This document shows positions 1-64,000 of a stretch of 64,000 nt of DNA, piece by piece (the stretch's first letter is position 1; each line of letters opens with the position of its first letter). Source of the DNA: Arbacia lixula (taxonomy: Eukaryota; Echinodermata; Echinoidea; Arbacioida; Arbaciidae); NCBI GenBank assembly GCA_963669155.1, contig OZ022589.1:21313886-21377885 (forward strand), in the 5' to 3' direction. The notes beneath the pieces were generated by a model, which saw only the letters and a program-made list of their open reading frames with translations, was not told the DNA's origin and did no database searches. The position numbers and the translations under genes were made by a program.

Positions 1-1000
1 AGAACCTGTTAAAAAAAGATAAATTCAAGACTGTTCTGTAGTTGGTAAAAATCAAAGAATGATTTTGATTGGATGAAAAAAACCTCTGTCACTTTTCACT
101 TTTCTAACACCATTCCCAATTGGATGGCTCCTGGTATGGCTTATCTGCCTGGCAAATCCAGCGCGTGAATGCATACGATACTGTACATTTTTAGCGCTAG
201 CGCGTAATGCAGCAGCAGTCTTTGACTTCACGAACGCGATCACCTTGACACTTTTGTGGAAGTTTGGAAGACCAATTGATTTGAATTTCGACAAAGGCCG
301 TGGACACAAGATCTTATAACTGGTAAGCAATCATCTGGCATGTTTTGTGGACCTTCGTCTAAAGAATTTTGACTATAATGTAAATCTAAAGTAGATTTGA
401 AAGTTAGACATCTTGCCTGGGCTTGGCCGACGAGAACTAATTTAGACTTCATATTTGTTCATGTATTGTAGACAACGCGGAAACCCCGGCAATCAAATTC
501 TTAATCCGGTATTAACAGCTTCAATTGTCATGAAAATTACGACAGATTCTGGAGTAGGGGGATAAAATTAAAATCGATATAACCCTTTTTCATATCATAG
601 GCATTAATTTCGAATGATTCATTGTTATTGACAATGCCAGGTGTAATTCAGGAAGCTTGCTGAAGACTTAAGTTTTTTCTTTCAATTTCAGTTTAAGCTG
701 CGCTGATCGATGTACCACACTGCACTGCACTACGCGTAAACACAGTACAGTACGTTGTTGTTGGGCCTAACCTACTTTTGTGAAGGGGTGCGCATGCTCG
801 TAGTCGTAAATCATGTTCAAAGCTTTATCAAAAATAAACAAAACAATTCAGGTGTTCTCTATTTGCACTGTGTACATAGTCTACATTGCAGGTGTAGTAT
901 AACTAATGAAAGTAAAGAAAATCATGTAGATCAATTGACAATAGCTCAGATAATTTAAGCAGCAAAAAAATGTCAACTTAAGACTTGTTTCTTTTTCAAT
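1..1000. other. No feature recognised
   Basis: AT-rich; short ORFs on both strands lack homology I recognise. Confidence 0.4.
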
Positions 1001-1096
1001 TAACAGGAATGGAACTGAGGCCTCGTGATCATCTTAGATCAACGGTGGACAGAAGTATCTATACTACAGACTCTAAAAAGTGAAGTTAAATTACAG

Positions 1097-1319
1097 GAAG
1101 AAGCAACAATTATGGTCATCTTCAAACTTGTGGGACCTAGAAATACTTGCAGAAAATGAAGATACCTATAAAGTTCACTACATTGGATGGCCTTCTCATT
1201 ACGATGAAAATATCCCAAAAGAAAGGATCGTGTCCATCCCTAGCGCCCTGAAGAAAGCGGATCCACATGAGCATTTCAAAGAGCAGATAATAACAATAAA
1301 AGGTAACAATCCAGTGTAG
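1097..1319 (+). pseudogene. Tudor-knot/chromo-barrel-like coding fragment
   Basis: The frame gives WDLEILAENEDTYKVHYIGW then PSHYDENIPKERI, matching the Tudor-knot pattern (K-V-H-Y-x-G-W-x-x-x-Y-D-x-x-I-P) of MRG15/MOF-type chromatin proteins. The expected Trp after Asp-Glu is Asn here. The frame is closed just upstream (TAA at 1074) and downstream at 1317, and the candidate acceptor ttacag (1096) lacks a pyrimidine tract. It could be one exon of an unseen gene or a decayed copy; I favour a relic. Confidence 0.35.
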
Positions 1320-1841
1320 AGTGAACATATAAACAATTTGTAAGGCACTCTTTAACTTTGCTGAAATCGGCGAAAATCAACATGGCATTTGATCTATTAC
1401 TAGTACAGTTGATGTTTTAATTCTAATGAATAATTTCTACAGTTTTCTGAACTTAAGGTGATATTGCACTTTAAATGGCCGATTGACCTTTTTTGCCATT
1501 ACGGCTTGAGTTGACATTATGCTCATAAGTGTGTACTGATAACAATTATATGAAGGAAAGTGATGTTGAATGACCCCACCGACACCGTATGTGTCGATGA
1601 ACTATCATTTGATTGCTTCAATGGATGAATAAATTCTTGAATGTTATATATTTTTTTCTGTTTTCCCTTATTATATACCCACCAATATGAATGTGTTGTG
1701 TGTGTGGTTTTTTTGTATGTATGTGTCTGTGTGACTGTGTGTCTGTGCATATGCATGTATGCATTCCTGTGGATTTTGGGATACAGTGTAATAAGTTTGA
1801 AAGTGCTATGAATTAATGTGTGTCAAATAAATGTGATGTCG

Positions 1842-1842
<1 letters not shown>

Positions 1843-1883
<41 letters not shown>

Positions 1884-1931
1884 TGTGTGTGTGCGTGTGT
1901 ATGTTTGTGTGTGTGTGTGTGTGTGTGTGTG
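1843..1931. repeat. (GT)n microsatellite
   Basis: An interrupted GT run. The Cys/Val ORFs across it are artefacts. Confidence 0.9.
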
Positions 1932-2049
1932 CATTCTCATACGTGCATATGTATGTGTTTCCTCTGTACATGTATTTTGTAGATGTACGAGTCTACATGT
2001 GTGTTTGCGTATTTGTCAAAATATTTTGTGTGTATCACATGATGTATAT

Positions 2050-2940
2050 TAGAGAGATTCCGGCAAAGAAGTCAAAAGTGAACAAACTAGATACACAGAA
2101 AATCAAAGGAAAGACAGATGCATTTACAAAAAAGGAAGACCACAATAAAGATAAGAGAAAAAGGGAAAGGAAAATGACAAGTAATAAGGAACAGTTGAGT
2201 TAAAATACGACTGAGAAGATGACAATCCGGGGTGACAATGAGAGCAACGGATCTAGTAGCGCTAGCGTGTGTGCAATGAACACCCCTATCATATAATGTA
2301 GCAGTCCGCTAGCTCCCTCTTGCACAGCGCGATCATTCGCGGTGCGAGGGCAGTGATGCATAACCTGTGCGTAAAACCATGTATTTCTGTGCTGAAAGTA
2401 GGAGCGTTTTTTGTACTAAACAAATCGATATGATCACATCAAAGGTATTTGCCCCCAAATTATGCAAATAGGCCGATGGCTAAACTGGCTGATATTGTAC
2501 TCGTACAAGTTTGAGTCATTGCTGTCAGACCGTAAACAATCGTACTCGACAGCTCCTAGATCACAGCTCGTTACAGATCGTGGGATACCGCAGCGCATCC
2601 AAAACCGAGCGTGGTGTTGATCTTGTCCGCAGTAGGCTCCGTAACACCACGATTCAGAAGCACGGTTATATGCAATCTGTCGCGTTTTGATACTTTTTAA
2701 CTCTCCTTTCCTTTCCGACCGTTCTTTCGGGAGATCGGCAGTGCTATACTGTAATGCAAATGTTGATGATAAATTCGAGTAGATAAAAGACGTGATTGGT
2801 GGATTTGGAACAGGTAACGTATAGGAGATTCTATAACGAGGCCTGTTGTCGATGTGGCTGTGGGAAGGCTATGTGCGCGAAAGATAAGTTACTGTCTGAC
2901 CAATACGATGATCATCATTGGAAATTAATCGTATCGACCG
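2050..2940. other. No gene recognised
   Basis: A stretch of average GC. A weak donor-like aacag|gtaacg at 2813 could belong to the missing 5' exon of gene A, but nothing else supports it. Confidence 0.3.
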
Positions 2941-2944
2941 TAGA

Positions 2945-3120
2945 AAAAATTTGATACTCTCTCTTTCAGATTTTGAAAGAAACCTATAATTAGTTGCAAA
3001 ACTTACTATAACTTCTTCAGTTTTCTCATTTTCTTTCTCCTTCTTTTTCTCTTTATAACTATATAGTTCGCAACTCTAAATCACCACCAACCCTCTTCAT
3101 CTACCTCCATTTCATCCCAA
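2945..3120. repeat. Second copy of the core of the 10937 element
   Basis: AGAAACCTATAATTAGTTGC and CATCTACCTCCATTTCATCC correspond to AGAAACCTATAGTTAGTTGC and TTCTACCTCCATTCCATCCC at 11096-11250, with a similar pyrimidine-rich middle. The arms are absent here, so it is a partial copy. Confidence 0.6.
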
Positions 3121-3129
3121 TTGTTTTGT

Positions 3130-4250
3130 TTATTTTTTGTCTGTCCGTGTTTACTTTTGTCTTTCAGTCAATTATTTATGTATCTAAGGGAACTTACCTC
3201 ACAAGGCCTTATTTGGCTTTATTCGAGTTCTCTTTTTTTTTCATTTTCACATTTAAATGCAAAATAATAAAAAATATGTTTTGTATCGTAAAAATCCAAT
3301 ACCGATGTATTGTTTTATCACAAATGAGAGGATTAATGAATAGAATAGAATTGAATTAAATGTAAAACAATGAACCGTCCATTAGTTCCCCTTCGATCAG
3401 AACAATTGTCATGATTGATCTGCCACGAGTGATTACTGCATGATTCGCATCACGATTGAAATCATGGGGCACAGATCGTGATAGTGAGACCAACCGTCAC
3501 CGAAGGTTGGACGTTTCGGTTTCCAAGATGTCCCCCACTTTGAACAGAGGATGCTATGAAGCAACGAGCACGATATTATGCTGCCTTCGCGCCGATCTTC
3601 GAATCATTCCGTCCAATCCGGGTTGTAAATATTAGCACGGAGTAAGCCCCAGGGATAACGGTTTATTGTTCGCTTACGTAACGACACAAACTTCTGAAGT
3701 TGGTGAAACCACACTACCGCTTACATGGCTAAGTCATAATGAAAGAGTGAAAATGTCAACAAAACAGATTCGTGAGGTCTTCATTGCATAAGAAAGGGGC
3801 AACATGCCACGCTAAGGCCTACAAAGTTGAGGCGCTGATGCGATTGGTGTTTGTGATTTTGCATTGTACGCGACAAAACATGTTAGTCAATGCTAGAAGG
3901 CCTATTCGAGTTTTGTCTTGGCCTGGGTTAAAAATATCAGACGATACATTCGATTGGTCTGCACTGTGAAGCATGATATAGCAGCGAGATAATAAATGTA
4001 CTTTCTTCGGCATTCGCTGGCTCATCTGCAAATTAAGGAATGCGACAAAAATGCAACCGTGAAACCAAGACCAGTGTTCCTGTCGTCGTACGTGACGTGG
4101 ACGATGTGAAGATTGCGTAGGATAAACCAAAGACACGGTAGTATAACGAGTGAGTTTGGCGTTGTTTAAGGTATTAAGGTATTCCAACGCAAGCGGTGTG
4201 TCGCACCGCTTGTCATAATGACACTTGGCCGTTCGCGGTTTTTTTTATCC
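3130..4250. other. No gene recognised
   Basis: Contains ORFs at 3772-3969 (plus) and 3819-4187 (minus) overlapping each other; neither shows a domain, splice signal or start context worth calling. Confidence 0.3.
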
Positions 4251-4251
4251 T

Positions 4252-4407
4252 CCTGGGCCATGTTGCACATTTTGTTTTCAATAATTGTAACTTACTATTG
4301 ATGGTAACTATCTACCATGGCAACATCAGTTGAAAGCCCATTGGCTGCTACCATGGTAGCTGTCATTAATGGTAAGTTACAACAATTAACAATATAATGC
4401 AACAGGG
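4252..4407. mobile_element. CCTGGGCCATGTTGCA palindromic MITE, copy 1
   Basis: About 156 bp and nearly self-complementary. The left end is CCTGGGCCATGTTGCA and the right end TGCAACAGGG, with TAACTTACTATTGATGGTAA mirrored by TTAATGGTAAGTTACAACAA and the center around CCATGG. Confidence 0.7.
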
Positions 4408-4408
4408 T

Positions 4409-4568
4409 CCTGGGCCATGTTGCATATATGTTTTCAATTAGTGTAACTTACCATCAATGGTAATTACCATGGCAACAGGTGCAGTATTAAGAAAGCTCAT
4501 TGGATGCAACGGTTGCCTTTTGTGGTAAATAACAACAATTGAAAACCTATTATGCAACATGACCCTGG
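4409..4568. mobile_element. CCTGGGCCATGTTGCA palindromic MITE, copy 2 (tandem)
   Basis: Begins one base after copy 1 with the same CCTGGGCCATGTTGCATA end and closes with TATGCAACATGACCCTGG. Center ACCATGGCAACAGGTGCAGT. Head-to-tail with copy 1. Confidence 0.7.
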
Positions 4569-5723
4569 AAAGTGGCGGACCGACTTGTCATTTACATAAT
4601 ATTTCTTGCTTTGCCGCAGCGGTAAAATCATATTAGTGTCGTAGTACAAGCGGCGGGTGACAGCGGAATATTGCAACCGCGTTAATCGTTCCTGTATGAT
4701 TATCAAGGCAACATTCAGTGGCCTGGTATCGCAGATATTTGTTACCAGATCAAAGTTTGTGCCAATCAGATCGACGTTTATGACAGTGAAATAATTTACG
4801 GTACCATTATGGGGCCCAGTCAAATTCGAATTGAGCGTAATCGAATTGATATAAGTGATGTTATTGAATTGATCAATATAGATTCTTATCCGGCGTGCAG
4901 GGGAAGATGCCGTTTACATTTCGGGTATTTTATATGGGGATTCTGGACTTTAGTCTTCATGCCATTGTTATATTTTTGGCGTAAGTAATACGAACACATC
5001 GGCCCATTGAAATGATACTCCTTTCTGGCTGCGACCCCTCAAGCAATATTGTTTCTCTGTGATTTATATTCTATTCATTTCGTTCTTGTTAAGCATTGAA
5101 TGAAATAAAATTGAATTGAATTGATAATTAGATTGAGATCCCGTAGATCCCGTGGGCATTACTTGTGCAACATTTTTCATTTCATTTCATTTCATTTATT
5201 TCCACAACTTGGATCATAACATACTACATGTACATTGATAAAAGGAAACACCAAATGCAAATAGAAATACATCGATATAAACATGAATACAAAGTACAAT
5301 GTTGGTCATAAAGGTGGAATAAAATATTTTTGATTAAAAATCAATAGTTTTGTTGGTATTTGGAAGGCTACGCGTAGACAAAATGGTAATTGAGTGATTA
5401 CATAATGTTTCCCCATTACACAGGTGACATTATAACATGAGAAATGTTTCTTATAATGGCTCATTTTAAAACCGATGGAAATCTCAATGCGCTTTACACG
5501 GGAGGGACTTAGGTTTACGTATTGCATTACATGTACTTGTTTATCTACATACCATGTACATCATATAACAATTTAAATGAACAAAGATCAAATTACATAT
5601 TAAATTACAGAAATAAGTGACTAATTAACATTTGCATCTGAAATTACAAAAATAATTGACTAATTAACATAAAGAAAAGAAGAGATAAAAATAATGCAAC
5701 TGCAAGCTTAACGCAATTCATAA

Positions 5724-5951
5724 TCACACAGGCATGTATGCCTCTTTGAATACATGGGATTTAAGTCGTTCTTTAAAGATATTGGGGTTACATTGCGAGC
5801 GAATTTCATATGGTAGTAAATTCCAGAAAGTTGGGTCGATAAAAGGAAATGAGCGTTCACTGTAATGTTTAGTTTTTTTAGGTGGTACATGAAGAAACTG
5901 CCTATCGGATGATCGAAGGGATCTTGCTGTTTCACCATATTCAATGCAAAC
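5724..5951 (-). pseudogene. C-terminal fragment of a CR1/L2-like LINE reverse transcriptase
   Basis: The reverse complement reads in one open frame to TGA (5724-5726): RSLRSSDRQFLHVPPKK, then SERSFPFIDPTFWNLLPYEI and IFKERLKSHVFKEAY. The pattern R-x-LRSS ... FxxxxPxxWNxLPxxIR ... FKxxLKxxxF is the typical extreme C-terminus of CR1/L2-clade LINE ORF2. Upstream on its own strand it runs into a long (TAA)n tract, so it is 5' truncated. It is a decayed insertion, not a host gene. Confidence 0.6.
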
Positions 5952-5995
5952 ATTCCACTTAATGCACTACTTGCGTACCCATGTAGAGTAGGAAT

Positions 5996-6020
5996 GATAA
6001 TAATAATAGTAATGATAATG

Positions 6021-6095
<75 letters not shown>

Positions 6096-6183
6096 AATAT
6101 TATTAATAATAATAATACTAATAACAATAATAATAAAAATAATCATAGTCATAATCATAATCATAATAATAATAATAATAACA
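5996..6183. repeat. (TAA)n/(AAT)n microsatellite
   Basis: About 190 bp of ATA/AAT triplets with TGA interruptions, adjoining the minus-strand LINE tail at 5724. Poly-Ile and poly-Asn ORFs here are not genes. Confidence 0.9.
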
Positions 6184-6483
6184 ATATCACAGTTCTTATA
6201 TAGCACATAATATACTTGACAGGGTATTTAAAAAAGAGAAAGATTATAAGAAGGAAGAAAAAGGAAAAGAAGGAGCTCGGAAAAACAGCAGTAGAATACG
6301 ACGTTTTTCACGCTACCCTCGTTGTAATTGTTTGTGAGTTTGTAATCGAATTAGTGTTGCGTTGGAAATAAAGGAATCGCAATGAATCAAATGAAACCAA
6401 TCAAAAGAAAGTTCTCACTTCTATCACCATTCGTTTACAATGAGAATTACAACGTCACATTGAGAATTATTTGGTCCGGCACA

Positions 6484-6513
6484 GGAGGGGGCGGGGGGGG
6501 GGGGGGGGGGGGG
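6484..6513. repeat. Long poly-G tract
   Basis: A G-run with one C near the start. Similar G or C runs lie at 14078, 21257, 21866, 28909-28933, 29420-29437, 46866-46886 and 57426-57446. Prone to length error in sequencing. Confidence 0.8.
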
Positions 6514-6739
6514 AGTCTTAATGCGCCATTAGTGCCATTCTCATTGGTCTTTAAAAAATCGAGAAGTTAGAGATATCGCGAAGTTAGGGGACCAGGACAA
6601 TAGGACCGTTCGGCTTTTGGTACGGTTGCTAGGCAACTTAAGCCCAATGAGAATGGCACTATTGAAACATTTTTCCACAGCTAATAAACACTATATCAAC
6701 ATAGAGCGTCAGTTTGTGTGGCGCGCAACACATTAACAA

Positions 6740-7230
6740 GATAGTCAACCTTACTAAGTAGTTTCAATCAAAGGAGACTCATGAAAGAAACATATTAGTG
6801 AAGGTTAAATGAAAATCCGTCAAAGTATAAGAAAGTTGTGACGTTTAAAGTTTTGATTGTGTGACGTCACTTACGAGGTGCTCTCCTGATGTTGTGTACA
6901 TTTTTTTTTCGAAAATGTGCATATTCTCAAAAAGAAATGCATCCTTTTACTTGTGCATTTCATACATCGTTAGAAATACGTTTTTAAACACATACCTGTG
7001 CGAAAAAAAACATTCCGTTTTCAAAAACAAAAAAAAAGAGCAAGTAGTGGGATTATTTTGTACACAATGATAAGGGAGGGCACCACGCACATGACGTCAC
7101 AAAATTGACATTTCAAAAGGTCATAATTTTCTTATCCTTTGACGGATTTTCGTCAGACCTTCACTAATATGTATCTTTTTTTATGCGTCTTCTTTTATTG
7201 AAACCAACCCTTTTTCAGGGTGAACTTTCT
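6740..7230. mobile_element. CRE-containing MITE, copy 1
   Basis: Long terminal inverted repeats: ACATATTAGTGAAGG and GAAAATCCGTCAAAG near 6790-6825 are mirrored by TTTGACGGATTTTCGTC and CCTTCACTAATATGT near 7137-7172. Each arm carries a full TGACGTCA palindrome (about 6862 and 7092). There is no transposase. A homologous element sits at 40720-41066. It ends about 40 bp before the splice acceptor of gene A. Confidence 0.7.
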
Positions 7231-7277
7231 CTTTTCGATGTTTTTTGTTTATCTCCTTCTTTCTCACAGACCCCAAG

Positions 7278-7389
7278 ATGAGACGCACACGTCTTCGCGC
7301 CAAACGCATCATTTGCTTGGCGCTTGTCCTGCTCCTACTGATCGGCATCGCTCAGTATATCAACGGCATTGAGGACACATATCTAGATG
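7278..7389 (+). CDS. Gene A, first coding exon: signal anchor of an acidic type II membrane protein
   Basis: Seen: a pyrimidine-rich acceptor ending in CAG at 7269 is followed by CCCCAAG and ATG at 7278. Thirty-seven codons plus one base end at a donor, GATG|gtgagt, at 7390. Residues 2-10 carry six Arg/Lys, and residues 11-28 form an uninterrupted Leu/Ile/Val membrane segment, followed by acidic residues. A basic N-terminus, one hydrophobic span and no cleavage-site pattern mean a type II (N-in) signal anchor by the positive-inside rule. The acceptor just upstream of the ATG implies a noncoding 5' exon that I could not locate. The frame is open upstream to 7245, but the splice acceptor and the location of the membrane segment favour 7278. 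The right end of a CRE-containing MITE lies only about 40 bp upstream of the acceptor. Confidence 0.7.
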
Positions 7390-8904
7390 GTGAGTATAAT
7401 AACAGAACTTCATTTTTTTCTTGTAACGGTTAAAGCGCCTTATCCATAGTGTGAAAATTGTCAAAAATATTAATTGAACACTTGTAATGGATATCATATT
7501 GATGTATGACATTTCTTAAAACATATATATTGTTTTCAGATCGAAATATGAACGATAAAATAAAAAAGCATGAGGAAATCTGAAATGGCATAAAAATAGA
7601 TAGTTGCTCCTGTCGCATATTTTGATGACAGAACAAACTAAAACAAGAGCGCCCCCACACGGCACACGTCATCGTATCGATGGTACAACTACATCAAAAT
7701 TCACACGTCTCAGAATCCTGGGTATGTTCAGATCTGGCTGAGGATATCCCCATATATTGGAAATGTGTACTGTTATGCTAAATAAAATATAGGACTGACA
7801 CATGTATCAGGTTCATATAAACTAACTAAGAGTCCCTACAACTTGCTAGCATTCATAAAGGTGTTAGTTTTTTTATGCTGTTATATAAAGGCTCAGCCGC
7901 ACTGTACTTGCCATACATGTATTGATATTTGTGCGGGCTGCTACAGGCATAGCTCTACGAGCTTGACATAGCAGCCGACACGAGTACGATCGGTGGGAAT
8001 CGTGTCAACTCGCCCTAATACAAATGCGCCATACATTTGCGCTGTGTTTATAAGGCCTAAACTTTGTTGGAAGAACCGTGCTCTTTGAGCAATCCATTTG
8101 CCGTATATTTATAATTGTATAAATTTTGAAATAATTATCAACTTCAAAATATCTTACAGAGAGTGACAATCTAGGAGATACAATATTTTAAGTGACTTCG
8201 CTAAATTGGGGCGAATTGCGTGTAGTGCGAGTTGATCGTAAGACGAGGTGACTGCAAAGCCCCGGGCCGGCCAGCCTGGCTAATATACCGCGGGTACTAG
8301 CATGCTAGTCAGCGGCACTCCAACGTCAGTGATAAGATCGACCTTATATTGTACGTGATTAGTATGTGTACGTACGTAGTACATGCAGTCACCACTGCTG
8401 GTTGTCGCAAATGTTTGACAAATCACCGGAAAATCCTGCTGGATCTCAGTTCTTGGTTATTGGTGTTTTGGTAAGTTGCTTTCTTTCATAGAGTAGTCAT
8501 ATAATTGCAGTCTGTACTACGCAATCACAGGCAATATTGTCTTCCATGAGTCGAGTGGAGCTCGAACGAGCGGTATTTCAGATTTTCAGCATGGCCTGTC
8601 GGGAGTCTGGCCTGTTAGGTTTTCCTGCAAAATGTGAAAAATCAAACGTACACACCAGTACCAGTAGGCACTACACCTACATCATGTAAATTGTAAACAC
8701 ATTTGGACTGGACTGTAGTGTCCTCGCTAGGTTTTTAGTTATTTCCCCCTACTAAAGGCCCTAGCCCTACATGATCAGAACCCAAAATTGTTTCTTGAAG
8801 AAGATCCACTAGCAGGGGTAAATCAAAACATTTGCGGGGGTTATTTTTCAAGCCTATAAATAATGTAATGTAACGCCATGCCATGAAACTGGCACTCCAA
8901 AGCT

Positions 8905-10300
8905 AGACAGGAATAATCGTCTCATTTGGGGCATTATTTAATCGAAATTACATTTTTGACATACCCCCTGCCCCGAATAGAGACTGATTTGGCATTCTCG
9001 TGATCGAAGCCACTACTAGCACTAGTGGACTCGTTACCCCGGACACTTTCTGGCATTCAAATCATGTCCTATCTTGCTCTTGCGTCGTCTCCTCTGCCAA
9101 TACGTGTGCAACTGTTATGCGCAGACACAAGTCGAACACAAAATACAGTTTATTTCGTTTTTCAACAGGTGGCTTAGATGCAGATGTAATCTACTATGGG
9201 CTCTATCTCTTTGGTCTCCTTCGAGGCCACTACTCTTTATAAACCTATGGTGTATTTTCCATAGACTTGTACACAATAGTGGCCTGGAAGGCGACCAAGT
9301 ATAGTGAGCCGATATTACTTTTTGGAAAAGAACTACTATAGTAGTCTACTATATAGTGTATAGTAGACTACATCTAAGCCACCTGTTGAAAAACGGAATA
9401 AACCCAATAGCCATACTATAAGCTCTATGAATAAACTACAGAATTTGTCAAATGAAATCACGTCCTACTCAGAAATTATTGTATCAATGGGAAATTGCAT
9501 GGTGAAGCAAGGTTACTATATTTGGTGCGTCTGGGAGGACGTTACGCATTGAGAACAAAAGATTTCCTTTGAAAATCACTGAAGCCGTCATTTCATTGAA
9601 TCGGCCTGCAAATATTGGTAGGTGTTCGAAGAGGTCCTTAGTGGCTTATAACACAATATGGCCACTGATTTTTCGGTGTACTCCAAAGCCTGTTTTTGGA
9701 TTGTACTAAAAAAACAAAAGTCAAGGAAAAAATAATTTTGAGATCTCGTTTTTGGCATTGGCAATTGCACGTGCTTAATTACACAGGAATAACCATCTCA
9801 TATGGGGCATTCTTTAATCGAAATTATATAGGAGCCAGATGCAATCTCAGCAGATCCAACGTCCTGTAGTATGACAATACTCTTATGAGAGGGATGTACT
9901 TGATTGGAAGAACTACTACAGAGACTGATTTCGCCCCGAGATGTGTGAATTTTCTTTACTGGAAATTTACTCTATCTTGTAGCGATACAGGATCAAGCTT
10001 TTCTTATTAACAATAATTGATATCCTTACAATTTCTGTACAGTTGAAATCATTACAAATTTGATTACCTAAAAAAAAATTCTATGACATAAACTTAGAAG
10101 CCTCCCTCACAGAACTCCATGTAGACAGCATGTAGTAGACCGAAAAATCAGTCTCTGTAGGACGTTGGATCCGCTGAGATTGTATCTGGCTCCTCTGAAT
10201 GCCCCTACCTGTTCGGGGGTTTGTCCAAAAATGTATTTATGATTATAGGATGCCCCAAATGAGACAGTTATTCCTGTCTAGCATGTAGTGGTATACATGT
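8905..10300. repeat. Nested inverted-repeat region
   Basis: GACAGGAATAATCGTCTCAT at about 8908 reappears as ACAGGAATAACCATCTCATA at 9783 and inverted as AATGAGACAGTTATTCCTGT at about 10270. Within it, CAACAGGTGGCTTAGATGCA (9163) and CATCTAAGCCACCTGTTGAA (9371) form the arms of a 265-bp foldback (9140-9405), with a second inner pair (GAGGCCACTACTC / AATAGTGGCCTGG). GATCCAACGTCCTGTAGT (9855) is mirrored at 10155. Best read as several copies of one TIR family inserted into each other. The ORFs at 9000-9304 fall inside it and are not genes. Confidence 0.6.
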
Positions 10301-10936
10301 AGGCATGTAGGTAGGTGCTCTGACCAGTTCTGTAATTGGAAGGGGGGGGGGGTGGTTGTAGGTGGATATTGTATTTTCCATGATGTCATGTAACAGGTAG
10401 TAAATGTATTGTGCAGACATTTTATTTATTTCTGTGTGTGTCCCACATCAAAATACAAATAATCCCAGTCCTACTGGTCCTTTTTTTTTTAAAGATCAGA
10501 AGCACACTTTTTTTAAAAAAAATCAGAAATCTTACAACATTATAGATGTTGGCTGCCACTGGAGGAAACATTACAGAATGTTCATACCAAGGGAATTTGC
10601 ACTGCGCTGAGGGAATGTCTGTAAACCTTTGTTCCCGAAGCAGCAGAGCAAAACGCTGAGGTTGACAAATTTTGTGATGTTTATGACAACAAAGGCTACA
10701 AAGCTAACATCTGGTATATTAATATTCAGGTTAGTTGACCGAACAGTTAGTCTAACATGTACATGTACTAGAAAAATGTGTCGGAATAAAGTCACTCCAC
10801 CTCGCCAACTGCATGTGGCTGTATGGCTAATTAAAATGCGCACGCAACACATCAAATACACACACAGACTAGACCGGTAGAATACACCCGGTGCGGTGCA
10901 TTTCAAGGGGGATGAACGAAGCGCATATATACATTC

Positions 10937-11452
10937 TAATAAATACTATTTAGAAAATAGTAAAATTTTCAGTAACACCATGTGGTTGTATTCTTTCGGA
11001 TAATTGGCCCACTTATGGGGTGAAGAAAGGAAAGGACAGTGAAATATAGGTTTCTTTCAAAATCAGAAAGAGGGAGTATCAGTCTTGATGTTTTGAGAAA
11101 CCTATAGTTAGTTGCAGAACTGACTATAACTTTTCTACACTTTTCTCATTTCCTTTTCTTTCTTTCTTTTCTCTTTATCACTACTTTGTGACTAGTTCAC
11201 AGCTCTCATCAACACCCACCCTCTTCTTCTACCTCCATTCCATCCCATTTATTTTCGGTTTAAAACACCGAAAACTAAAGCTAAAATAGTCTTGTGGAAG
11301 TGTTATAAAAAAGTATAACAAAATTCACATCTCCCTTTTTCACTTTTCATTCTCCTTTCCTTTCTTCACCCCATAAGTGGGCCAATTATCCGAAAGAATA
11401 AAACCACATGGTGTTACCGAAAGTTTTACAATTTTCTAAGTAATATATATTA
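10937..11452. mobile_element. Foldback MITE with 80-bp arms
   Basis: GTAACACCATGTGG and GGATAATTGGCCCACTTATG on the left (10972-11020) are mirrored by CATAAGTGGGCCAATTATCC and CCACATGGTGTTAC on the right (11370-11418), with GAAAATAGTAAAATTTTC outside. The core includes a segment also found at 2945-3120. Confidence 0.75.
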
Positions 11453-11557
11453 GGACACTCTCACCATGGAAACATTCAAAGAACATTTAATTAGATCTAC
11501 ATAGTTTGTTCTTTTGATAGTATGTGCTTTCTCCTCCTTTCTTGTTTAATTTCTGTG

Positions 11558-11955
11558 AATTCTCCCTATCGCATATAGCTCTCCGAATCTGAACGTGTGT
11601 GGCGCTCTAATTTTTTTACCTTTAATTCTTGGGATAGGAACTTCCGGTCCACGAACATTCGGCAATCCCGTATACAATAAGGGACCAGGGTATCCAACTA
11701 ATTTTATGAATATTAACCCTAAACCTAACCCTGACCTTAACACTAACCCTAAACCTTATTCTAAACCCAACCCTGACCCCAACCACAACCCTACACAAAA
11801 TTTTCACTGCTTAATTCATAAAAAAAGTGATTTCTTGGTCACTTTCTGCCGACACCCAGTTCTTACCGGAAGTATACGTCCCAAGAGCAATCGATCAGAT
11901 ATCGGTATCGTGAGCTGATATCGCTTGATATCGGCTATATGCGATAGGGAGAATT
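11558..11955. mobile_element. TIR element with a telomere-like core
   Basis: AATTCTCCCTATCGCATATA at 11558 is matched inverted by TATATGCGATAGGGAGAATT ending at 11955 (22-bp TIR with one mismatch). Inside, 11710-11795 is a degenerate array of AACCCT-type units (TAACCCTAAACCTAACCCT and variants). No transposase. Confidence 0.6.
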
Positions 11956-12825
11956 GAAAGAATAGAATCAACAACCAAAAGTCTTGAAGCTCTCAGCAGC
12001 ATGTGTCATATTATTATCGCTGATTTTCTATTGAAAAACTGTAAATGTTGGCATGGAATAAAAAGAATTATCAATATGTCAAACATGAGTTGTATAATTC
12101 ATTTTCAAGTATTGTAATAACTGTTCATGTATTTTTCCACTACATTTTATACCATTCCTCTCAGGTACATGTACCAGTCTCAAGACACCTTTTTCCACCT
12201 GAATGACATCAACCAGTGTGCTTCCAACAGCCTACCAGAATACGTCCCTCTTTTCAAGGTCCATCCGATCATGAGGCATATCGTGCTTCATACTCTCCAG
12301 GCTGCATCCTCTTGATCAACAAGAGCTTGTTCACCATCATACGACATCTAGGATTCAAACAGTAGCTCCATTTGAAGCCAAAGAAATGGTGAAATTAGTG
12401 CTTTGGAGTAGCAGACATATTACAATACTTCTGTTTGAAGTGGATAGCATACACAAGCCATGAAAGGAATGCAGAGATCATCAAGGCTAACTCAATGACC
12501 GTCCAGAGAGTGGAAGAACTATCCAAGCCTGTCTATGGGACGAGAAGGAGTGTCATCATGGACTACAGTGCGCGTGTCATCATGGACTACAGTGCGCCTG
12601 TCGTCTTCAATGTTCTCAAGGAGAAAAACATTGGAGCCCTCAGGACCATGAGAATGAGCAGAAGGGGCATGGTTAAAGAGCTGCAGGACTTAAGCGTGAC
12701 TCTCATATACATGTAGGGGTCCATAAAATGAACACACAAATATTTTAATCGGCATGTTTTTACAATGTGATTATGGGACAAAACAGATTTTATTTAAATT
12801 TTGAATCATTTTCAACACCTTAAAG

Positions 12826-13173
12826 ACAGGGTAGCCCATTTGCAGACATCATGAAACTGTATACCCTTGCAATAACATGTATGACATCTCACAGTCGCAG
12901 CTTCTCAAACCTCATCAGGAAAAGTGAAAATCCCTGTTTGCAATGTAGCAACCACGAGCTACATTGATATTGCAGTGTTCGTTCAGCTGTGTGCCGCTTG
13001 CCTCAACGTATCACTGTGCAGTGTGACATGCAGTGATTGTATTCATAGGCTGTAGGTTTCGAATGACCCGTACAAAACCTCCAAATCTGGCAATCAAAAT
13101 AATTCTGCTCAGAGTCAGTTTCCAGATTTATCATTGGGAAGAAATTTATCTGCATGCATTAGGGCTACCCTGT
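12826..13173. mobile_element. 348-bp MITE with 12-bp TIRs
   Basis: ACAGGGTAGCCC at 12826-12837 and GGGCTACCCTGT at 13162-13173 are perfect inverted repeats. A related end, AAAGACGGGTAGCCCCATTG, occurs at about 47768. No coding content. Confidence 0.55.
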
Positions 13174-13429
13174 AGTTTTTTCTTCCAATTTCTCTTCCAA
13201 ACTCATGTATTGTTGGTGTGACAAGTGTAAGTGTTGTTCACTTCATCCATTTCTATTTTTAGAAGTGCATATATCTAGTTATGTACATATATCGTATAAA
13301 ATACATTTAGACTTCTGTACATTTACAGTTCATTCTCCTTTCTCCCTCATTTTTGTACTGTATGCCTTTTTATTATATTTATTCAAAAATCGGTGTGTTG
13401 GGAAGCAAAGCTTCTTTAAATTCTTATGT

Positions 13430-13660
13430 AGCCTAGTTACTAGGCTGAGGAGTGCATTGTCACAATCGAGTCTTTTAACAACTATGTATGGTAATACAGA
13501 CTAGGCCCCAAACCCTCTGACTGCCCTGGACTCTCTTCCTCCCCCTGCTATGAAGAGGGTCCAGGGCAGTCAGAGGGATTACGACCTCGTCTGTATTACC
13601 AGACATAGTTGTTAACAGACTCGGTTGTGACAATGCGCTCCTCAGCCTAGTAAGTAGGGT
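13430..13660. mobile_element. Foldback element with 100-bp arms
   Basis: CTAGGCTGAGGAGTGCATTG, GGTAATACAGACTAGG and CCTCTGACTGCCCTGGAC on the left are mirrored by GTCCAGGGCAGTCAGAGG, CGTCTGTATTACC and AATGCGCTCCTCAGCCTAG on the right, with a short loop near 13540. A partial relative (GTCTGTGTTACCAGACAGTT) lies at 16132. Confidence 0.75.
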
Positions 13661-14063
13661 AAATGCTTATGATATAGAGAACATTTTTGAATGAAGTGAG
13701 AAAGGGAGTGATAAAGAAAAAGGAAAAAAAAAAGTGAGAAAGAAATAAAACGTGTGGGATGAGGGATAAACATACCGCCAAGGGGTATGAGGGTGAGAAA
13801 GATAGAAGGAATGAGGGGAAAAATGACAGATACAAATAGAGAGAAAGTACAGCTGACAGAAAGAGGAGTGAGAGAGAAAGAGAGAGATAAGCGAGAAAAG
13901 GTTGAATGTGAAATATTAAACTTAGCTCTATTCTGTTGCTGTCTTCATTCTTTCATTTCTCTCTCTCACCCACTTTCTCTTCGTACATATTGAAATAAAT
14001 ACATGTACATGTATCATGCTTGTGTATACATGTAGTATCTTCATCTCTATCTATCTCTCCCCC

Positions 14064-14410
14064 TCTCATTCTTTATCCCCCCCCCCCCCCCCCGCCTCCA
14101 CATCTCTCTCAAATCCCTTCGTTTCACATGACGTATTCTTTACAACGCATTTTGAAACCAGTGCCCTGTATAGTGTCTCTCTACCTCCCTCTCACTCTCT
14201 CATTCTTTACCCCCCCCCCCCCCCCCGCCTCCACATCTCTCTCAAATCCCTTCATCGTTTCACATGACGTATGCTTTACAACGCATTTTGAAACCAGTGC
14301 CCTGCATACATGTAGTATCTCTCTTCCTCCCTCTCACTCTCTCATTCTCCCCCCCCCCCCCCTAACATCTCTCTCAAATCCGTTCACGTATGCTTCACAA
14401 CACATTTTAG
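14064..14410. repeat. Tandem repeat, about 134-142 bp, three units
   Basis: Each unit has CTCTCATTCTTTA or a close variant, a C-run, CATCTCTCTCAAATCC and ACAACGCATTTTGAAACCAG (variant in the last). Unit starts are near 14067, 14201 and 14343. The translated ORFs here are proline/serine artefacts. Confidence 0.7.
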
Positions 14411-14435
14411 AGCATGCAGAGTATAGTATGCATAG

Positions 14436-14440
<5 letters not shown>

Positions 14441-14534
<94 letters not shown>

Positions 14535-14540
14535 TTCCCT
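14441..14540. repeat. (CT)n microsatellite
   Basis: About 100 bp of CT with a few TTT interruptions. Confidence 0.9.
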
Positions 14541-15176
14541 AGCACGGTCAGTGGACAAGGAGAGCTAATACATGTACATGTATAGCAGCCATACCGCGTT
14601 CTGAACTGCTGGATGGCCGCTACGGCAAGCGAAAATATAGGGCCATCCACAACGGTTTGTCTGACGTAGGCTGGTCTGTAAAACAAGACTCAGTCTAACG
14701 AAGTCCTAAATTTAAAATAAGTGCAGTTACCAACATCATCATGCGAGGCTCATCTGAGCATTAGAATCACTTACAATTTTTTTAAATTTTTATTTTGAAA
14801 CATTAGTAACCTGGTGAACAAAATATGGCACGCAAATTACAGACTTCGTTCTTTCACGAACGTGACCTAGTTTCAAACTAAAAGCAAACCACGTTCTTCA
14901 TAGCGTACGTCCATGGTTCTTCCTAATCGAATAGAATTACATGTATTATAGCATGTGGACCCTAGTAGGATCCATGGACAGACATAGTCCACCTCCTGGA
15001 CTGTAACTTTGTACGATACGACTACACGTACTAAACACATAACACACTACATCCCCATTACACACACACACCCCCTGAATGGTCACATGAAACAACGGGG
15101 AAAGTGAATCAGTGGAGGGTTATTTTTAGTTCATTGAGTGCTGGCCGGTACAGGTCAGATAGGTCAAGCCGGGTGC

Positions 15177-15180
<4 letters not shown>

Positions 15181-15231
<51 letters not shown>
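15181..15231. repeat. (GA)n microsatellite
   Basis: Uninterrupted GA run in gene A intron. Confidence 0.9.
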
Positions 15232-15233
<2 letters not shown>

Positions 15234-15566
15234 GACAGTAGGCCATTGGGCAATGGTCATTAATATAGTCTATATTTCAGACAGTGGCCACTGAGAGAAA
15301 CATGCATCTCACAATTGTTCGAATGATACATGTATCTAGAAGGGTATTGTAACTTTTCGCCTGAGTCGGATCGTGTGGTGAAGCGGTGATAGGCTGAAGC
15401 TGTCGGGACCCAGTTTGATTGTTGTCCAATCCGGTGTCCGAAAAAAAAGGTCTCATTTTGCTAGGTTATTAATATGTACTCTTTCCCCGTTTTCTTTTTG
15501 TTAGCTACATGTATAGGATCTATAAATTCAGGCTGTGTCATTCCTGAGTATACAGCCGAGTCGCCC

Positions 15567-15640
15567 GGCCGCATTCGATACACAGCGCGACGAAACCCAG
15601 ATCGTTGCGCTGGGTTTCGTCGCATGTGTATACCAATGAG
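15567..15640. repeat. Short strong hairpin
   Basis: GCGACGAAACCCAG and CTGGGTTTCGTCGC are perfect 14-bp inverted repeats around a 9-base loop, and pairing continues outward (GATACACA / TGTGTATACC) with mismatches. Confidence 0.6.
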
Positions 15641-17577
15641 CGCTGATAAAATACGTCTAGAACCTAGACTAGGCCGTGGCCGGCTGCGACGCTGACCGGC
15701 TTGAGTTGGAAAGGTGTCTCCTGTCCTCGATCATGCAGCAATGCTGCTTAGCTACGTGAAGCTCGCATTGACGTTCCATGCGTGCACACCAAGTATGTAT
15801 GAAGCGTATATAGCTTTTTGAACAATTAAATGTATCATCAACTAACTTTACTTCATTTATTCGTGCACGAATCTGTCATCCAAAACATTCATCATGTCCA
15901 TGAATACGATAATTAACATAGTATTGACATAATTGTGCCAGTTTGCTCCGGTAAGTAAAAGTATTCTGCAGTCCGGTACTGAAAGTGACATACAAGCAGT
16001 GTTGCATACAAGTAGCCTTAGAACTACAGTACACCAGAGACCCCACTCTGAGTACACTGTAGCCTATTAGGCTGTAAGGTGCATGATGGACACAGTACGG
16101 AAGAGCATGGACGAGGATGGGTCTAGGGCATAGTCTGTGTTACCAGACAGTTATTACAGACTGCGTTGTGCCTAGTGCCTCGGCTACCAATACAAGCAAC
16201 GGAGCGTATTGTATGTCCAAGAGGAGAACGGGAGGTCTATTTACTATAAGTCACATAGCGCGGTTGCTCTGTATATGGTCCATGTTCTGATGCTTGAGAA
16301 AATTAGGAAAATAAAACGGTGATATGCGTTTCGAGTTATTTCTGTATCACAAGCACAAGCCAGTACGGTGGAATCAGTCCGAATGCGTGTACAGATCGAG
16401 TGCGGTACGAAACTGACATACACTCTGTGCTTCGCGGTTTCGGGCTAATAAAATGTGTCTAAGAACCTGAGACTATCGCCAGACATGTGCAGCTCAAAGT
16501 CTCAAACGGGGTGTTATGAAACGCATACCCAGCATATGTGACACGGTTCTGGAGTTGCGAATAAAGATACATGTAACAGAATATTCGTCCAACTTCCACC
16601 ACCCTGCTTCTCTCAGCTCAACTCATCAAAGTCTTTAAGAGATTTTATATTTAAAGAAAGGAATACTAATTACCAGTCAACGTTTAATTTATGAACAAGA
16701 GCACTGTACACCATCACAAACAATGACGTAAGTTACTTTGAAATGTTGAATAGAATCATGTTTGCCTGCTCGAAAGTTTTGTAAATGTAACCATCAGTCA
16801 ATACAAAATACACGATACCATTGTGTGCGGCAAGTGTGGTTACCAGCACTTACGACTTGCTACCCCGCCAACGCAAGGAGAAGAAACACTACAAGAGAAT
16901 TTCCCAAATTCAATGGGGCATCGCGGCCCGCCCTATCAAGTTAGACGAATCCCCCCAGACCCCCCCCCCCCCCCCGCCAGCCCCCCGCGCTTTCACCCAC
17001 TGAATTATAAATTTCAGTGCTTTCACCGGGCGAGAAAGAAATCCTGTATCGTAGACACTGATCTCCCCACCAGTGATCGTAGAGGGAGCATGAGACATCA
17101 ACTGAACATGCCGACCATTCTCTGCACACTATGGTAGAGTTTTTGTAGAGTTTTTTTTTTCGATGGCATTACCAGTTATGGCCACTAGAGGGAGCCAAAC
17201 CGATTATAGAGCCCTTCGTGTGGACAGAGTATTATTGGTGTGAAATATCGACAAGGGTATATCTTGATAATAAAAACAAATTGAACAGTGAATGTACCCG
17301 CCAAATGTTAATGAGACTATGTAAATTGAGAGGAGCAAATATGAACATTTTTGGCGAAATACTGGGGGAGAGATCAGTCACAATGTGAACGCCTCCCTTT
17401 AAGGGGTCTGTGCACATTGCAGTCCGTATGACTGAGATAACGGCTGTGTTACAGCCTTGGTCATATCGTCAGTGTTTTTACGAAACGTTGAATCCGTGCT
17501 ATGGTGTATGGATTTGTTGAAAGTTCGTAAACAAACACCTTCACACAAGCACACACATACACACGCGCGCACACAAA

Positions 17578-17639
<62 letters not shown>
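17578..17639. repeat. (AC)n microsatellite
   Basis: Uninterrupted AC run. Thr/His and Cys/Val ORFs across it are artefacts. Confidence 0.9.
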
Positions 17640-17641
<2 letters not shown>

Positions 17642-18159
17642 TACACACAAAACACGCGCACAAACAATCATACATGCACATGTGCACCATCTCCACTTCC
17701 TGGGGAGTCTTCCTTGCCCACTCACAATATCAGTTTCGTGTCAAGATCATTCGCATAAGTGGTTGAATCTTCAACGTCCGCAGATCTTCTTTTCCCGTGT
17801 TTTGTCAGGACTGAAAAATCCTTTCTTCACTAGCTTCCGGCCTGTAAACTGTGTACTGTACGGTTTCTCCAGAAAATGTTTTTCATCAGTGTATGGTATG
17901 TATATGGGGTAACTTGTATGGTGGAGATGATATTGTTAAATTGAAGGGCGGGAAAACATGCCCCCTCCCCCTTCCGCACCCTGCCCCCATTAACGTGACT
18001 TTATAATTTTCCAATGTATTTGCCTTTATCTATTTGTATTCTTTTATATTTTTTGCACTGGTACTTATAAAATGTATTATGTTTCTGTACATTGTGTACG
18101 TCTATAAGATGATTTTTTTTAATCAACTTGAATAATTATCATCTATACCTTATTTTCAG

Positions 18160-19439
18160 AATATACAGGAGAGGATATTGAATACGACCGTAAACAGAAC
18201 ACTGAAAACCAACTTTATGTTCATAACGATCCATTGGAAGGAGCCGACGAGGAGTACGATTATGACTCAGAAAATGAAGAGGAGGACGACATCGACATGG
18301 GAAGACTTGGCACCGTCAAGCTTCATGCGGAGAACATCAGTTCGTCATCATCGACTGCGGTGCAAGCCGCTGGGGAGGTGAAGGTTGACGCTGATGGTGA
18401 TGATGGGGATGAGACGGACGGTAGTGTGGATGGAGAAGAGGTGGATGAAGGGAAGAGAGGTGAGGAGGAAGATGGTCAATCAGACGACGACAACGAAGAA
18501 GCTGCAGAAACATTCCTTCAGAACGTCGACGTCATCAACGAGGATGGACGACTGATCAAGGCTGGTAATCGAGAGAATTCTAATGAAGGTGAAGAAGATG
18601 TTGAATGGAACAATGATCACGATAATAACGTCGATACTGACGATGACATCAATAATGCAGATGTCGTCGGAGCTGATCATGATATTGAAGGTGACATCAA
18701 TGATGAAGATGATGATGAAGCTGATGGGGATGACGGAGGCTATGATCGAGACGATGACCAATCCAAACAAAGTCCCGATGAAGTCAGCGAGAAATCAGTC
18801 GCAGAAGGAGACGATTTTAAAGAAAATGGAGATGATAATGATGTCGACGATAGAGATCGCGGTGATGGTGACGATGATGACGATGATGACGATGGTGAGG
18901 GAGATTATGATGAAGATGATGACGAAGTGAAACAAAGTCTCAACTACGGTGATACTAAATCCTTCGTTCGTGGAGACGATTTGAACAGAGATGAAGGTGA
19001 TGACGATGGTGAAATCGACGATGATATTAATCGTAATGATAATGAGGAGGAGGAGGAGGATTCTAACCAAAGACTAAACGACGATGGCGACAAATATATC
19101 GCAGATGGACAGGAGAGGAATAAGTTAGAAGAGATGAAAAATAAAGGAATAAACGAAAGTAAAGGTGTCCTTACGAAGAATCCCGATGAGGAAGAGATAA
19201 ACACCAACGGTGACAACAATGCCCCCAAAGACCATGACATGGATGAGAGTCCTGCGCTGATCAACGATGCTGCACACGACCACAGCGGTGTGCTACTTGA
19301 TGGAAAGCCAGCCGAGCGTCCCGGGGACGATGCGAGTGACGACGAGGAGGTTCATCACCCCAAACCGTTTATTGCGCAGAGAGCGAGCGGAGAGGAGGAC
19401 ATCAGCAATGAGAGCGACACCGATGTCGATGTCGAATAA
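18160..19439 (+). CDS. Gene A, second coding exon: Asp/Glu-rich domain with internal repeats
   Basis: Seen: acceptor tattttcag at 18151-18159. The first two bases complete the codon left open at 7389 (G|AA, Glu38), and the frame then stays open to TAA at 19437-19439, giving residues 38-463. The sequence is extremely acidic, with runs such as eight consecutive Asp around residue 270. Three related blocks begin with Lys-Gln-Ser, Lys-Gln-Ser and Asn-Gln-Arg (near 18765, 18930 and 19065), spaced 55 and 45 residues apart and each followed by a Gly-Asp-rich stretch, so the exon grew by internal duplication. N-glycosylation sequons include Asn96-Ile-Ser and two Asn-Glu-Ser near the C-terminus. Inference: a lumenal or extracellular acidic, possibly Ca2+-binding, domain of a Golgi or surface protein. 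No enzyme domain is visible and I do not recognise the family. Intermediate exons inside the 10.8 kb intron cannot be excluded, but the phases join directly. Confidence 0.75.
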
Positions 19440-19817
19440 TCAAGTCGCGTGTCAACTATCAATTTATTATCAATTTATTATGAAGACGGGATGACGATGT
19501 CTTGAACTTTAATACTTATAGAATAGAATGATTGATTGCCACAGAAACAGGAATAGCTACGCTACGGCACGTGCTAATCCCAGCGAAGGAAGTCACGTCA
19601 TCAACGAAAACATAAAAGAAGGCACGGATGAAAAGCTTAACTCAAGTGGCACGTGTTTCACGTAGAGGGCTCAACAAAGAGGAGAGGTAAACGCCATGTA
19701 AGTCTTCCCACGTCATTAAAACAACCGGGGTGGGGGTAGGGATGCATGTCATTAAAAACAATATGGTTGGGATGGATGGAGTAAGATGCTTCCTATTCGA
19801 AGCACTTCTGACTTAGC
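19440..19817. other. Gene A 3' flank / probable 3' UTR
   Basis: Follows the gene A stop. No canonical AATAAA before the MITE at 19818; ATTAAA variants occur at about 19716 and 19752 and are candidate polyA signals. Confidence 0.3.
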
Positions 19818-20002
19818 AGGGGGGTGTTTCACCAAGCTGTTCGTAAGTTACGAACGACTTTACGAACGACTGGTTATCCCTTCTTGTACTAAATGCAATA
19901 CCACACTCTGTTCACTGAGAATCTGACTTGGCACAAGAGGGGATCACCAGTCGTTCGTAAAGTCGTTCGTAACTTACGAACAGCTTGGTGAAACACCCCC
20001 CT
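19818..20002. mobile_element. 185-bp foldback MITE
   Basis: Arms of about 60 bp: AGGGGGGTGTTTCACCAAGC and TTCGTAAGTTACGAACGACT on the left against AGTCGTTCGTAACTTACGAA and GCTTGGTGAAACACCCCCCT on the right. Center CTGAGAATCTGACTTGGCAC. A diverged relative sits at 39262-39490. Confidence 0.8.
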
Positions 20003-20089
20003 GGGGGGAGGAATAATTTGACAATTGCCAGTAAGTACGTGTTTGTATGCTGTTTTGGTTTTTTTTTTACAAATATCATAGTCTCTCTG

Positions 20090-20320
20090 TCAAGTGCCAT
20101 ATCTTGTGACGTTGGCGACAATGAAATGCCAAGCTTTCCTTTCCATTGCCTGTCTTAGAAGCTCAATCTTCTTCAACCTAGTCCATGTTGCAATGCTCTG
20201 CAGAAACATTATTCTTTAGCGCCCTCGATCTCTCTTTCCTGCTATCTTTCCAGTTACAAACAAACTTCCCTTTCTCACACAGTGGCCTAAAAAGTCCAGC
20301 TGCTGTTTCCTAATTGTTTT
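20090..20320 (-). pseudogene. C-terminal fragment of a LINE ORF2
   Basis: The reverse complement is open except for one stop: TIRKQQLDFLGHCVRKG, VTGKIAGKRDRGR, stop, then RIMFLQSIATWTRLKKIELL, RQAMERKAWHFIVANVTRYG and TGA at 20090-20092. The R-x-x-QL-x-FLGH ... GKI-x-GKR-x-RGRxR ... LLRxAxxRxxW ... NVTRxGT pattern is a well-known LINE terminal domain. It follows directly on the palindromic element at 19818-20002. The internal stop shows decay. Confidence 0.65.
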
Positions 20321-21239
20321 CTAGTAAAATACATTGTCTGCCTGCCCTCTCTAAAACGGCTGTGTTTGATGTGTGGCTTGTCCATTGGATCCTTATCATA
20401 GTATCATATTTTAAATGTCATTTTATCGTCCTTTTCTTCTCGTCGTTAAAGAGTAATGGTGTCGTCATATGAGCATGTTGTCAAGACAATTGGTTCTAAA
20501 CAAACTCAATACCGACTACAGTGAGAAGTTTAGCGGTCCGATATTGTCTATCGGGCTAGTGTCGGGCATTCCCAATGATCACAGTCCCCGCTGTGATCAC
20601 CATTGCTTGCTCTACCTGCATTGTTTAAAACCAGTTGTCTTGACTTTAATGCTCAAATGACGTCACACTTTGATACTCTATATGTGACAACAATATGCAT
20701 AAAATGTGTATTATGCAACTATTTGTTAGTCGCTCCTTGACAGTGTGATCCGAAAAAAATTGTAATCCGAATATTATCAACACACTGCAGAACGTAATGA
20801 AGCGTGTATGTATAATTCTATTTGCAATGTTCTCCTGTTATCATGCTGCAACAGACGTGTATATGTGTTTGTAGTTATAAAGATATTATTGTCACCAGAC
20901 CCACTAAACCAACGTTTTATTTTTTTTTTTTCATTTTCATGCCCATTTACATTATTAAAAAGAATTGATAAAAATTTATTCTCGCAAAAATGGTGTTATC
21001 ATCATAATTTCTATATTATCAAAACAATTACTTTTTATCTCGATGTTATCCCCGGCACTTGATTACAAAATACGTGTCCATACTAGATTTGTACTTGACA
21101 TGAGTTGGTACGTATCCGTCAGGTCGTTCTAACATGATTCTAAAGTGGCGCTCAGCAGATATTTAATAACGGAAATTAAAACCTATGTTGTGTTTTTGTA
21201 GACAATTCCTTAACAAGCGACCGCAGAACTCCCTTCATA

Positions 21240-22463
21240 AACACAACAAAAAAGTAAGCCCCCCCCCCCCCCCAAGCAACATAGCATAACTTTTTATCAA
21301 AGAGGTTGTGGGCAAAATGATTTGGTAGGATTGTTCCTTAACTTATTAACTAACTTATGTGTGAAAATCACATTAATCCAATCAGTCATGCATTAGTGGG
21401 CAAAGTTTAAAGCCACTTTTCAAAAGTCACAAGGGTAATTTTGGGATTCTGTCATATGAATTTTTGATGAATTCCATTTTTGGTGCATAATTTTTTTGTC
21501 CTTTCAATGTTTATCATCTATCTCTTCATGCACTAACACCTATAGTGGGGTGGATAAGGTCAATAATTGTGCACTTTTGTCTACAAGCACCAAATTTGCC
21601 ACACATGTTCAAAATCATATTTGGAACAATATTAGATCGAGAGGCATCTCAAAATACTTTCAGGGGCGCCTGGTGGTAGCCTCCAAAGTGGCCCAGGGGC
21701 CCTAATATGTTATTTTTACTTCCTTTCTAAAGCGCACAACCCGACTTGTAAAAAACCTTGATAGGAATGATCCTTGGTTAATAGGGACCTTACCCTGTTA
21801 AAATTTGTGGTTATAAGTGGCAAGGGGGCAGGTGGATGGGACCCCAAACGCTCCACACCCACCCACCCCCCCCCCCCCCCCAAAAAAAAAAAAAAAAGTC
21901 ACAAGGGTAATTTTGGGATTCTGTCATGAATTTTGATGAATTCCATTTCTGGTGTATTATTCATGTCTTTTCAATGTTTATCATCCATCTCTTCATGCAC
22001 TAACACCTATCCCGACACTAAACCCATTTTTCTGGTTGAGTGAGCACTGTTTAACAAATACTGATCCCTCTTGAGTTTGAAAATTTTAAAACCCCTTTAG
22101 TTTGGTGAAAAGATAAAACTCTGGATATTTTGACAAAGATGCAACATGACCTGTTAAGTAAACACAAGAAGTAATTTTCGTGTCATGGTTGAGTAAAAAC
22201 ACTTTAAAAATCACACAAGAAATATCAAAATGTTTTGTTAAAACGGCATGAATAATTACCCTTGTGACTTTTGAAAATTGACATTTTTGCCTTTTAAATT
22301 TGCCCACTCATGCATGACTGATTGGGTTAATGTGATTTTCACACAGAAGTTGGTCAATAAGTTAAGGAATAATCCTGCAAATCATTTTGCCCAAAACCTC
22401 TTCAATAAAAAGTTATGCTATTTTGCTTAGGAATGGGGGGGGGGCTTACTTTTTTGTTGTGTT
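21240..22463. repeat. Composite 1.2 kb inverted repeat
   Basis: AACACAACAAAAAAGTAAGC plus a C-run at the left is mirrored by a G-run plus GCTTACTTTTTTGTTGTGTT at the right. The arms continue for about 230 bp (GCATAACTTTTTATCAAAGA; TCACATTAATCCAATCAGTC; GTCACAAGGGTAATTTTGGG and their complements). TTTTCAATGTTTATCATC with its flanks occurs twice internally (21503, 21970). A further partial copy is at 57690-58090. Confidence 0.7.
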
Positions 22464-23059
22464 TAGTTTACTAGCCCCTTGTGTGTACCATATACTGCTG
22501 CTCAATGGAATGCGTGTGTATTCCTTGTGGAAATGGCATGTGTGGTCGAGAGGGTGTTATGTGTGTAGAAGGACATACTTTTTTATACTCTCGCAGCTAA
22601 CTTAAAAAATCGTTAAAATATGCCTTTTTAAATTTGTCATCGATGGTTTTAATCTGCCAATAAATGTTTTTTTTTAGAAATCATATTTCTCATTTGCCAT
22701 GTAATTTTTGGATTTTGATGTATATTTTGATGGATTTTATCGACTTTTTATCTTGTCTGCAATGACATTGGATTAAAGTGTGCATGTAGCTGTTCAAGAC
22801 AAAGCCATGGGACGAAACGCGAGTTATCTTGTCTTCATGTTTTTAAACTACCATTTCTACCTCCAAATTTTTAAGCTGTTGTGTAATGTTATCTTCATAC
22901 ATTATTCTCCAGTTTGGGTAGCTATCTAACTATTTTGTGTGCGTTTAAGTGGTTGTACTATTAGTTAAAATCATCTACATCAATTGAATTTTCGCGGGGT
23001 TTGCTTGACCTTTGAACCTTCGTTCCCCATCTTGGAATTATCGTTGGAGATTTACAGTC

Positions 23060-23629
23060 ATGGCTTCTTCAAGACATCACATCACCTTCAGTCATGCTAT
23101 GTTCATGTTTGTGTCAGCAAGATTGTTTGTGGGTATTCTGAGTTTACCAACTTCATGTTCAAATTTGACCTCTTTACCAGTCAAGCAGTTCTCATCTAGT
23201 TCTACAAGAGAAACCAGGATTAACTGTAAGTACGTTCGAATCTAGTTATGTGTGGAAAGCAACTGCCAATTAAACCCGTATACTTCAGAAGAGGATTTTC
23301 CGAATCACAGTCTTGTAATCGTTGCCGACCTCGATCTTGACTCCAAACTCTTAATCTTGGGACTGATAATTTGTGCTGGGGATGTGCAACCAAACCCTAG
23401 GCCTCTTCATGTAGATTTGTCAACTCAGGCTAGAAAAGCGAGGCGTGGGAAGAACAGTGTATCTTGTCAAACTTGTAAGAAATTAATATTTGGGAAATCT
23501 AAACTCCTCTGTTCTGATTGTCAGGAATATTGTCATCAAAGATGTGCGGGTATCAAGTCTTCCGAGCAAGAAACATTTACTGGCTCAGTGCCATGGTACT
23601 GCTCTGACTGCTGTGCCCCGTGCACATAG
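23060..23629 (+). pseudogene. Non-LTR retrotransposon ORF1: 2A-like motif plus PHD zinc finger, interrupted
   Basis: Seen: one frame from ATG 23060 to the stop near 23629, broken by one TAG at 23243-23245. After the break a hydrophobic run (LLILGLIICAGDV) leads into QPNPRP. This is the layout of N-terminal 2A-like sequences, whose consensus is Asp-x-Glu-x-Asn-Pro-Gly-Pro and which are known from sea urchin CR1-clade LINEs. Here Gln replaces Glu and Arg replaces the Gly that precedes the final Pro, so co-translational separation is probably lost. Downstream CQTC, CSDC, HQRC and CSDC form a Cys4-His-Cys3 PHD finger, another feature of these ORF1 proteins. It lies directly upstream of the endonuclease and RT remains. 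The premature stop and changed 2A residues show a dead copy. Confidence 0.75.
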
Positions 23630-23939
23630 TGCGTGTAATGGTGACGTACTCACACACCATCATGCGGTGCAATGCGATAGCTGTGATATGGATTCACTGT
23701 GATTGCTGTGGTATTGATGATGATTTGAGCTTATGAGCTCTAGTTGTAACTGGATTTGTCCTAACTTTAGTGAGTTGAACTTTTCAAGTTCATTGTTCTC
23801 TGAAGGAGGTGTATCTACTAAAAATTCGTTTGAAATACTGGATGGTGATAGCGAGTCAATTACTGTTCCCAAGACTAGGTCACCAAACAAAGTCCATGAG
23901 AAAGAAAGGATAGAGAGAAAGAAGTAATATAACAATCGG

Positions 23940-25620
23940 ATTAAGAAAACACATGTAAGACTTGTAATAACAAATTGTCGTGGATTGCGTTCCAAAGTAG
24001 GTGATATCGCAGTTCTCATTGACAATCACCAGCCAGACTTCGTTTGTGGCACAGAGTCGTGGTTAGATGCCAGCGTAGGAAATAGGGAGGTTTTCCTAGT
24101 CGACCATACCATTTATTGGGAAGGATCGTGAATCAATGATGGTAGATGGTGGAGTTTTCCAACTAGAAGGAAAACTAGAACTAAAAGGGGATTTTGTAAC
24201 TAATCATTGTAAGAATTCAGGAGAATGTGAATTAATTTGAAAAGAAACTAAAGTAAAGGGATGTAAGCCGCTCTTGGTTGGAGTTTTCTATCGTCCACCT
24301 TGCGACGTCAACGGTGATTCTATTGATAAATTGGGTCAATCGTTTTTGGACTTGGGCAACAAAATCAACTCGCACACAGTACTTTTAGGCGATTTAAATT
24401 TGCCTAACATCTCATGGGATAATCTCTCCACTATACCTGGTAAGGGTGGTAGCAGTAGAGCTGCAGAGAAACGCTTGTCTTTGGTCGGTGACGTGGGATT
24501 GTATCAGCATGTAAAAAAAAAACACTAGGAGGCAAGGCGAGACTGGATTTGGTCTTCACTAATAATCACGAAGAAGTCGATAAGTTGACCGTCACTGGTG
24601 ACATCGCAGATCATGACTCTGTGGTAGTTGACCTACGTATTGCTCCCGTTAGAAAGAAGCCATTAAAAAGGAAAATTTACCTGAGCGATACTTTCAAATA
24701 ATGACACAGAAAGAGGTTAATGAGAAATGAGAGGCGATCAAAGCTGCCATTAAGGAAACCATAGAGAGACATGTTCCCCATACATATACCTCAAGTAGAT
24801 TTAACCTACCATGGTTCAACCGTTCCCTAAGACGTACAGTGAAGAAGAAGCAGAGGTTATACAACAAAGGTTTTTAAATCTGGGAAAACTGATGATTGGG
24901 ATGTTTTCAGGCAATGTAGGAGGATACGCACAAGCTTATCAAGCAAGCCAGATCTTCTTACATCAAAGACTTTCTGGGTGATGCTTTATCAGAGACCCCG
25001 AAACGTTTTTGGAATTACATCAAACGTCTTTCTCGAGACAATCACGGCATTTCCGATTTGGAAAGTGGTGGACACTTGTTCACTAATGACATGGATAAAG
25101 CTAATTTACTGACTGATCAGTTTAGGAGTGTTGTCACCATGGAGCCTAACGGCTCTTCTTTGGGTACAACTTCCTATAGGAAAATTGGTCACCTCACCAT
25201 CACCAAAGGAGGGGTTGAGAAGATCTTAAGGAACTTGAATGTAAACAAGGCACCAGGGCCAGACGGTATTCCCCCGTGGTTTCTAAAGATGGGAGCCTTG
25301 CAATTGGCTGCTCCTTTACAGGATCTTGTTAAGTGATCTTGGTTGGCAATCTCTTCAGACAAGAAGAAGGAACCAAAGACTTTGCATGCTGTGTAAGATG
25401 AATAATGGACTAGTCAATATTCAAACAGACAAATACATCCAACGAAATGCAAGATCCACAAAAATTTCACCAGGTTCGTCACAAGGCTAGGGTTTTTAAA
25501 GATTCATTCTTTGTGAACACTGTAAAGGACTGGAATAAACTACCTTCCTTAGTTGTAAACAGCCCCTCTCTATAATCATTTAAAGCAAAGCTAAATCAGT
25601 TTCAATAAGTAACTCCACAC
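23940..25620 (+). pseudogene. CR1/Jockey-like LINE ORF2 remnant: endonuclease, deleted reverse transcriptase, C-terminus
   Basis: Seen in broken frames: RLVITNCRGLRSKVGD and CGTESWLD near 23955-24075 (start of an APE-type endonuclease); VGVFYRPP and LLGDLNLPNISWD at 24274-24420; RLDLVFTNN and DIADHDSVVVDL at 24540-24640 (endonuclease C-terminus); an EN-RT linker with a LPWFNRSLRR segment near 24810; then KAPGPDGIPPWFLK at 25250-25290, the first conserved RT block. Immediately after LQDLVK the sequence jumps to a terminal region (SLQTRRRNQRLCMLCKMNNG, then VKDWNKLPSL at 25350-25565). The catalytic YADD region of RT is therefore missing through an internal deletion. A frameshift at a nine-A run (24511-24519) breaks the endonuclease. 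No function remains. Confidence 0.8.
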
Positions 25621-25884
25621 ACAGTGCGTTACTCTTTTCAACCAAGTTAGCATGGATGTGTCATCAACGGACATTTTGCTGACTCAACGATTCAGATTCA
25701 GTAGCACATAAAGCGTTAATAGCTCTATGGCTTATTCCCTAAAACTTTCTATCAATGGTAACTTTGCTATTCATGACAATCTCTAAGGAAACCTTGAATT
25801 TGATTGGCTGTCAAGAGATGTTACCATGGCAGTTACCATTAATGGCAGAGTTACCATTAATGGTATACAAATATTTCATGACCA

Positions 25885-26060
25885 TGAGGGATCTTGGGGA
25901 ATCTATTTGCACCGAGGTTAAGTGGAGGGCGTGCGGTACTATTTTCCCCCAGACCGCAGGTCGAGGGAAAATGGTACCGCACGCCCTCCACTTCACCGAC
26001 GGACTAATTGATTCCACAAAGTTCCCGAATAAAATCCAGTTTTTTTTTATCGTGTCGCAC
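25885..26060. mobile_element. Foldback element with perfect 20+ bp inner stem
   Basis: AAGTGGAGGGCGTGCGGTAC at about 25919 is mirrored by GTACCGCACGCCCTCCACTT at 25973, with the ATTTTCCC / GGGAAAAT extension. Outer arms (GGGAATCTATTTGCACCGAG / GGACTAATTGATTCC) are imperfect. Confidence 0.65.
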
Positions 26061-26519
26061 TCGGTATGGGTTAAAAGCCCAGCTATGTACACCCCAATAA
26101 AATGCACTTCTTCTACCCTTCATCTTTAAGAGAAGTACACTATCGGCCTCGTTCAAAATGTATTAGCAATACTAAGATATTATGTTTGAAAGACACAATA
26201 AAGCTATATGACGTACGTCGCCTTAATGTACGCATTACCCAAGTGTATCAATGATTTATCGTGTGTCTTTTCACAATGTGAATTGTACATGAGTGTCTTT
26301 TTTTTCTGTGGAACACGTTTCATTCTTTAGTTGGGAAAAAGGAAGGTGAATTGTAATTTTTGTGTACGTGCGTGCGTGAGCGTGTGCTTTTGGTTGAGGG
26401 AGGAATGTTTTGACGTTCGTAGACACAGAGGTTTATGAATCCGTACAGAGCGGTTGACAAACAGGAAGAGAAATGGAGAAGAACGAGACATACTTTTGGA
26501 CAAGTATAAGGTGGTCTGT

Positions 26520-26830
26520 ATTGTCAAATTCGTGCACAGACAAGGGCTGGTAAATGCACGGTGACCATCTATCCAACAACCATCAGAGGCAACGCTCAAT
26601 AAAGCTCATAGCACACCTACAATAACATACTACCATTTTAGAGACTGGCCTAAATGATCACATGTATGTGCTAACAACGTGTATAAAATGCATGCACAGT
26701 TATGGGCTGGTAATTGTACGATGACACTATGGACCTTCAATTGTGACAGCATCTATTCATAAGAAATCAGAGACACCGCTCTAGAAAGCACATAGCGCAC
26801 CTATAATACACCTTCATTTCAGAGACTTCC
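26520..26830. repeat. Imperfect direct duplication, about 160-bp period
   Basis: GGGCTGGTAAATGCACGGTG at 26546 and GGGCTGGTAATTGTACGATG at 26705; TAGCACACCTACAATA at 26610 and TAGCGCACCTATAATA at 26793; AGAGACTGGCC and AGAGACTTCC close each unit. Confidence 0.6.
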
Positions 26831-27220
26831 CAGCTAACAAGCTGACGTCGGATCAATATCGGCAGTCGTCGGCGAGATCGCGGTCGGCAAACTGACGTCG
26901 CGCCAACAACGTTCCAATGCGAGAAGTATGTTGGGAGCGATGCCACTCAATACCTTTTTGGTTCATTTGTCAAAAATCTCTCTGACTAATGGACTGAACG
27001 TTTTAAAAAGAATGCCTATGTTTATGTCTTATATTAGGCCTATGTGTAAAAATGAACTACATCTGATCTTATGATATATAGCTATAGCTCTCCAAACTTG
27101 AACCTTCGCTAAAGCAGCATTTTTGCGCATACGGGTCGTCCGCCATAAGTTTAACACGCTACCATTATGGCCATGTGAATCGGATCTAAGCGTCCCTTAT
27201 ACTGGCCAAATGAACTTAAA

Positions 27221-27479
27221 CTTGGGAAATTTGGTACCATCGTCATTGAAAACTAGTGCATACAAAAAGGAGGGGTAGTTGACCTTTGGGAAATTTGGTA
27301 CCATCGTCATTGAAAAGTAGTGCATACAAAAAGGAGGGGTAGTTGACCTTTGGGAAATTTGGTACCATCGTCATTGAAAAGTAGTGCATACAAAAAGGAG
27401 GGGTAGTTGACCTTTCGGAAATTTGGTACCATCGTCATTGAAAAGTAGTGCATACAAAAAGGAGGGGTAGTTGACCTCC
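27221..27479. repeat. 64-bp tandem repeat, four units
   Basis: GGGAAATTTGGTACCATCGT starts at 27224, 27288 and 27352, and a one-base variant at 27416, so the period is exactly 64 bp. Each unit carries TAGTGCATACAAAAAGGAGG. Units are almost identical. The period is not a multiple of three and the ORF across it is not conserved as protein, so this is a minisatellite. Confidence 0.85.
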
Positions 27480-27774
27480 CACTATTATGCACACAACCTG
27501 TAGAACATGTTCATATCCAAATTGTTATTGTTAAATCAATTGGAAGACGACGAAACAAGTCAGAGAAGGGGGGGGGGGGGGGAGAGAGAAAATGTAGATG
27601 AGGAAGCGAGGGAGGGAAGAAGAACGAGTGTTAGGGGAGGGGTGATCAAAAACAGGCGGAAAGATTCCCATGTTCAGTAAGTAAACGTAATATGTACTAC
27701 TGTACTCTTCCCACTTTTAATAGTAAAATATGCTTGGACTAATGTGATGAAGGTAAAGCAAGATAGGAAGAAAG

Positions 27775-27980
27775 AGAGAGAGAGGGAGAGAGAGAGAGAG
27801 ATGTTGGGTGGAGGTGGCGAGTGCGTTTTGGTGGGTGGGGTGGGGTGGGGGCTTCAGAGAGTAACATAGATTACGTTGCCCGACGATGACTAACATTAGG
27901 GGTATTCTATACACTGCAGTCTGGACAATCTGTCAATAACATAATTTAGCCAAGGAGGGCAAATTAGAGTAAGAGAGGGA

Positions 27981-28026
<46 letters not shown>

Positions 28027-28092
28027 CAGAGAGAGAGAGAGAGAGAGACACACACACACACACACACACAGAGGGGGGGGGGGAGAGGGGGT
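27775..28092. repeat. Purine-rich microsatellite cluster
   Basis: (GA)n at 27775-27800 and 27972-28048, (CA)n at 28049-28070 and a G-run at 28073-28083, separated by unique sequence. Confidence 0.8.
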
Positions 28093-29239
28093 ATGGCATG
28101 TATGGGTGGACGGGTATGAAGGGAGTCACCATAAAAGTCTAAGACATTCTGAAATCACATAGCCACGAAGTCTATATAGGCCTCCATAAGCAGCTAGGTA
28201 GAAAGAATAGAAATAAGTCAATTACTAACATTCATGGCAGTTAAGGACCATCGCCCCCATGCCCGAAATGTCTGTGTATTGCCCGCGTCTTCTTGTAATT
28301 GATTATCTCCGTAACGTTATCTACTCAAACCCAATGACGACCTAGGTCTAACTTTTAGACCAGCCAGACAGCCTCCTCGGTCTCTGCCTATGACGCCATT
28401 ATAGTGAATGAATGGCACACAATTACCGCCATGGCTCTCCTGGGCAAAATTCGAGAGGGCTCAATATCCAAATTTGCGTGTAATAAATCATCCTACGCGA
28501 TGCCAAATTTGGTGCTCTTAGACAGAGTGAACAATTACGTCAAAATAACGAGCCTTGCCGCTGGCCTACACGAACCTATAAGAATCTGATATCTCTTGTC
28601 CGTTTTACCGCCCACTCCGATACTTTTGTAACAAATATGATTTAGAATCGATCTATTGTCGCTCATTTTAATTGCCCGTGCCCTTTTCCCCCACACATCA
28701 ATTAAATTACAGAAAAGTTTTAAGACATCAATGTAGAACGGCTCGCAGCCGCTCGTGAAAATCGCTGGGTTCGCTCTATAAGAGCACGTGTACAGTCCAC
28801 GCATAAAATGTGTTGTATGTGTATTGGGTGTGTGGAGGTATGTTTCCTGAGCATCCCGAGTGTGTATGTATACCGTATTGGCAGAGAGACAGAGAGAAAG
28901 AGAAAGATGGGGGGGGGGGGGGGGGGGGGGGGGAGGCGTGAGCTTGTGCATGGGATGTTTGAGAGATATATTATGGCAAGTGAAAGCATGCATGATTATG
29001 ATTGTGAGAACAACAATGCATTATTATGTCACATAATCCTTGGTCACACCACTTATAGACAAGTACGTACAGTGATGTAGAATCAACTTGAAAAGAGGAT
29101 GCTTGAATGACAAAAATGTGCTACTTCTTCCCCTTCATGGATTTCTGGTAAACTTCAGCATGTTGACAGAAAGCAGGCTCTATAGCTGCCAGTAATGAAT
29201 GTAGGTCGTGGTGGTCTGATTGCCGTCTGAGGTACTAAC

Positions 29240-29905
29240 TGTTAAAAAAAAACTTGTGACAAGTAATGAACGAATTACAATTAGAATCTACCTGTCAACT
29301 TGTTTTGAAGGAGGTTTCGTGAAATTTCATCAAATAGCCATTTTGTAATTATACTTGGAATATTTAATGAAATTTTTCAGTTTGGGACAAATAATCCACT
29401 TTCGTTAGGTATTCACTACCCCCCCCCCCCCCCCCCCACTGCCTGGTGACGCATTATAACATTTACCTCTTCGTGATTCAGTTTCAAAGGATGGAATGCA
29501 CTCTTAATCTATAAATTGTTGTTACTCGGACAAACATCGGACAAGCTGTGGGGTTTATATTAGTGACATAATATCGTTTGAAACGACGTGAATAACATTT
29601 GCATAAATAACGAAAATGTTCTATTTGGACCTCAAAATTTGTGTGTATCAAATAATCAATAAACACAACAATGACCATTGTGCATCACATCTGTCAAACC
29701 ACTAGCAACCGGCCACCGCAATGTCATTAATAACTTTTCTAGATCCAAATTTGTCAGAGAGTAGAAATCTCATTAAATATTCACAGGATTGTTACCAGAA
29801 AAGTACTTCATGAATTTTCACAAAATCTGTTTCTAAAACTTTCACATCCCTCGACTTTATGATGCGTCAATTTCAGCTTGATTTGAGTTGTAACTGATTT
29901 TTTAA
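29240..29905. mobile_element. Palindromic element, copy 1
   Basis: The left arm GGTTTCGTGAAATTTCATCA (29311) is matched inverted by ATGAATTTTCACAAAATCTG (29810). The right arm ACATCCCTCGACTTTATGAT and GTCAATTTCAGCTTGATTTG matches the 37030-37505 element. Center: AACACAACAATGACC. Confidence 0.6.
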
Positions 29906-30037
29906 CATTTTTCAAATGTGTCAAATGTTTTTTGAAAGATTTATCATAGCATGTATAGCAAGGGAAACAATAATGCATTTTCGTTATGTATTTACAACTT
30001 TTCCCGTAAATGTGTAGCAAATGCTCAATGGGAATTG

Positions 30038-30209
30038 AATTGAAAGGAAAGCGAGGAAGAGGTCGACAAAAGAGAAGGTGGAGAGACGAAATATCACCAT
30101 ACACAAACACAGCAATATGGAACAGAATGACAGCAAATAGAAGTGAATGGAAAATGATTGAGGAGGGCTTCATGCAACAATGGTTGAACAATGCCTGATG
30201 GTGATGATG
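30038..30209 (+). mobile_element. 5'-truncated LINE insertion bounded by an 11-bp target site duplication
   Basis: The insert encodes KGKRGRGRQKRRWRDEI and EWKMIEEGFMQQWLNNA, the same C-terminus as the element ending near 42490, and ends in ATGCCTGATGGTGATGATG. AATGGGAATTG occurs at 30027-30037 and again at 30210-30220, directly flanking the insert, which is the expected product of target-primed reverse transcription. It interrupts DNA next to the palindromic element at 29240-29900. Confidence 0.75.
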
Positions 30210-30519
30210 AATGGGAATTGCGTGTATTACTTATGAAACAAGTCACACGTGCATGGTACTCAAAGAGTTAAGCCACATCCATTTGGTTACTGTAGTCTCA
30301 TGAAACCAATATAGCAACAATTAATCTGGTATAGATATGGTTAAAGATGACATTCATAGAAAATCCCTAAATATGAAGATATCCATCTACAGAAAGCTTA
30401 TAGGCCATACAATGAGCTTGGATGACATTCAAACAATCTATCACTTCTGAAAAAGCGAAATTAGAGTGAAAACAATCACCCTATTCTCTGGGACAAATTT
30501 TCCCTACTGTCATCCGAAA

Positions 30520-30690
30520 CGGCCTTTAGGTTTGACGTAAGAAAAGGGAGGCGTTATTGTGCATCACACATGCCAATCCGCAGCTTCTTTTCCGCCAGAA
30601 GCATCATACATTATGATTATTACACTGTGATGGCAGTTCCTAGTGGATGAACAGGTGTGATACACAATGGTCATTGTGAAGCGTATCCCG
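30520..30690. repeat. Partial copy of the 37030 element family
   Basis: CCAGAAGCATCATACATTAT and TGTGATGGCAGTTCCTAGTG match CCAGAAGCATCATGCATTAT and TGTGATGGCAGTTGCTAGTG at 37264-37315. Confidence 0.55.
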
Positions 30691-33000
30691 GCTGTGACGT
30701 ACACCCAACACCACTTTCCCTAAAGGCGATTTCGTAGGTCAGGAAGAGAGTCAATTTAGTGAAATTTGATTTTCATAAAACACAAAACTGAACACTTTCA
30801 TGGCATGTTAGCTGCATAAATTGCTTTAATAACTAATTTAATTGTAAAATAAACTAAATATCTATTTGATTTTATTTCCGATAAGTGTCACCTTTGAAGA
30901 ACAGGAATCAAACCGCATCCCTGCCCGAGTTCCTTCCCAATTTTAACTCCGCGAAGAAATTGTGTCGTTTACACACCCGATAATTCCAAGGGGTAGGTGT
31001 TGGATGCTGACCCATCTGACACAACTCGATTGGGATAAAAGGGGGAAGGGGGTTGCAGGGATCGAGAAAGTTATACTAGAAGCTTTTCACAAGCTGGAGA
31101 AACAAGAGCTCTGCCGGGATGGTGATACTCCGCGCCCCCGCAGCGCAGGCACGCCTCACACCTTAGCTCCCGAGCGACCGCCGCGCGAGGGAGGAAAGAT
31201 GCAGAAAGACACCGAGAAGGCGTCACCTTCTTCGACATCAAACGTCAGTTTCCCTTGAAATCGGATCAAAACAAATTTCATCCCGACTGGAAGGCCACGC
31301 AGGGCCGACGTATTTTAACCCCTTGTGATACATTTTTACTCAAATAACGCACACAAATTCCGTATACTAGCCGCTTCTCTGGCACACACAGTAATAAAGG
31401 GGAAATTTCAAAATTGTGTTTTGTTGCTGTAAATGATAATTATATTTTCTCTACAACGAATGGCATGAACAAAAAATAGTTATATGGAAACAGGATGATA
31501 GCCACGCAGATAATCAATAAAGGAGACGAATGAGAGAGAATTGAAATGAGAAGAACAGGAAAAGGAACAGAGAGAGAGAGAGAGAGAGAGAAGAATTGTG
31601 TCAGACATTTAGAAAGAGTAGCCCGAACGCGCACCGAATGCAAATATAACCGAAATGAACTACTAGTTCTTTTAACACGTGAGAAATAATCATAGAATTA
31701 AACCAGTTTCCATTTGTTCTTTACTAAGAAGCAAAACCATACCGTACGTTATTAACATGATTAACATAGTATTGCCTTTAAATTGCATAATAACTTTGAC
31801 ACCTGATGCACGGGTAAAATACATTTTAGCACTGAAATAAATATATATTCTTGATCTGTTCAAATATTACTGTCCGGTGTGTTACTGTGTAACTGTTTTG
31901 TAACTTCAGTTTCTGTCTCTGAAACAATATCTCACACGTCATCACATCTATTTTTAGCGTACACTCCTCCGTACTTACGAAAATAACCTTAATTTCAACG
32001 AATTATTGTCACGAACATAGATAATGGCGAGTTAAATCCTAACCCATCTTGAAAATTACGTAATGCTCACATCTGGAGAGGAGTGTTTTGTCATTTATTT
32101 TAGTGTTGAGCACAGTGCCATCCCTGAAAGTACTTGCAATCTTCGAGTCCTAAATATTCTCTACAAAAATGTAAATATGCTCCTTGAAAAATGCGGAGGA
32201 AGAAAATAATATATTTTGAAGTGCCAGTACAGTAATTAGGCAAAGGAAAGTTCGGTGTTTTTCAAAAAGATAGCTATGCTAAACTAATCCTAAGGATTCA
32301 CTTCGATCAACATTCCCCTTCATAACAGTCTCCTTTTCTTCTTTGTTTTGAGACTTGTAACGTTTAGATAACAATTTCGAATGAAATATAAAGAAACGTA
32401 CTTATTGCAAAATGCTATGCATAATACCGGAATATATAATGAGTTCTTTTGACATTTGTTTCAAAACCTGTACCCTTTCTTCTCCTTATTTGCCTGCTGT
32501 TTTTCTGTGTGAAGGAAAACCATGTGTACATTTGTAACTTCTTCGACATGCGCTCCTTGCCTGTCTCGTGCTGATAAAGAGTGGCGATATGTATTTTGAG
32601 AGGAATAACAACAAATGGAGGCAGGCGGCGGGGTAAGAGGGAAGATTATAAACAATAATTCTCAGTCAATGTTTAATAGATTTGATTATACTTTGCATTT
32701 TGTATCATTATGTGATGTATTCCATTTCAATATGAAGTCTGTATGACTTAAATATGTTTTAAAATATACCATAAAGAATACTATATATATATAAAAACAA
32801 AACAAAACACATAGGACTGTCAGTGTAACAGCGCTGACCATAATCATTTTTTTCAATTTAATTCAAATTTATTTCATCAAAGTAAAAAATACAAATACAG
32901 AGTAATACTCTTGAGAAAGAGGATAGATGATGGAGACTTCAAAAGAAATAGCACAAAGCTTGAGTGAGCAGGAAGTCCCATTAACCGACTTCACGTGAAC
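30690..33000. other. No gene recognised
   Basis: AT-rich. A GC-richer patch at 31010-31230 holds an ORF (30962-31258) ending in Pro/Ser-rich sequence without recognisable homology or splice sites. A short (GA)n run is at 31568-31590. Confidence 0.35.
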
Positions 33001-33003
33001 ATA

Positions 33004-33644
33004 CAGTTGAGGCCAAAAGTTTACATACACCCATGGAATTCAGTGAAATTTGTTCGCTTGCGAAACATCGTAAAATTTACTATATCTTCAAAAATATTTT
33101 ATACTGCCATGACGAATTCGGTATCAAATGAAAGAGCGTATTAAGCTCTTACCCATGATTGGGATGCCGTTGAGATAAAATTATATATCAGGTAAAAAAA
33201 TTTTTGAAGATAAAACAGTACTATTCATGCCAAATGTATTATATTGTTTGTTATTATATTTTCAAACCTTGTGTCATAGAAATATATAATTGTAAAAACT
33301 ATGTTTTATATTACATTTTCTATCATGATATATCACAACTGAACCAAAAAGGTTTATTCTGGAATGTTTGAGTTGCGAACTAACTAGCACAAATAGGAAA
33401 TATGTCAAGATTTTATTTTTTAATTTGTTTAAAATATTAAGATATTGTGGGGAAAATTACACCTAAATAGTATCAGCTCCTGATGACAAAGCAATCTGAT
33501 GAATGGGCATAACATCCTCATTTGTTTGATATCAAATTCGTTATGACAGCGCAAACATTTTATAAGATACAGTAATATGATGTTTGGCAATTGTCAACTT
33601 TTCTTTGAATTTCCTGGGTGTATGTAAACTTCTGACCTCAACTG
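33004..33644. mobile_element. Non-autonomous Tc1-type element, copy 1
   Basis: The left end CAGTTGAGGCCAAAAGTTTA and the right end (reverse complement CAGTTGAGGTCAGAAGTTTA) are both followed by CATACACCC, flanked by TA on both sides. TA target duplication and CAGTTGA..GTTTACATACAC ends are hallmarks of Tc1/mariner elements. There are 641 bp with no transposase frame, so it is a MITE-like internal-deletion derivative. Confidence 0.8.
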
Positions 33645-34689
33645 TATACTACATTTAAAGGTATAACGTTACATCATAGTACAACGTATGAAAGTAACAA
33701 AATGAATCCACACATCAAAAGCCACAACCACAAAAACACACAAACACACACATGCGTATAAACACAGTATCAGGTGACTTACGGTATTATCAACAATAAT
33801 AATACAAATATAAAAAAAAAAAATAGACGTACCATCTACAAGCTCGCGGCGGTCAGTCTGTAAGGTGAAGATGCTTTGAATAAACTGGCATAATTGAATG
33901 ACAGGTCATATCAGAATGTACTAGATATTGAGTATTCGTAAGCCTATGAGACTTCAATTACAACTTGCATATAGCATGCATAAGTTTATGATGATATGTG
34001 TAGTGTTGTGAGACACTTAGCTGGATATTTAAAGTGGTTATAAGGATCATACGCATGTGGAAATGGTTTCTGTGGGCAATACTTTAAAACGTCTTGGAGT
34101 TAATAGTCAGTAGAAGTAGAGGACCTGTTTGTTAATGGAAAATGGCGGTTGTTGAATTTTAGTTCTTTTGAGTACCCATATGTGACAATGTTAAGATGAA
34201 GCAAGTGGAGGAAAGTCTTATTCATTTCAAACGTAATCATCTTGGGGATTTGCTATACATTTCCATCCTGTCAGCCTACCACTTACCCCAATACGATTTT
34301 TGCTAAAAGATATTCTGTAACAAGGAAAATGCGATCTTTCAAAGGAACTGAGTGAAGAGATATGTCGCTGCCCACGTGACCAGTGAATGATTGAGTTAAT
34401 GGACCTTGTGCCCATATTTGGCGTGTTTGGGAGTGGCTTGGTCGGAAGAGTGTGCACATCCACTCCCTCCTTGGACATGCTAGAAGTATATGTACCAAAT
34501 ATATCACAGTTTCATCAGCTTTCCCGATTATTTTTTCTTTCTTGTATCCTTACCCTTTTTTACCAAGATAATGTTATCATGTTCTGGAGATAAATATGTT
34601 TGACTTTAATTAATCTTTTTCAGCATTGACACCCAAATATGTCGTGAGCGTCACGTCACGCCACATCCAAACTGTAGCTACTTTTTCGA

Positions 34690-35035
34690 GGCTCATGATT
34701 GGTCAGGGACCTTTTTCTCCGACAAAAATCGCTCCGCCGAGAGGTTTAAAAAGTCGCATTGAAACGAAGGAGGAGTGTCGGGCATTGTTTCCGCAGTGAG
34801 TCAATAAACATCCCACTATATTGATCCAGAGCTAATTTGGCGGAGAAATCGCCCAAATGTGAGAAGATTGATCATGCTAATGAGGGATTTCGCTATACCA
34901 TTTAGCAGAAAGCATAGGCTTTTCGGGATATTACCTCTCTTCTTTGTAAATTCACTCTCTGCCGCACATGATAGCTTTGCATTATTACAACTTCTAGCTC
35001 TGGATCAGTTGATACCAGCGGGTCCCAAGGTATGG
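34690..35035 (+). promoter_or_regulatory. Possible second promoter and first exon
   Basis: An inverted CCAAT box (ATTGG, 34698) lies about 47 bp before a TATA-like TTTAAAAAG (34745). Downstream, from ATG 34874, a frame reads MLMRDFAIPFSRKHRLFGIL then PLFFVNSLSAAHD and ends at AAG|gtatgg near 35030. The hydrophobic stretch followed by SLSAA resembles a signal sequence. No homologue is recognised and no partner exon was found. Confidence 0.2.
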
Positions 35036-36059
35036 AGAACATAATTGTGTGGATAAAACGTCTTGCTAAGTGGTTTGGTTGCTAGGCTCGAACCATTCAA
35101 CATAATTCATTACTTTACAAATTGATGACAAAATAACAAATTTATACAACTTGGGTAATGAGATATAATCATTATTATGAGACAATATACAGGGCGCACC
35201 TGGAAAGCAGTTTTTGAACTCAGGTTGCCTACCCTGTAATTTTAAAGAAGACTTTAATAAATAAATAAATAAATAAATAAATAAGAGATTGCTAACTACC
35301 ATACCCCTCTCTCCCTCTTTCTCTATCTCACACACATACACACACAAACACGCATGTATATATTTATGTATTTTATGTATTGGGTTAGGTACATAAGGAT
35401 AATACACAAGACACGAAAAGAGAGCAAGAGTGACTTGTCTGCTTGATGTATAAACTACAAGTGTTTTAATTCTGGAATACTTTTGCTTATATATACAGGG
35501 GTATAATATTTCCATCATTAGTCATGATTGGTACTGGTTGGTACAATAATATTTTGGGTTAGAGAAGTGAGTCATCTGGGGAGTGACCAGTGGCAGGATG
35601 CTGTGGTCAAATGAATATATCGATTGGACTGTGAGAATAAGATAAGAACTGAGAGTTTGAGACAGAGCGAAGTACAAAGTGAAAGTGTTACATGCAAGGC
35701 ATGGTTGAAACTTAAAGGAGCATAATACACAGATACGTGGAATACAGATGTGCATAGCAATCATGTAGTTCAATACACTACAATGTATATATATTTATAT
35801 ATATTTTTATATTTATATATATTGTACGTATATTGTAACGAAATTATAAATACACACATACAATTACCATCATGAGAACTTTTACCTATTTTCCACGATA
35901 AAAGCACGAAATCGCAAAAACAACATAAGAAGTATTATGCATAACAAAACAAATGTTTGGGGTATAAAACTATTTTTACGACATGTCAGAACGGAAACAC
36001 TGACAACATCAACAGAATGGTTATCATGCAACGAATGATACGAATCAATATGCTGCTGG

Positions 36060-36290
36060 CTGCAATCCCACTTTCTGAATGGCGAGTGAGCGAGTGTGGC
36101 GGAGTGGGCGTGCTTTCAAACAAGCACGTGATCAAGAAATTGTCTAATGAGATTTCGGCGTATCAAGACCGTTGTACAGGCATCGGCTGCGTCCGTCACA
36201 AGTCGTCCATTCATTTACGATTCCGCTGTCAGCGCATGCTCGACCGCTCATGGTGGTATATAAGACGGCGGATCACTCTCTCTATTTACT
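36060..36290 (+). promoter_or_regulatory. TATA-box core promoter of gene B
   Basis: A canonical TATATAAG lies at 36257-36264. An initiator-like TTACTC has its A at 36288, 31 bp downstream, the usual TATA-to-start spacing. Upstream there is a GC-rich motif GTGGGCGTG (about 36105), an E-box CACGTG (about 36125) and a TAATGAG homeobox-type core (about 36145). This stretch is more GC-rich than its surroundings. No TF binding is proven. Assignment to gene B rests on the same strand and on the perfect splice donor 350 bp downstream; the first coding exon is 8.5 kb away. Confidence 0.6.
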
Positions 36291-36637
36291 CGAGGGCTTC
36301 ATCAATAAGTAAGGGCATGAAATGAGAGTCCAGCTGCTCTCGCATGTAATAGCTACATCAACGACAAACCAATCAACTCTAACCGTATTTCCTTCCATCA
36401 TCTCAACCACCGCTCCAAATCACACCATCATCCAGCTGAAATAGACCCCGCTTCCTCCTCGATCGCGTATGATTCTCGTCGCAAAAGCCATCTGCATTTA
36501 TTCATCAAGAAACTTGTTCAAACTCTGACTATCGGGTTAATAAGAGGACAGGACAACTACATAAAAAAGCGAACGTTGTGAATTCAACCCGTGAAGTAAG
36601 AACCGACCCGCCACCCAGTAAGCGCATTTTCATTAAG
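36288..36637 (+). other. Gene B exon 1, 5' UTR (predicted)
   Basis: Predicted noncoding first exon running from the initiator-like A at 36288 to a perfect donor, TTAAG|gtaagt, at 36638. It contains a very short upstream ORF (ATG at 36316, two codons then TGA), so it is unlikely to code for the product. It joins to the acceptor at 45109 across an 8.5 kb intron. The link between promoter, this exon and the coding exons is an inference from strand, order and splice signals only. Confidence 0.5.
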
Positions 36638-36734
36638 GTAAGTTAATCTGTTTGTAAGTTTTGATGGCTATGTGCAGGAGAGCGAAATTTTACCAGGAGA
36701 TGGTGAGCAAAAAAGAAATCACAACAGAGTGAGA

Positions 36735-36777
<43 letters not shown>

Positions 36778-37029
36778 AAAAGCTGGTTAAATCTTGACAG
36801 CTATAAGATTAGTAATACAAAGTTATCTCGCAAGGTGTATGTCATTTCCGAACATAATTACAATGTGACAGAAGTCAAACATTGTGATAATAATAATATA
36901 CATACATATATGATGATAAAATGATTTACTAAATAAAGATTAAAAAGACACATCAGAATGACGCCGAATCGAAGAGTTATACAAGGTGTTAAAAAACAAC
37001 TGTTGGCACCTTTGAAATAAAATTAAAAT

Positions 37030-37505
37030 TCAGTTTCAACTCACATCAAGCTGAAATTGGCACATCATAAATGTTAGGGATGTCAATGTTCTTGCAGACA
37101 AGTTTTGTGACGTTTCATCAATTACTTTTCTTATAATGATCCTTTGACGATTTAATGAAATTTAAATTTTCGACAAATTGGATCTGAATATGTGTGTGTA
37201 TCAGATAGTTCATTCAGTACACAACAATGATTTGTACATCGCAGATGTCAACTTCTTTTCTTCCAGAAGCATCATGCATTATTAATGACAATGTGATGGC
37301 AGTTGCTAGTGGATTGATACAAAATGATATACACAGAAAGTTTAGGTCCGAACATGTCCAGAAGTGAAAATTTAATTGAATATTCCCATGATTATTACAA
37401 GAAAAGTTATCGAAGAAATGTCACAAAATCTGTCTAAAAATTTCGACATCCCTTGACTTCATGATGAGTCAATTTCAGCTTGGTGTGAGTTGAAACTGTG
37501 TTTGT
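37030..37505. mobile_element. Palindromic element, copy 2 (best preserved)
   Basis: CAGTTTCAACTCACATCAAG plus CTGAAATTGGCACATCAT on the left is mirrored by ATGATGAGTCAATTTCAG plus CTTGGTGTGAGTTGAAACTG on the right; the inner pair is TTTTGTGACGTTTCATCAAT / AAGAAATGTCACAAAATCTG. About 475 bp, no ORF. Confidence 0.7.
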
Positions 37506-39261
37506 TTTTTAAGTGTCAAAACGATTGTTTAAACATGCGTATTACAGCGTTTTCCGCTCATGATTAGAATTTTCAAAAGCTCTGAAACTTTCTATATTTC
37601 TGACAATTTTCCGTTAGCATGTTACTCTGTATTAGATCAGTACATATTTCACGACTATTTGAGAAGACATCTCACAAGCAATACTTAAAATATTGTAAAG
37701 GTGTTACAGTCAACAAACATTTCATAAACGATTTCACGACCAGTTGATTTCTCAAATCGAATCCAGAATCCATACATATATTTAAAGCTTCAGAACAAGA
37801 TAGTCAAGGCTTACAACCTAGATCTTTATACAGACCTTAACCAGCACGACGTTTGTAAACACTTCCCCACCATGAACATATTGGAAGGATTTCTTATTTT
37901 GATTATTTACCCTTCGTGTGTTTTGTAACTTGCGCGTAATACTTATTGACAATTTCAAACGTGGTACGCAAATAATTAAAAAAAAATCACACTGAATCCA
38001 TTTTAAGGGCTACTCTACCAATATGACCAGAAATTAAGGTATGCCAAACTACTAAAATATATGTAAAACGATCACACATGTACGATTCTCGTAAACGATG
38101 GACAACCAAACATTGGTATTTTCAAAATTCTCACAACATGATTTTTTTTTACATAAAACGTTTGTATTGTGTATTATGCATGAACTCATGAATTTCACTC
38201 TATATTTCAAATAAATGACTTTTTTTAACAAAGGTTAATTTATCTGGTTTCAACCTCGCTCTCCTGATCAATCGTAAGTCCTGTTTTGGACATAGGTAAC
38301 AAATACAGAAAGACAGAAATTAAATTATAAATTGCAATTGGCATGGGTGTCCCATGCAAAACCATACTTTAAAGCCACTAAATATGATATTGCCACTTTA
38401 ATATATCGTTCAATGTCATGTTGAATGGCCATGATATAGCTTCATACAGCAATCTAAATGCATCCGTACTACATTGTGTAAAATGTAATTGACGTTATGA
38501 ATATGTTGACTTATATTGATGTAATTTAATCGTCCCAATGCCTCAAACCATCTAAAAAACACAACGTATGAGTACTGGCACGTCTTGTACTGAAGTTAAG
38601 TTATGATTAATTGTAACTTGCATTTCAAGCTAATATCTAACGCAACTTGCGTTTAATATTTATCGCACTGGAGTCCCATGCGAGACAGACATAATATAAA
38701 AAGCACGTGCAGATCTGCTGAAGAATGATCCAATCTTGTGTGCCTTTGTAATCATGGTAGGAGTATAATGGTGTTTCAATGATTCTAACGAAGATTCAAT
38801 CCAGATATTGTATGTGTACACTGCTAACAACACTGATATATTCTAGACAGAGCAAATTGAAGTGCCTATAGGAATCAAGAAAGAAGTGATACAAAGAATT
38901 GTTGGATTATTCTCTGAAAAGAGCTGCTAAGAGAGCGAAAGGGAAATGGAAAGTAATAAGATAGAGTAGAGATGAAGAGAATCAGATTATTCTTTCGGAG
39001 ACATTAGCTCTAAAAAGAGCTCTTGGCATGACGGGCTCACATCAATATTAATACAATGCATATAGTTTTAATAATGTTACTATGATCCATCTCAGGCATG
39101 TGTGTATTCCAATGTTTTTTACTCCCCCACCAAACAAAGGAATTCCATAACGCTGAGATTGAAAAAGCTGTCTGCCGGGGAATTTGAATTCGGTACTGCC
39201 GAAATTACTATCGTTTCCATGGAGCAGTAGTTAAGGCAGTTGCATTCAAGACTCGGGCCCT

Positions 39262-39490
39262 GTATCACCAAGATGTTTGTAAGTTACGCATGACTGGTGA
39301 CCTGTTCTTGTGCTCAATGAGATACCCAAACCATTGAGAATCTGATTTGGCACCCAAGAACACGTTACCAGTCGTGCTTAAGTTGTGTGTTACTCAATCC
39401 TATGTATGCCAAACAAATTTCTTCTCTATGAGTTTTGTGTGTATTATTCCTGCGAGTATACAACAATGGCACATCTTGGTGAAAGAAACG
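39262..39490. mobile_element. Diverged relative of the 19818 foldback MITE
   Basis: Shares TATCACCAAGATGTTTGTAA, TTACGCATGACTGGTGA and the center TTGAGAATCTGATTTGGCAC. The right arm is interrupted and closes with CACATCTTGGTG near 39470-39482. Confidence 0.6.
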
Positions 39491-40719
39491 CCACACAGGA
39501 GTTTTAGTAGAATAAACCCCTTCCTCTGCCCGATGAAACGCCCCATATGGCATGTATGGGCGTTGAGTGTATTGAGGGTCGCCCTCTACGCAATGTCTGT
39601 CCTTCGTTAACAGGCAAGGAAGATTCATAGTGTCCTCCTTTCCTGAGTCCTTCTTGAGCGGATTTCCGGATGTGTTTAACCCTCTAAATACCAAAATAGT
39701 CCCATGTCAATTACTAACAGAGTTTATCATCTACGCGGGTGAAAGGGTTAAGCTTAGTTCGAATCACTGTCCGCCAGGGATTCACTTTTTAAGGAATGCA
39801 AATAAAATCTCGTATTGCAGCAGTTTGCGCGACACACCCAAGACGAATGCCCTTCAGTCATGCCAAGTACAATGCAATGTGAGAGCAAGGTCTATTTAGG
39901 CAACGTCGATACGAGTATTTATAGAGTGAAAGGAAATCATGCCATACAAAACCGAAGGTCTTGTGGGAATTCAAACGAGCCAATTAAACGATGACTGACG
40001 GGCAATCATAGGGTAGGGTGGGTGGGATATACAAGGACATACCAAGCAACACTGAGGAAGCGATGGTGGTACGGACAGAGATGGTAATAATGATTGTGAT
40101 TAGCGAAGGGAGGACGATAACGGAGAGGAGGACGAGTATCGCTTAACACGGTAAAGGAGCATGGTCATGCATGATAGTGGCGATATGGTGGACGATGCGA
40201 GGTATATTGATGATAACGACAACGACGATGATAATGACAGCAATGGGAATGGTCGTTATATTGGTGATTGTGATGAGGGTAATCATTGGTAATGATGACG
40301 ATGTTAACAGCACAGAGATGGGGGTAGACAGGAAAGGGAAAAAACCTGTTTAACATCGATACATTAAATCCATTCACTCCTTTTCTATGGAATACATCGT
40401 TCAGTACGTATCCATCTCATGCAGAAAGAGAACACATCCAACACGTATTAGTTCAACTATAAAATGTTAACTAGACATACAAGAGTAATAAAAAGAAGGA
40501 ATCGCTGCGGTTTGACATTGGTGTTGATTACGGAACGCGTTACCATGGCGTAACGGCGCTTCCGTCATCACGGATCCCGATTCGTTCACGCAATCCTGAA
40601 CTGGGAAAGGAATAGGACAATACCTCACTGCAGAACGAATCTGCCATGATGACGGGTAGAGTGATGTTCTCCTTATCCCTAACCCCTACCTTTTGGGATA
40701 GCCCACTATACAGTTATGT

Positions 40720-41066
40720 TCGCTCTTAATAAAAGCAGAAACATATTATTAGTGAAGGTTTGACGAAAATCCGTCAAAGGACAAGAAAGATACGATTGTT
40801 TGAAGTTTTGATTTTGTGACGTCACGTGCGTGATGCGAGATGTGTTGGGTACTATTTTTTGTTTCTCAAAAGGATCATTTTTACCCGTGCATTTGATACA
40901 TCATTAGAAACACGTTTGTACTCACATACCTCTATGAAAAAATATCAATTAATCTCAAACAGAAATTTCTCGTCCTTTGACGGATTTTCGTCAAACCTTG
41001 ACATGTTACTTACATGTTTCTGCTTTTATTGAAAGAAACTTAACTTCAGGGTGGAGTACTCCTTTC
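40720..41066. mobile_element. CRE-containing MITE, copy 2
   Basis: Shares the arms with 6740-7230 (ATTAGTGAAGGTTTGACGAA; TTGACGGATTTTCGTCAAAC) and the core (GTGCATTTGATACATCATTA). Only the left TGACGTCA is kept; the right arm has lost it. Located in gene B intron 1. Confidence 0.7.
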
Positions 41067-41154
41067 AAAGCTTTAAGCGAACTAAATTTAAGTGAGCAGA
41101 GGGTAATGCAACACTCCTCCACACTGTTTCACTAAACGACAAAGCATGAAGAGT

Positions 41155-41215
41155 GACACTGGGAATCGAACCCTTCTCTCTGGCTTGATACGTCACATCC
41201 TTTAACCACGAGGCC
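41155..41215 (-). mobile_element. tRNA-like head of a SINE, minus strand
   Basis: On the minus strand GGCCTCGTGGTTAAAGGATG (A-box region, 41195-41215) is followed by GGGTTCGATTCCC (B-box, 41161-41173), about 35 bp apart as in tRNAs. No complete cloverleaf is apparent. Confidence 0.5.
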
Positions 41216-41399
41216 GAGTAGACGCTTGTAGGTTCGGCGAAACCGGTTCCGATAGAGTGACCTAGAAGCAATTCAAAACCGGCTGAAGATGGTATTAGAC
41301 AAGCGGGATTTAAAAGAGGTTTTCAACATAGATCAGCTACAATCAATCAATCAGCTCATTGAAAATTCCAACGGATGCCACCTCAAGCTTTTTTTAATA

Positions 41400-42490
41400 T
41401 AGGCTTCGTCAGACTTTCAGAAAGCATTCGACTTCATAGAACATACGGACATATTTGATGCTCGAAGAACTATAGGATTTGAAGAAGGTTACATTCACAT
41501 CTTGGAAGACATCTGCACAGATGATACTGCAAGAATCCACATCGATAATGATATTTCAAACGAAGTGAAGATAAATAGAGGTGGCAGACAGGGGGACACA
41601 TTATTACACAAATTTTTCACAGCAGCATTGAATGACGTGTTAAAAAAAGTCCAACCTTGAAGAAAAAGGAATCAACATTGATGGAGAAAAGCTAACTGAC
41701 CTACGATTTGCAGACGATGTGGCACTGATTACAACCTCTGTACAAGATATTGAAGAACAGTTGTGCAGTCTGAACGACTAAAGTAAAAGGGTTGGCTTGC
41801 AAATACATATGGGAAAGACAAAATTCATGACTAACTTTGAAACAGCAGAGGAAATAAGAGTAGACTATCCATCACCAGTTAGAGAAAGTCGACAGTTACA
41901 AGTACTTGGGCCAAACCTTAAAAATGTAGAATAATACAAGATAAGAAATACTGACAAGGATTAAAGGAGGGTGGAGATGTTTTGATATGTACAGTGAATT
42001 TTTAACTGACATGAAAAAACATTCGCAATGAGGAAAAGAATATTTGACCAGCACATTTTAACGACATTGACGTATCGTATGGATCAGAAATCTGGTCTAC
42101 AAGTAAAGAAATATAACATAAAATGAGAATAACACAAAGAGCTATGGAAAGAAGAATGCTCAATTTAACATTACTGGACAAAGAGAATCACACTGACATA
42201 CGGCAGAAAAAGAAGGTCGAAGATATTATTGTACAAATTAAAGAGATGAAATGGAGATGGGAAGGACACTTAAATAGAACACAAGACAACAGATGGAACA
42301 AGAAACTCACAGAATGACAACCAAGAAGAGGCAAGCGAAGAAGAGGTCGACAAAAAGAAGGTGGAGAGACGAAATATCATCATACACAAACAAAGCCACA
42401 TGAAACAGAATGACAGCAAATAGAAGTGAATTGAAACTGATTGAGGAGGGCTTCATCCAACAATGGTTAAACAATGCCTGATGATGATGA
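41400..42490 (+). pseudogene. Non-LTR retrotransposon RT domain and C-terminus, decayed
   Basis: Seen in shifting frames: DFQKAFDFIEH (RT block with catalytic Asp), EVKINRGGRQGDTL at 41560-41605 (template-grip motif), LRFADDVALIT at 41701-41735 (the FADD catalytic centre, intact), then VGLQIHMGKTKFM. Downstream are RAMERRMLNLTLLDKENHT, MKWRWEGHLNRTQDNRW and the GKRRRGRQKEGG tail, ending with TMPDDDD and a GATGAT-rich 3' end at 42475-42490. Stops and frameshifts throughout show an inactive copy. Family: a LINE with a WxWxGH C-terminal domain; the exact clade cannot be fixed by eye. It lies in gene B intron 1. Confidence 0.75.
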
Positions 42491-42547
42491 TCATTGAGAA
42501 TGGCTTGTGCGTGCATGCTAGCTAATGAGCACAGTGTTCAACTCAGT

Positions 42548-42570
42548 CATCATCATTATCAGGCATTGAG
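42548..42570 (-). mobile_element. Short antisense LINE 3' tail
   Basis: CATCATTATCAGGCATTG is the reverse complement of the CAATGCCTGATGATGATG tail that ends the LINE at about 42490, about 60 bp away. A very short, independently inserted or inverted tail. Confidence 0.4.
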
Positions 42571-42599
42571 CACGACCGTGTCTGTGACATAAAGTGTTA

Positions 42600-42835
42600 C
42601 TTATATGCATTAGGTGATAAGCATATTTAGGACAATTTTGACAAGTAATTGAAAATAAGTTACAACTCGAATGAAGCAGACATGTTCACATCATAGAGTA
42701 CACGTTATAGTTAGAAACAGGTTTCGTGACATTTCGTCCATTATCATTATAATATTCGTCAGAATGTGTAATGAGATTCTCACTTTTGGACATACGTGTA
42801 TTTAGACTTAATGTGTGTGTAAGTTTATTTTACCT
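42600..42835. repeat. Half copy of the palindromic element
   Basis: GTTACAACTCGAATGAAGCA, then CAGGTTTCGTGACATTTCGT, follows the left-arm order of copies at 29240 and 37030; the right arm is missing. It abuts the LINE tail ending near 42490. Confidence 0.45.
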
Positions 42836-43857
42836 TATCGCGCGTCATTGAGGCATTCTTTGCACACGAAATACACACAATTCCGGAAGGAACGTTATCT
42901 CTTCGGCGAACATTGGGTTAGGAGCATGACTCGAACCTCAACTTTCTCTCAACGTGCTTGACTTCTCCCCGTCGATGATCTACTGGAGATGAAGTGTGCT
43001 CGATACTAGAGCTAGAGTCTTTCGATGATCAGGTTCAGGGAGTCGCACTGCGGCCACAGCGGCGAAGATAAATAGCTCCCCAAACCCGAATCAGCTCAAG
43101 TGTCAAATGCAAGATTAGGTGTATCCGTTTTGCTTAATATAGAGTGAGGAGATATGGGACATTCTCTGCTATTTATTCCCTTTTTGTTATTTGCGTGCGG
43201 GGGTCAAGAGGTTCATTCGTAGAAGTGTTTTGACGTAATCGCGCTTTTTGACATGCTTGACGGCATTGCGTAGAAGCGTTGATGGCGCGTTTGCCCGTAT
43301 TGTCCACACGCTCCCTCCAAATTTTCTTCAATTAGCTAATTAGTGCTGTGTTCGCGCCCCTTCTCAACACCCACGCGCGCTCACACACATACACTCATAC
43401 ACATAAACGCTTACACAAACGTGCACCGACCTACTCACTCACACACACTCGTACACATACACTTGTATAAGAGGTTAACATTTTCATGATTTTTGTTAAC
43501 ACTTTTGAAAAATGATGCAAACAAAGTTACAGCGTATTTGTTTCAACCTTCATTTCTTTGGAAGACCTTGGCTAGGTTCCAACTTGGTGATGTAATTATG
43601 TTTTTAATCAATGATTGTAATTATTTCCCCATCTTTTTATAATGTACATTTATCTAATTGAATAAAACGAAGGGCATCAAATACATTACTCTCATCACTT
43701 ACGCACAGCCAATACATCTTTCCTTTTAAAACTGGTTTGTAAACGGTGTATGACTTTGTGTATGACTTTGTGTAGGCCTAATTTGCGTAATTTGCGTAAA
43801 AGACTCACCCGTGTCATCGTATATTAAATGATACACAGCTCTGTGAACACTTTGACA

Positions 43858-44020
43858 CCAGGGCTATGTTGCATATAGGTTTTCAATTATTGTAACTTAC
43901 CATCAATGGTAACTACCATGTGATCAGGTGCAATAATGAGAGCTCATTGGCTGTTGCCGTGCTAGTTACCATTGATTGTAAGTTACAATAATTGAAAACC
44001 TATCTGCAACATGGCCCAGG
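43858..44020. mobile_element. CCTGGGCCATGTTGCA palindromic MITE, copy 3
   Basis: Ends CCAGGGCTATGTTGCATA and CTGCAACATGGCCCAGG. It shares GTAACTTACCATCAATGGTA with the copies at 4252 and 4409. In gene B intron 1. Confidence 0.7.
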
Positions 44021-45111
44021 ATTGTTAGCTTAAGTATCCTTTGTGCTCGATTTAACACCAAGAGTCTCAACTTCAGTACTCTTTGTGCAACATCTGACAA
44101 CAATGCTGTTGAATGTAACACATTCGGTGACACCAGGAGTTTTAGCTTTAACGCCCTTGCCTCTCAACCTAACACCATGAGTCATAGCCGAAGCTTTTAT
44201 TTGTAGCCAGCTAGATATGACATAATGGCACACTTAAGAAAAACGCGCATGGATCGTATTCGGAAAGCTCTTAATTTTGACACGCGCAAGGAATCATCAC
44301 TTCGCATCGCTGTCATGGCTGTAAGTTGTCGAAATGAGAGAGAGGAGATGACACACTCTTCTTTCATCGAGGCGTGCGAATCTTTGGGCGATATTCTGGA
44401 GAAAAGAGCTTTCCGACATACCTCATATTTCGCTTTTGAAACTCTGCAGGGATAATGATTAGACGGCCCGTGGATACGTATCATTATCGCCCACTACTAC
44501 TCTCTTAGCGGCTGCCAATCATGTCAAAGCAATGCACTCAGCCAGGCGCAAATGATAATTGCGCATTTTGATCAGGTGTTGGATAATCTAATTTGTCAAA
44601 TTTCCCACTTTTAACTCTTTGTGTGCCACATGAGTCGGGTTTTTTTTTCTCCAAATGTAAGACATACAAATTCATCAGAGCAACAGTTTATCCGGCACTC
44701 ACAAAGCTAATGAGATATGCTTGTCAGTTCCTATTTTACGTAGACGTTATACGTCAGGGACATTATTTCTTATTTGGTATATAAATGATTTACGAACAAA
44801 ATCGTAGTGAAGCCAATAGGAGGGCAATATCACATCTTATTGTATGTATTAATATGAATGTATGTGTATGTATGAATGTTCTGAGTTAGGAATTAATAGG
44901 CCGCTGTGCACAGTTTGGTTGAAATGTAGCTCTTTTTTTAAAAAGGGTCATTTGGCAAAATCAATCAAATGACAACGGCATCAGTACATACACAATCAAA
45001 TGTAATTGGTTCAATAGAAAACAGTCAGAAATTATTTGTTGATGTAGAATAGAAATGGTATAATTGAGGACATCACTCACTTTCTCGTTCTTCTTCAACC
45101 CTTCTCTAGTG

Positions 45112-45276
45112 ATGGAGTCCCAACATGTAACAATATTCGCCGTTTGCCTCACGCTTTCGGTTCTCATGGCAACCGCGTCCGCCTCTGCGTTCCCTCCTCT
45201 GGAGAGTCGGGATGAGAACGGTGACGTCATCAATCTGACAGATGGTTTCGAAGACGGCATGGATCTTTCATTGAGG
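45112..45276 (+). CDS. Gene B exon 2: signal peptide and N-terminal propeptide of a neuropeptide precursor
   Basis: Seen: a strong pyrimidine tract and acceptor cttctctag end at 45109, ATG is at 45112, and 55 codons end at donor TTGAGG|gtaagc (phase 0). Residues 1-26 are a classical cleavable signal peptide: hydrophobic core at residues 7-19, then ATASASA with small residues at -3 and -1, and likely cleavage before Phe27. The remainder (27-55) is acidic with an Asn41-Leu-Thr sequon, typical spacer propeptide sequence. Without splicing the frame runs to a stop at 45396 with no recognisable content, which supports the donor. The product is secreted. The frame continues in phase 0 into the exon at 53358. 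Confidence 0.65.
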
Positions 45277-46889
45277 GTAAGCGAATACCGCCCCAGGGTG
45301 GGCTACCATTATCCAGCTCAACAGCTTGTGTGCCTCGAGGCTAGCCTTCGGGTACAGACTGCGGGGCTCCGCATTTTCCGTACACACCTGATATAATAGA
45401 GTAGCTATTGCTTTCTGTAACATTATATGTGAGGGAGATACTGATGACACGGAAGATTATAATGGGATCACTTATTGCAAGTGCGACACTTGCAGTGGTC
45501 CTTTAAGTTTTCTCATACATGTATAAGCCTTGTATTACAACACGTGATTTGAATTAGATATTATAATTGCAATCAATCGCAAGTCCTGCGTTTTATTGCA
45601 ACACATCGTATCAAAAGTCATCACTGCTATCTATTGCAAGTCGTAGCATATACATTTTGCATTCGGTCGGATTGTTACGATATATCCAAGGTACGAATAA
45701 TATCAATTACCGGTATCGATCGATCCCGATTGCAACTTCTTTGAGATACGGATGTACGATTGGTACATGCTATAAAGTCTAGATCGTAGGCTAAGGAGAT
45801 GGGGCATCGATTTCACAGTATTATCTATGGACCAACTTGATACAGCTAGCTTAGTTTTTAAAGAGGAATATATAGAGGTGCCGTATGTCATTCTGGCATG
45901 GCTGACGTTTGGATGTAAGGTTATTCTCACTTGTCAGCCAAAGAAATCAGTCTGCCGAAAAAAGAACGAGGGGAAAGGGAATACTTCTAGATGAACTTGA
46001 GAATCCAAAGTTGGGTAACATATCGGTTTTCAGGTAGCAAAATATCACAATTTTGTTATTCACTTTCGATCGTTTGCCCGTGGTATGTGAGAATGCCGGT
46101 GAGTAGACAGGGTAGAGTGACTCATTACTCAAAGCCACCCGGGTAACTGAAGAAATAAGCCAGAAGTCAACACGGGTAGTAGTCCATTTTGTTTAACAAG
46201 AACTCAAGGCGCCATCAGTAAGGAACAATTTTCTTCTTGACATTTCAAGATCGTATTCCAGTCGCTTAGCCCATCTATCTACCCCCTTCTTTCCCTCAAC
46301 GGTTTCCACCCATCTATCTATTTATGTATTGAATATTGATCTATCTTTCTATCGTTGTAGAAATTCTTCCAGAAATAGTGCAGACTGTTTTTGTTTAATA
46401 AGAACTCAAATTACATGCTGTCTTTTAGTCGCGTCGTACGTCGTGTGAAGCTGACTTTGGACGTCAACAAGTGCTAAACTGCTAGAGGATAGGTGAAGGT
46501 TAATTTCACCACTGCCATTTGGAATTAGACAATAAACATCGCTGCCGTCTGTAAGGATGTTAAAGCTGCGTCATGTGTAAAGCATTAAGCTGTGCAATGG
46601 AAAATACAGCTCCCGGTAGCTATAAAGAAAACCTACAAGATGGAGGGATTTAGAAATGTTCCTCTCTCAGAATGTAGCTCGTTGCAATTTGAAGATGAAG
46701 GAGGACATGTATGGGAGGAATACAACCACGCACACTGTGTATTGGAAGTTAAAAGGAAAATCAGAAAGAAAAAAACATACACAATAGGTCATATTGATAT
46801 ACCGTGTGTCTTAAAAAAACTATACACTTTTGAAATGGCGGCCAAATAAAAAAAAATATACGATTCGGGGGGAGGGGGGGGGGGGGCTT

Positions 46890-47372
46890 ATATGTATGCA
46901 TAGCTTATGGACTCAACTTTCATTTGACACGAAAACCTCCGAAAATAATTCATGCTTGGATGAGCACTACTCACTTTAGGAAATGGTATGAAAAATTAGG
47001 CTGCGCAGGAATTAACTTTCCAAATTTGCGAGAGGTTGAATATTGAATATTCAATTATGGGTTGTCGAAAAAAGAATGCCAAAGATGCCAGCAATGTATT
47101 CTTTAGGTCAATGGCTAACCTAAAGAATAGGCAGCCAGTAGCTGAGACATTCCTTTTCTTTTTCAACAAAATGTATTTGAATAATGAATATTGAATTGAA
47201 TAATCAATTAAATATTCAATATTCAATCTCTCCCAAAATTGGAAGGCTAATTCCTGCGCAATCTAATTTTCATATCCTTTACAAAATTGATCAGTGCTCA
47301 TTCAAGCAAGAATTATTTCTGGACGTTTTGGTGTCAGATAAAAGTTGAGACCATAAGCTATCCATACATGTA
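46890..47372. mobile_element. 483-bp foldback element with 170-bp arms
   Basis: TATGTATGCATAGCTTATGG, TGCGCAGGAATTAACTTTCC and GAATATTGAATATTC on the left are mirrored by GAATATTCAATC, GGAAGGCTAATTCCTGCGCA and CATAAGCTATCCATACATG on the right. The center is itself palindromic (TATTCTTTAGGT ... ACCTAAAGAATA style). No transposase. Confidence 0.8.
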
Positions 47373-48912
47373 AATCATTCTCCCCAGAATGAAATATATT
47401 TTATTCGGCAGCCACTTAATAGTGTATATATTTTTTTAGACACACAGTATTCGTATGCACCACGTAAACAGAGAACGGGAGAAATGGTGAGAGCGAGAAT
47501 ATTAAACAAAGGGATGGGCGGGGCACACATATTTAAGGAGAAAAAATATGATGCATTACCCATTTTGCCGTTAATTCCTGGTTATTATATCTAAGAATCG
47601 GGATCTCCTTTTATTAAGAACTGAAATCTGTTCCATTTCATAACACATACCTTCAGCCTGCTATCTGTGCCAACGAATTGAGGTTATGAGGCCCTGAAAC
47701 GAGCTCCGATGATGAGGGATTATTGTGGATCAAATAAAGTAAGCACCATAAATATACTAGCATTTAAAGACGGGTAGCCCCATTGCAGATAAAAAGAAAA
47801 TGTAAAAAGAGAAGAAAAAGGGAAAGAATAGACCCCAAGAATAGATTTTTAGGTTGTTTCAGCTTGTACAGTGAACACATAAATGGTTTCACTAAGAGTA
47901 ATGTGTAAACCTTAATCTGTAATCATACTATTTATTTGATAATTCATTTAAATAACGTAATTCAAGGTAATCATTCTATTACATTTTCATCCCAGCAACC
48001 AAACAACGACAAGCAAACATCTAACCAGCCACGTGACGCAAATGATTCTTGCATTTCCAAGTTATAACGAATAATTTTTGTCATATTTTTATGAATTATT
48101 CTAAACGACGCGGCAAGAGAATAAACCAATGGGATTCATTCCCCAAATTAAAGTTCTAATTATTTCTCATACGGATTTGTGATTTGAACTTTAAATCAAA
48201 CTGAAATGTACGCGGATCTCAATTAGTATTCATAGTTAGGTCCGCTGTCTATATTGATAGAAAGTTAAAGCTCTCTAGCTAATGGATTATGCAAAACTGG
48301 ATCGCATTTCAAGCGGTCTTCCCGCCCTAAGTCCCGGCGTGAGGGATTGGAAAAGTGAAACCGAATGAGTCCTTAGATATGAGTATCTATTTCATATCAG
48401 AAGCTCTGAGAGACATATAATTGCACAAAGGCGGGAAAAGAGAAAGTGGCAGAGAATGCAAGGGTGAAAAGAATTGGACGGAAAGGGATGTGAAAAGTCG
48501 CCACATGATGGATGCTTTAGAGATATCTATATTCCTCTGAATCACAAGAGGTAAGCGATGTGACAGCTCCGAGATGCAATTTTAAAGGATAATGAAAAAA
48601 AAAACCTGTCACGCCCTCCTTCACTTAACAATTATTATCTGCCATCAAGTTTATTTAGGCTTTCGAGTCTGCGTAAAAGGGATTTTAAGAATGAGAAAAC
48701 ACATCCATTAGTGATAGTTTTCATGCAGCAAATGTGACAATGAATATAACATTGAAAAAAGCCGATGACGATAATCTACTTACCGAAGACAGCACACAAT
48801 GCGCCAAAGGTGAACGCCCGTACGCATTTACTCGTACCATAAGAGTTGCACTTCAATTTGTTCTTAATTCAGTAATGAAACCAATGATTGTCAGCAATCG
48901 TGGATCCTTTTC

Positions 48913-49341
48913 CTATGTACTGTGGGGAAAAAATGAATTGTCAACATAAAACAACAAAGATGGACATACGTACGGTGATTGGTATGCCATGACCTCAATA
49001 CGCATGCACTCAGAGCAGAAAACCATGGAAACGATGGGAGGCAATTTCTTTGATTATATCGTTTAATATTGAAGCTTACCTTGTTCCCAGGAACTTCAAA
49101 CACGCACTTGAAAAGCTTGTTAGACCTATGTACTGTGGGGAAAAATGAAACGTTCTCCCTAAATTGTCAAAATAAAAGAACAAAGATTGGCATGCGTACG
49201 TTGATTGATGTGCCATGACCTCAATACGCATGCAGTCAGAGCAGAAAACCATGGAAACGATAAAAGGTAATTTCCTTCATTATATCGTTTAATACTGAAG
49301 CCCACCTTGTCCCTGGGAACTTCAAACAAGCTCTGGAAAAG
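48913..49341. repeat. 213-bp tandem duplication
   Basis: CTATGTACTGTGGGGAAAAA starts at 48913 and 49126. Both units contain GCCATGACCTCAATACGCAT, CAGAAAACCATGGAAACGAT and GGAACTTCAAACA. Units differ by small indels, so the duplication is not recent. Confidence 0.8.
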
Positions 49342-49864
49342 AAATATTTTCCCGTTGGTTTACAAATCCATCAATCAAAGTGAAATTCCTTTAGTCCGTG
49401 ACAAGGATTTGGAAACCTAAAAATTTTCAATCACACGCCATGTCCATTTTGTCATTTCAAGGGATCTTTATTTATCAAATCAATGACCTTTATCTTTTTG
49501 GCAGACTTGCTATAATCAAATCAAATTAAGTGATTAGCATTTTAGTTACTATAATTTTATCATTTATTACTAAATTCCACTTCAATATTTCGCATACTTC
49601 TCATTATCGTAGCCATATTTTACATTTCTTGGGGAATGGCGTGAAGGGCAGGGGTTGTGCGGACAAATGTGCCAATAACGTATTTGAACAAGGAAAAATA
49701 TTTTACACTTTTAAAAGATCTTAACTTTTAAAGTTCTAATTACTATGTACACATACGAATTTTTTAGTCTTTGGCCATGCTGGCTATCATGCATGTATGT
49801 TTTCATCAACACACCTTGAATTCAGTTGAATAGGTTACTATTTTTCAAAAGTGTCAAATAGTTA

Positions 49865-50187
49865 CTGATAATCGTTTGTCTCGCAATGTAAGGTAAACGG
49901 TATCGAAAAGATCACGACGTTTCGTGTGCCGCTGCAACACTTCGTCAGGTGTGATACCGCCGGTCAATGCGAGGCGCATCAACGGTCTATTGTTGATCAA
50001 GTACCCGGATACGCCGGCTATTAGTATTGGACCATTTATAGTTAGTGCGCTGCACTGACCATAGGGTATTTAAACCCCTGCTTACTACAATTTTGTATCA
50101 CACCTGACGAAGTGTTGCAGCGGCACACGAAACGTCGTGATCTTTTCGATACCGTTTAAGTTACATTGCGAGACAAACGATTATCAG
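49865..50187. mobile_element. Inverted-repeat element with 93-bp arms
   Basis: Arms 49865-49958 and 50095-50187: CTGATAATCGTTTGTCTCGC and GATCACGACGTTTCGTGTGC against GCACACGAAACGTCGTGATC and GCGAGACAAACGATTATCAG. The spacer of about 135 bp is unique. The ACGAAACGTCG motif suggests a terminal repeat of a Penelope-like or similar retroelement, but this is not proven. Confidence 0.7.
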
Positions 50188-50915
50188 TAGCCATCTATCC
50201 GCAATGAGTAACATATTTAGCATTATTGTCAAATAGTTGTTAACACCTACTATCATGAGTTCGGAAAATGTTCCTTTCATATTGAGGTTTATATCATGTT
50301 TTAATGATACATTCAGGAGGAAAACACTTAAAAATCGAAATAAGAGTTTATTCATTTGGTCGGCTCAATGAAGTCAATAAAGCCGATACGACTCGCGTTC
50401 TACACGTACTCCATTCTCTCTTTTTGACAGCCCATTTATAACTAAAATGTCACATATTTTATCCAAAAATTCAATCATATTCTTGCACTACTGCGGTGTC
50501 GTCAGCACAACTTCAAATAATTGTAGGAATCAGGAGAGATCATATTTTGTTGAGTCGACAAAATTGATGTGTCTTGGGCACAACTGAAATCTACCCATTT
50601 GTATTTTTCTTTTGGCGTAATTTGAACTAAATTTTGCTAAGAAAAATGAAATAATGCGAACAAACTCCTCCACCATTTAGCTATTTACAATTTTGTTAGA
50701 TTTTTATTAGGCTTGTATATCTATTTAGTTAGAAGGCTGGAGTTTGAGATGCGTTTTGGATAAAGGTGTGTTGTTATGCACGTTTAGTTTATCTCTAAAA
50801 CAAATCCATTAACATGCGACATTTCGTAAGCAGCTAGGTAACTTAGGGGATAAATATTTAATCCAATCGGAATATGAATATTATGATGTAACATTATACC
50901 TTTAAATGTAGTATA

Positions 50916-51546
50916 TAGTTCAGACCAGAAGTTTTCATACACCCGGGAAATTCAATGAAAAGTTGACACTTGCCAAACATCATAAAATGTAATGTATCTT
51001 ATGAAATATTTGCTATCGTAACGAATTTGATATCAAACAAATGAGTATGTCATGCTCCTTCATCACATTGCTTTGTTATCAGGAGCTGACAAATATTTAG
51101 GTCATTTTTCCCCCAAATCTTTATATTTGAGACATGTTAAAAATAATAACATGACAAGAACATTTCATATTTGTGTTATATACCTCTCAACACAAACATT
51201 TCAGATTACGCTCTTTTTTTGCTTCGGTGGTGACATATCATGATAGAAAATGTAATATAAATCATAGATTTCCCATTTATATATTTCTATGAAACGATGT
51301 GTGAAAATATAATAACAAGCAATAGAATATATTTGGGACGAATATTCTTCACAGAAAAATCCACCTGAAATCTAATTCAATCCCGATGGCATTCCAATCA
51401 TGTGAAAGAACTTAATACACCTTTTCATTTGACACCAAATTCGTCATGGTAGTATTAACTGAAGAAAATAAATTTTACGATGTTTGGCAAGCGAACAAAT
51501 TTCACTGAATGCCATGGGTGTATGTAAACTTTTGGCCTCAACTGTA
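50916..51546. mobile_element. Non-autonomous Tc1-type element, copy 2, inverted
   Basis: Same family as the element at 33004 but in the opposite orientation. The right end GTATGTAAACTTTTGGCCTC plus AACTG corresponds to the left end of copy 1. The left end, AGTTCAGACCAGAAGTTTTC, has diverged and lost the perfect CAGTTGA start. Internal matches include GCGAACAAATTTCACTGAAT and the caaatgagta/gataacaaag region. No transposase. Confidence 0.75.
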
Positions 51547-51735
51547 CCTCTGTTAGTTTAACCTATTGTGTGTCAAACAATATGCTGCTCTGTGGAAAGT
51601 GTGCGAAGATGCATTAATACGGTAAAAAGAGTACGAAGAGGGGCGTGAATGGGCTTGTGTGTGGGCTTGTGTGTAGGGTGAGAGGAGGTGTGTGTGGTTC
51701 TTTTGGACACTGGGTGGTTGTTGGGTGGTGATTGC

Positions 51736-52085
51736 GGTCATATGGCAAGCCGTTTTAATATTTATTGCTATTTCTTGATATCAAGAATTGCCCTTGCTTA
51801 ACTACACAAAACCATTTCTTGATATCAACAATTCGAATTCTTGATATCAAGAAATGAATTCTTGATATCAAGAAATTAATTCTTGATATCAAGAAATTAA
51901 TTCTTGATATCAAGAAATCGAATTCGTGATTTCAAGAATTCGACTTCTTGATATCAAGAATGCGAATTGTTGATATCAAGAAATAGTTCTGTGTAGTTAA
52001 GCAGTGGCAATTCTTGATATCAAGAAATCGAATTCGTGATATCAAGAAATACAAATAAATGTTAAAACGGCTTGCAATACGGTCA
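51736..52085. mobile_element. MITE built from a tandem array of a GATATC palindrome
   Basis: Outer inverted ends GGCAAGCCGTTTTAATATTT and AAATGTTAAAACGGCTTGC. Inside are eleven copies of TTCTTGATATCAAGAA or one- to two-base variants, spaced about 20 bp in the middle, with GCTTAACTACACA / TGTGTAGTTAAGC flanking the inner block. Confidence 0.8.
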
Positions 52086-53165
52086 CAACAGAAGGGTACT
52101 CTGGTGTGGGGGTTGTGGGGTGGAGGTACAGTGCCGGTCATTGGTGCCGTACAAGTAGGTTGCACAATCGCATTGTCCTGCCTCTCTCTCTCTCTGTGAC
52201 TTCTCTTCTCTTCTTAGGTTCTATTTTACCTCTTCTACCCTCTGTGATCTCATCCTCCCCTGTTTTCTCTCTCTTTCTTCTCAAACAATTGTGCAATACA
52301 TATTTTAACAGTTATAATTGTTTGCCAATGTATTATTTAAGCCATTGTTTACTGTATTCATGTTTGTAACTGCCCGAAAGCAAATTTTGTATATTTTTAT
52401 ACATGGCAATCAATTATCTTGAATCTCCTGAATCTTGAGTTAAAGAAATGTGCGCTAAATCGTGATGACCTTTTTTTTTTATATAGGCATATAATGATTG
52501 TTATAATTGTTATTATCGTTACGTTATTAGTTTAGAAGGAATGATACCCCTGTTTAAAATTAATCTCATCTGTGGTAGATAAATCCGCTCAGATCCTACG
52601 CCATGCATGCATACAGCAACAAGGTGCTTGACACACAACTTGCTGTTACACTGATCATGGTGGGCCAAATCGCCACATTGTGCTAGTTTGGTTTACGTAA
52701 TGACACATGTTTCACTTGTTTTAATACTTTGCGCTTATTTCACAATCTTCTCTGGATTATCATTTTGAAGAAATGTGCGATGTGGTCGTTGTATTATCGC
52801 AATTGGCTACCCATAGTTGCATAGTTACGCACCACGCACTCTGATTATGTTAATGAGCTGCAGCACCCGGATTAATGGAGTACACCGAGAATATTTTTTA
52901 TTTGACTGATCTAAATCTACACCATTACAGTCGTGATCTTCATTACTCATTCTTTTCTTCGAAAAAAATAGCACGTTAACTTTTCTTGACTTGATCGCTA
53001 CTGTTCAGAAACAACACGATACTATTACTTCACATTGACGCTTTCTTTGATAACAAAAAAGGAATTATTCAATTCCACAGAACATGTGCTTGTATTAATA
53101 CATCAATTACATAGCACTCAATTTTTTTGCAACTTTGGATCATACAACGGTTGTTTATTCCAGCC

Positions 53166-53176
53166 ACGCACGCACG

Positions 53177-53214
<38 letters not shown>

Positions 53215-53270
53215 TACACATACACATACACACACACATACACATACACACACACATACACACACACCTA
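53166..53270. repeat. (AC)n microsatellite with CACATA variants
   Basis: Starts as ACGC, becomes pure AC, then ACACATAC. It ends about 90 bp before gene B exon 3, so the ORF that spans both is partly an artefact. Confidence 0.9.
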
Positions 53271-53357
53271 CGTATACAGTTTCAAAGCATACCAAAGAAT
53301 AAAATCATGGTTACAAATTCTGAGATGAGCGTTTTGCCTTTGGTCTGTCTTTTGCAG

Positions 53358-53525
53358 GATTTGGCGTTAATGAGGCTTCTTAAGTCATTACACACGCCCG
53401 ATTTGGACACTGACGACAGTGAAAGCTTTGAGCCCACCCTAGCTAAGCGGAGCAGAAGTGGGAGAAAACTGAGGTTCTGTATGGATGTCATCAGGAACAC
53501 ATGGCGTCTATGTAGGAGCAGCAGG
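53358..53525 (+). CDS. Gene B exon 3: cysteine-loop neuropeptide, candidate melanin-concentrating-hormone type
   Basis: Seen: acceptor ctgtcttttgcag ends at 53357, and 56 codons end at donor AGCAGG|gtaaga (phase 0). Residues 56-84 are acidic spacer; Lys85-Arg86 is a prohormone-convertase site. The peptide then reads SRSGRKLRFCMDVIRN followed by TWRLCRSSR, with Cys96 and Cys107 able to form a ring. Knowledge: vertebrate MCH is a C-terminal Cys-ring peptide with Arg-x-Cys-Met at the start and Tyr-Arg-Pro-Cys at the end of the ring, and MCH-type precursors are reported in echinoderms. Here the matching features are Arg-Phe-Cys-Met and Trp-Arg-Leu-Cys. Oddities: ten residues between the cysteines against eight in vertebrate MCH. 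Ten is the somatostatin spacing, but the Phe-Trp-Lys core of somatostatin is absent. A Gly90-Arg91-Lys92 motif could give a second cleavage. If the donor is not used, the frame ends at TGA 53604-53606. Confidence 0.62.
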
Positions 53526-53859
53526 GTAAGACATGAGCTAGCGCTTCTTGGTTTCTTTAAAAGGAATGTACTCTACTGGGAAGACAGAAAGCCTTCGAAA
53601 GGGTGATCATAAGCAATCTTCTTGCCAATGGTCTTAAATTCATGTATTGTCCATTTTAGAAACTTGTTGAAAGTTATTTGTCGTATTTGCCACATTTGTG
53701 GTAATTAGTAATTAAATCACAAATCCTCAAAATGTTTGCCCCGAACATTCTTTTTGTTGTTGTGATCCAATCACTAATTACCATGAGGATTTTTGTCTTC
53801 CCATTACCGTGTAATCCCTTTAATAAATGTCACCTCTTTATCATGTTTTTCGTGGTTTC

Positions 53860-54720
53860 TTCTCTAGATATTCCTCACTTGTGTCTTTCCTTGTGATTCA
53901 TTTCTTAGTTCCCTCTTGATCTTGATTTCTTCTTTGGTTTTTCCTCACAGATTTGTCCTTCCTTTTTCTTTCTTTACGAATTGTCTCATCTTCATATTTT
54001 TTTTTTGTGTGTGATTTCTTCTCTGGCTTATCCTCACAGATTTGTCCTTCGTTTTTTACTTCCTTTCTTACTTGTCTCCTTATCATCATGTTGTTCTTGA
54101 TTTGTTATTTAGCTATCTCTTATCGTGGATTCTTCTTCGGGTATTTTTTTTACAGTTTTGTCCTTCTCCTTATTTCTTTCCTAGTTGTCTCCTCTTAATA
54201 ATGTTATTCGTGTTTTCATCTCAGGAAATTACTCTTAGACGTGTCCTTCTCTTTAAAATCAGTGTATTCAATAGTTTTCTCCTCATAATCATGTTTTTCT
54301 GTACTTTTCTGTGTTTTCATTCCGATAATGATAATTGTTTTCCTTAGCCTTCACTCAATGCTTGTTTTCATTTTTTTTCTTTATCCCCCTCATCCCATTT
54401 CCATTCTTTGTTGCGTCATTCCGCTCGTGCATTCTCCTTAAGCTATTTCTCAGCCATTTGTATCCTCCGCCTTCTTTCCTTACTCCGTCATTGGTTTTCT
54501 CTTTCATTTCATCAATTATTCTTTACTTATTTATTAATAATATTTGTCTTTAGCTCTTTCCCCATCTTTCATTATTTCTTCTTTAGCTGTCTCTTACTTA
54601 GGCCCACATGTTCTTTCTTAGCTATTTCTCACCATTTTTGTTTTTCGAATAAATTCCTCTCTTTTATCCCACTTATTTCGTTCTTGGTTGTCTCTTCCGG
54701 ATTAAGTTTTTGCCCGAAAT
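53860..54720. repeat. Pyrimidine-rich degenerate tandem repeat
   Basis: CTCACAGATTTGTCCTTC occurs at about 53944 and 54033, with TTGTCTC-, TTTCTTC- and TAATCATG-containing variants onward. Strong strand asymmetry (T/C rich). Several overlapping Phe/Ser/Leu ORFs here are low complexity. Confidence 0.55.
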
Positions 54721-57399
54721 GTTTATGCCGTTACGAATACGATCAACTTACTTAGAGAATTTATGATCTACATACATAATCTTGGGGTTATTGTGTAAGC
54801 AACTATTTTAGATGCATTAAAGAAGTCTTCTGCATTAGTTTTCGAAGGCAGACTTCCCCCCTGGGCAGTGTGACATTTCATTAGAAAGTGAAAGGTCCAG
54901 AAGAGTATGACAAAATATACCGATGCAAAATCGCATAATCTTTATAATTGCGTTGTATATTACGATAAAGGAGATCATATGTTAAATTATATACCGCTCT
55001 CTCGTAAAAGATTCGTTTCCTTTGCTTGTGGCGGTTTCTCCTTTGGGGGAAGATTAGATTTTTTTTTATTTGCACTTAGGTAATTGGACAGTGCCTTGTC
55101 CAGTAAATATACATATCAAAGTTAATGACGGTTTTCTTTCCCCATTACGCATGATACAAAAGAGAAAACAGGGTTTATCCCATTTTTCGCAAACTTTGCT
55201 AATATGGTAAATTTCATATCAAATACATGCTATGCAAAGAAAACTTACAAAACTGCCCTAAATATTGACGTATCTTCAGGATTAATGTAAATGAACTCCT
55301 CTTTTTGATGGAGAGATATTATGATTCATAAACATCTTCTAAACAAACCCTACACAAGTCCTCCTATGTATTTTGTTACATTTAGCATTAGTGTATGCTT
55401 CATTCTCTCTCCACCCACCTCGTTCTTATATCCATTCACAATATACAGGTTCATGAATATGCCTATGTTTTAAGTGTTTTTCAGAATCATGTTTTGTCAA
55501 ATCAGCTTAGGACTAGTTTGGGCAATTTCTGTCTTCAAAATAGATTATTCGGAAGGTTTACGTCCACACATAAATACGTAACCGCGGTATCAAATGCTAC
55601 CCATTGAAAGGTAATGTTGTTACTTCGTATACCTAATCAATGGTCCTAAACAATAGTCGTCAATATTCTTCTCATAAAACATCATGAATACGGTACTGAG
55701 TTTAAAAATATGTTCCAGGATATTGTTCAATTATGACATGCGTGAACTGATGACGTCACAATTTCATGATGACGTCACTTGACCTGTGACACAATAGACA
55801 TATTGTACTTCTGTTATGTATGACGTCTGTAATTTGCCACATTTTACACAGCTAGTAAAGGCGCTAGGCCGATACCATACACTGACTACTGTCATTATAG
55901 TTGTAACAGAATCATCCTTTCTCAATTCACGGAGAAATTGTTAAACCTATTGCATTCTGAATGTTTGATATTTGGAGCGCAGTTATTTCGGGATTTTTAG
56001 ATTAACATCAAATTTACTGTTACCCTTCAGTACCTGCCACTTCAGTGCCTTCAAGCTGTATTTACGTAATAACATTCACAGAAGCAGCGTCATGACGCTC
56101 ATGTATAATGTTATCATGAAACGATTTTTTTTTTTTCAAAATAGATCGCAACTCGAGACAGAGTGATGCTAGCATGGATGTATTGTAACACTTGAGGACT
56201 CGCCACTCCAATGCCAATGATCAACATGAAAAAGAACAGCTAGTGTTTGGAGAGTACACTTCAGAAAATTCATTTCAAAGTTTATATAATTTTCTTTCTG
56301 AATGATATTTTTTCAACAGGCGAACAATCACAACCAAGTACATTTTAACCATATTATAAAGTAGATCACATGCTGTTGATGGGGGAACAGTGCGGAAACG
56401 ATGACGTTTTTCCCCATTAAAATACATATCAGTAACAATGCAATAAAACATAGAAAGAAAGAACGAAATTCGGAAAGAAAGTCGGAAGGACGAAGAAAAC
56501 TTAAAGACATTTCTTGTTTAATGGGTTGACCTTTAGAGGAATCTTAGAAATAGATGCTGGGCTAGATGTCGACGCCGGCCAGGGCGACTTGGCGAGGAAG
56601 AGTGGGTGTATATAGTGAGAGGAAGTGCGATTCATCTCAGGCTAGTTTCCGCTACGTCAAACTCAGAAACAGCGATGACACAAACCACGCAACACTTGTA
56701 ATTGCAGTCCTTAATGATCAGGAGTACCCTCTCTCCCTCATAAACGCGTTCGACCTCCAAAGCGGGCATGGGGTGTTCCCGGAAATGTAGAGGGCACGGG
56801 TGGTTGGATCGTTCGTCATCAATAATTATAAGGCGTCTCATTCCAACTAATTATCTTGAAGATGGAGTGATGATGGATAAAGATGTTAGCCGAGGGAATG
56901 GATATCGATGTTCTAGATCCTAATGACACGTCTGATTTTCTCTTATCTCATTATTTGGAGGGAGAGGGGTGAGGGGTATAGGAGGCGGAGGGGTAAGATA
57001 CTGGCCTAACGGAACGGCAAGGACAATACGCTTCTGATTCAAGTCGTTTATCTTCTATCAACACTTACTGTGCAATTAACTCTCTAAGCAGACGTTGACG
57101 TATCATAGTTGATCAGGCTTCATCAGGATTCACCCCTCTACAGCGCAAAATTTGATCACTCTGTGCTTCTGAGCCCTTCCTCGAACTGAGAAATATACCC
57201 CTTGCGGCTAACTGTGACACGTTGACGTTTGTTTTTATGGTTGGCTTTGTTAACAAATTCATGTTATGCGCTGTGACTGTCTCTTTTTGACACCTGTTAT
57301 AGCCGTCTTTCTCATTACAAAATTGCGTTCTGTTGTTTCTAACGTTAAACGTATTGCAAGCTAAGTGCTTTGGTACTTGCCACTATTGGCACCTATCCA

Positions 57400-58310
57400 G
57401 TGGCGTAGACAGGTTCATACACCTGGGGGGGGGGGGGGAGGGGGGGGGTGACTGGGCTGCCAACGCTCGAGAGGGCGCGAAACGACGGAGCCGGGGGAAG
57501 GGGGTGTCCCCCCTCCCACGGTAGGGAGCTTTCGCAATTTTGAACTTCAAATCGTGCAATCTGATGCTTACTTAATGAAGTAAAATAACACACACAAGCG
57601 TAATTGTTTATGCCGTTTTAACAGTACATTTTGGCATTTCTTGTGCGATTTTTAACGTGTATTCACTCAGTCATGTTACATCTTTGTCAAAATATCCAGT
57701 TGTATTTTTTCACAAAAATAAAGGGTTTTTAAAAAGTTTCAAACTCAAGAGGGATGAGTATTTTGTAAACGGGGCTCACTCAACCAGAACAATGGGTTAA
57801 ATGTCGGGATAGGTGTAGGTACATCGAGAGATGAATGATAACTAATGAAAGGACATTAATTATGCACCAGAAGTGAAATTCATCAAAAATTGATATGACA
57901 GAAACCTAAAATTACCCTTGTGACATTTGAAAAGTTGCATTTTTGCCTCTTAAATTTGCCCACTCACGCATGACTCATTGGATTATTGTGATTTTCACAC
58001 AGTAGTCAATGAGATGAGAAACAATCCTGCTAAATTATTTTGCCCAAAACCTCTTTGATAAAAAGTTATGCAATTCTGCTTAATGAGGACAAACCACAAA
58101 TAACCACAATTTTTTTCTTTTTTACCGTCTGAATTGGCTTTCACCGTGTGAATGCGGCTAATACCAATAAACACAATTACAATAATGATGGGGATTATAT
58201 TATAAGTACGCAAATATCATTCCCAAATGTGGGGGGGGGGGGGAGGGGGGATGTGAGGTGAGGTGGGGGGATGCATCCCCCTTATCCCCCCCCCCCCCCC
58301 GTTGTCTACG
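57400..58310. repeat. Composite repeat related to 21240-22463
   Basis: Bounded by AGTGGCGTAGACAGG plus G-runs and, inverted, C-run plus GTTGTCTACG. The interior 57735-58080 contains TTACCCTTGTGACATTTGAA, AATTTGCCCACTCACGCATG and TTTTGCCCAAAACCTCTTTG, homologous to the right arm of 21240-22463. Confidence 0.6.
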
Positions 58311-58800
58311 TTGTCTAACCAATCAACAAATCAGTCAATCATCCAACCAACCAACAAACAAATCACTGTATCTAACAAACAACCAAACAACCACCTAACC
58401 AATCAACAAATCAGTCAGTCATCCAACCAAACAACTAATCAACCAACCATCTAGTTAATCAATTAACCATTCAACCAAATCAACCAACAAACCAATCAAT
58501 CAACAAACCAACCAACCACCCACCCAACCAACCAACCAACCAACCAACCAATACTAGTTCACCAATCAACCATTCACCCAAATCAACCAACAAACCAATC
58601 AACCAACCAATCAACCAACCAATCAACCAAGCAATTAGCCGAACCAACCAATCAACCAACCAACCTATTAATCAACCAATCAACCACACAACCAACCAAC
58701 CACCCAACCAACCAACCAACCAACCAACCAACCAACTAACCAATCAACCAACCAACTAACCAACCAACCAACCAACCAACCAACCAACCAACCGGCCAAC
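58310..58800. repeat. CAAC/CCAA-rich degenerate tandem repeat
   Basis: About 490 bp of AACCAACCAATC-type units, with a near-perfect (CCAA)n at 58700-58792 and diverged units at the left. Almost free of G on the plus strand. Confidence 0.85.
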
Positions 58801-59256
58801 CAGCTGATGTATCATTAACAGCATAAACATATACCTACAAACTCGTACAAATGCAAGTTCCAACGCTCTCGAGTTAGTTATAAATCAGACACATAAAGCA
58901 CAGACCCCTGGCAATAGAAGATGAAAATAGAATAGGCCTAGTAATAGCTAGGATGCTTGAGAATGATAGGAGGTAGCTACGCGTTCTTATTAACGAATTC
59001 GTGACTTATACATAAACCATTTTAAATTGCGGGTGTCGATCGCGGCAACAATAATTGCATGCTCAAACTAATGAGGGAACAAGAGCCCCGAAGGTTCCAA
59101 TTATCCAGCCTTTTGAAGCTTTAGGGAGCTCCTCGGGTCATGAGAATATAGGTCTTCACGTTCGGCACACTCCCCAGCTGGTTTAACTCTTTGCGCGTCA
59201 TTGGGCAGTTTTAGATATATCACACACGCGTTATACGTATGGAGCGGCAGCTCATT

Positions 59257-59345
59257 TGGTACTCAAGTGGTTAACGCGTCATGGTTATCCATCAGAACGT
59301 ATCGCTGGCAGTAGGCCGTGGCTTTCGGCACGTTCGAGCCTGGCC
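59257..59345 (+). mobile_element. tRNA-like head of a SINE
   Basis: A-box-like TGGTACTCAAGTGG at 59257 and B-box-like GTTCGAGCC at 59332, the two RNA polymerase III promoter elements, but 75 bp apart and without a foldable acceptor stem. This fits a tRNA-derived SINE rather than a functional tRNA. Confidence 0.45.
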
Positions 59346-61002
59346 CCACGTACATGACGTTCAGCAATTCAATCGGGGGGATTTTCTCCCTTGGTATTTG
59401 CAAGAGGACGTCACTTCTAGACCTCGAGTCCAGACCCTACCTTTGATTCCTTTGCTGTAACCCCCAACCCCCGCGGTCGTTTACCATCTCATAGCGTCAA
59501 AGTAGGTGGGTGGTCGATGATCAGGGCGTTCGACACGTAACCTTTCCTGCGATCAGGCTGATAAATCTTTGGATACTCAACACTTGTTTTCACGTTTCAC
59601 GTTTCATCCCTGACCTACAAAATAAATAACTTCCTTGAGCTTGCCGCAGTGAACATATTAAAGATGCTAGCACTATATATGATCAAAGGACTTCACAATA
59701 TGCCGTTATGAATATCATAAACTTGAAATGAATGCGTGGTAGCCTATTCAAATTATGATCGGAACGGGATTTAAATTCATAACTCGGTAGGGATTATGAT
59801 TTATATTTTGTGATGTATAACTCAAAGTAATATCAGTACGATGGTAGGAAATAATTTGGAAATTGAAATCCATAATTATTATTACACTCCTCTGAGGGAT
59901 GGTCATTCGTGGCTCGCCTACGCTTTCTTAGGAATACGATATTAGTTGGGTCGTATTGGACAGATCTTCATGAAAATTATTTTTCAAGATTACCTTGATA
60001 TGCATGATAGTAGGGCTCTATTTTCGCTGCCTTGCTTTGACAAAATGCCTCACTGTGGGCTACTCAACGTTGCGATATTACGGTAACATGTGTTCTTATA
60101 TTTCTTGCTAGTCTCATGTACATCACATCTGATGTTACTTGGTCTTTAGCCCTAAAGCAGAGACCAGCGAATCTTGTTCGACGACGATGACCATAAATTA
60201 TCACCAGAATACAACCGTTTAAACTAAATAAAGATATCACATTATCATGTCAGTACCACTGCAAGTGAAATAGGAAATTCACTTACGTACTGGCAGTGGG
60301 CATGACAGGGAGTGTCAGAACAAAAAGAGGACGTGAAACTCGATTCATAAAGAAAGAAGAAGATTGATGGTTTCAAATTATGGTGAAAATGGGGAAACTT
60401 ATGACGCACTCGTGGTGAGATAATTTCCTCCGATTGCATAAAATTGTTTTGCTATATATGTCCACCAATATTACAAATTGCTATTTATATGCTTTGATGA
60501 TGGTGGATGAATGACGTACGACAGTTTTATTTTATTACTGATGTAATGTTTTCTGTTGTATTTTTCTACCTATGGTTATCCTTGTATTCATCATGTTCAT
60601 CAAGTCTTTTTTTTCTGACTTAATCATTCCGCACATTTCCTCGTCGACTCTCTGTCTCTGCATCTGCGTAGAATATATAAAGATATCAATATATAAATAT
60701 ATTATATGATGTAATATAACCTTATTTCATATCATAGATTATATGAGGTTGCGATGGCGCTGAAAACGTATATGTAATTTGTTTGTGTGTTTATATACTT
60801 GATGAAGGTCTAAGGCCGAATTGATCAACTTTCCTTCTCCGGCGTCTAAATTAGTCCATTTGTGTTTAAATACATCACTTCATTTTTCATATTGCTAAAT
60901 GTATTAAAACATTTTCTTTTTCCTTCTTATTTAATTTATGTCTGTGTCTCTCTCTCTCATCATCTCCCTTCACTGTGTCAACCTTTCTCCTTATACACCC
61001 TG

Positions 61003-61009
<7 letters not shown>

Positions 61010-61083
<74 letters not shown>
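61010..61083. repeat. (CT)n microsatellite
   Basis: About 75 bp of CT with one CCC interruption, at the truncated end of the minus-strand LINE fragment. Confidence 0.9.
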
Positions 61084-61149
61084 TCGTTCTATGTATTGTC
61101 TCCCCCTCTCTCTATCTTTTATTATTATTATTTTTACAAGAATTTTCGA

Positions 61150-62010
61150 AAATGATGTAAGCAGAGAAATATGCCTATAAAATGAGGCGACTAACTTCTT
61201 GTTCGTTTGTGGGGGTAAAAACTAAAGATATAGGAATAGGATCATGTAAGAAGGTATGAAACGGTTTTTTAAGGGGTGCTATTTCTTTCGCCAAATCGGG
61301 ACCTATATTTACAAAATAAAAAACTCCTCAGCTATGAGTTGACTATCTTTTTCGAATTCGTCACCTACTTTAATTTGAGTAATGCTCCGATATTTCCCTC
61401 TTTTGAGAACGTTATTTATAACTTTCCTAGTTTCTTTTATATTTTCATGGATTTTTTTTTAATCGCATTGCGAACTATTCTTTCTTTTTATTACGCAAGA
61501 CATTTGTAAGGATGTTTTTTGTAATCAGCGTAAGATTTTTTGTTGGAGTCGGTAGGGTCCTTTTTATACTTAAAAAATAATGTGTTTTTCTTATTTATAC
61601 AGTTTAATAATGACTTGGATACCCATAGCTGCCTTGAGACATCCCTATAGTTGATTATTTTCGGAGTAACTGAATCATTGTAATGATTATTAAATAGGGT
61701 CAGAAAATTGTTTAAATAGTAATTTACGTCATCTTCTTTAAGTACACTACTCCAGTCCGTAGATATTGATTTATTCTTAAAGAAGTTTCTATCTACATTA
61801 TTAATCTTATCTATATTTGTAAACGGATTCGATTCAAAAGGTTATGGGATTGAAGTTAAATGGGGAAATGATCACCGATGTCCGAAATTACAATGCCAAT
61901 TTTAAAGGGTGGTAAACAGTTGAAGAAAATATTATCAATTGAAGTAAATGAGTGATTAGTGTGCCTTGTTGGTTTTGTAATAAATGGGAGGAAGAATTGT
62001 GAGGACATGA
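61150..62010 (-). pseudogene. LINE endonuclease C-terminus and endonuclease-RT linker, 5' and 3' truncated
   Basis: The reverse complement reads HSFTSIDNIFFNCLPP, then KIGIVISDIGDHFPI (SDHxP block, last endonuclease motif). It continues with a linker containing SRQLWVSKSLLNCINKKN, YKKDPTDSNKKSYADYKNIL and RKVINNVLKRG, and after a frameshift FVNIGPDLAKEIAPLKKPFH, the usual segment just before RT. Several stops and at least one frameshift are present. It stops near a (CT)n run, before any RT catalytic block. It lies antisense inside gene B intron 3. Confidence 0.65.
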
Positions 62011-62567
62011 GGTCAAGAAAGAAATTATGTCAACGTCTTGCCATTCTTTGAAAAATGGACATACCTGTGGTTATTAAACATAAATAGAGAGACAGACATA
62101 CATACATACAAACAGACAAATGTAAGGAATGAGAGATACATTGAAGTATGTTCGCACAGGCACTCAGTGCTCCATCCACAGCCTGCCATGGCTCACCCGA
62201 GACCGAACTGGTTAAGACCTTTATCGGAACCATAACTATGACCAATCAACATCATTGTTGCGTGCACCTTTTGTTCAAAAGACTGACAAGTAACCAATCT
62301 GAATTCGTCTTTCGAATTTACAATTGATCGCAAATCTTTGTTACTTGGCCCGAGTCATCCCTTTATACTTGTTTTCACTTGTTGAATTAACCATATTTTC
62401 TTGTTGTTCACCGACATTTTAGCCCTTATATCGATTCACTATGCTCTGTTTTTGTCCACATTAAAATCGTAGCACTAAATTCAATTTATAATATTGCTGT
62501 ATTGTCCACCGAAAATTGTAGCCCTAAATTTACTCCTTTGCGTTTTCTTCTTTCGTTTTTTATACAG

Positions 62568-62576
62568 AGCAACTGA
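62568..62576 (+). CDS. Gene B exon 4: last two codons and stop (predicted)
   Basis: A long pyrimidine tract and acceptor (cgttttttatacag) end at 62567. Joined in phase 0 to 53525 it adds Ser-Asn and then TGA at 62574-62576, placing the Cys-ring peptide at the very C-terminus of a 113-residue precursor, as in known MCH precursors. The evidence is the acceptor quality, the phase and the polyA signal 274 bp further on. The exon is too short for composition to help, and another acceptor could be the true one. Confidence 0.4.
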   Translation, partial: SN

Positions 62577-62875
62577 TGTCTTCCCGCCTCTTGCATCCTA
62601 CACACGTCGGCCTAGACTCCACACACACCCAACCAGCCTGACAACACAAGAACAGGATCCGTCTTTCATCCGTGAACACCATCATGATTCCCCCCCCCCT
62701 CTTTCATTCGTTATCTCTGTTCTCACTCTTCCTTTCTCCGCCCTCCGTCCCATTCGCCACTCACATAGACAAAAAGGCACCGACATCACAGCGACTTCAT
62801 CCATTAGTATTGACATGGATATGTGTAGTAAGCCAACGGCTAATGTAAGAATAAAGACCACGTAAAGCTACGCTA
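62577..62875 (+). terminator. Gene B 3' UTR and polyadenylation signal (predicted)
   Basis: A canonical AATAAA is at 62850-62855, with expected cleavage roughly 15-25 bases later. The UTR is about 300 bases and contains a short C-run. The assignment depends on exon 4 being correct. Confidence 0.35.
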
Positions 62876-62879
62876 TCAT

Positions 62880-64000
62880 GCCCGAGGGCGCTCTTCAAAT
62901 ATGTGACGTCATGTTCATAAAGTCTGTTAGAGAGAATTATCTCGAATGAATCTTTACATCATCAAATCGGTGTTAATTTCAGCCTAGTAATTATTTGTGA
63001 AACTGGTATAACATCGATCACGTAACTTTCTGCGTCTCTCTTGACGGAGGCTTAGCTTATGCTATCTGACTAGGATGTGGACAATACTTATTCTCAAACT
63101 CCAATTTTGTCAACAAATCAATACATTTCGTGTGCATTCATCCCCCCCCCCCTCCCTTGTCCTATCATGGGTAACAGAGAGCCTGTGCCTCTCTTACAAA
63201 ACTTAGAAAAAGTGCCATCGGTTATGTTTGAAAGAAAGGTCTACATGTTATGGCGATATTTTTCTGCTAGGAGACATCGAGGAAATAGAATACTTTCCAA
63301 GAAAAGCTTATGATCTTCGAAGAAGTTTGACTTCGCAATATAAAGTGTATATTTCAATAACAAAGTCTTTACCTACTTTACTCAACTGATACACAGCTTT
63401 GTTATATCGGACGGTTGCTATGGTAAACACCCAATTACGATAGTTAATGCCGCTACTAGACGATAGATATCATGTTGTAAGCCCGGAACAGATAAAAAAC
63501 ATGTGGTGTGGTTATTGTGTGTTGATTTGTGTCACGTTGTCACCTTGATTGATAAGCCTCGAACAAACTTATTCGAAGTATTCAACTTGACTTGTCATCT
63601 CAAAGTTCATATCTGACTCCGCTGTACATCCTTGATGGTGAAAACGACAGTACCATTTATTATTATACACCAACAAGCAATTTCTCTGTAATAAGAGTGT
63701 GTCATTCGTGTTTTTGTCCAAACGATAGAACTTGTGTACGTGTCCATTTATTTGTTCTTTGGGGATAGAATCACTTCTGTGTTTTAATTCTTTTCAGGCA
63801 AAAGACGACCGATAATGAGGACGGGTTTAATGACAAAAAAAGTGAAATTGTATTGTTAATCATCATTAATGTCTAACATTCCCTTTCTCCGTGGAAAATT
63901 CATTTATGATTGATGCGAATTATACGTTCGAGACCAGATAACATGCAATTAAGTATGAAATATGAATTAAAGGTAGATTTTGCCAAGAGGAAGGGATACT
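62880..64000. other. Nothing recognised downstream of gene B
   Basis: AT-rich sequence with a C-run at 63142; ORF 63077-63313 has no recognisable domain. Confidence 0.4.

Follow-up and report, generated by a model that had tools for sequence, protein, structure and literature searches.

A candidate four-exon gene for a melanin-concentrating-hormone-type precursor in the sea urchin Arbacia lixula

A 64,000-nt stretch of Arbacia lixula DNA (hereafter the window) very probably carries the A. lixula orthologue of the echinoderm melanin-concentrating-hormone (MCH)-type precursor gene. We favor this reading because the predicted C-terminal peptide presents nine of the nine positions published for echinoderm MCH-type peptides and because the full MCH-type motif was found once in the 607-Mb genome. 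The locus offers a candidate for the complete structure of an invertebrate MCH-type precursor gene, which extends over 26.6 kb, has introns of 8-9 kb, and lacks any long open frame (Table 1). Such precursors have already been described in Strongylocentrotus purpuratus (Spnp14), Asterias rubens, ophiuroids (e.g., MF155243), and crinoids, and the gene is not of a new kind: it would extend a known deuterostome signalling family to the sea urchin order Arbacioida and leave the picture of the family unchanged. The earlier note had made its reading depend on the existence of related echinoderm precursors, and these have been published since 2016, with one from a sea urchin among those described (PMC4772807).

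Table 1. Features of the candidate A. lixula MCH-type precursor gene (window coordinates)
Feature	Position	Strand	Remarks
TATA box TATATAAG	36257..36264	+	Putative promoter; octamer read in the sequence
Putative noncoding exon 1	36285..36637	+	5' end estimated at ~28 bases downstream of the TATA start; 3' limit set by the AAG/GTAAGT donor
Exon 2	45110..45276	+	55 codons from the ATG at 45112, preceded by two untranslated bases; encodes the putative signal peptide and the N-terminal propeptide
Putative signal peptide MESQHVTIFAVCLTLSVLMATASASA	45112..45189	+	Hydropathy scan; cleavage point placed by the -3,-1 rule
Exon 3	53358..53525	+	Acidic propeptide, Lys-Arg site, cyclic MCH-type peptide; 56 codons
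KR prohormone cleavage site, predicted	53445..53450	+	Precursor residues 85-86
Predicted mature peptide, residues 1-25 of 27	53451..53525	+	Cys codons 53478-53480 and 53511-53513
Exon 4	62568..62870	+	Ser-Asn-stop at 62568-62576, then 3' untranslated region; 3' end estimated from AATAAA
AATAAA polyadenylation signal	62850..62855	+	Weak alone: the hexamer occurs 77 times on the + strand

At the level of the sequence, the four-exon structure has good support. When reread and joined, the exons reproduced the 113-residue precursor that the earlier note had proposed, ending in S-N-stop and with phase 0 at each of its two coding joins; that note had also correctly located the KR site, both Cys, the Ser-Asn-stop, and the splice sites. 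The C-terminal peptide predicted from KR to the stop, SRSGRKLRFCMDVIRNTWRLCRSSRSN, is 27 residues long, with Cys10 and Cys21. We ranked the splice sites with generic matrices, not specific to the A. lixula genome. Of the 3675 GT sites on the + strand, the exon 1 donor (AAG/GTAAGT at 36638), described as perfect in that note, ranked first, and the donors of exon 2 (AGG/GTAAGC at 45277) and exon 3 (AGG/GTAAGA at 53526) ranked 11th and 19th. Among the 3531 AG sites of the same strand, the acceptors of exon 3 (53358) and exon 4 (62568) ranked 4th and 31st, and that of exon 2 (45110) was moderate, at rank 156.

The choice of the outer exons leaves some room for another arrangement, in which the MCH-type assignment of exon 3 is correct whereas exon 1, perhaps together with exon 2 or 4, comes from another transcript or is spliced differently. 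This variant overlaps the favored reading, and we consider it unlikely, though with an appreciable chance of being correct. Exon 1 contains no coding sequence and is tied to the gene by its donor and the TATA box only; its connection to exon 2 is presumptive. TATATAAG lies at the putative promoter, for which the earlier note had proposed a TATA box, and is the only copy on the + strand of the window (the looser pattern TATA[AT]AA[AG] has ten copies there), and the observed/expected CpG ratio reaches 1.15 in positions 36000-36640 compared to 0.80 for the window. The modest rank of the exon 2 acceptor and the length of the precursor, which exceeds those described for Antedon mediterranea and A. 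rubens by 22-25 residues, would also fit a partly incorrect model. In contrast, the high donor ranks speak for the exons as joined. A scan of positions 20000-53300 for signal-peptide exons (phase 0, hydropathy of at least 2.0, length of at least 30 aa, donor score of at least 6) identified only two sites, and exon 2 was the stronger, its single rival in these 33 kb being less hydrophobic. For exon 4, the join leaves six residues after the second Cys, compared to seven in the published A. mediterranea peptide. Without splicing at the exon 3 donor, the frame would stay open to 53606 and 26 other residues would replace S-N, so that the exon 4 join brings the peptide nearer in length to the published ones.

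The four-exon model, at least in its peptide-coding part, can be compared with the published descriptions of the family. Counted from the first Cys, echinoderm MCH-type peptides are described as having D at +2, W at +8, R at +9, and the second Cys at +11, with R at -5 and +12 in eleutherozoans (PMC9793003). In another account, the first Cys is followed by M or I and then by DW or DV, a two-residue insertion in the ring that is described for starfish, sea urchin, and acorn worm peptides, and a basic residue stands two places before the second Cys (PMC4772807). The A. lixula peptide agrees at all nine positions, C-[M/I]-D-[V/W]...W-R-x-C-R plus the R five residues before the first Cys, as checked against position-by-position descriptions rather than aligned letters. 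Indeed, it has D, W, and R at the expected distances, M followed by DV after the first Cys and a basic residue two places ahead of the second (CMDV...RLC), R at -5 and directly after the second Cys, and ten residues between the two Cys, for which a disulphide is presumed. It also lies at the C-terminus after a dibasic site, in a precursor whose N-terminal signal peptide was recognized by hydropathy only. These agreements lend support to the MCH-like neuropeptide gene suggested by the earlier note. The echinoderm affinity that the note implied is likewise correct; in the mitochondrial contig, ND1, ND2, 16S, and COI lie in this order on one strand, an arrangement described for sea urchins or sea cucumbers and unlike that of starfish (PMC3308324). 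General searches with the precursor returned no Pfam match at E up to 10 and no meaningful PDB match (best E of 1.2), and a literature text search with peptide fragments yielded no related paper as judged by titles.

We then considered how easily such a motif might arise by chance. The pattern C[MI]D.{5}W[RK].CR occurred once in the six frames of the window and in none of 120 windows simulated with a first-order Markov model. Across the genome (606,990,701 bases in 590 contigs), exon 3 had one match at E of 0.001 or below. A 35-base pattern for [M/I]-D-x5-W-R-x-C-R matched 13 times, compared to eight for a backward control, and a Cys codon preceded only one of the 13, the A. lixula MCH-type locus itself. 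A looser pattern, a dibasic site followed by C[MI]x9C, was found in 49 of the 120 simulated windows and three times in the real one, both strands summed; since this arrangement is common by chance, the family claim rests on the residue-level match and not on the ring alone. That open frames and splice-like sites were assembled by chance in noncoding DNA would be in keeping with the frequency of the looser pattern, but it is most improbable given the rarity of the strict pattern, both in simulation and in the genome, and the fit in phase of the signal exon, acceptors, donors, and terminal exon. The window contained no tRNA detected by ARAGORN and no RNA family at the Rfam gathering score, and no gene was recognizable by eye among the open frames of at least 90 aa in the 10-kb flanks (18 in one and 8 in the other).

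A somatostatin/allatostatin-C (SS/ASTC)-type precursor would share the general architecture, with a C-terminal two-Cys peptide, and SS/ASTC-type genes are described as carrying a phase-0 intron in their N-terminal part (PMC7536072), as does the A. lixula gene; the likeness is weak, phase 0 being common. However, judged against the published MCH-type descriptions, the peptide presents all nine diagnostic positions, and the second intron, in phase 0, differs from the phase-1 C-terminal intron described for echinoderm SS1-type genes (PMC7536072). We therefore regard this assignment as very unlikely and retain the MCH-type one.

Expression, splicing, processing, disulphide formation, receptor, and neuronal site, all of which we infer for the MCH-type precursor, might proceed as follows. 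The four-exon transcript would be translated into a 113-residue secretory precursor, which its signal peptide would direct to the secretory pathway. A prohormone convertase would cut after KR and free the last 27 residues as an unamidated peptide, in which Cys10 and Cys21 would form a disulphide. For the oxidised 27-mer we calculate an average mass of 3283.78 Da; a cut at an internal RK would instead leave a 21-mer beginning with LRFC. Neurons would secrete the peptide, and its targets would be rhodopsin-type GPCRs of the MCH/somatostatin-receptor group. A search with human MCHR1 gave 141 urchin matches; the best PDB matches of the top three were somatostatin receptors and that of a fourth (L024) was the prolactin-releasing-peptide receptor. 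In a tree of 18 rows with human MCHR1/2 and SSTR1/2/5 but no opioid, urotensin, galanin, or kisspeptin receptors, L021 grouped with SSTR1/2/5 (98/97; support mark of 95/80). L020 and L022, the latter on a long branch, paired outside the human MCHR1/2 and SSTR1/2/5 groups at 92/92, below the mark. These two GPCR genes of the same species are plausible candidate receptors for the MCH-type peptide, as two MCH-type receptors are described in A. rubens (PMC7536072).

Among known systems, the nearest is the S. purpuratus MCH-type precursor (Spnp14, GI:109402760), from the same class. It is included in the alignments behind the published conserved positions, and its likeness to the A. lixula precursor is known from these positions and not from its letters; the most distant among the sea urchins compared in one published account, S. 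purpuratus included, are ~179 million years apart (PMC11310861). A. rubens ArMCHP (KT601706) is likewise described with a signal peptide, a dibasic site, and a C-terminal two-Cys peptide, in a precursor of 88 and a peptide of 28 residues compared to 113 and 27 in A. lixula (PMC4772807). A. mediterranea AmMCHP likewise has a Cys pair 11 apart and D, W, and R in matching places (PMC9793003), and the corresponding lengths are 91 and 29; crinoid peptides are described with V/L and W at the sites of the two eleutherozoan R present in A. lixula (PMC9793003). The earlier note had likened the gene to vertebrate MCH (PMCH), and this holds in part. As far as the published descriptions go, in both a peptide with two Cys follows a dibasic site and ends the precursor, Met/Ile comes after the first Cys, and a basic residue lies two places before the second, whereas the vertebrate ring has eight residues between the Cys compared to ten (PMC4772807). 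Intron position also differs: the last coding intron of A. lixula falls after residue 25 of 27 in phase 0, whereas an intron splits MCH codon 4 in mammals, some teleost copies being described as intronless (PMC6901935). It is conceivable, albeit doubtful, that the A. lixula gene keeps an old layout of phase-0 introns flanking the peptide exon, the N-terminal one shared with SS/ASTC-type genes, which would point to a single ancestral MCH/somatostatin ligand gene and make the mammalian intron within MCH derived.

The candidate gene for a melanin-concentrating-hormone-type (MCH-type) precursor in Arbacia lixula consists of four pieces on the + strand, and reading the sequence confirmed the order proposed for them in the earlier note. 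Splice sites were ranked with generic matrices whose training was not on the A. lixula genome: among 3675 + strand GT sites the donors at 36638, 45277 and 53526 ranked 1, 11 and 19, and among 3531 + strand AG sites the acceptors at 45110, 53358 and 62568 ranked 156, 4 and 31. We scanned positions 20000-53300 for phase-0 first coding exons with an ATG, at least 30 residues, a donor score of at least 6 and, near the start, an uncharged hydrophobic stretch with a mean hydropathy of at least 2.0. The four rows returned come down to two sites: one at 45112, which has two donors, and one at 34874/34880, where two ATGs share a single donor. Of these, 45112 is the more hydrophobic. When joined, the exons encode the 113-residue precursor that had been claimed: a signal peptide, a propeptide, KR and the predicted mature peptide SRSGRKLRFCMDVIRNTWRLCRSSRSN, followed by a stop. 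The last coding intron is in phase 0 and falls after residue 25 of the 27 in this peptide. We conclude that the locus is a real gene and that the earlier note had read it correctly.

A loose pattern, a two-Cys ring preceded by a dibasic site, is not unusual: 49 of 120 simulated windows contained it. In contrast, the specific motif C[MI]D.{5}W[RK].CR is rare, with one occurrence in the six frames of the window and none in the 120 simulated windows. Without its first Cys, the pattern matched 13 times in the 606,990,701-base genome versus eight times for a backward control, and a Cys codon stands in front of only one of the 13, the MCH-type locus itself. Searching the genome with the exon 3 peptide (E <= 0.001) returned one match, itself, among the best candidates scored. 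Contig C590 of this genome, 15,740 bp long, is mitochondrial and carries ND1, ND2, 16S and COI consecutively on a single strand, with COI assigned by Pfam and the other protein genes from their translations. Starfish differ from sea urchins by a 4.6-kb inversion of the tRNA/16S/ND1/ND2 block, and in gene order sea urchins fall with sea cucumbers (PMC3308324).

The MCH-type family is already in print. Semmens et al. 2016 (PMC4772807) described the MCH-type precursor of A. rubens and counted among its relatives Spnp14, from a sea urchin, and a hemichordate protein. The features they name are a pair of Cys of which the first is followed by M or I, with a basic residue penultimate to the second, and two extra residues, DW or DV, relative to vertebrate MCH. 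PMC9793003 reports D13, W19 and R20 in the crinoid AmMCH, whose Cys residues are at 11 and 22, and, in the same numbering, R6 and R23 in eleutherozoan MCH-type peptides. A further member is ophiuroid (PMC5627052), and according to a review (PMC5860471) protostomes had yielded neither MCH-type precursors nor receptors. The Arbacia peptide agrees at 9/9 published echinoderm positions checked, compared through these published position-by-position descriptions, which upholds the MCH-like neuropeptide reading; the Arbacia gene belongs to this known family. No MCH paper on A. lixula was among the literature matches listed, for which no query paired Arbacia with MCH and subscription journals were mostly outside the scope.

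By analogy with the family, the precursor would enter the secretory pathway and be cleaved after KR, its two-Cys ring would be closed by a disulphide, and the predicted peptide would be released by neurons to act on a GPCR. An extra cut at the internal RK (peptide residues 5-6) is possible and would give a predicted 21-residue form. Because the predicted peptide has no Gly at its C-terminus, amidation is not expected.

A human MCHR1 sequence that agrees with PDB 8wss at 271 of 272 residues gave 141 matches in the A. lixula genome, and the top PDB match of each of the best three was a somatostatin receptor. A tree was built from 12 urchin proteins (12 fetched loci of the 141 matches) and six human proteins. 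The GPCR locus L021 falls with the somatostatin receptors, and the loci L020 and L022 pair (92/92) outside human MCHR1/2 and SSTR1/2/5. These two are candidate receptors for the MCH-type peptide.

Repeats in the window and candidate receptor genes
Feature	Position	Detail
Tandem array, 64-bp units	27222-27477	4.0 copies, 98% match
Tandem array, 22-bp units	51816-52050	10.8 copies; intron 2 of MCH-type gene
Tandem array, 4/8-bp (CCAA) units	58317-58802	intron 3 of MCH-type gene
L020 GPCR gene	G000:C3:20912007-20912822	409-aa open frame containing the seven-helix part
L022 GPCR gene	G000:C20:8171975-8172727	390-aa open frame containing the seven-helix part

Several other frames share the window. 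An Asp/Glu-rich open frame of 435 residues (18132-19439, +) ends in a stop, and TTATTTTCAG, which resembles an acceptor, lies inside its first 12 codons. Pfam returned nothing for this frame up to E 0.1; it looks like the terminal exon of a gene for an acidic protein. At 23246-23629 (+) lies a PHD-finger frame (PF00628, Pfam E 6.6e-06) and downstream of it, at 24920-25336 (+), a stretch without a Pfam match that looks reverse-transcriptase-like by its NKAPGPDGIP motif. Both are probably pieces of a LINE-type element. Intron 3 of the MCH-type gene contains another frame, at 61491-61841 (-), which likewise had no match in Pfam and by eye looks like part of a LINE-type retroelement.

The SS/ASTC-type genes examined in PMC7536072 have a phase-0 intron in their N-terminal part, as does the Arbacia gene, which is only a hint because phase 0 is common. 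In mammalian MCH an intron splits codon 4 (PMC6901935), whereas in Arbacia a phase-0 intron follows residue 25 of 27. The predicted Arbacia peptide has 27 residues versus 28 in the starfish and 29 in the crinoid peptide, and its precursor has 113 versus 88 in A. rubens and 91 in A. mediterranea.
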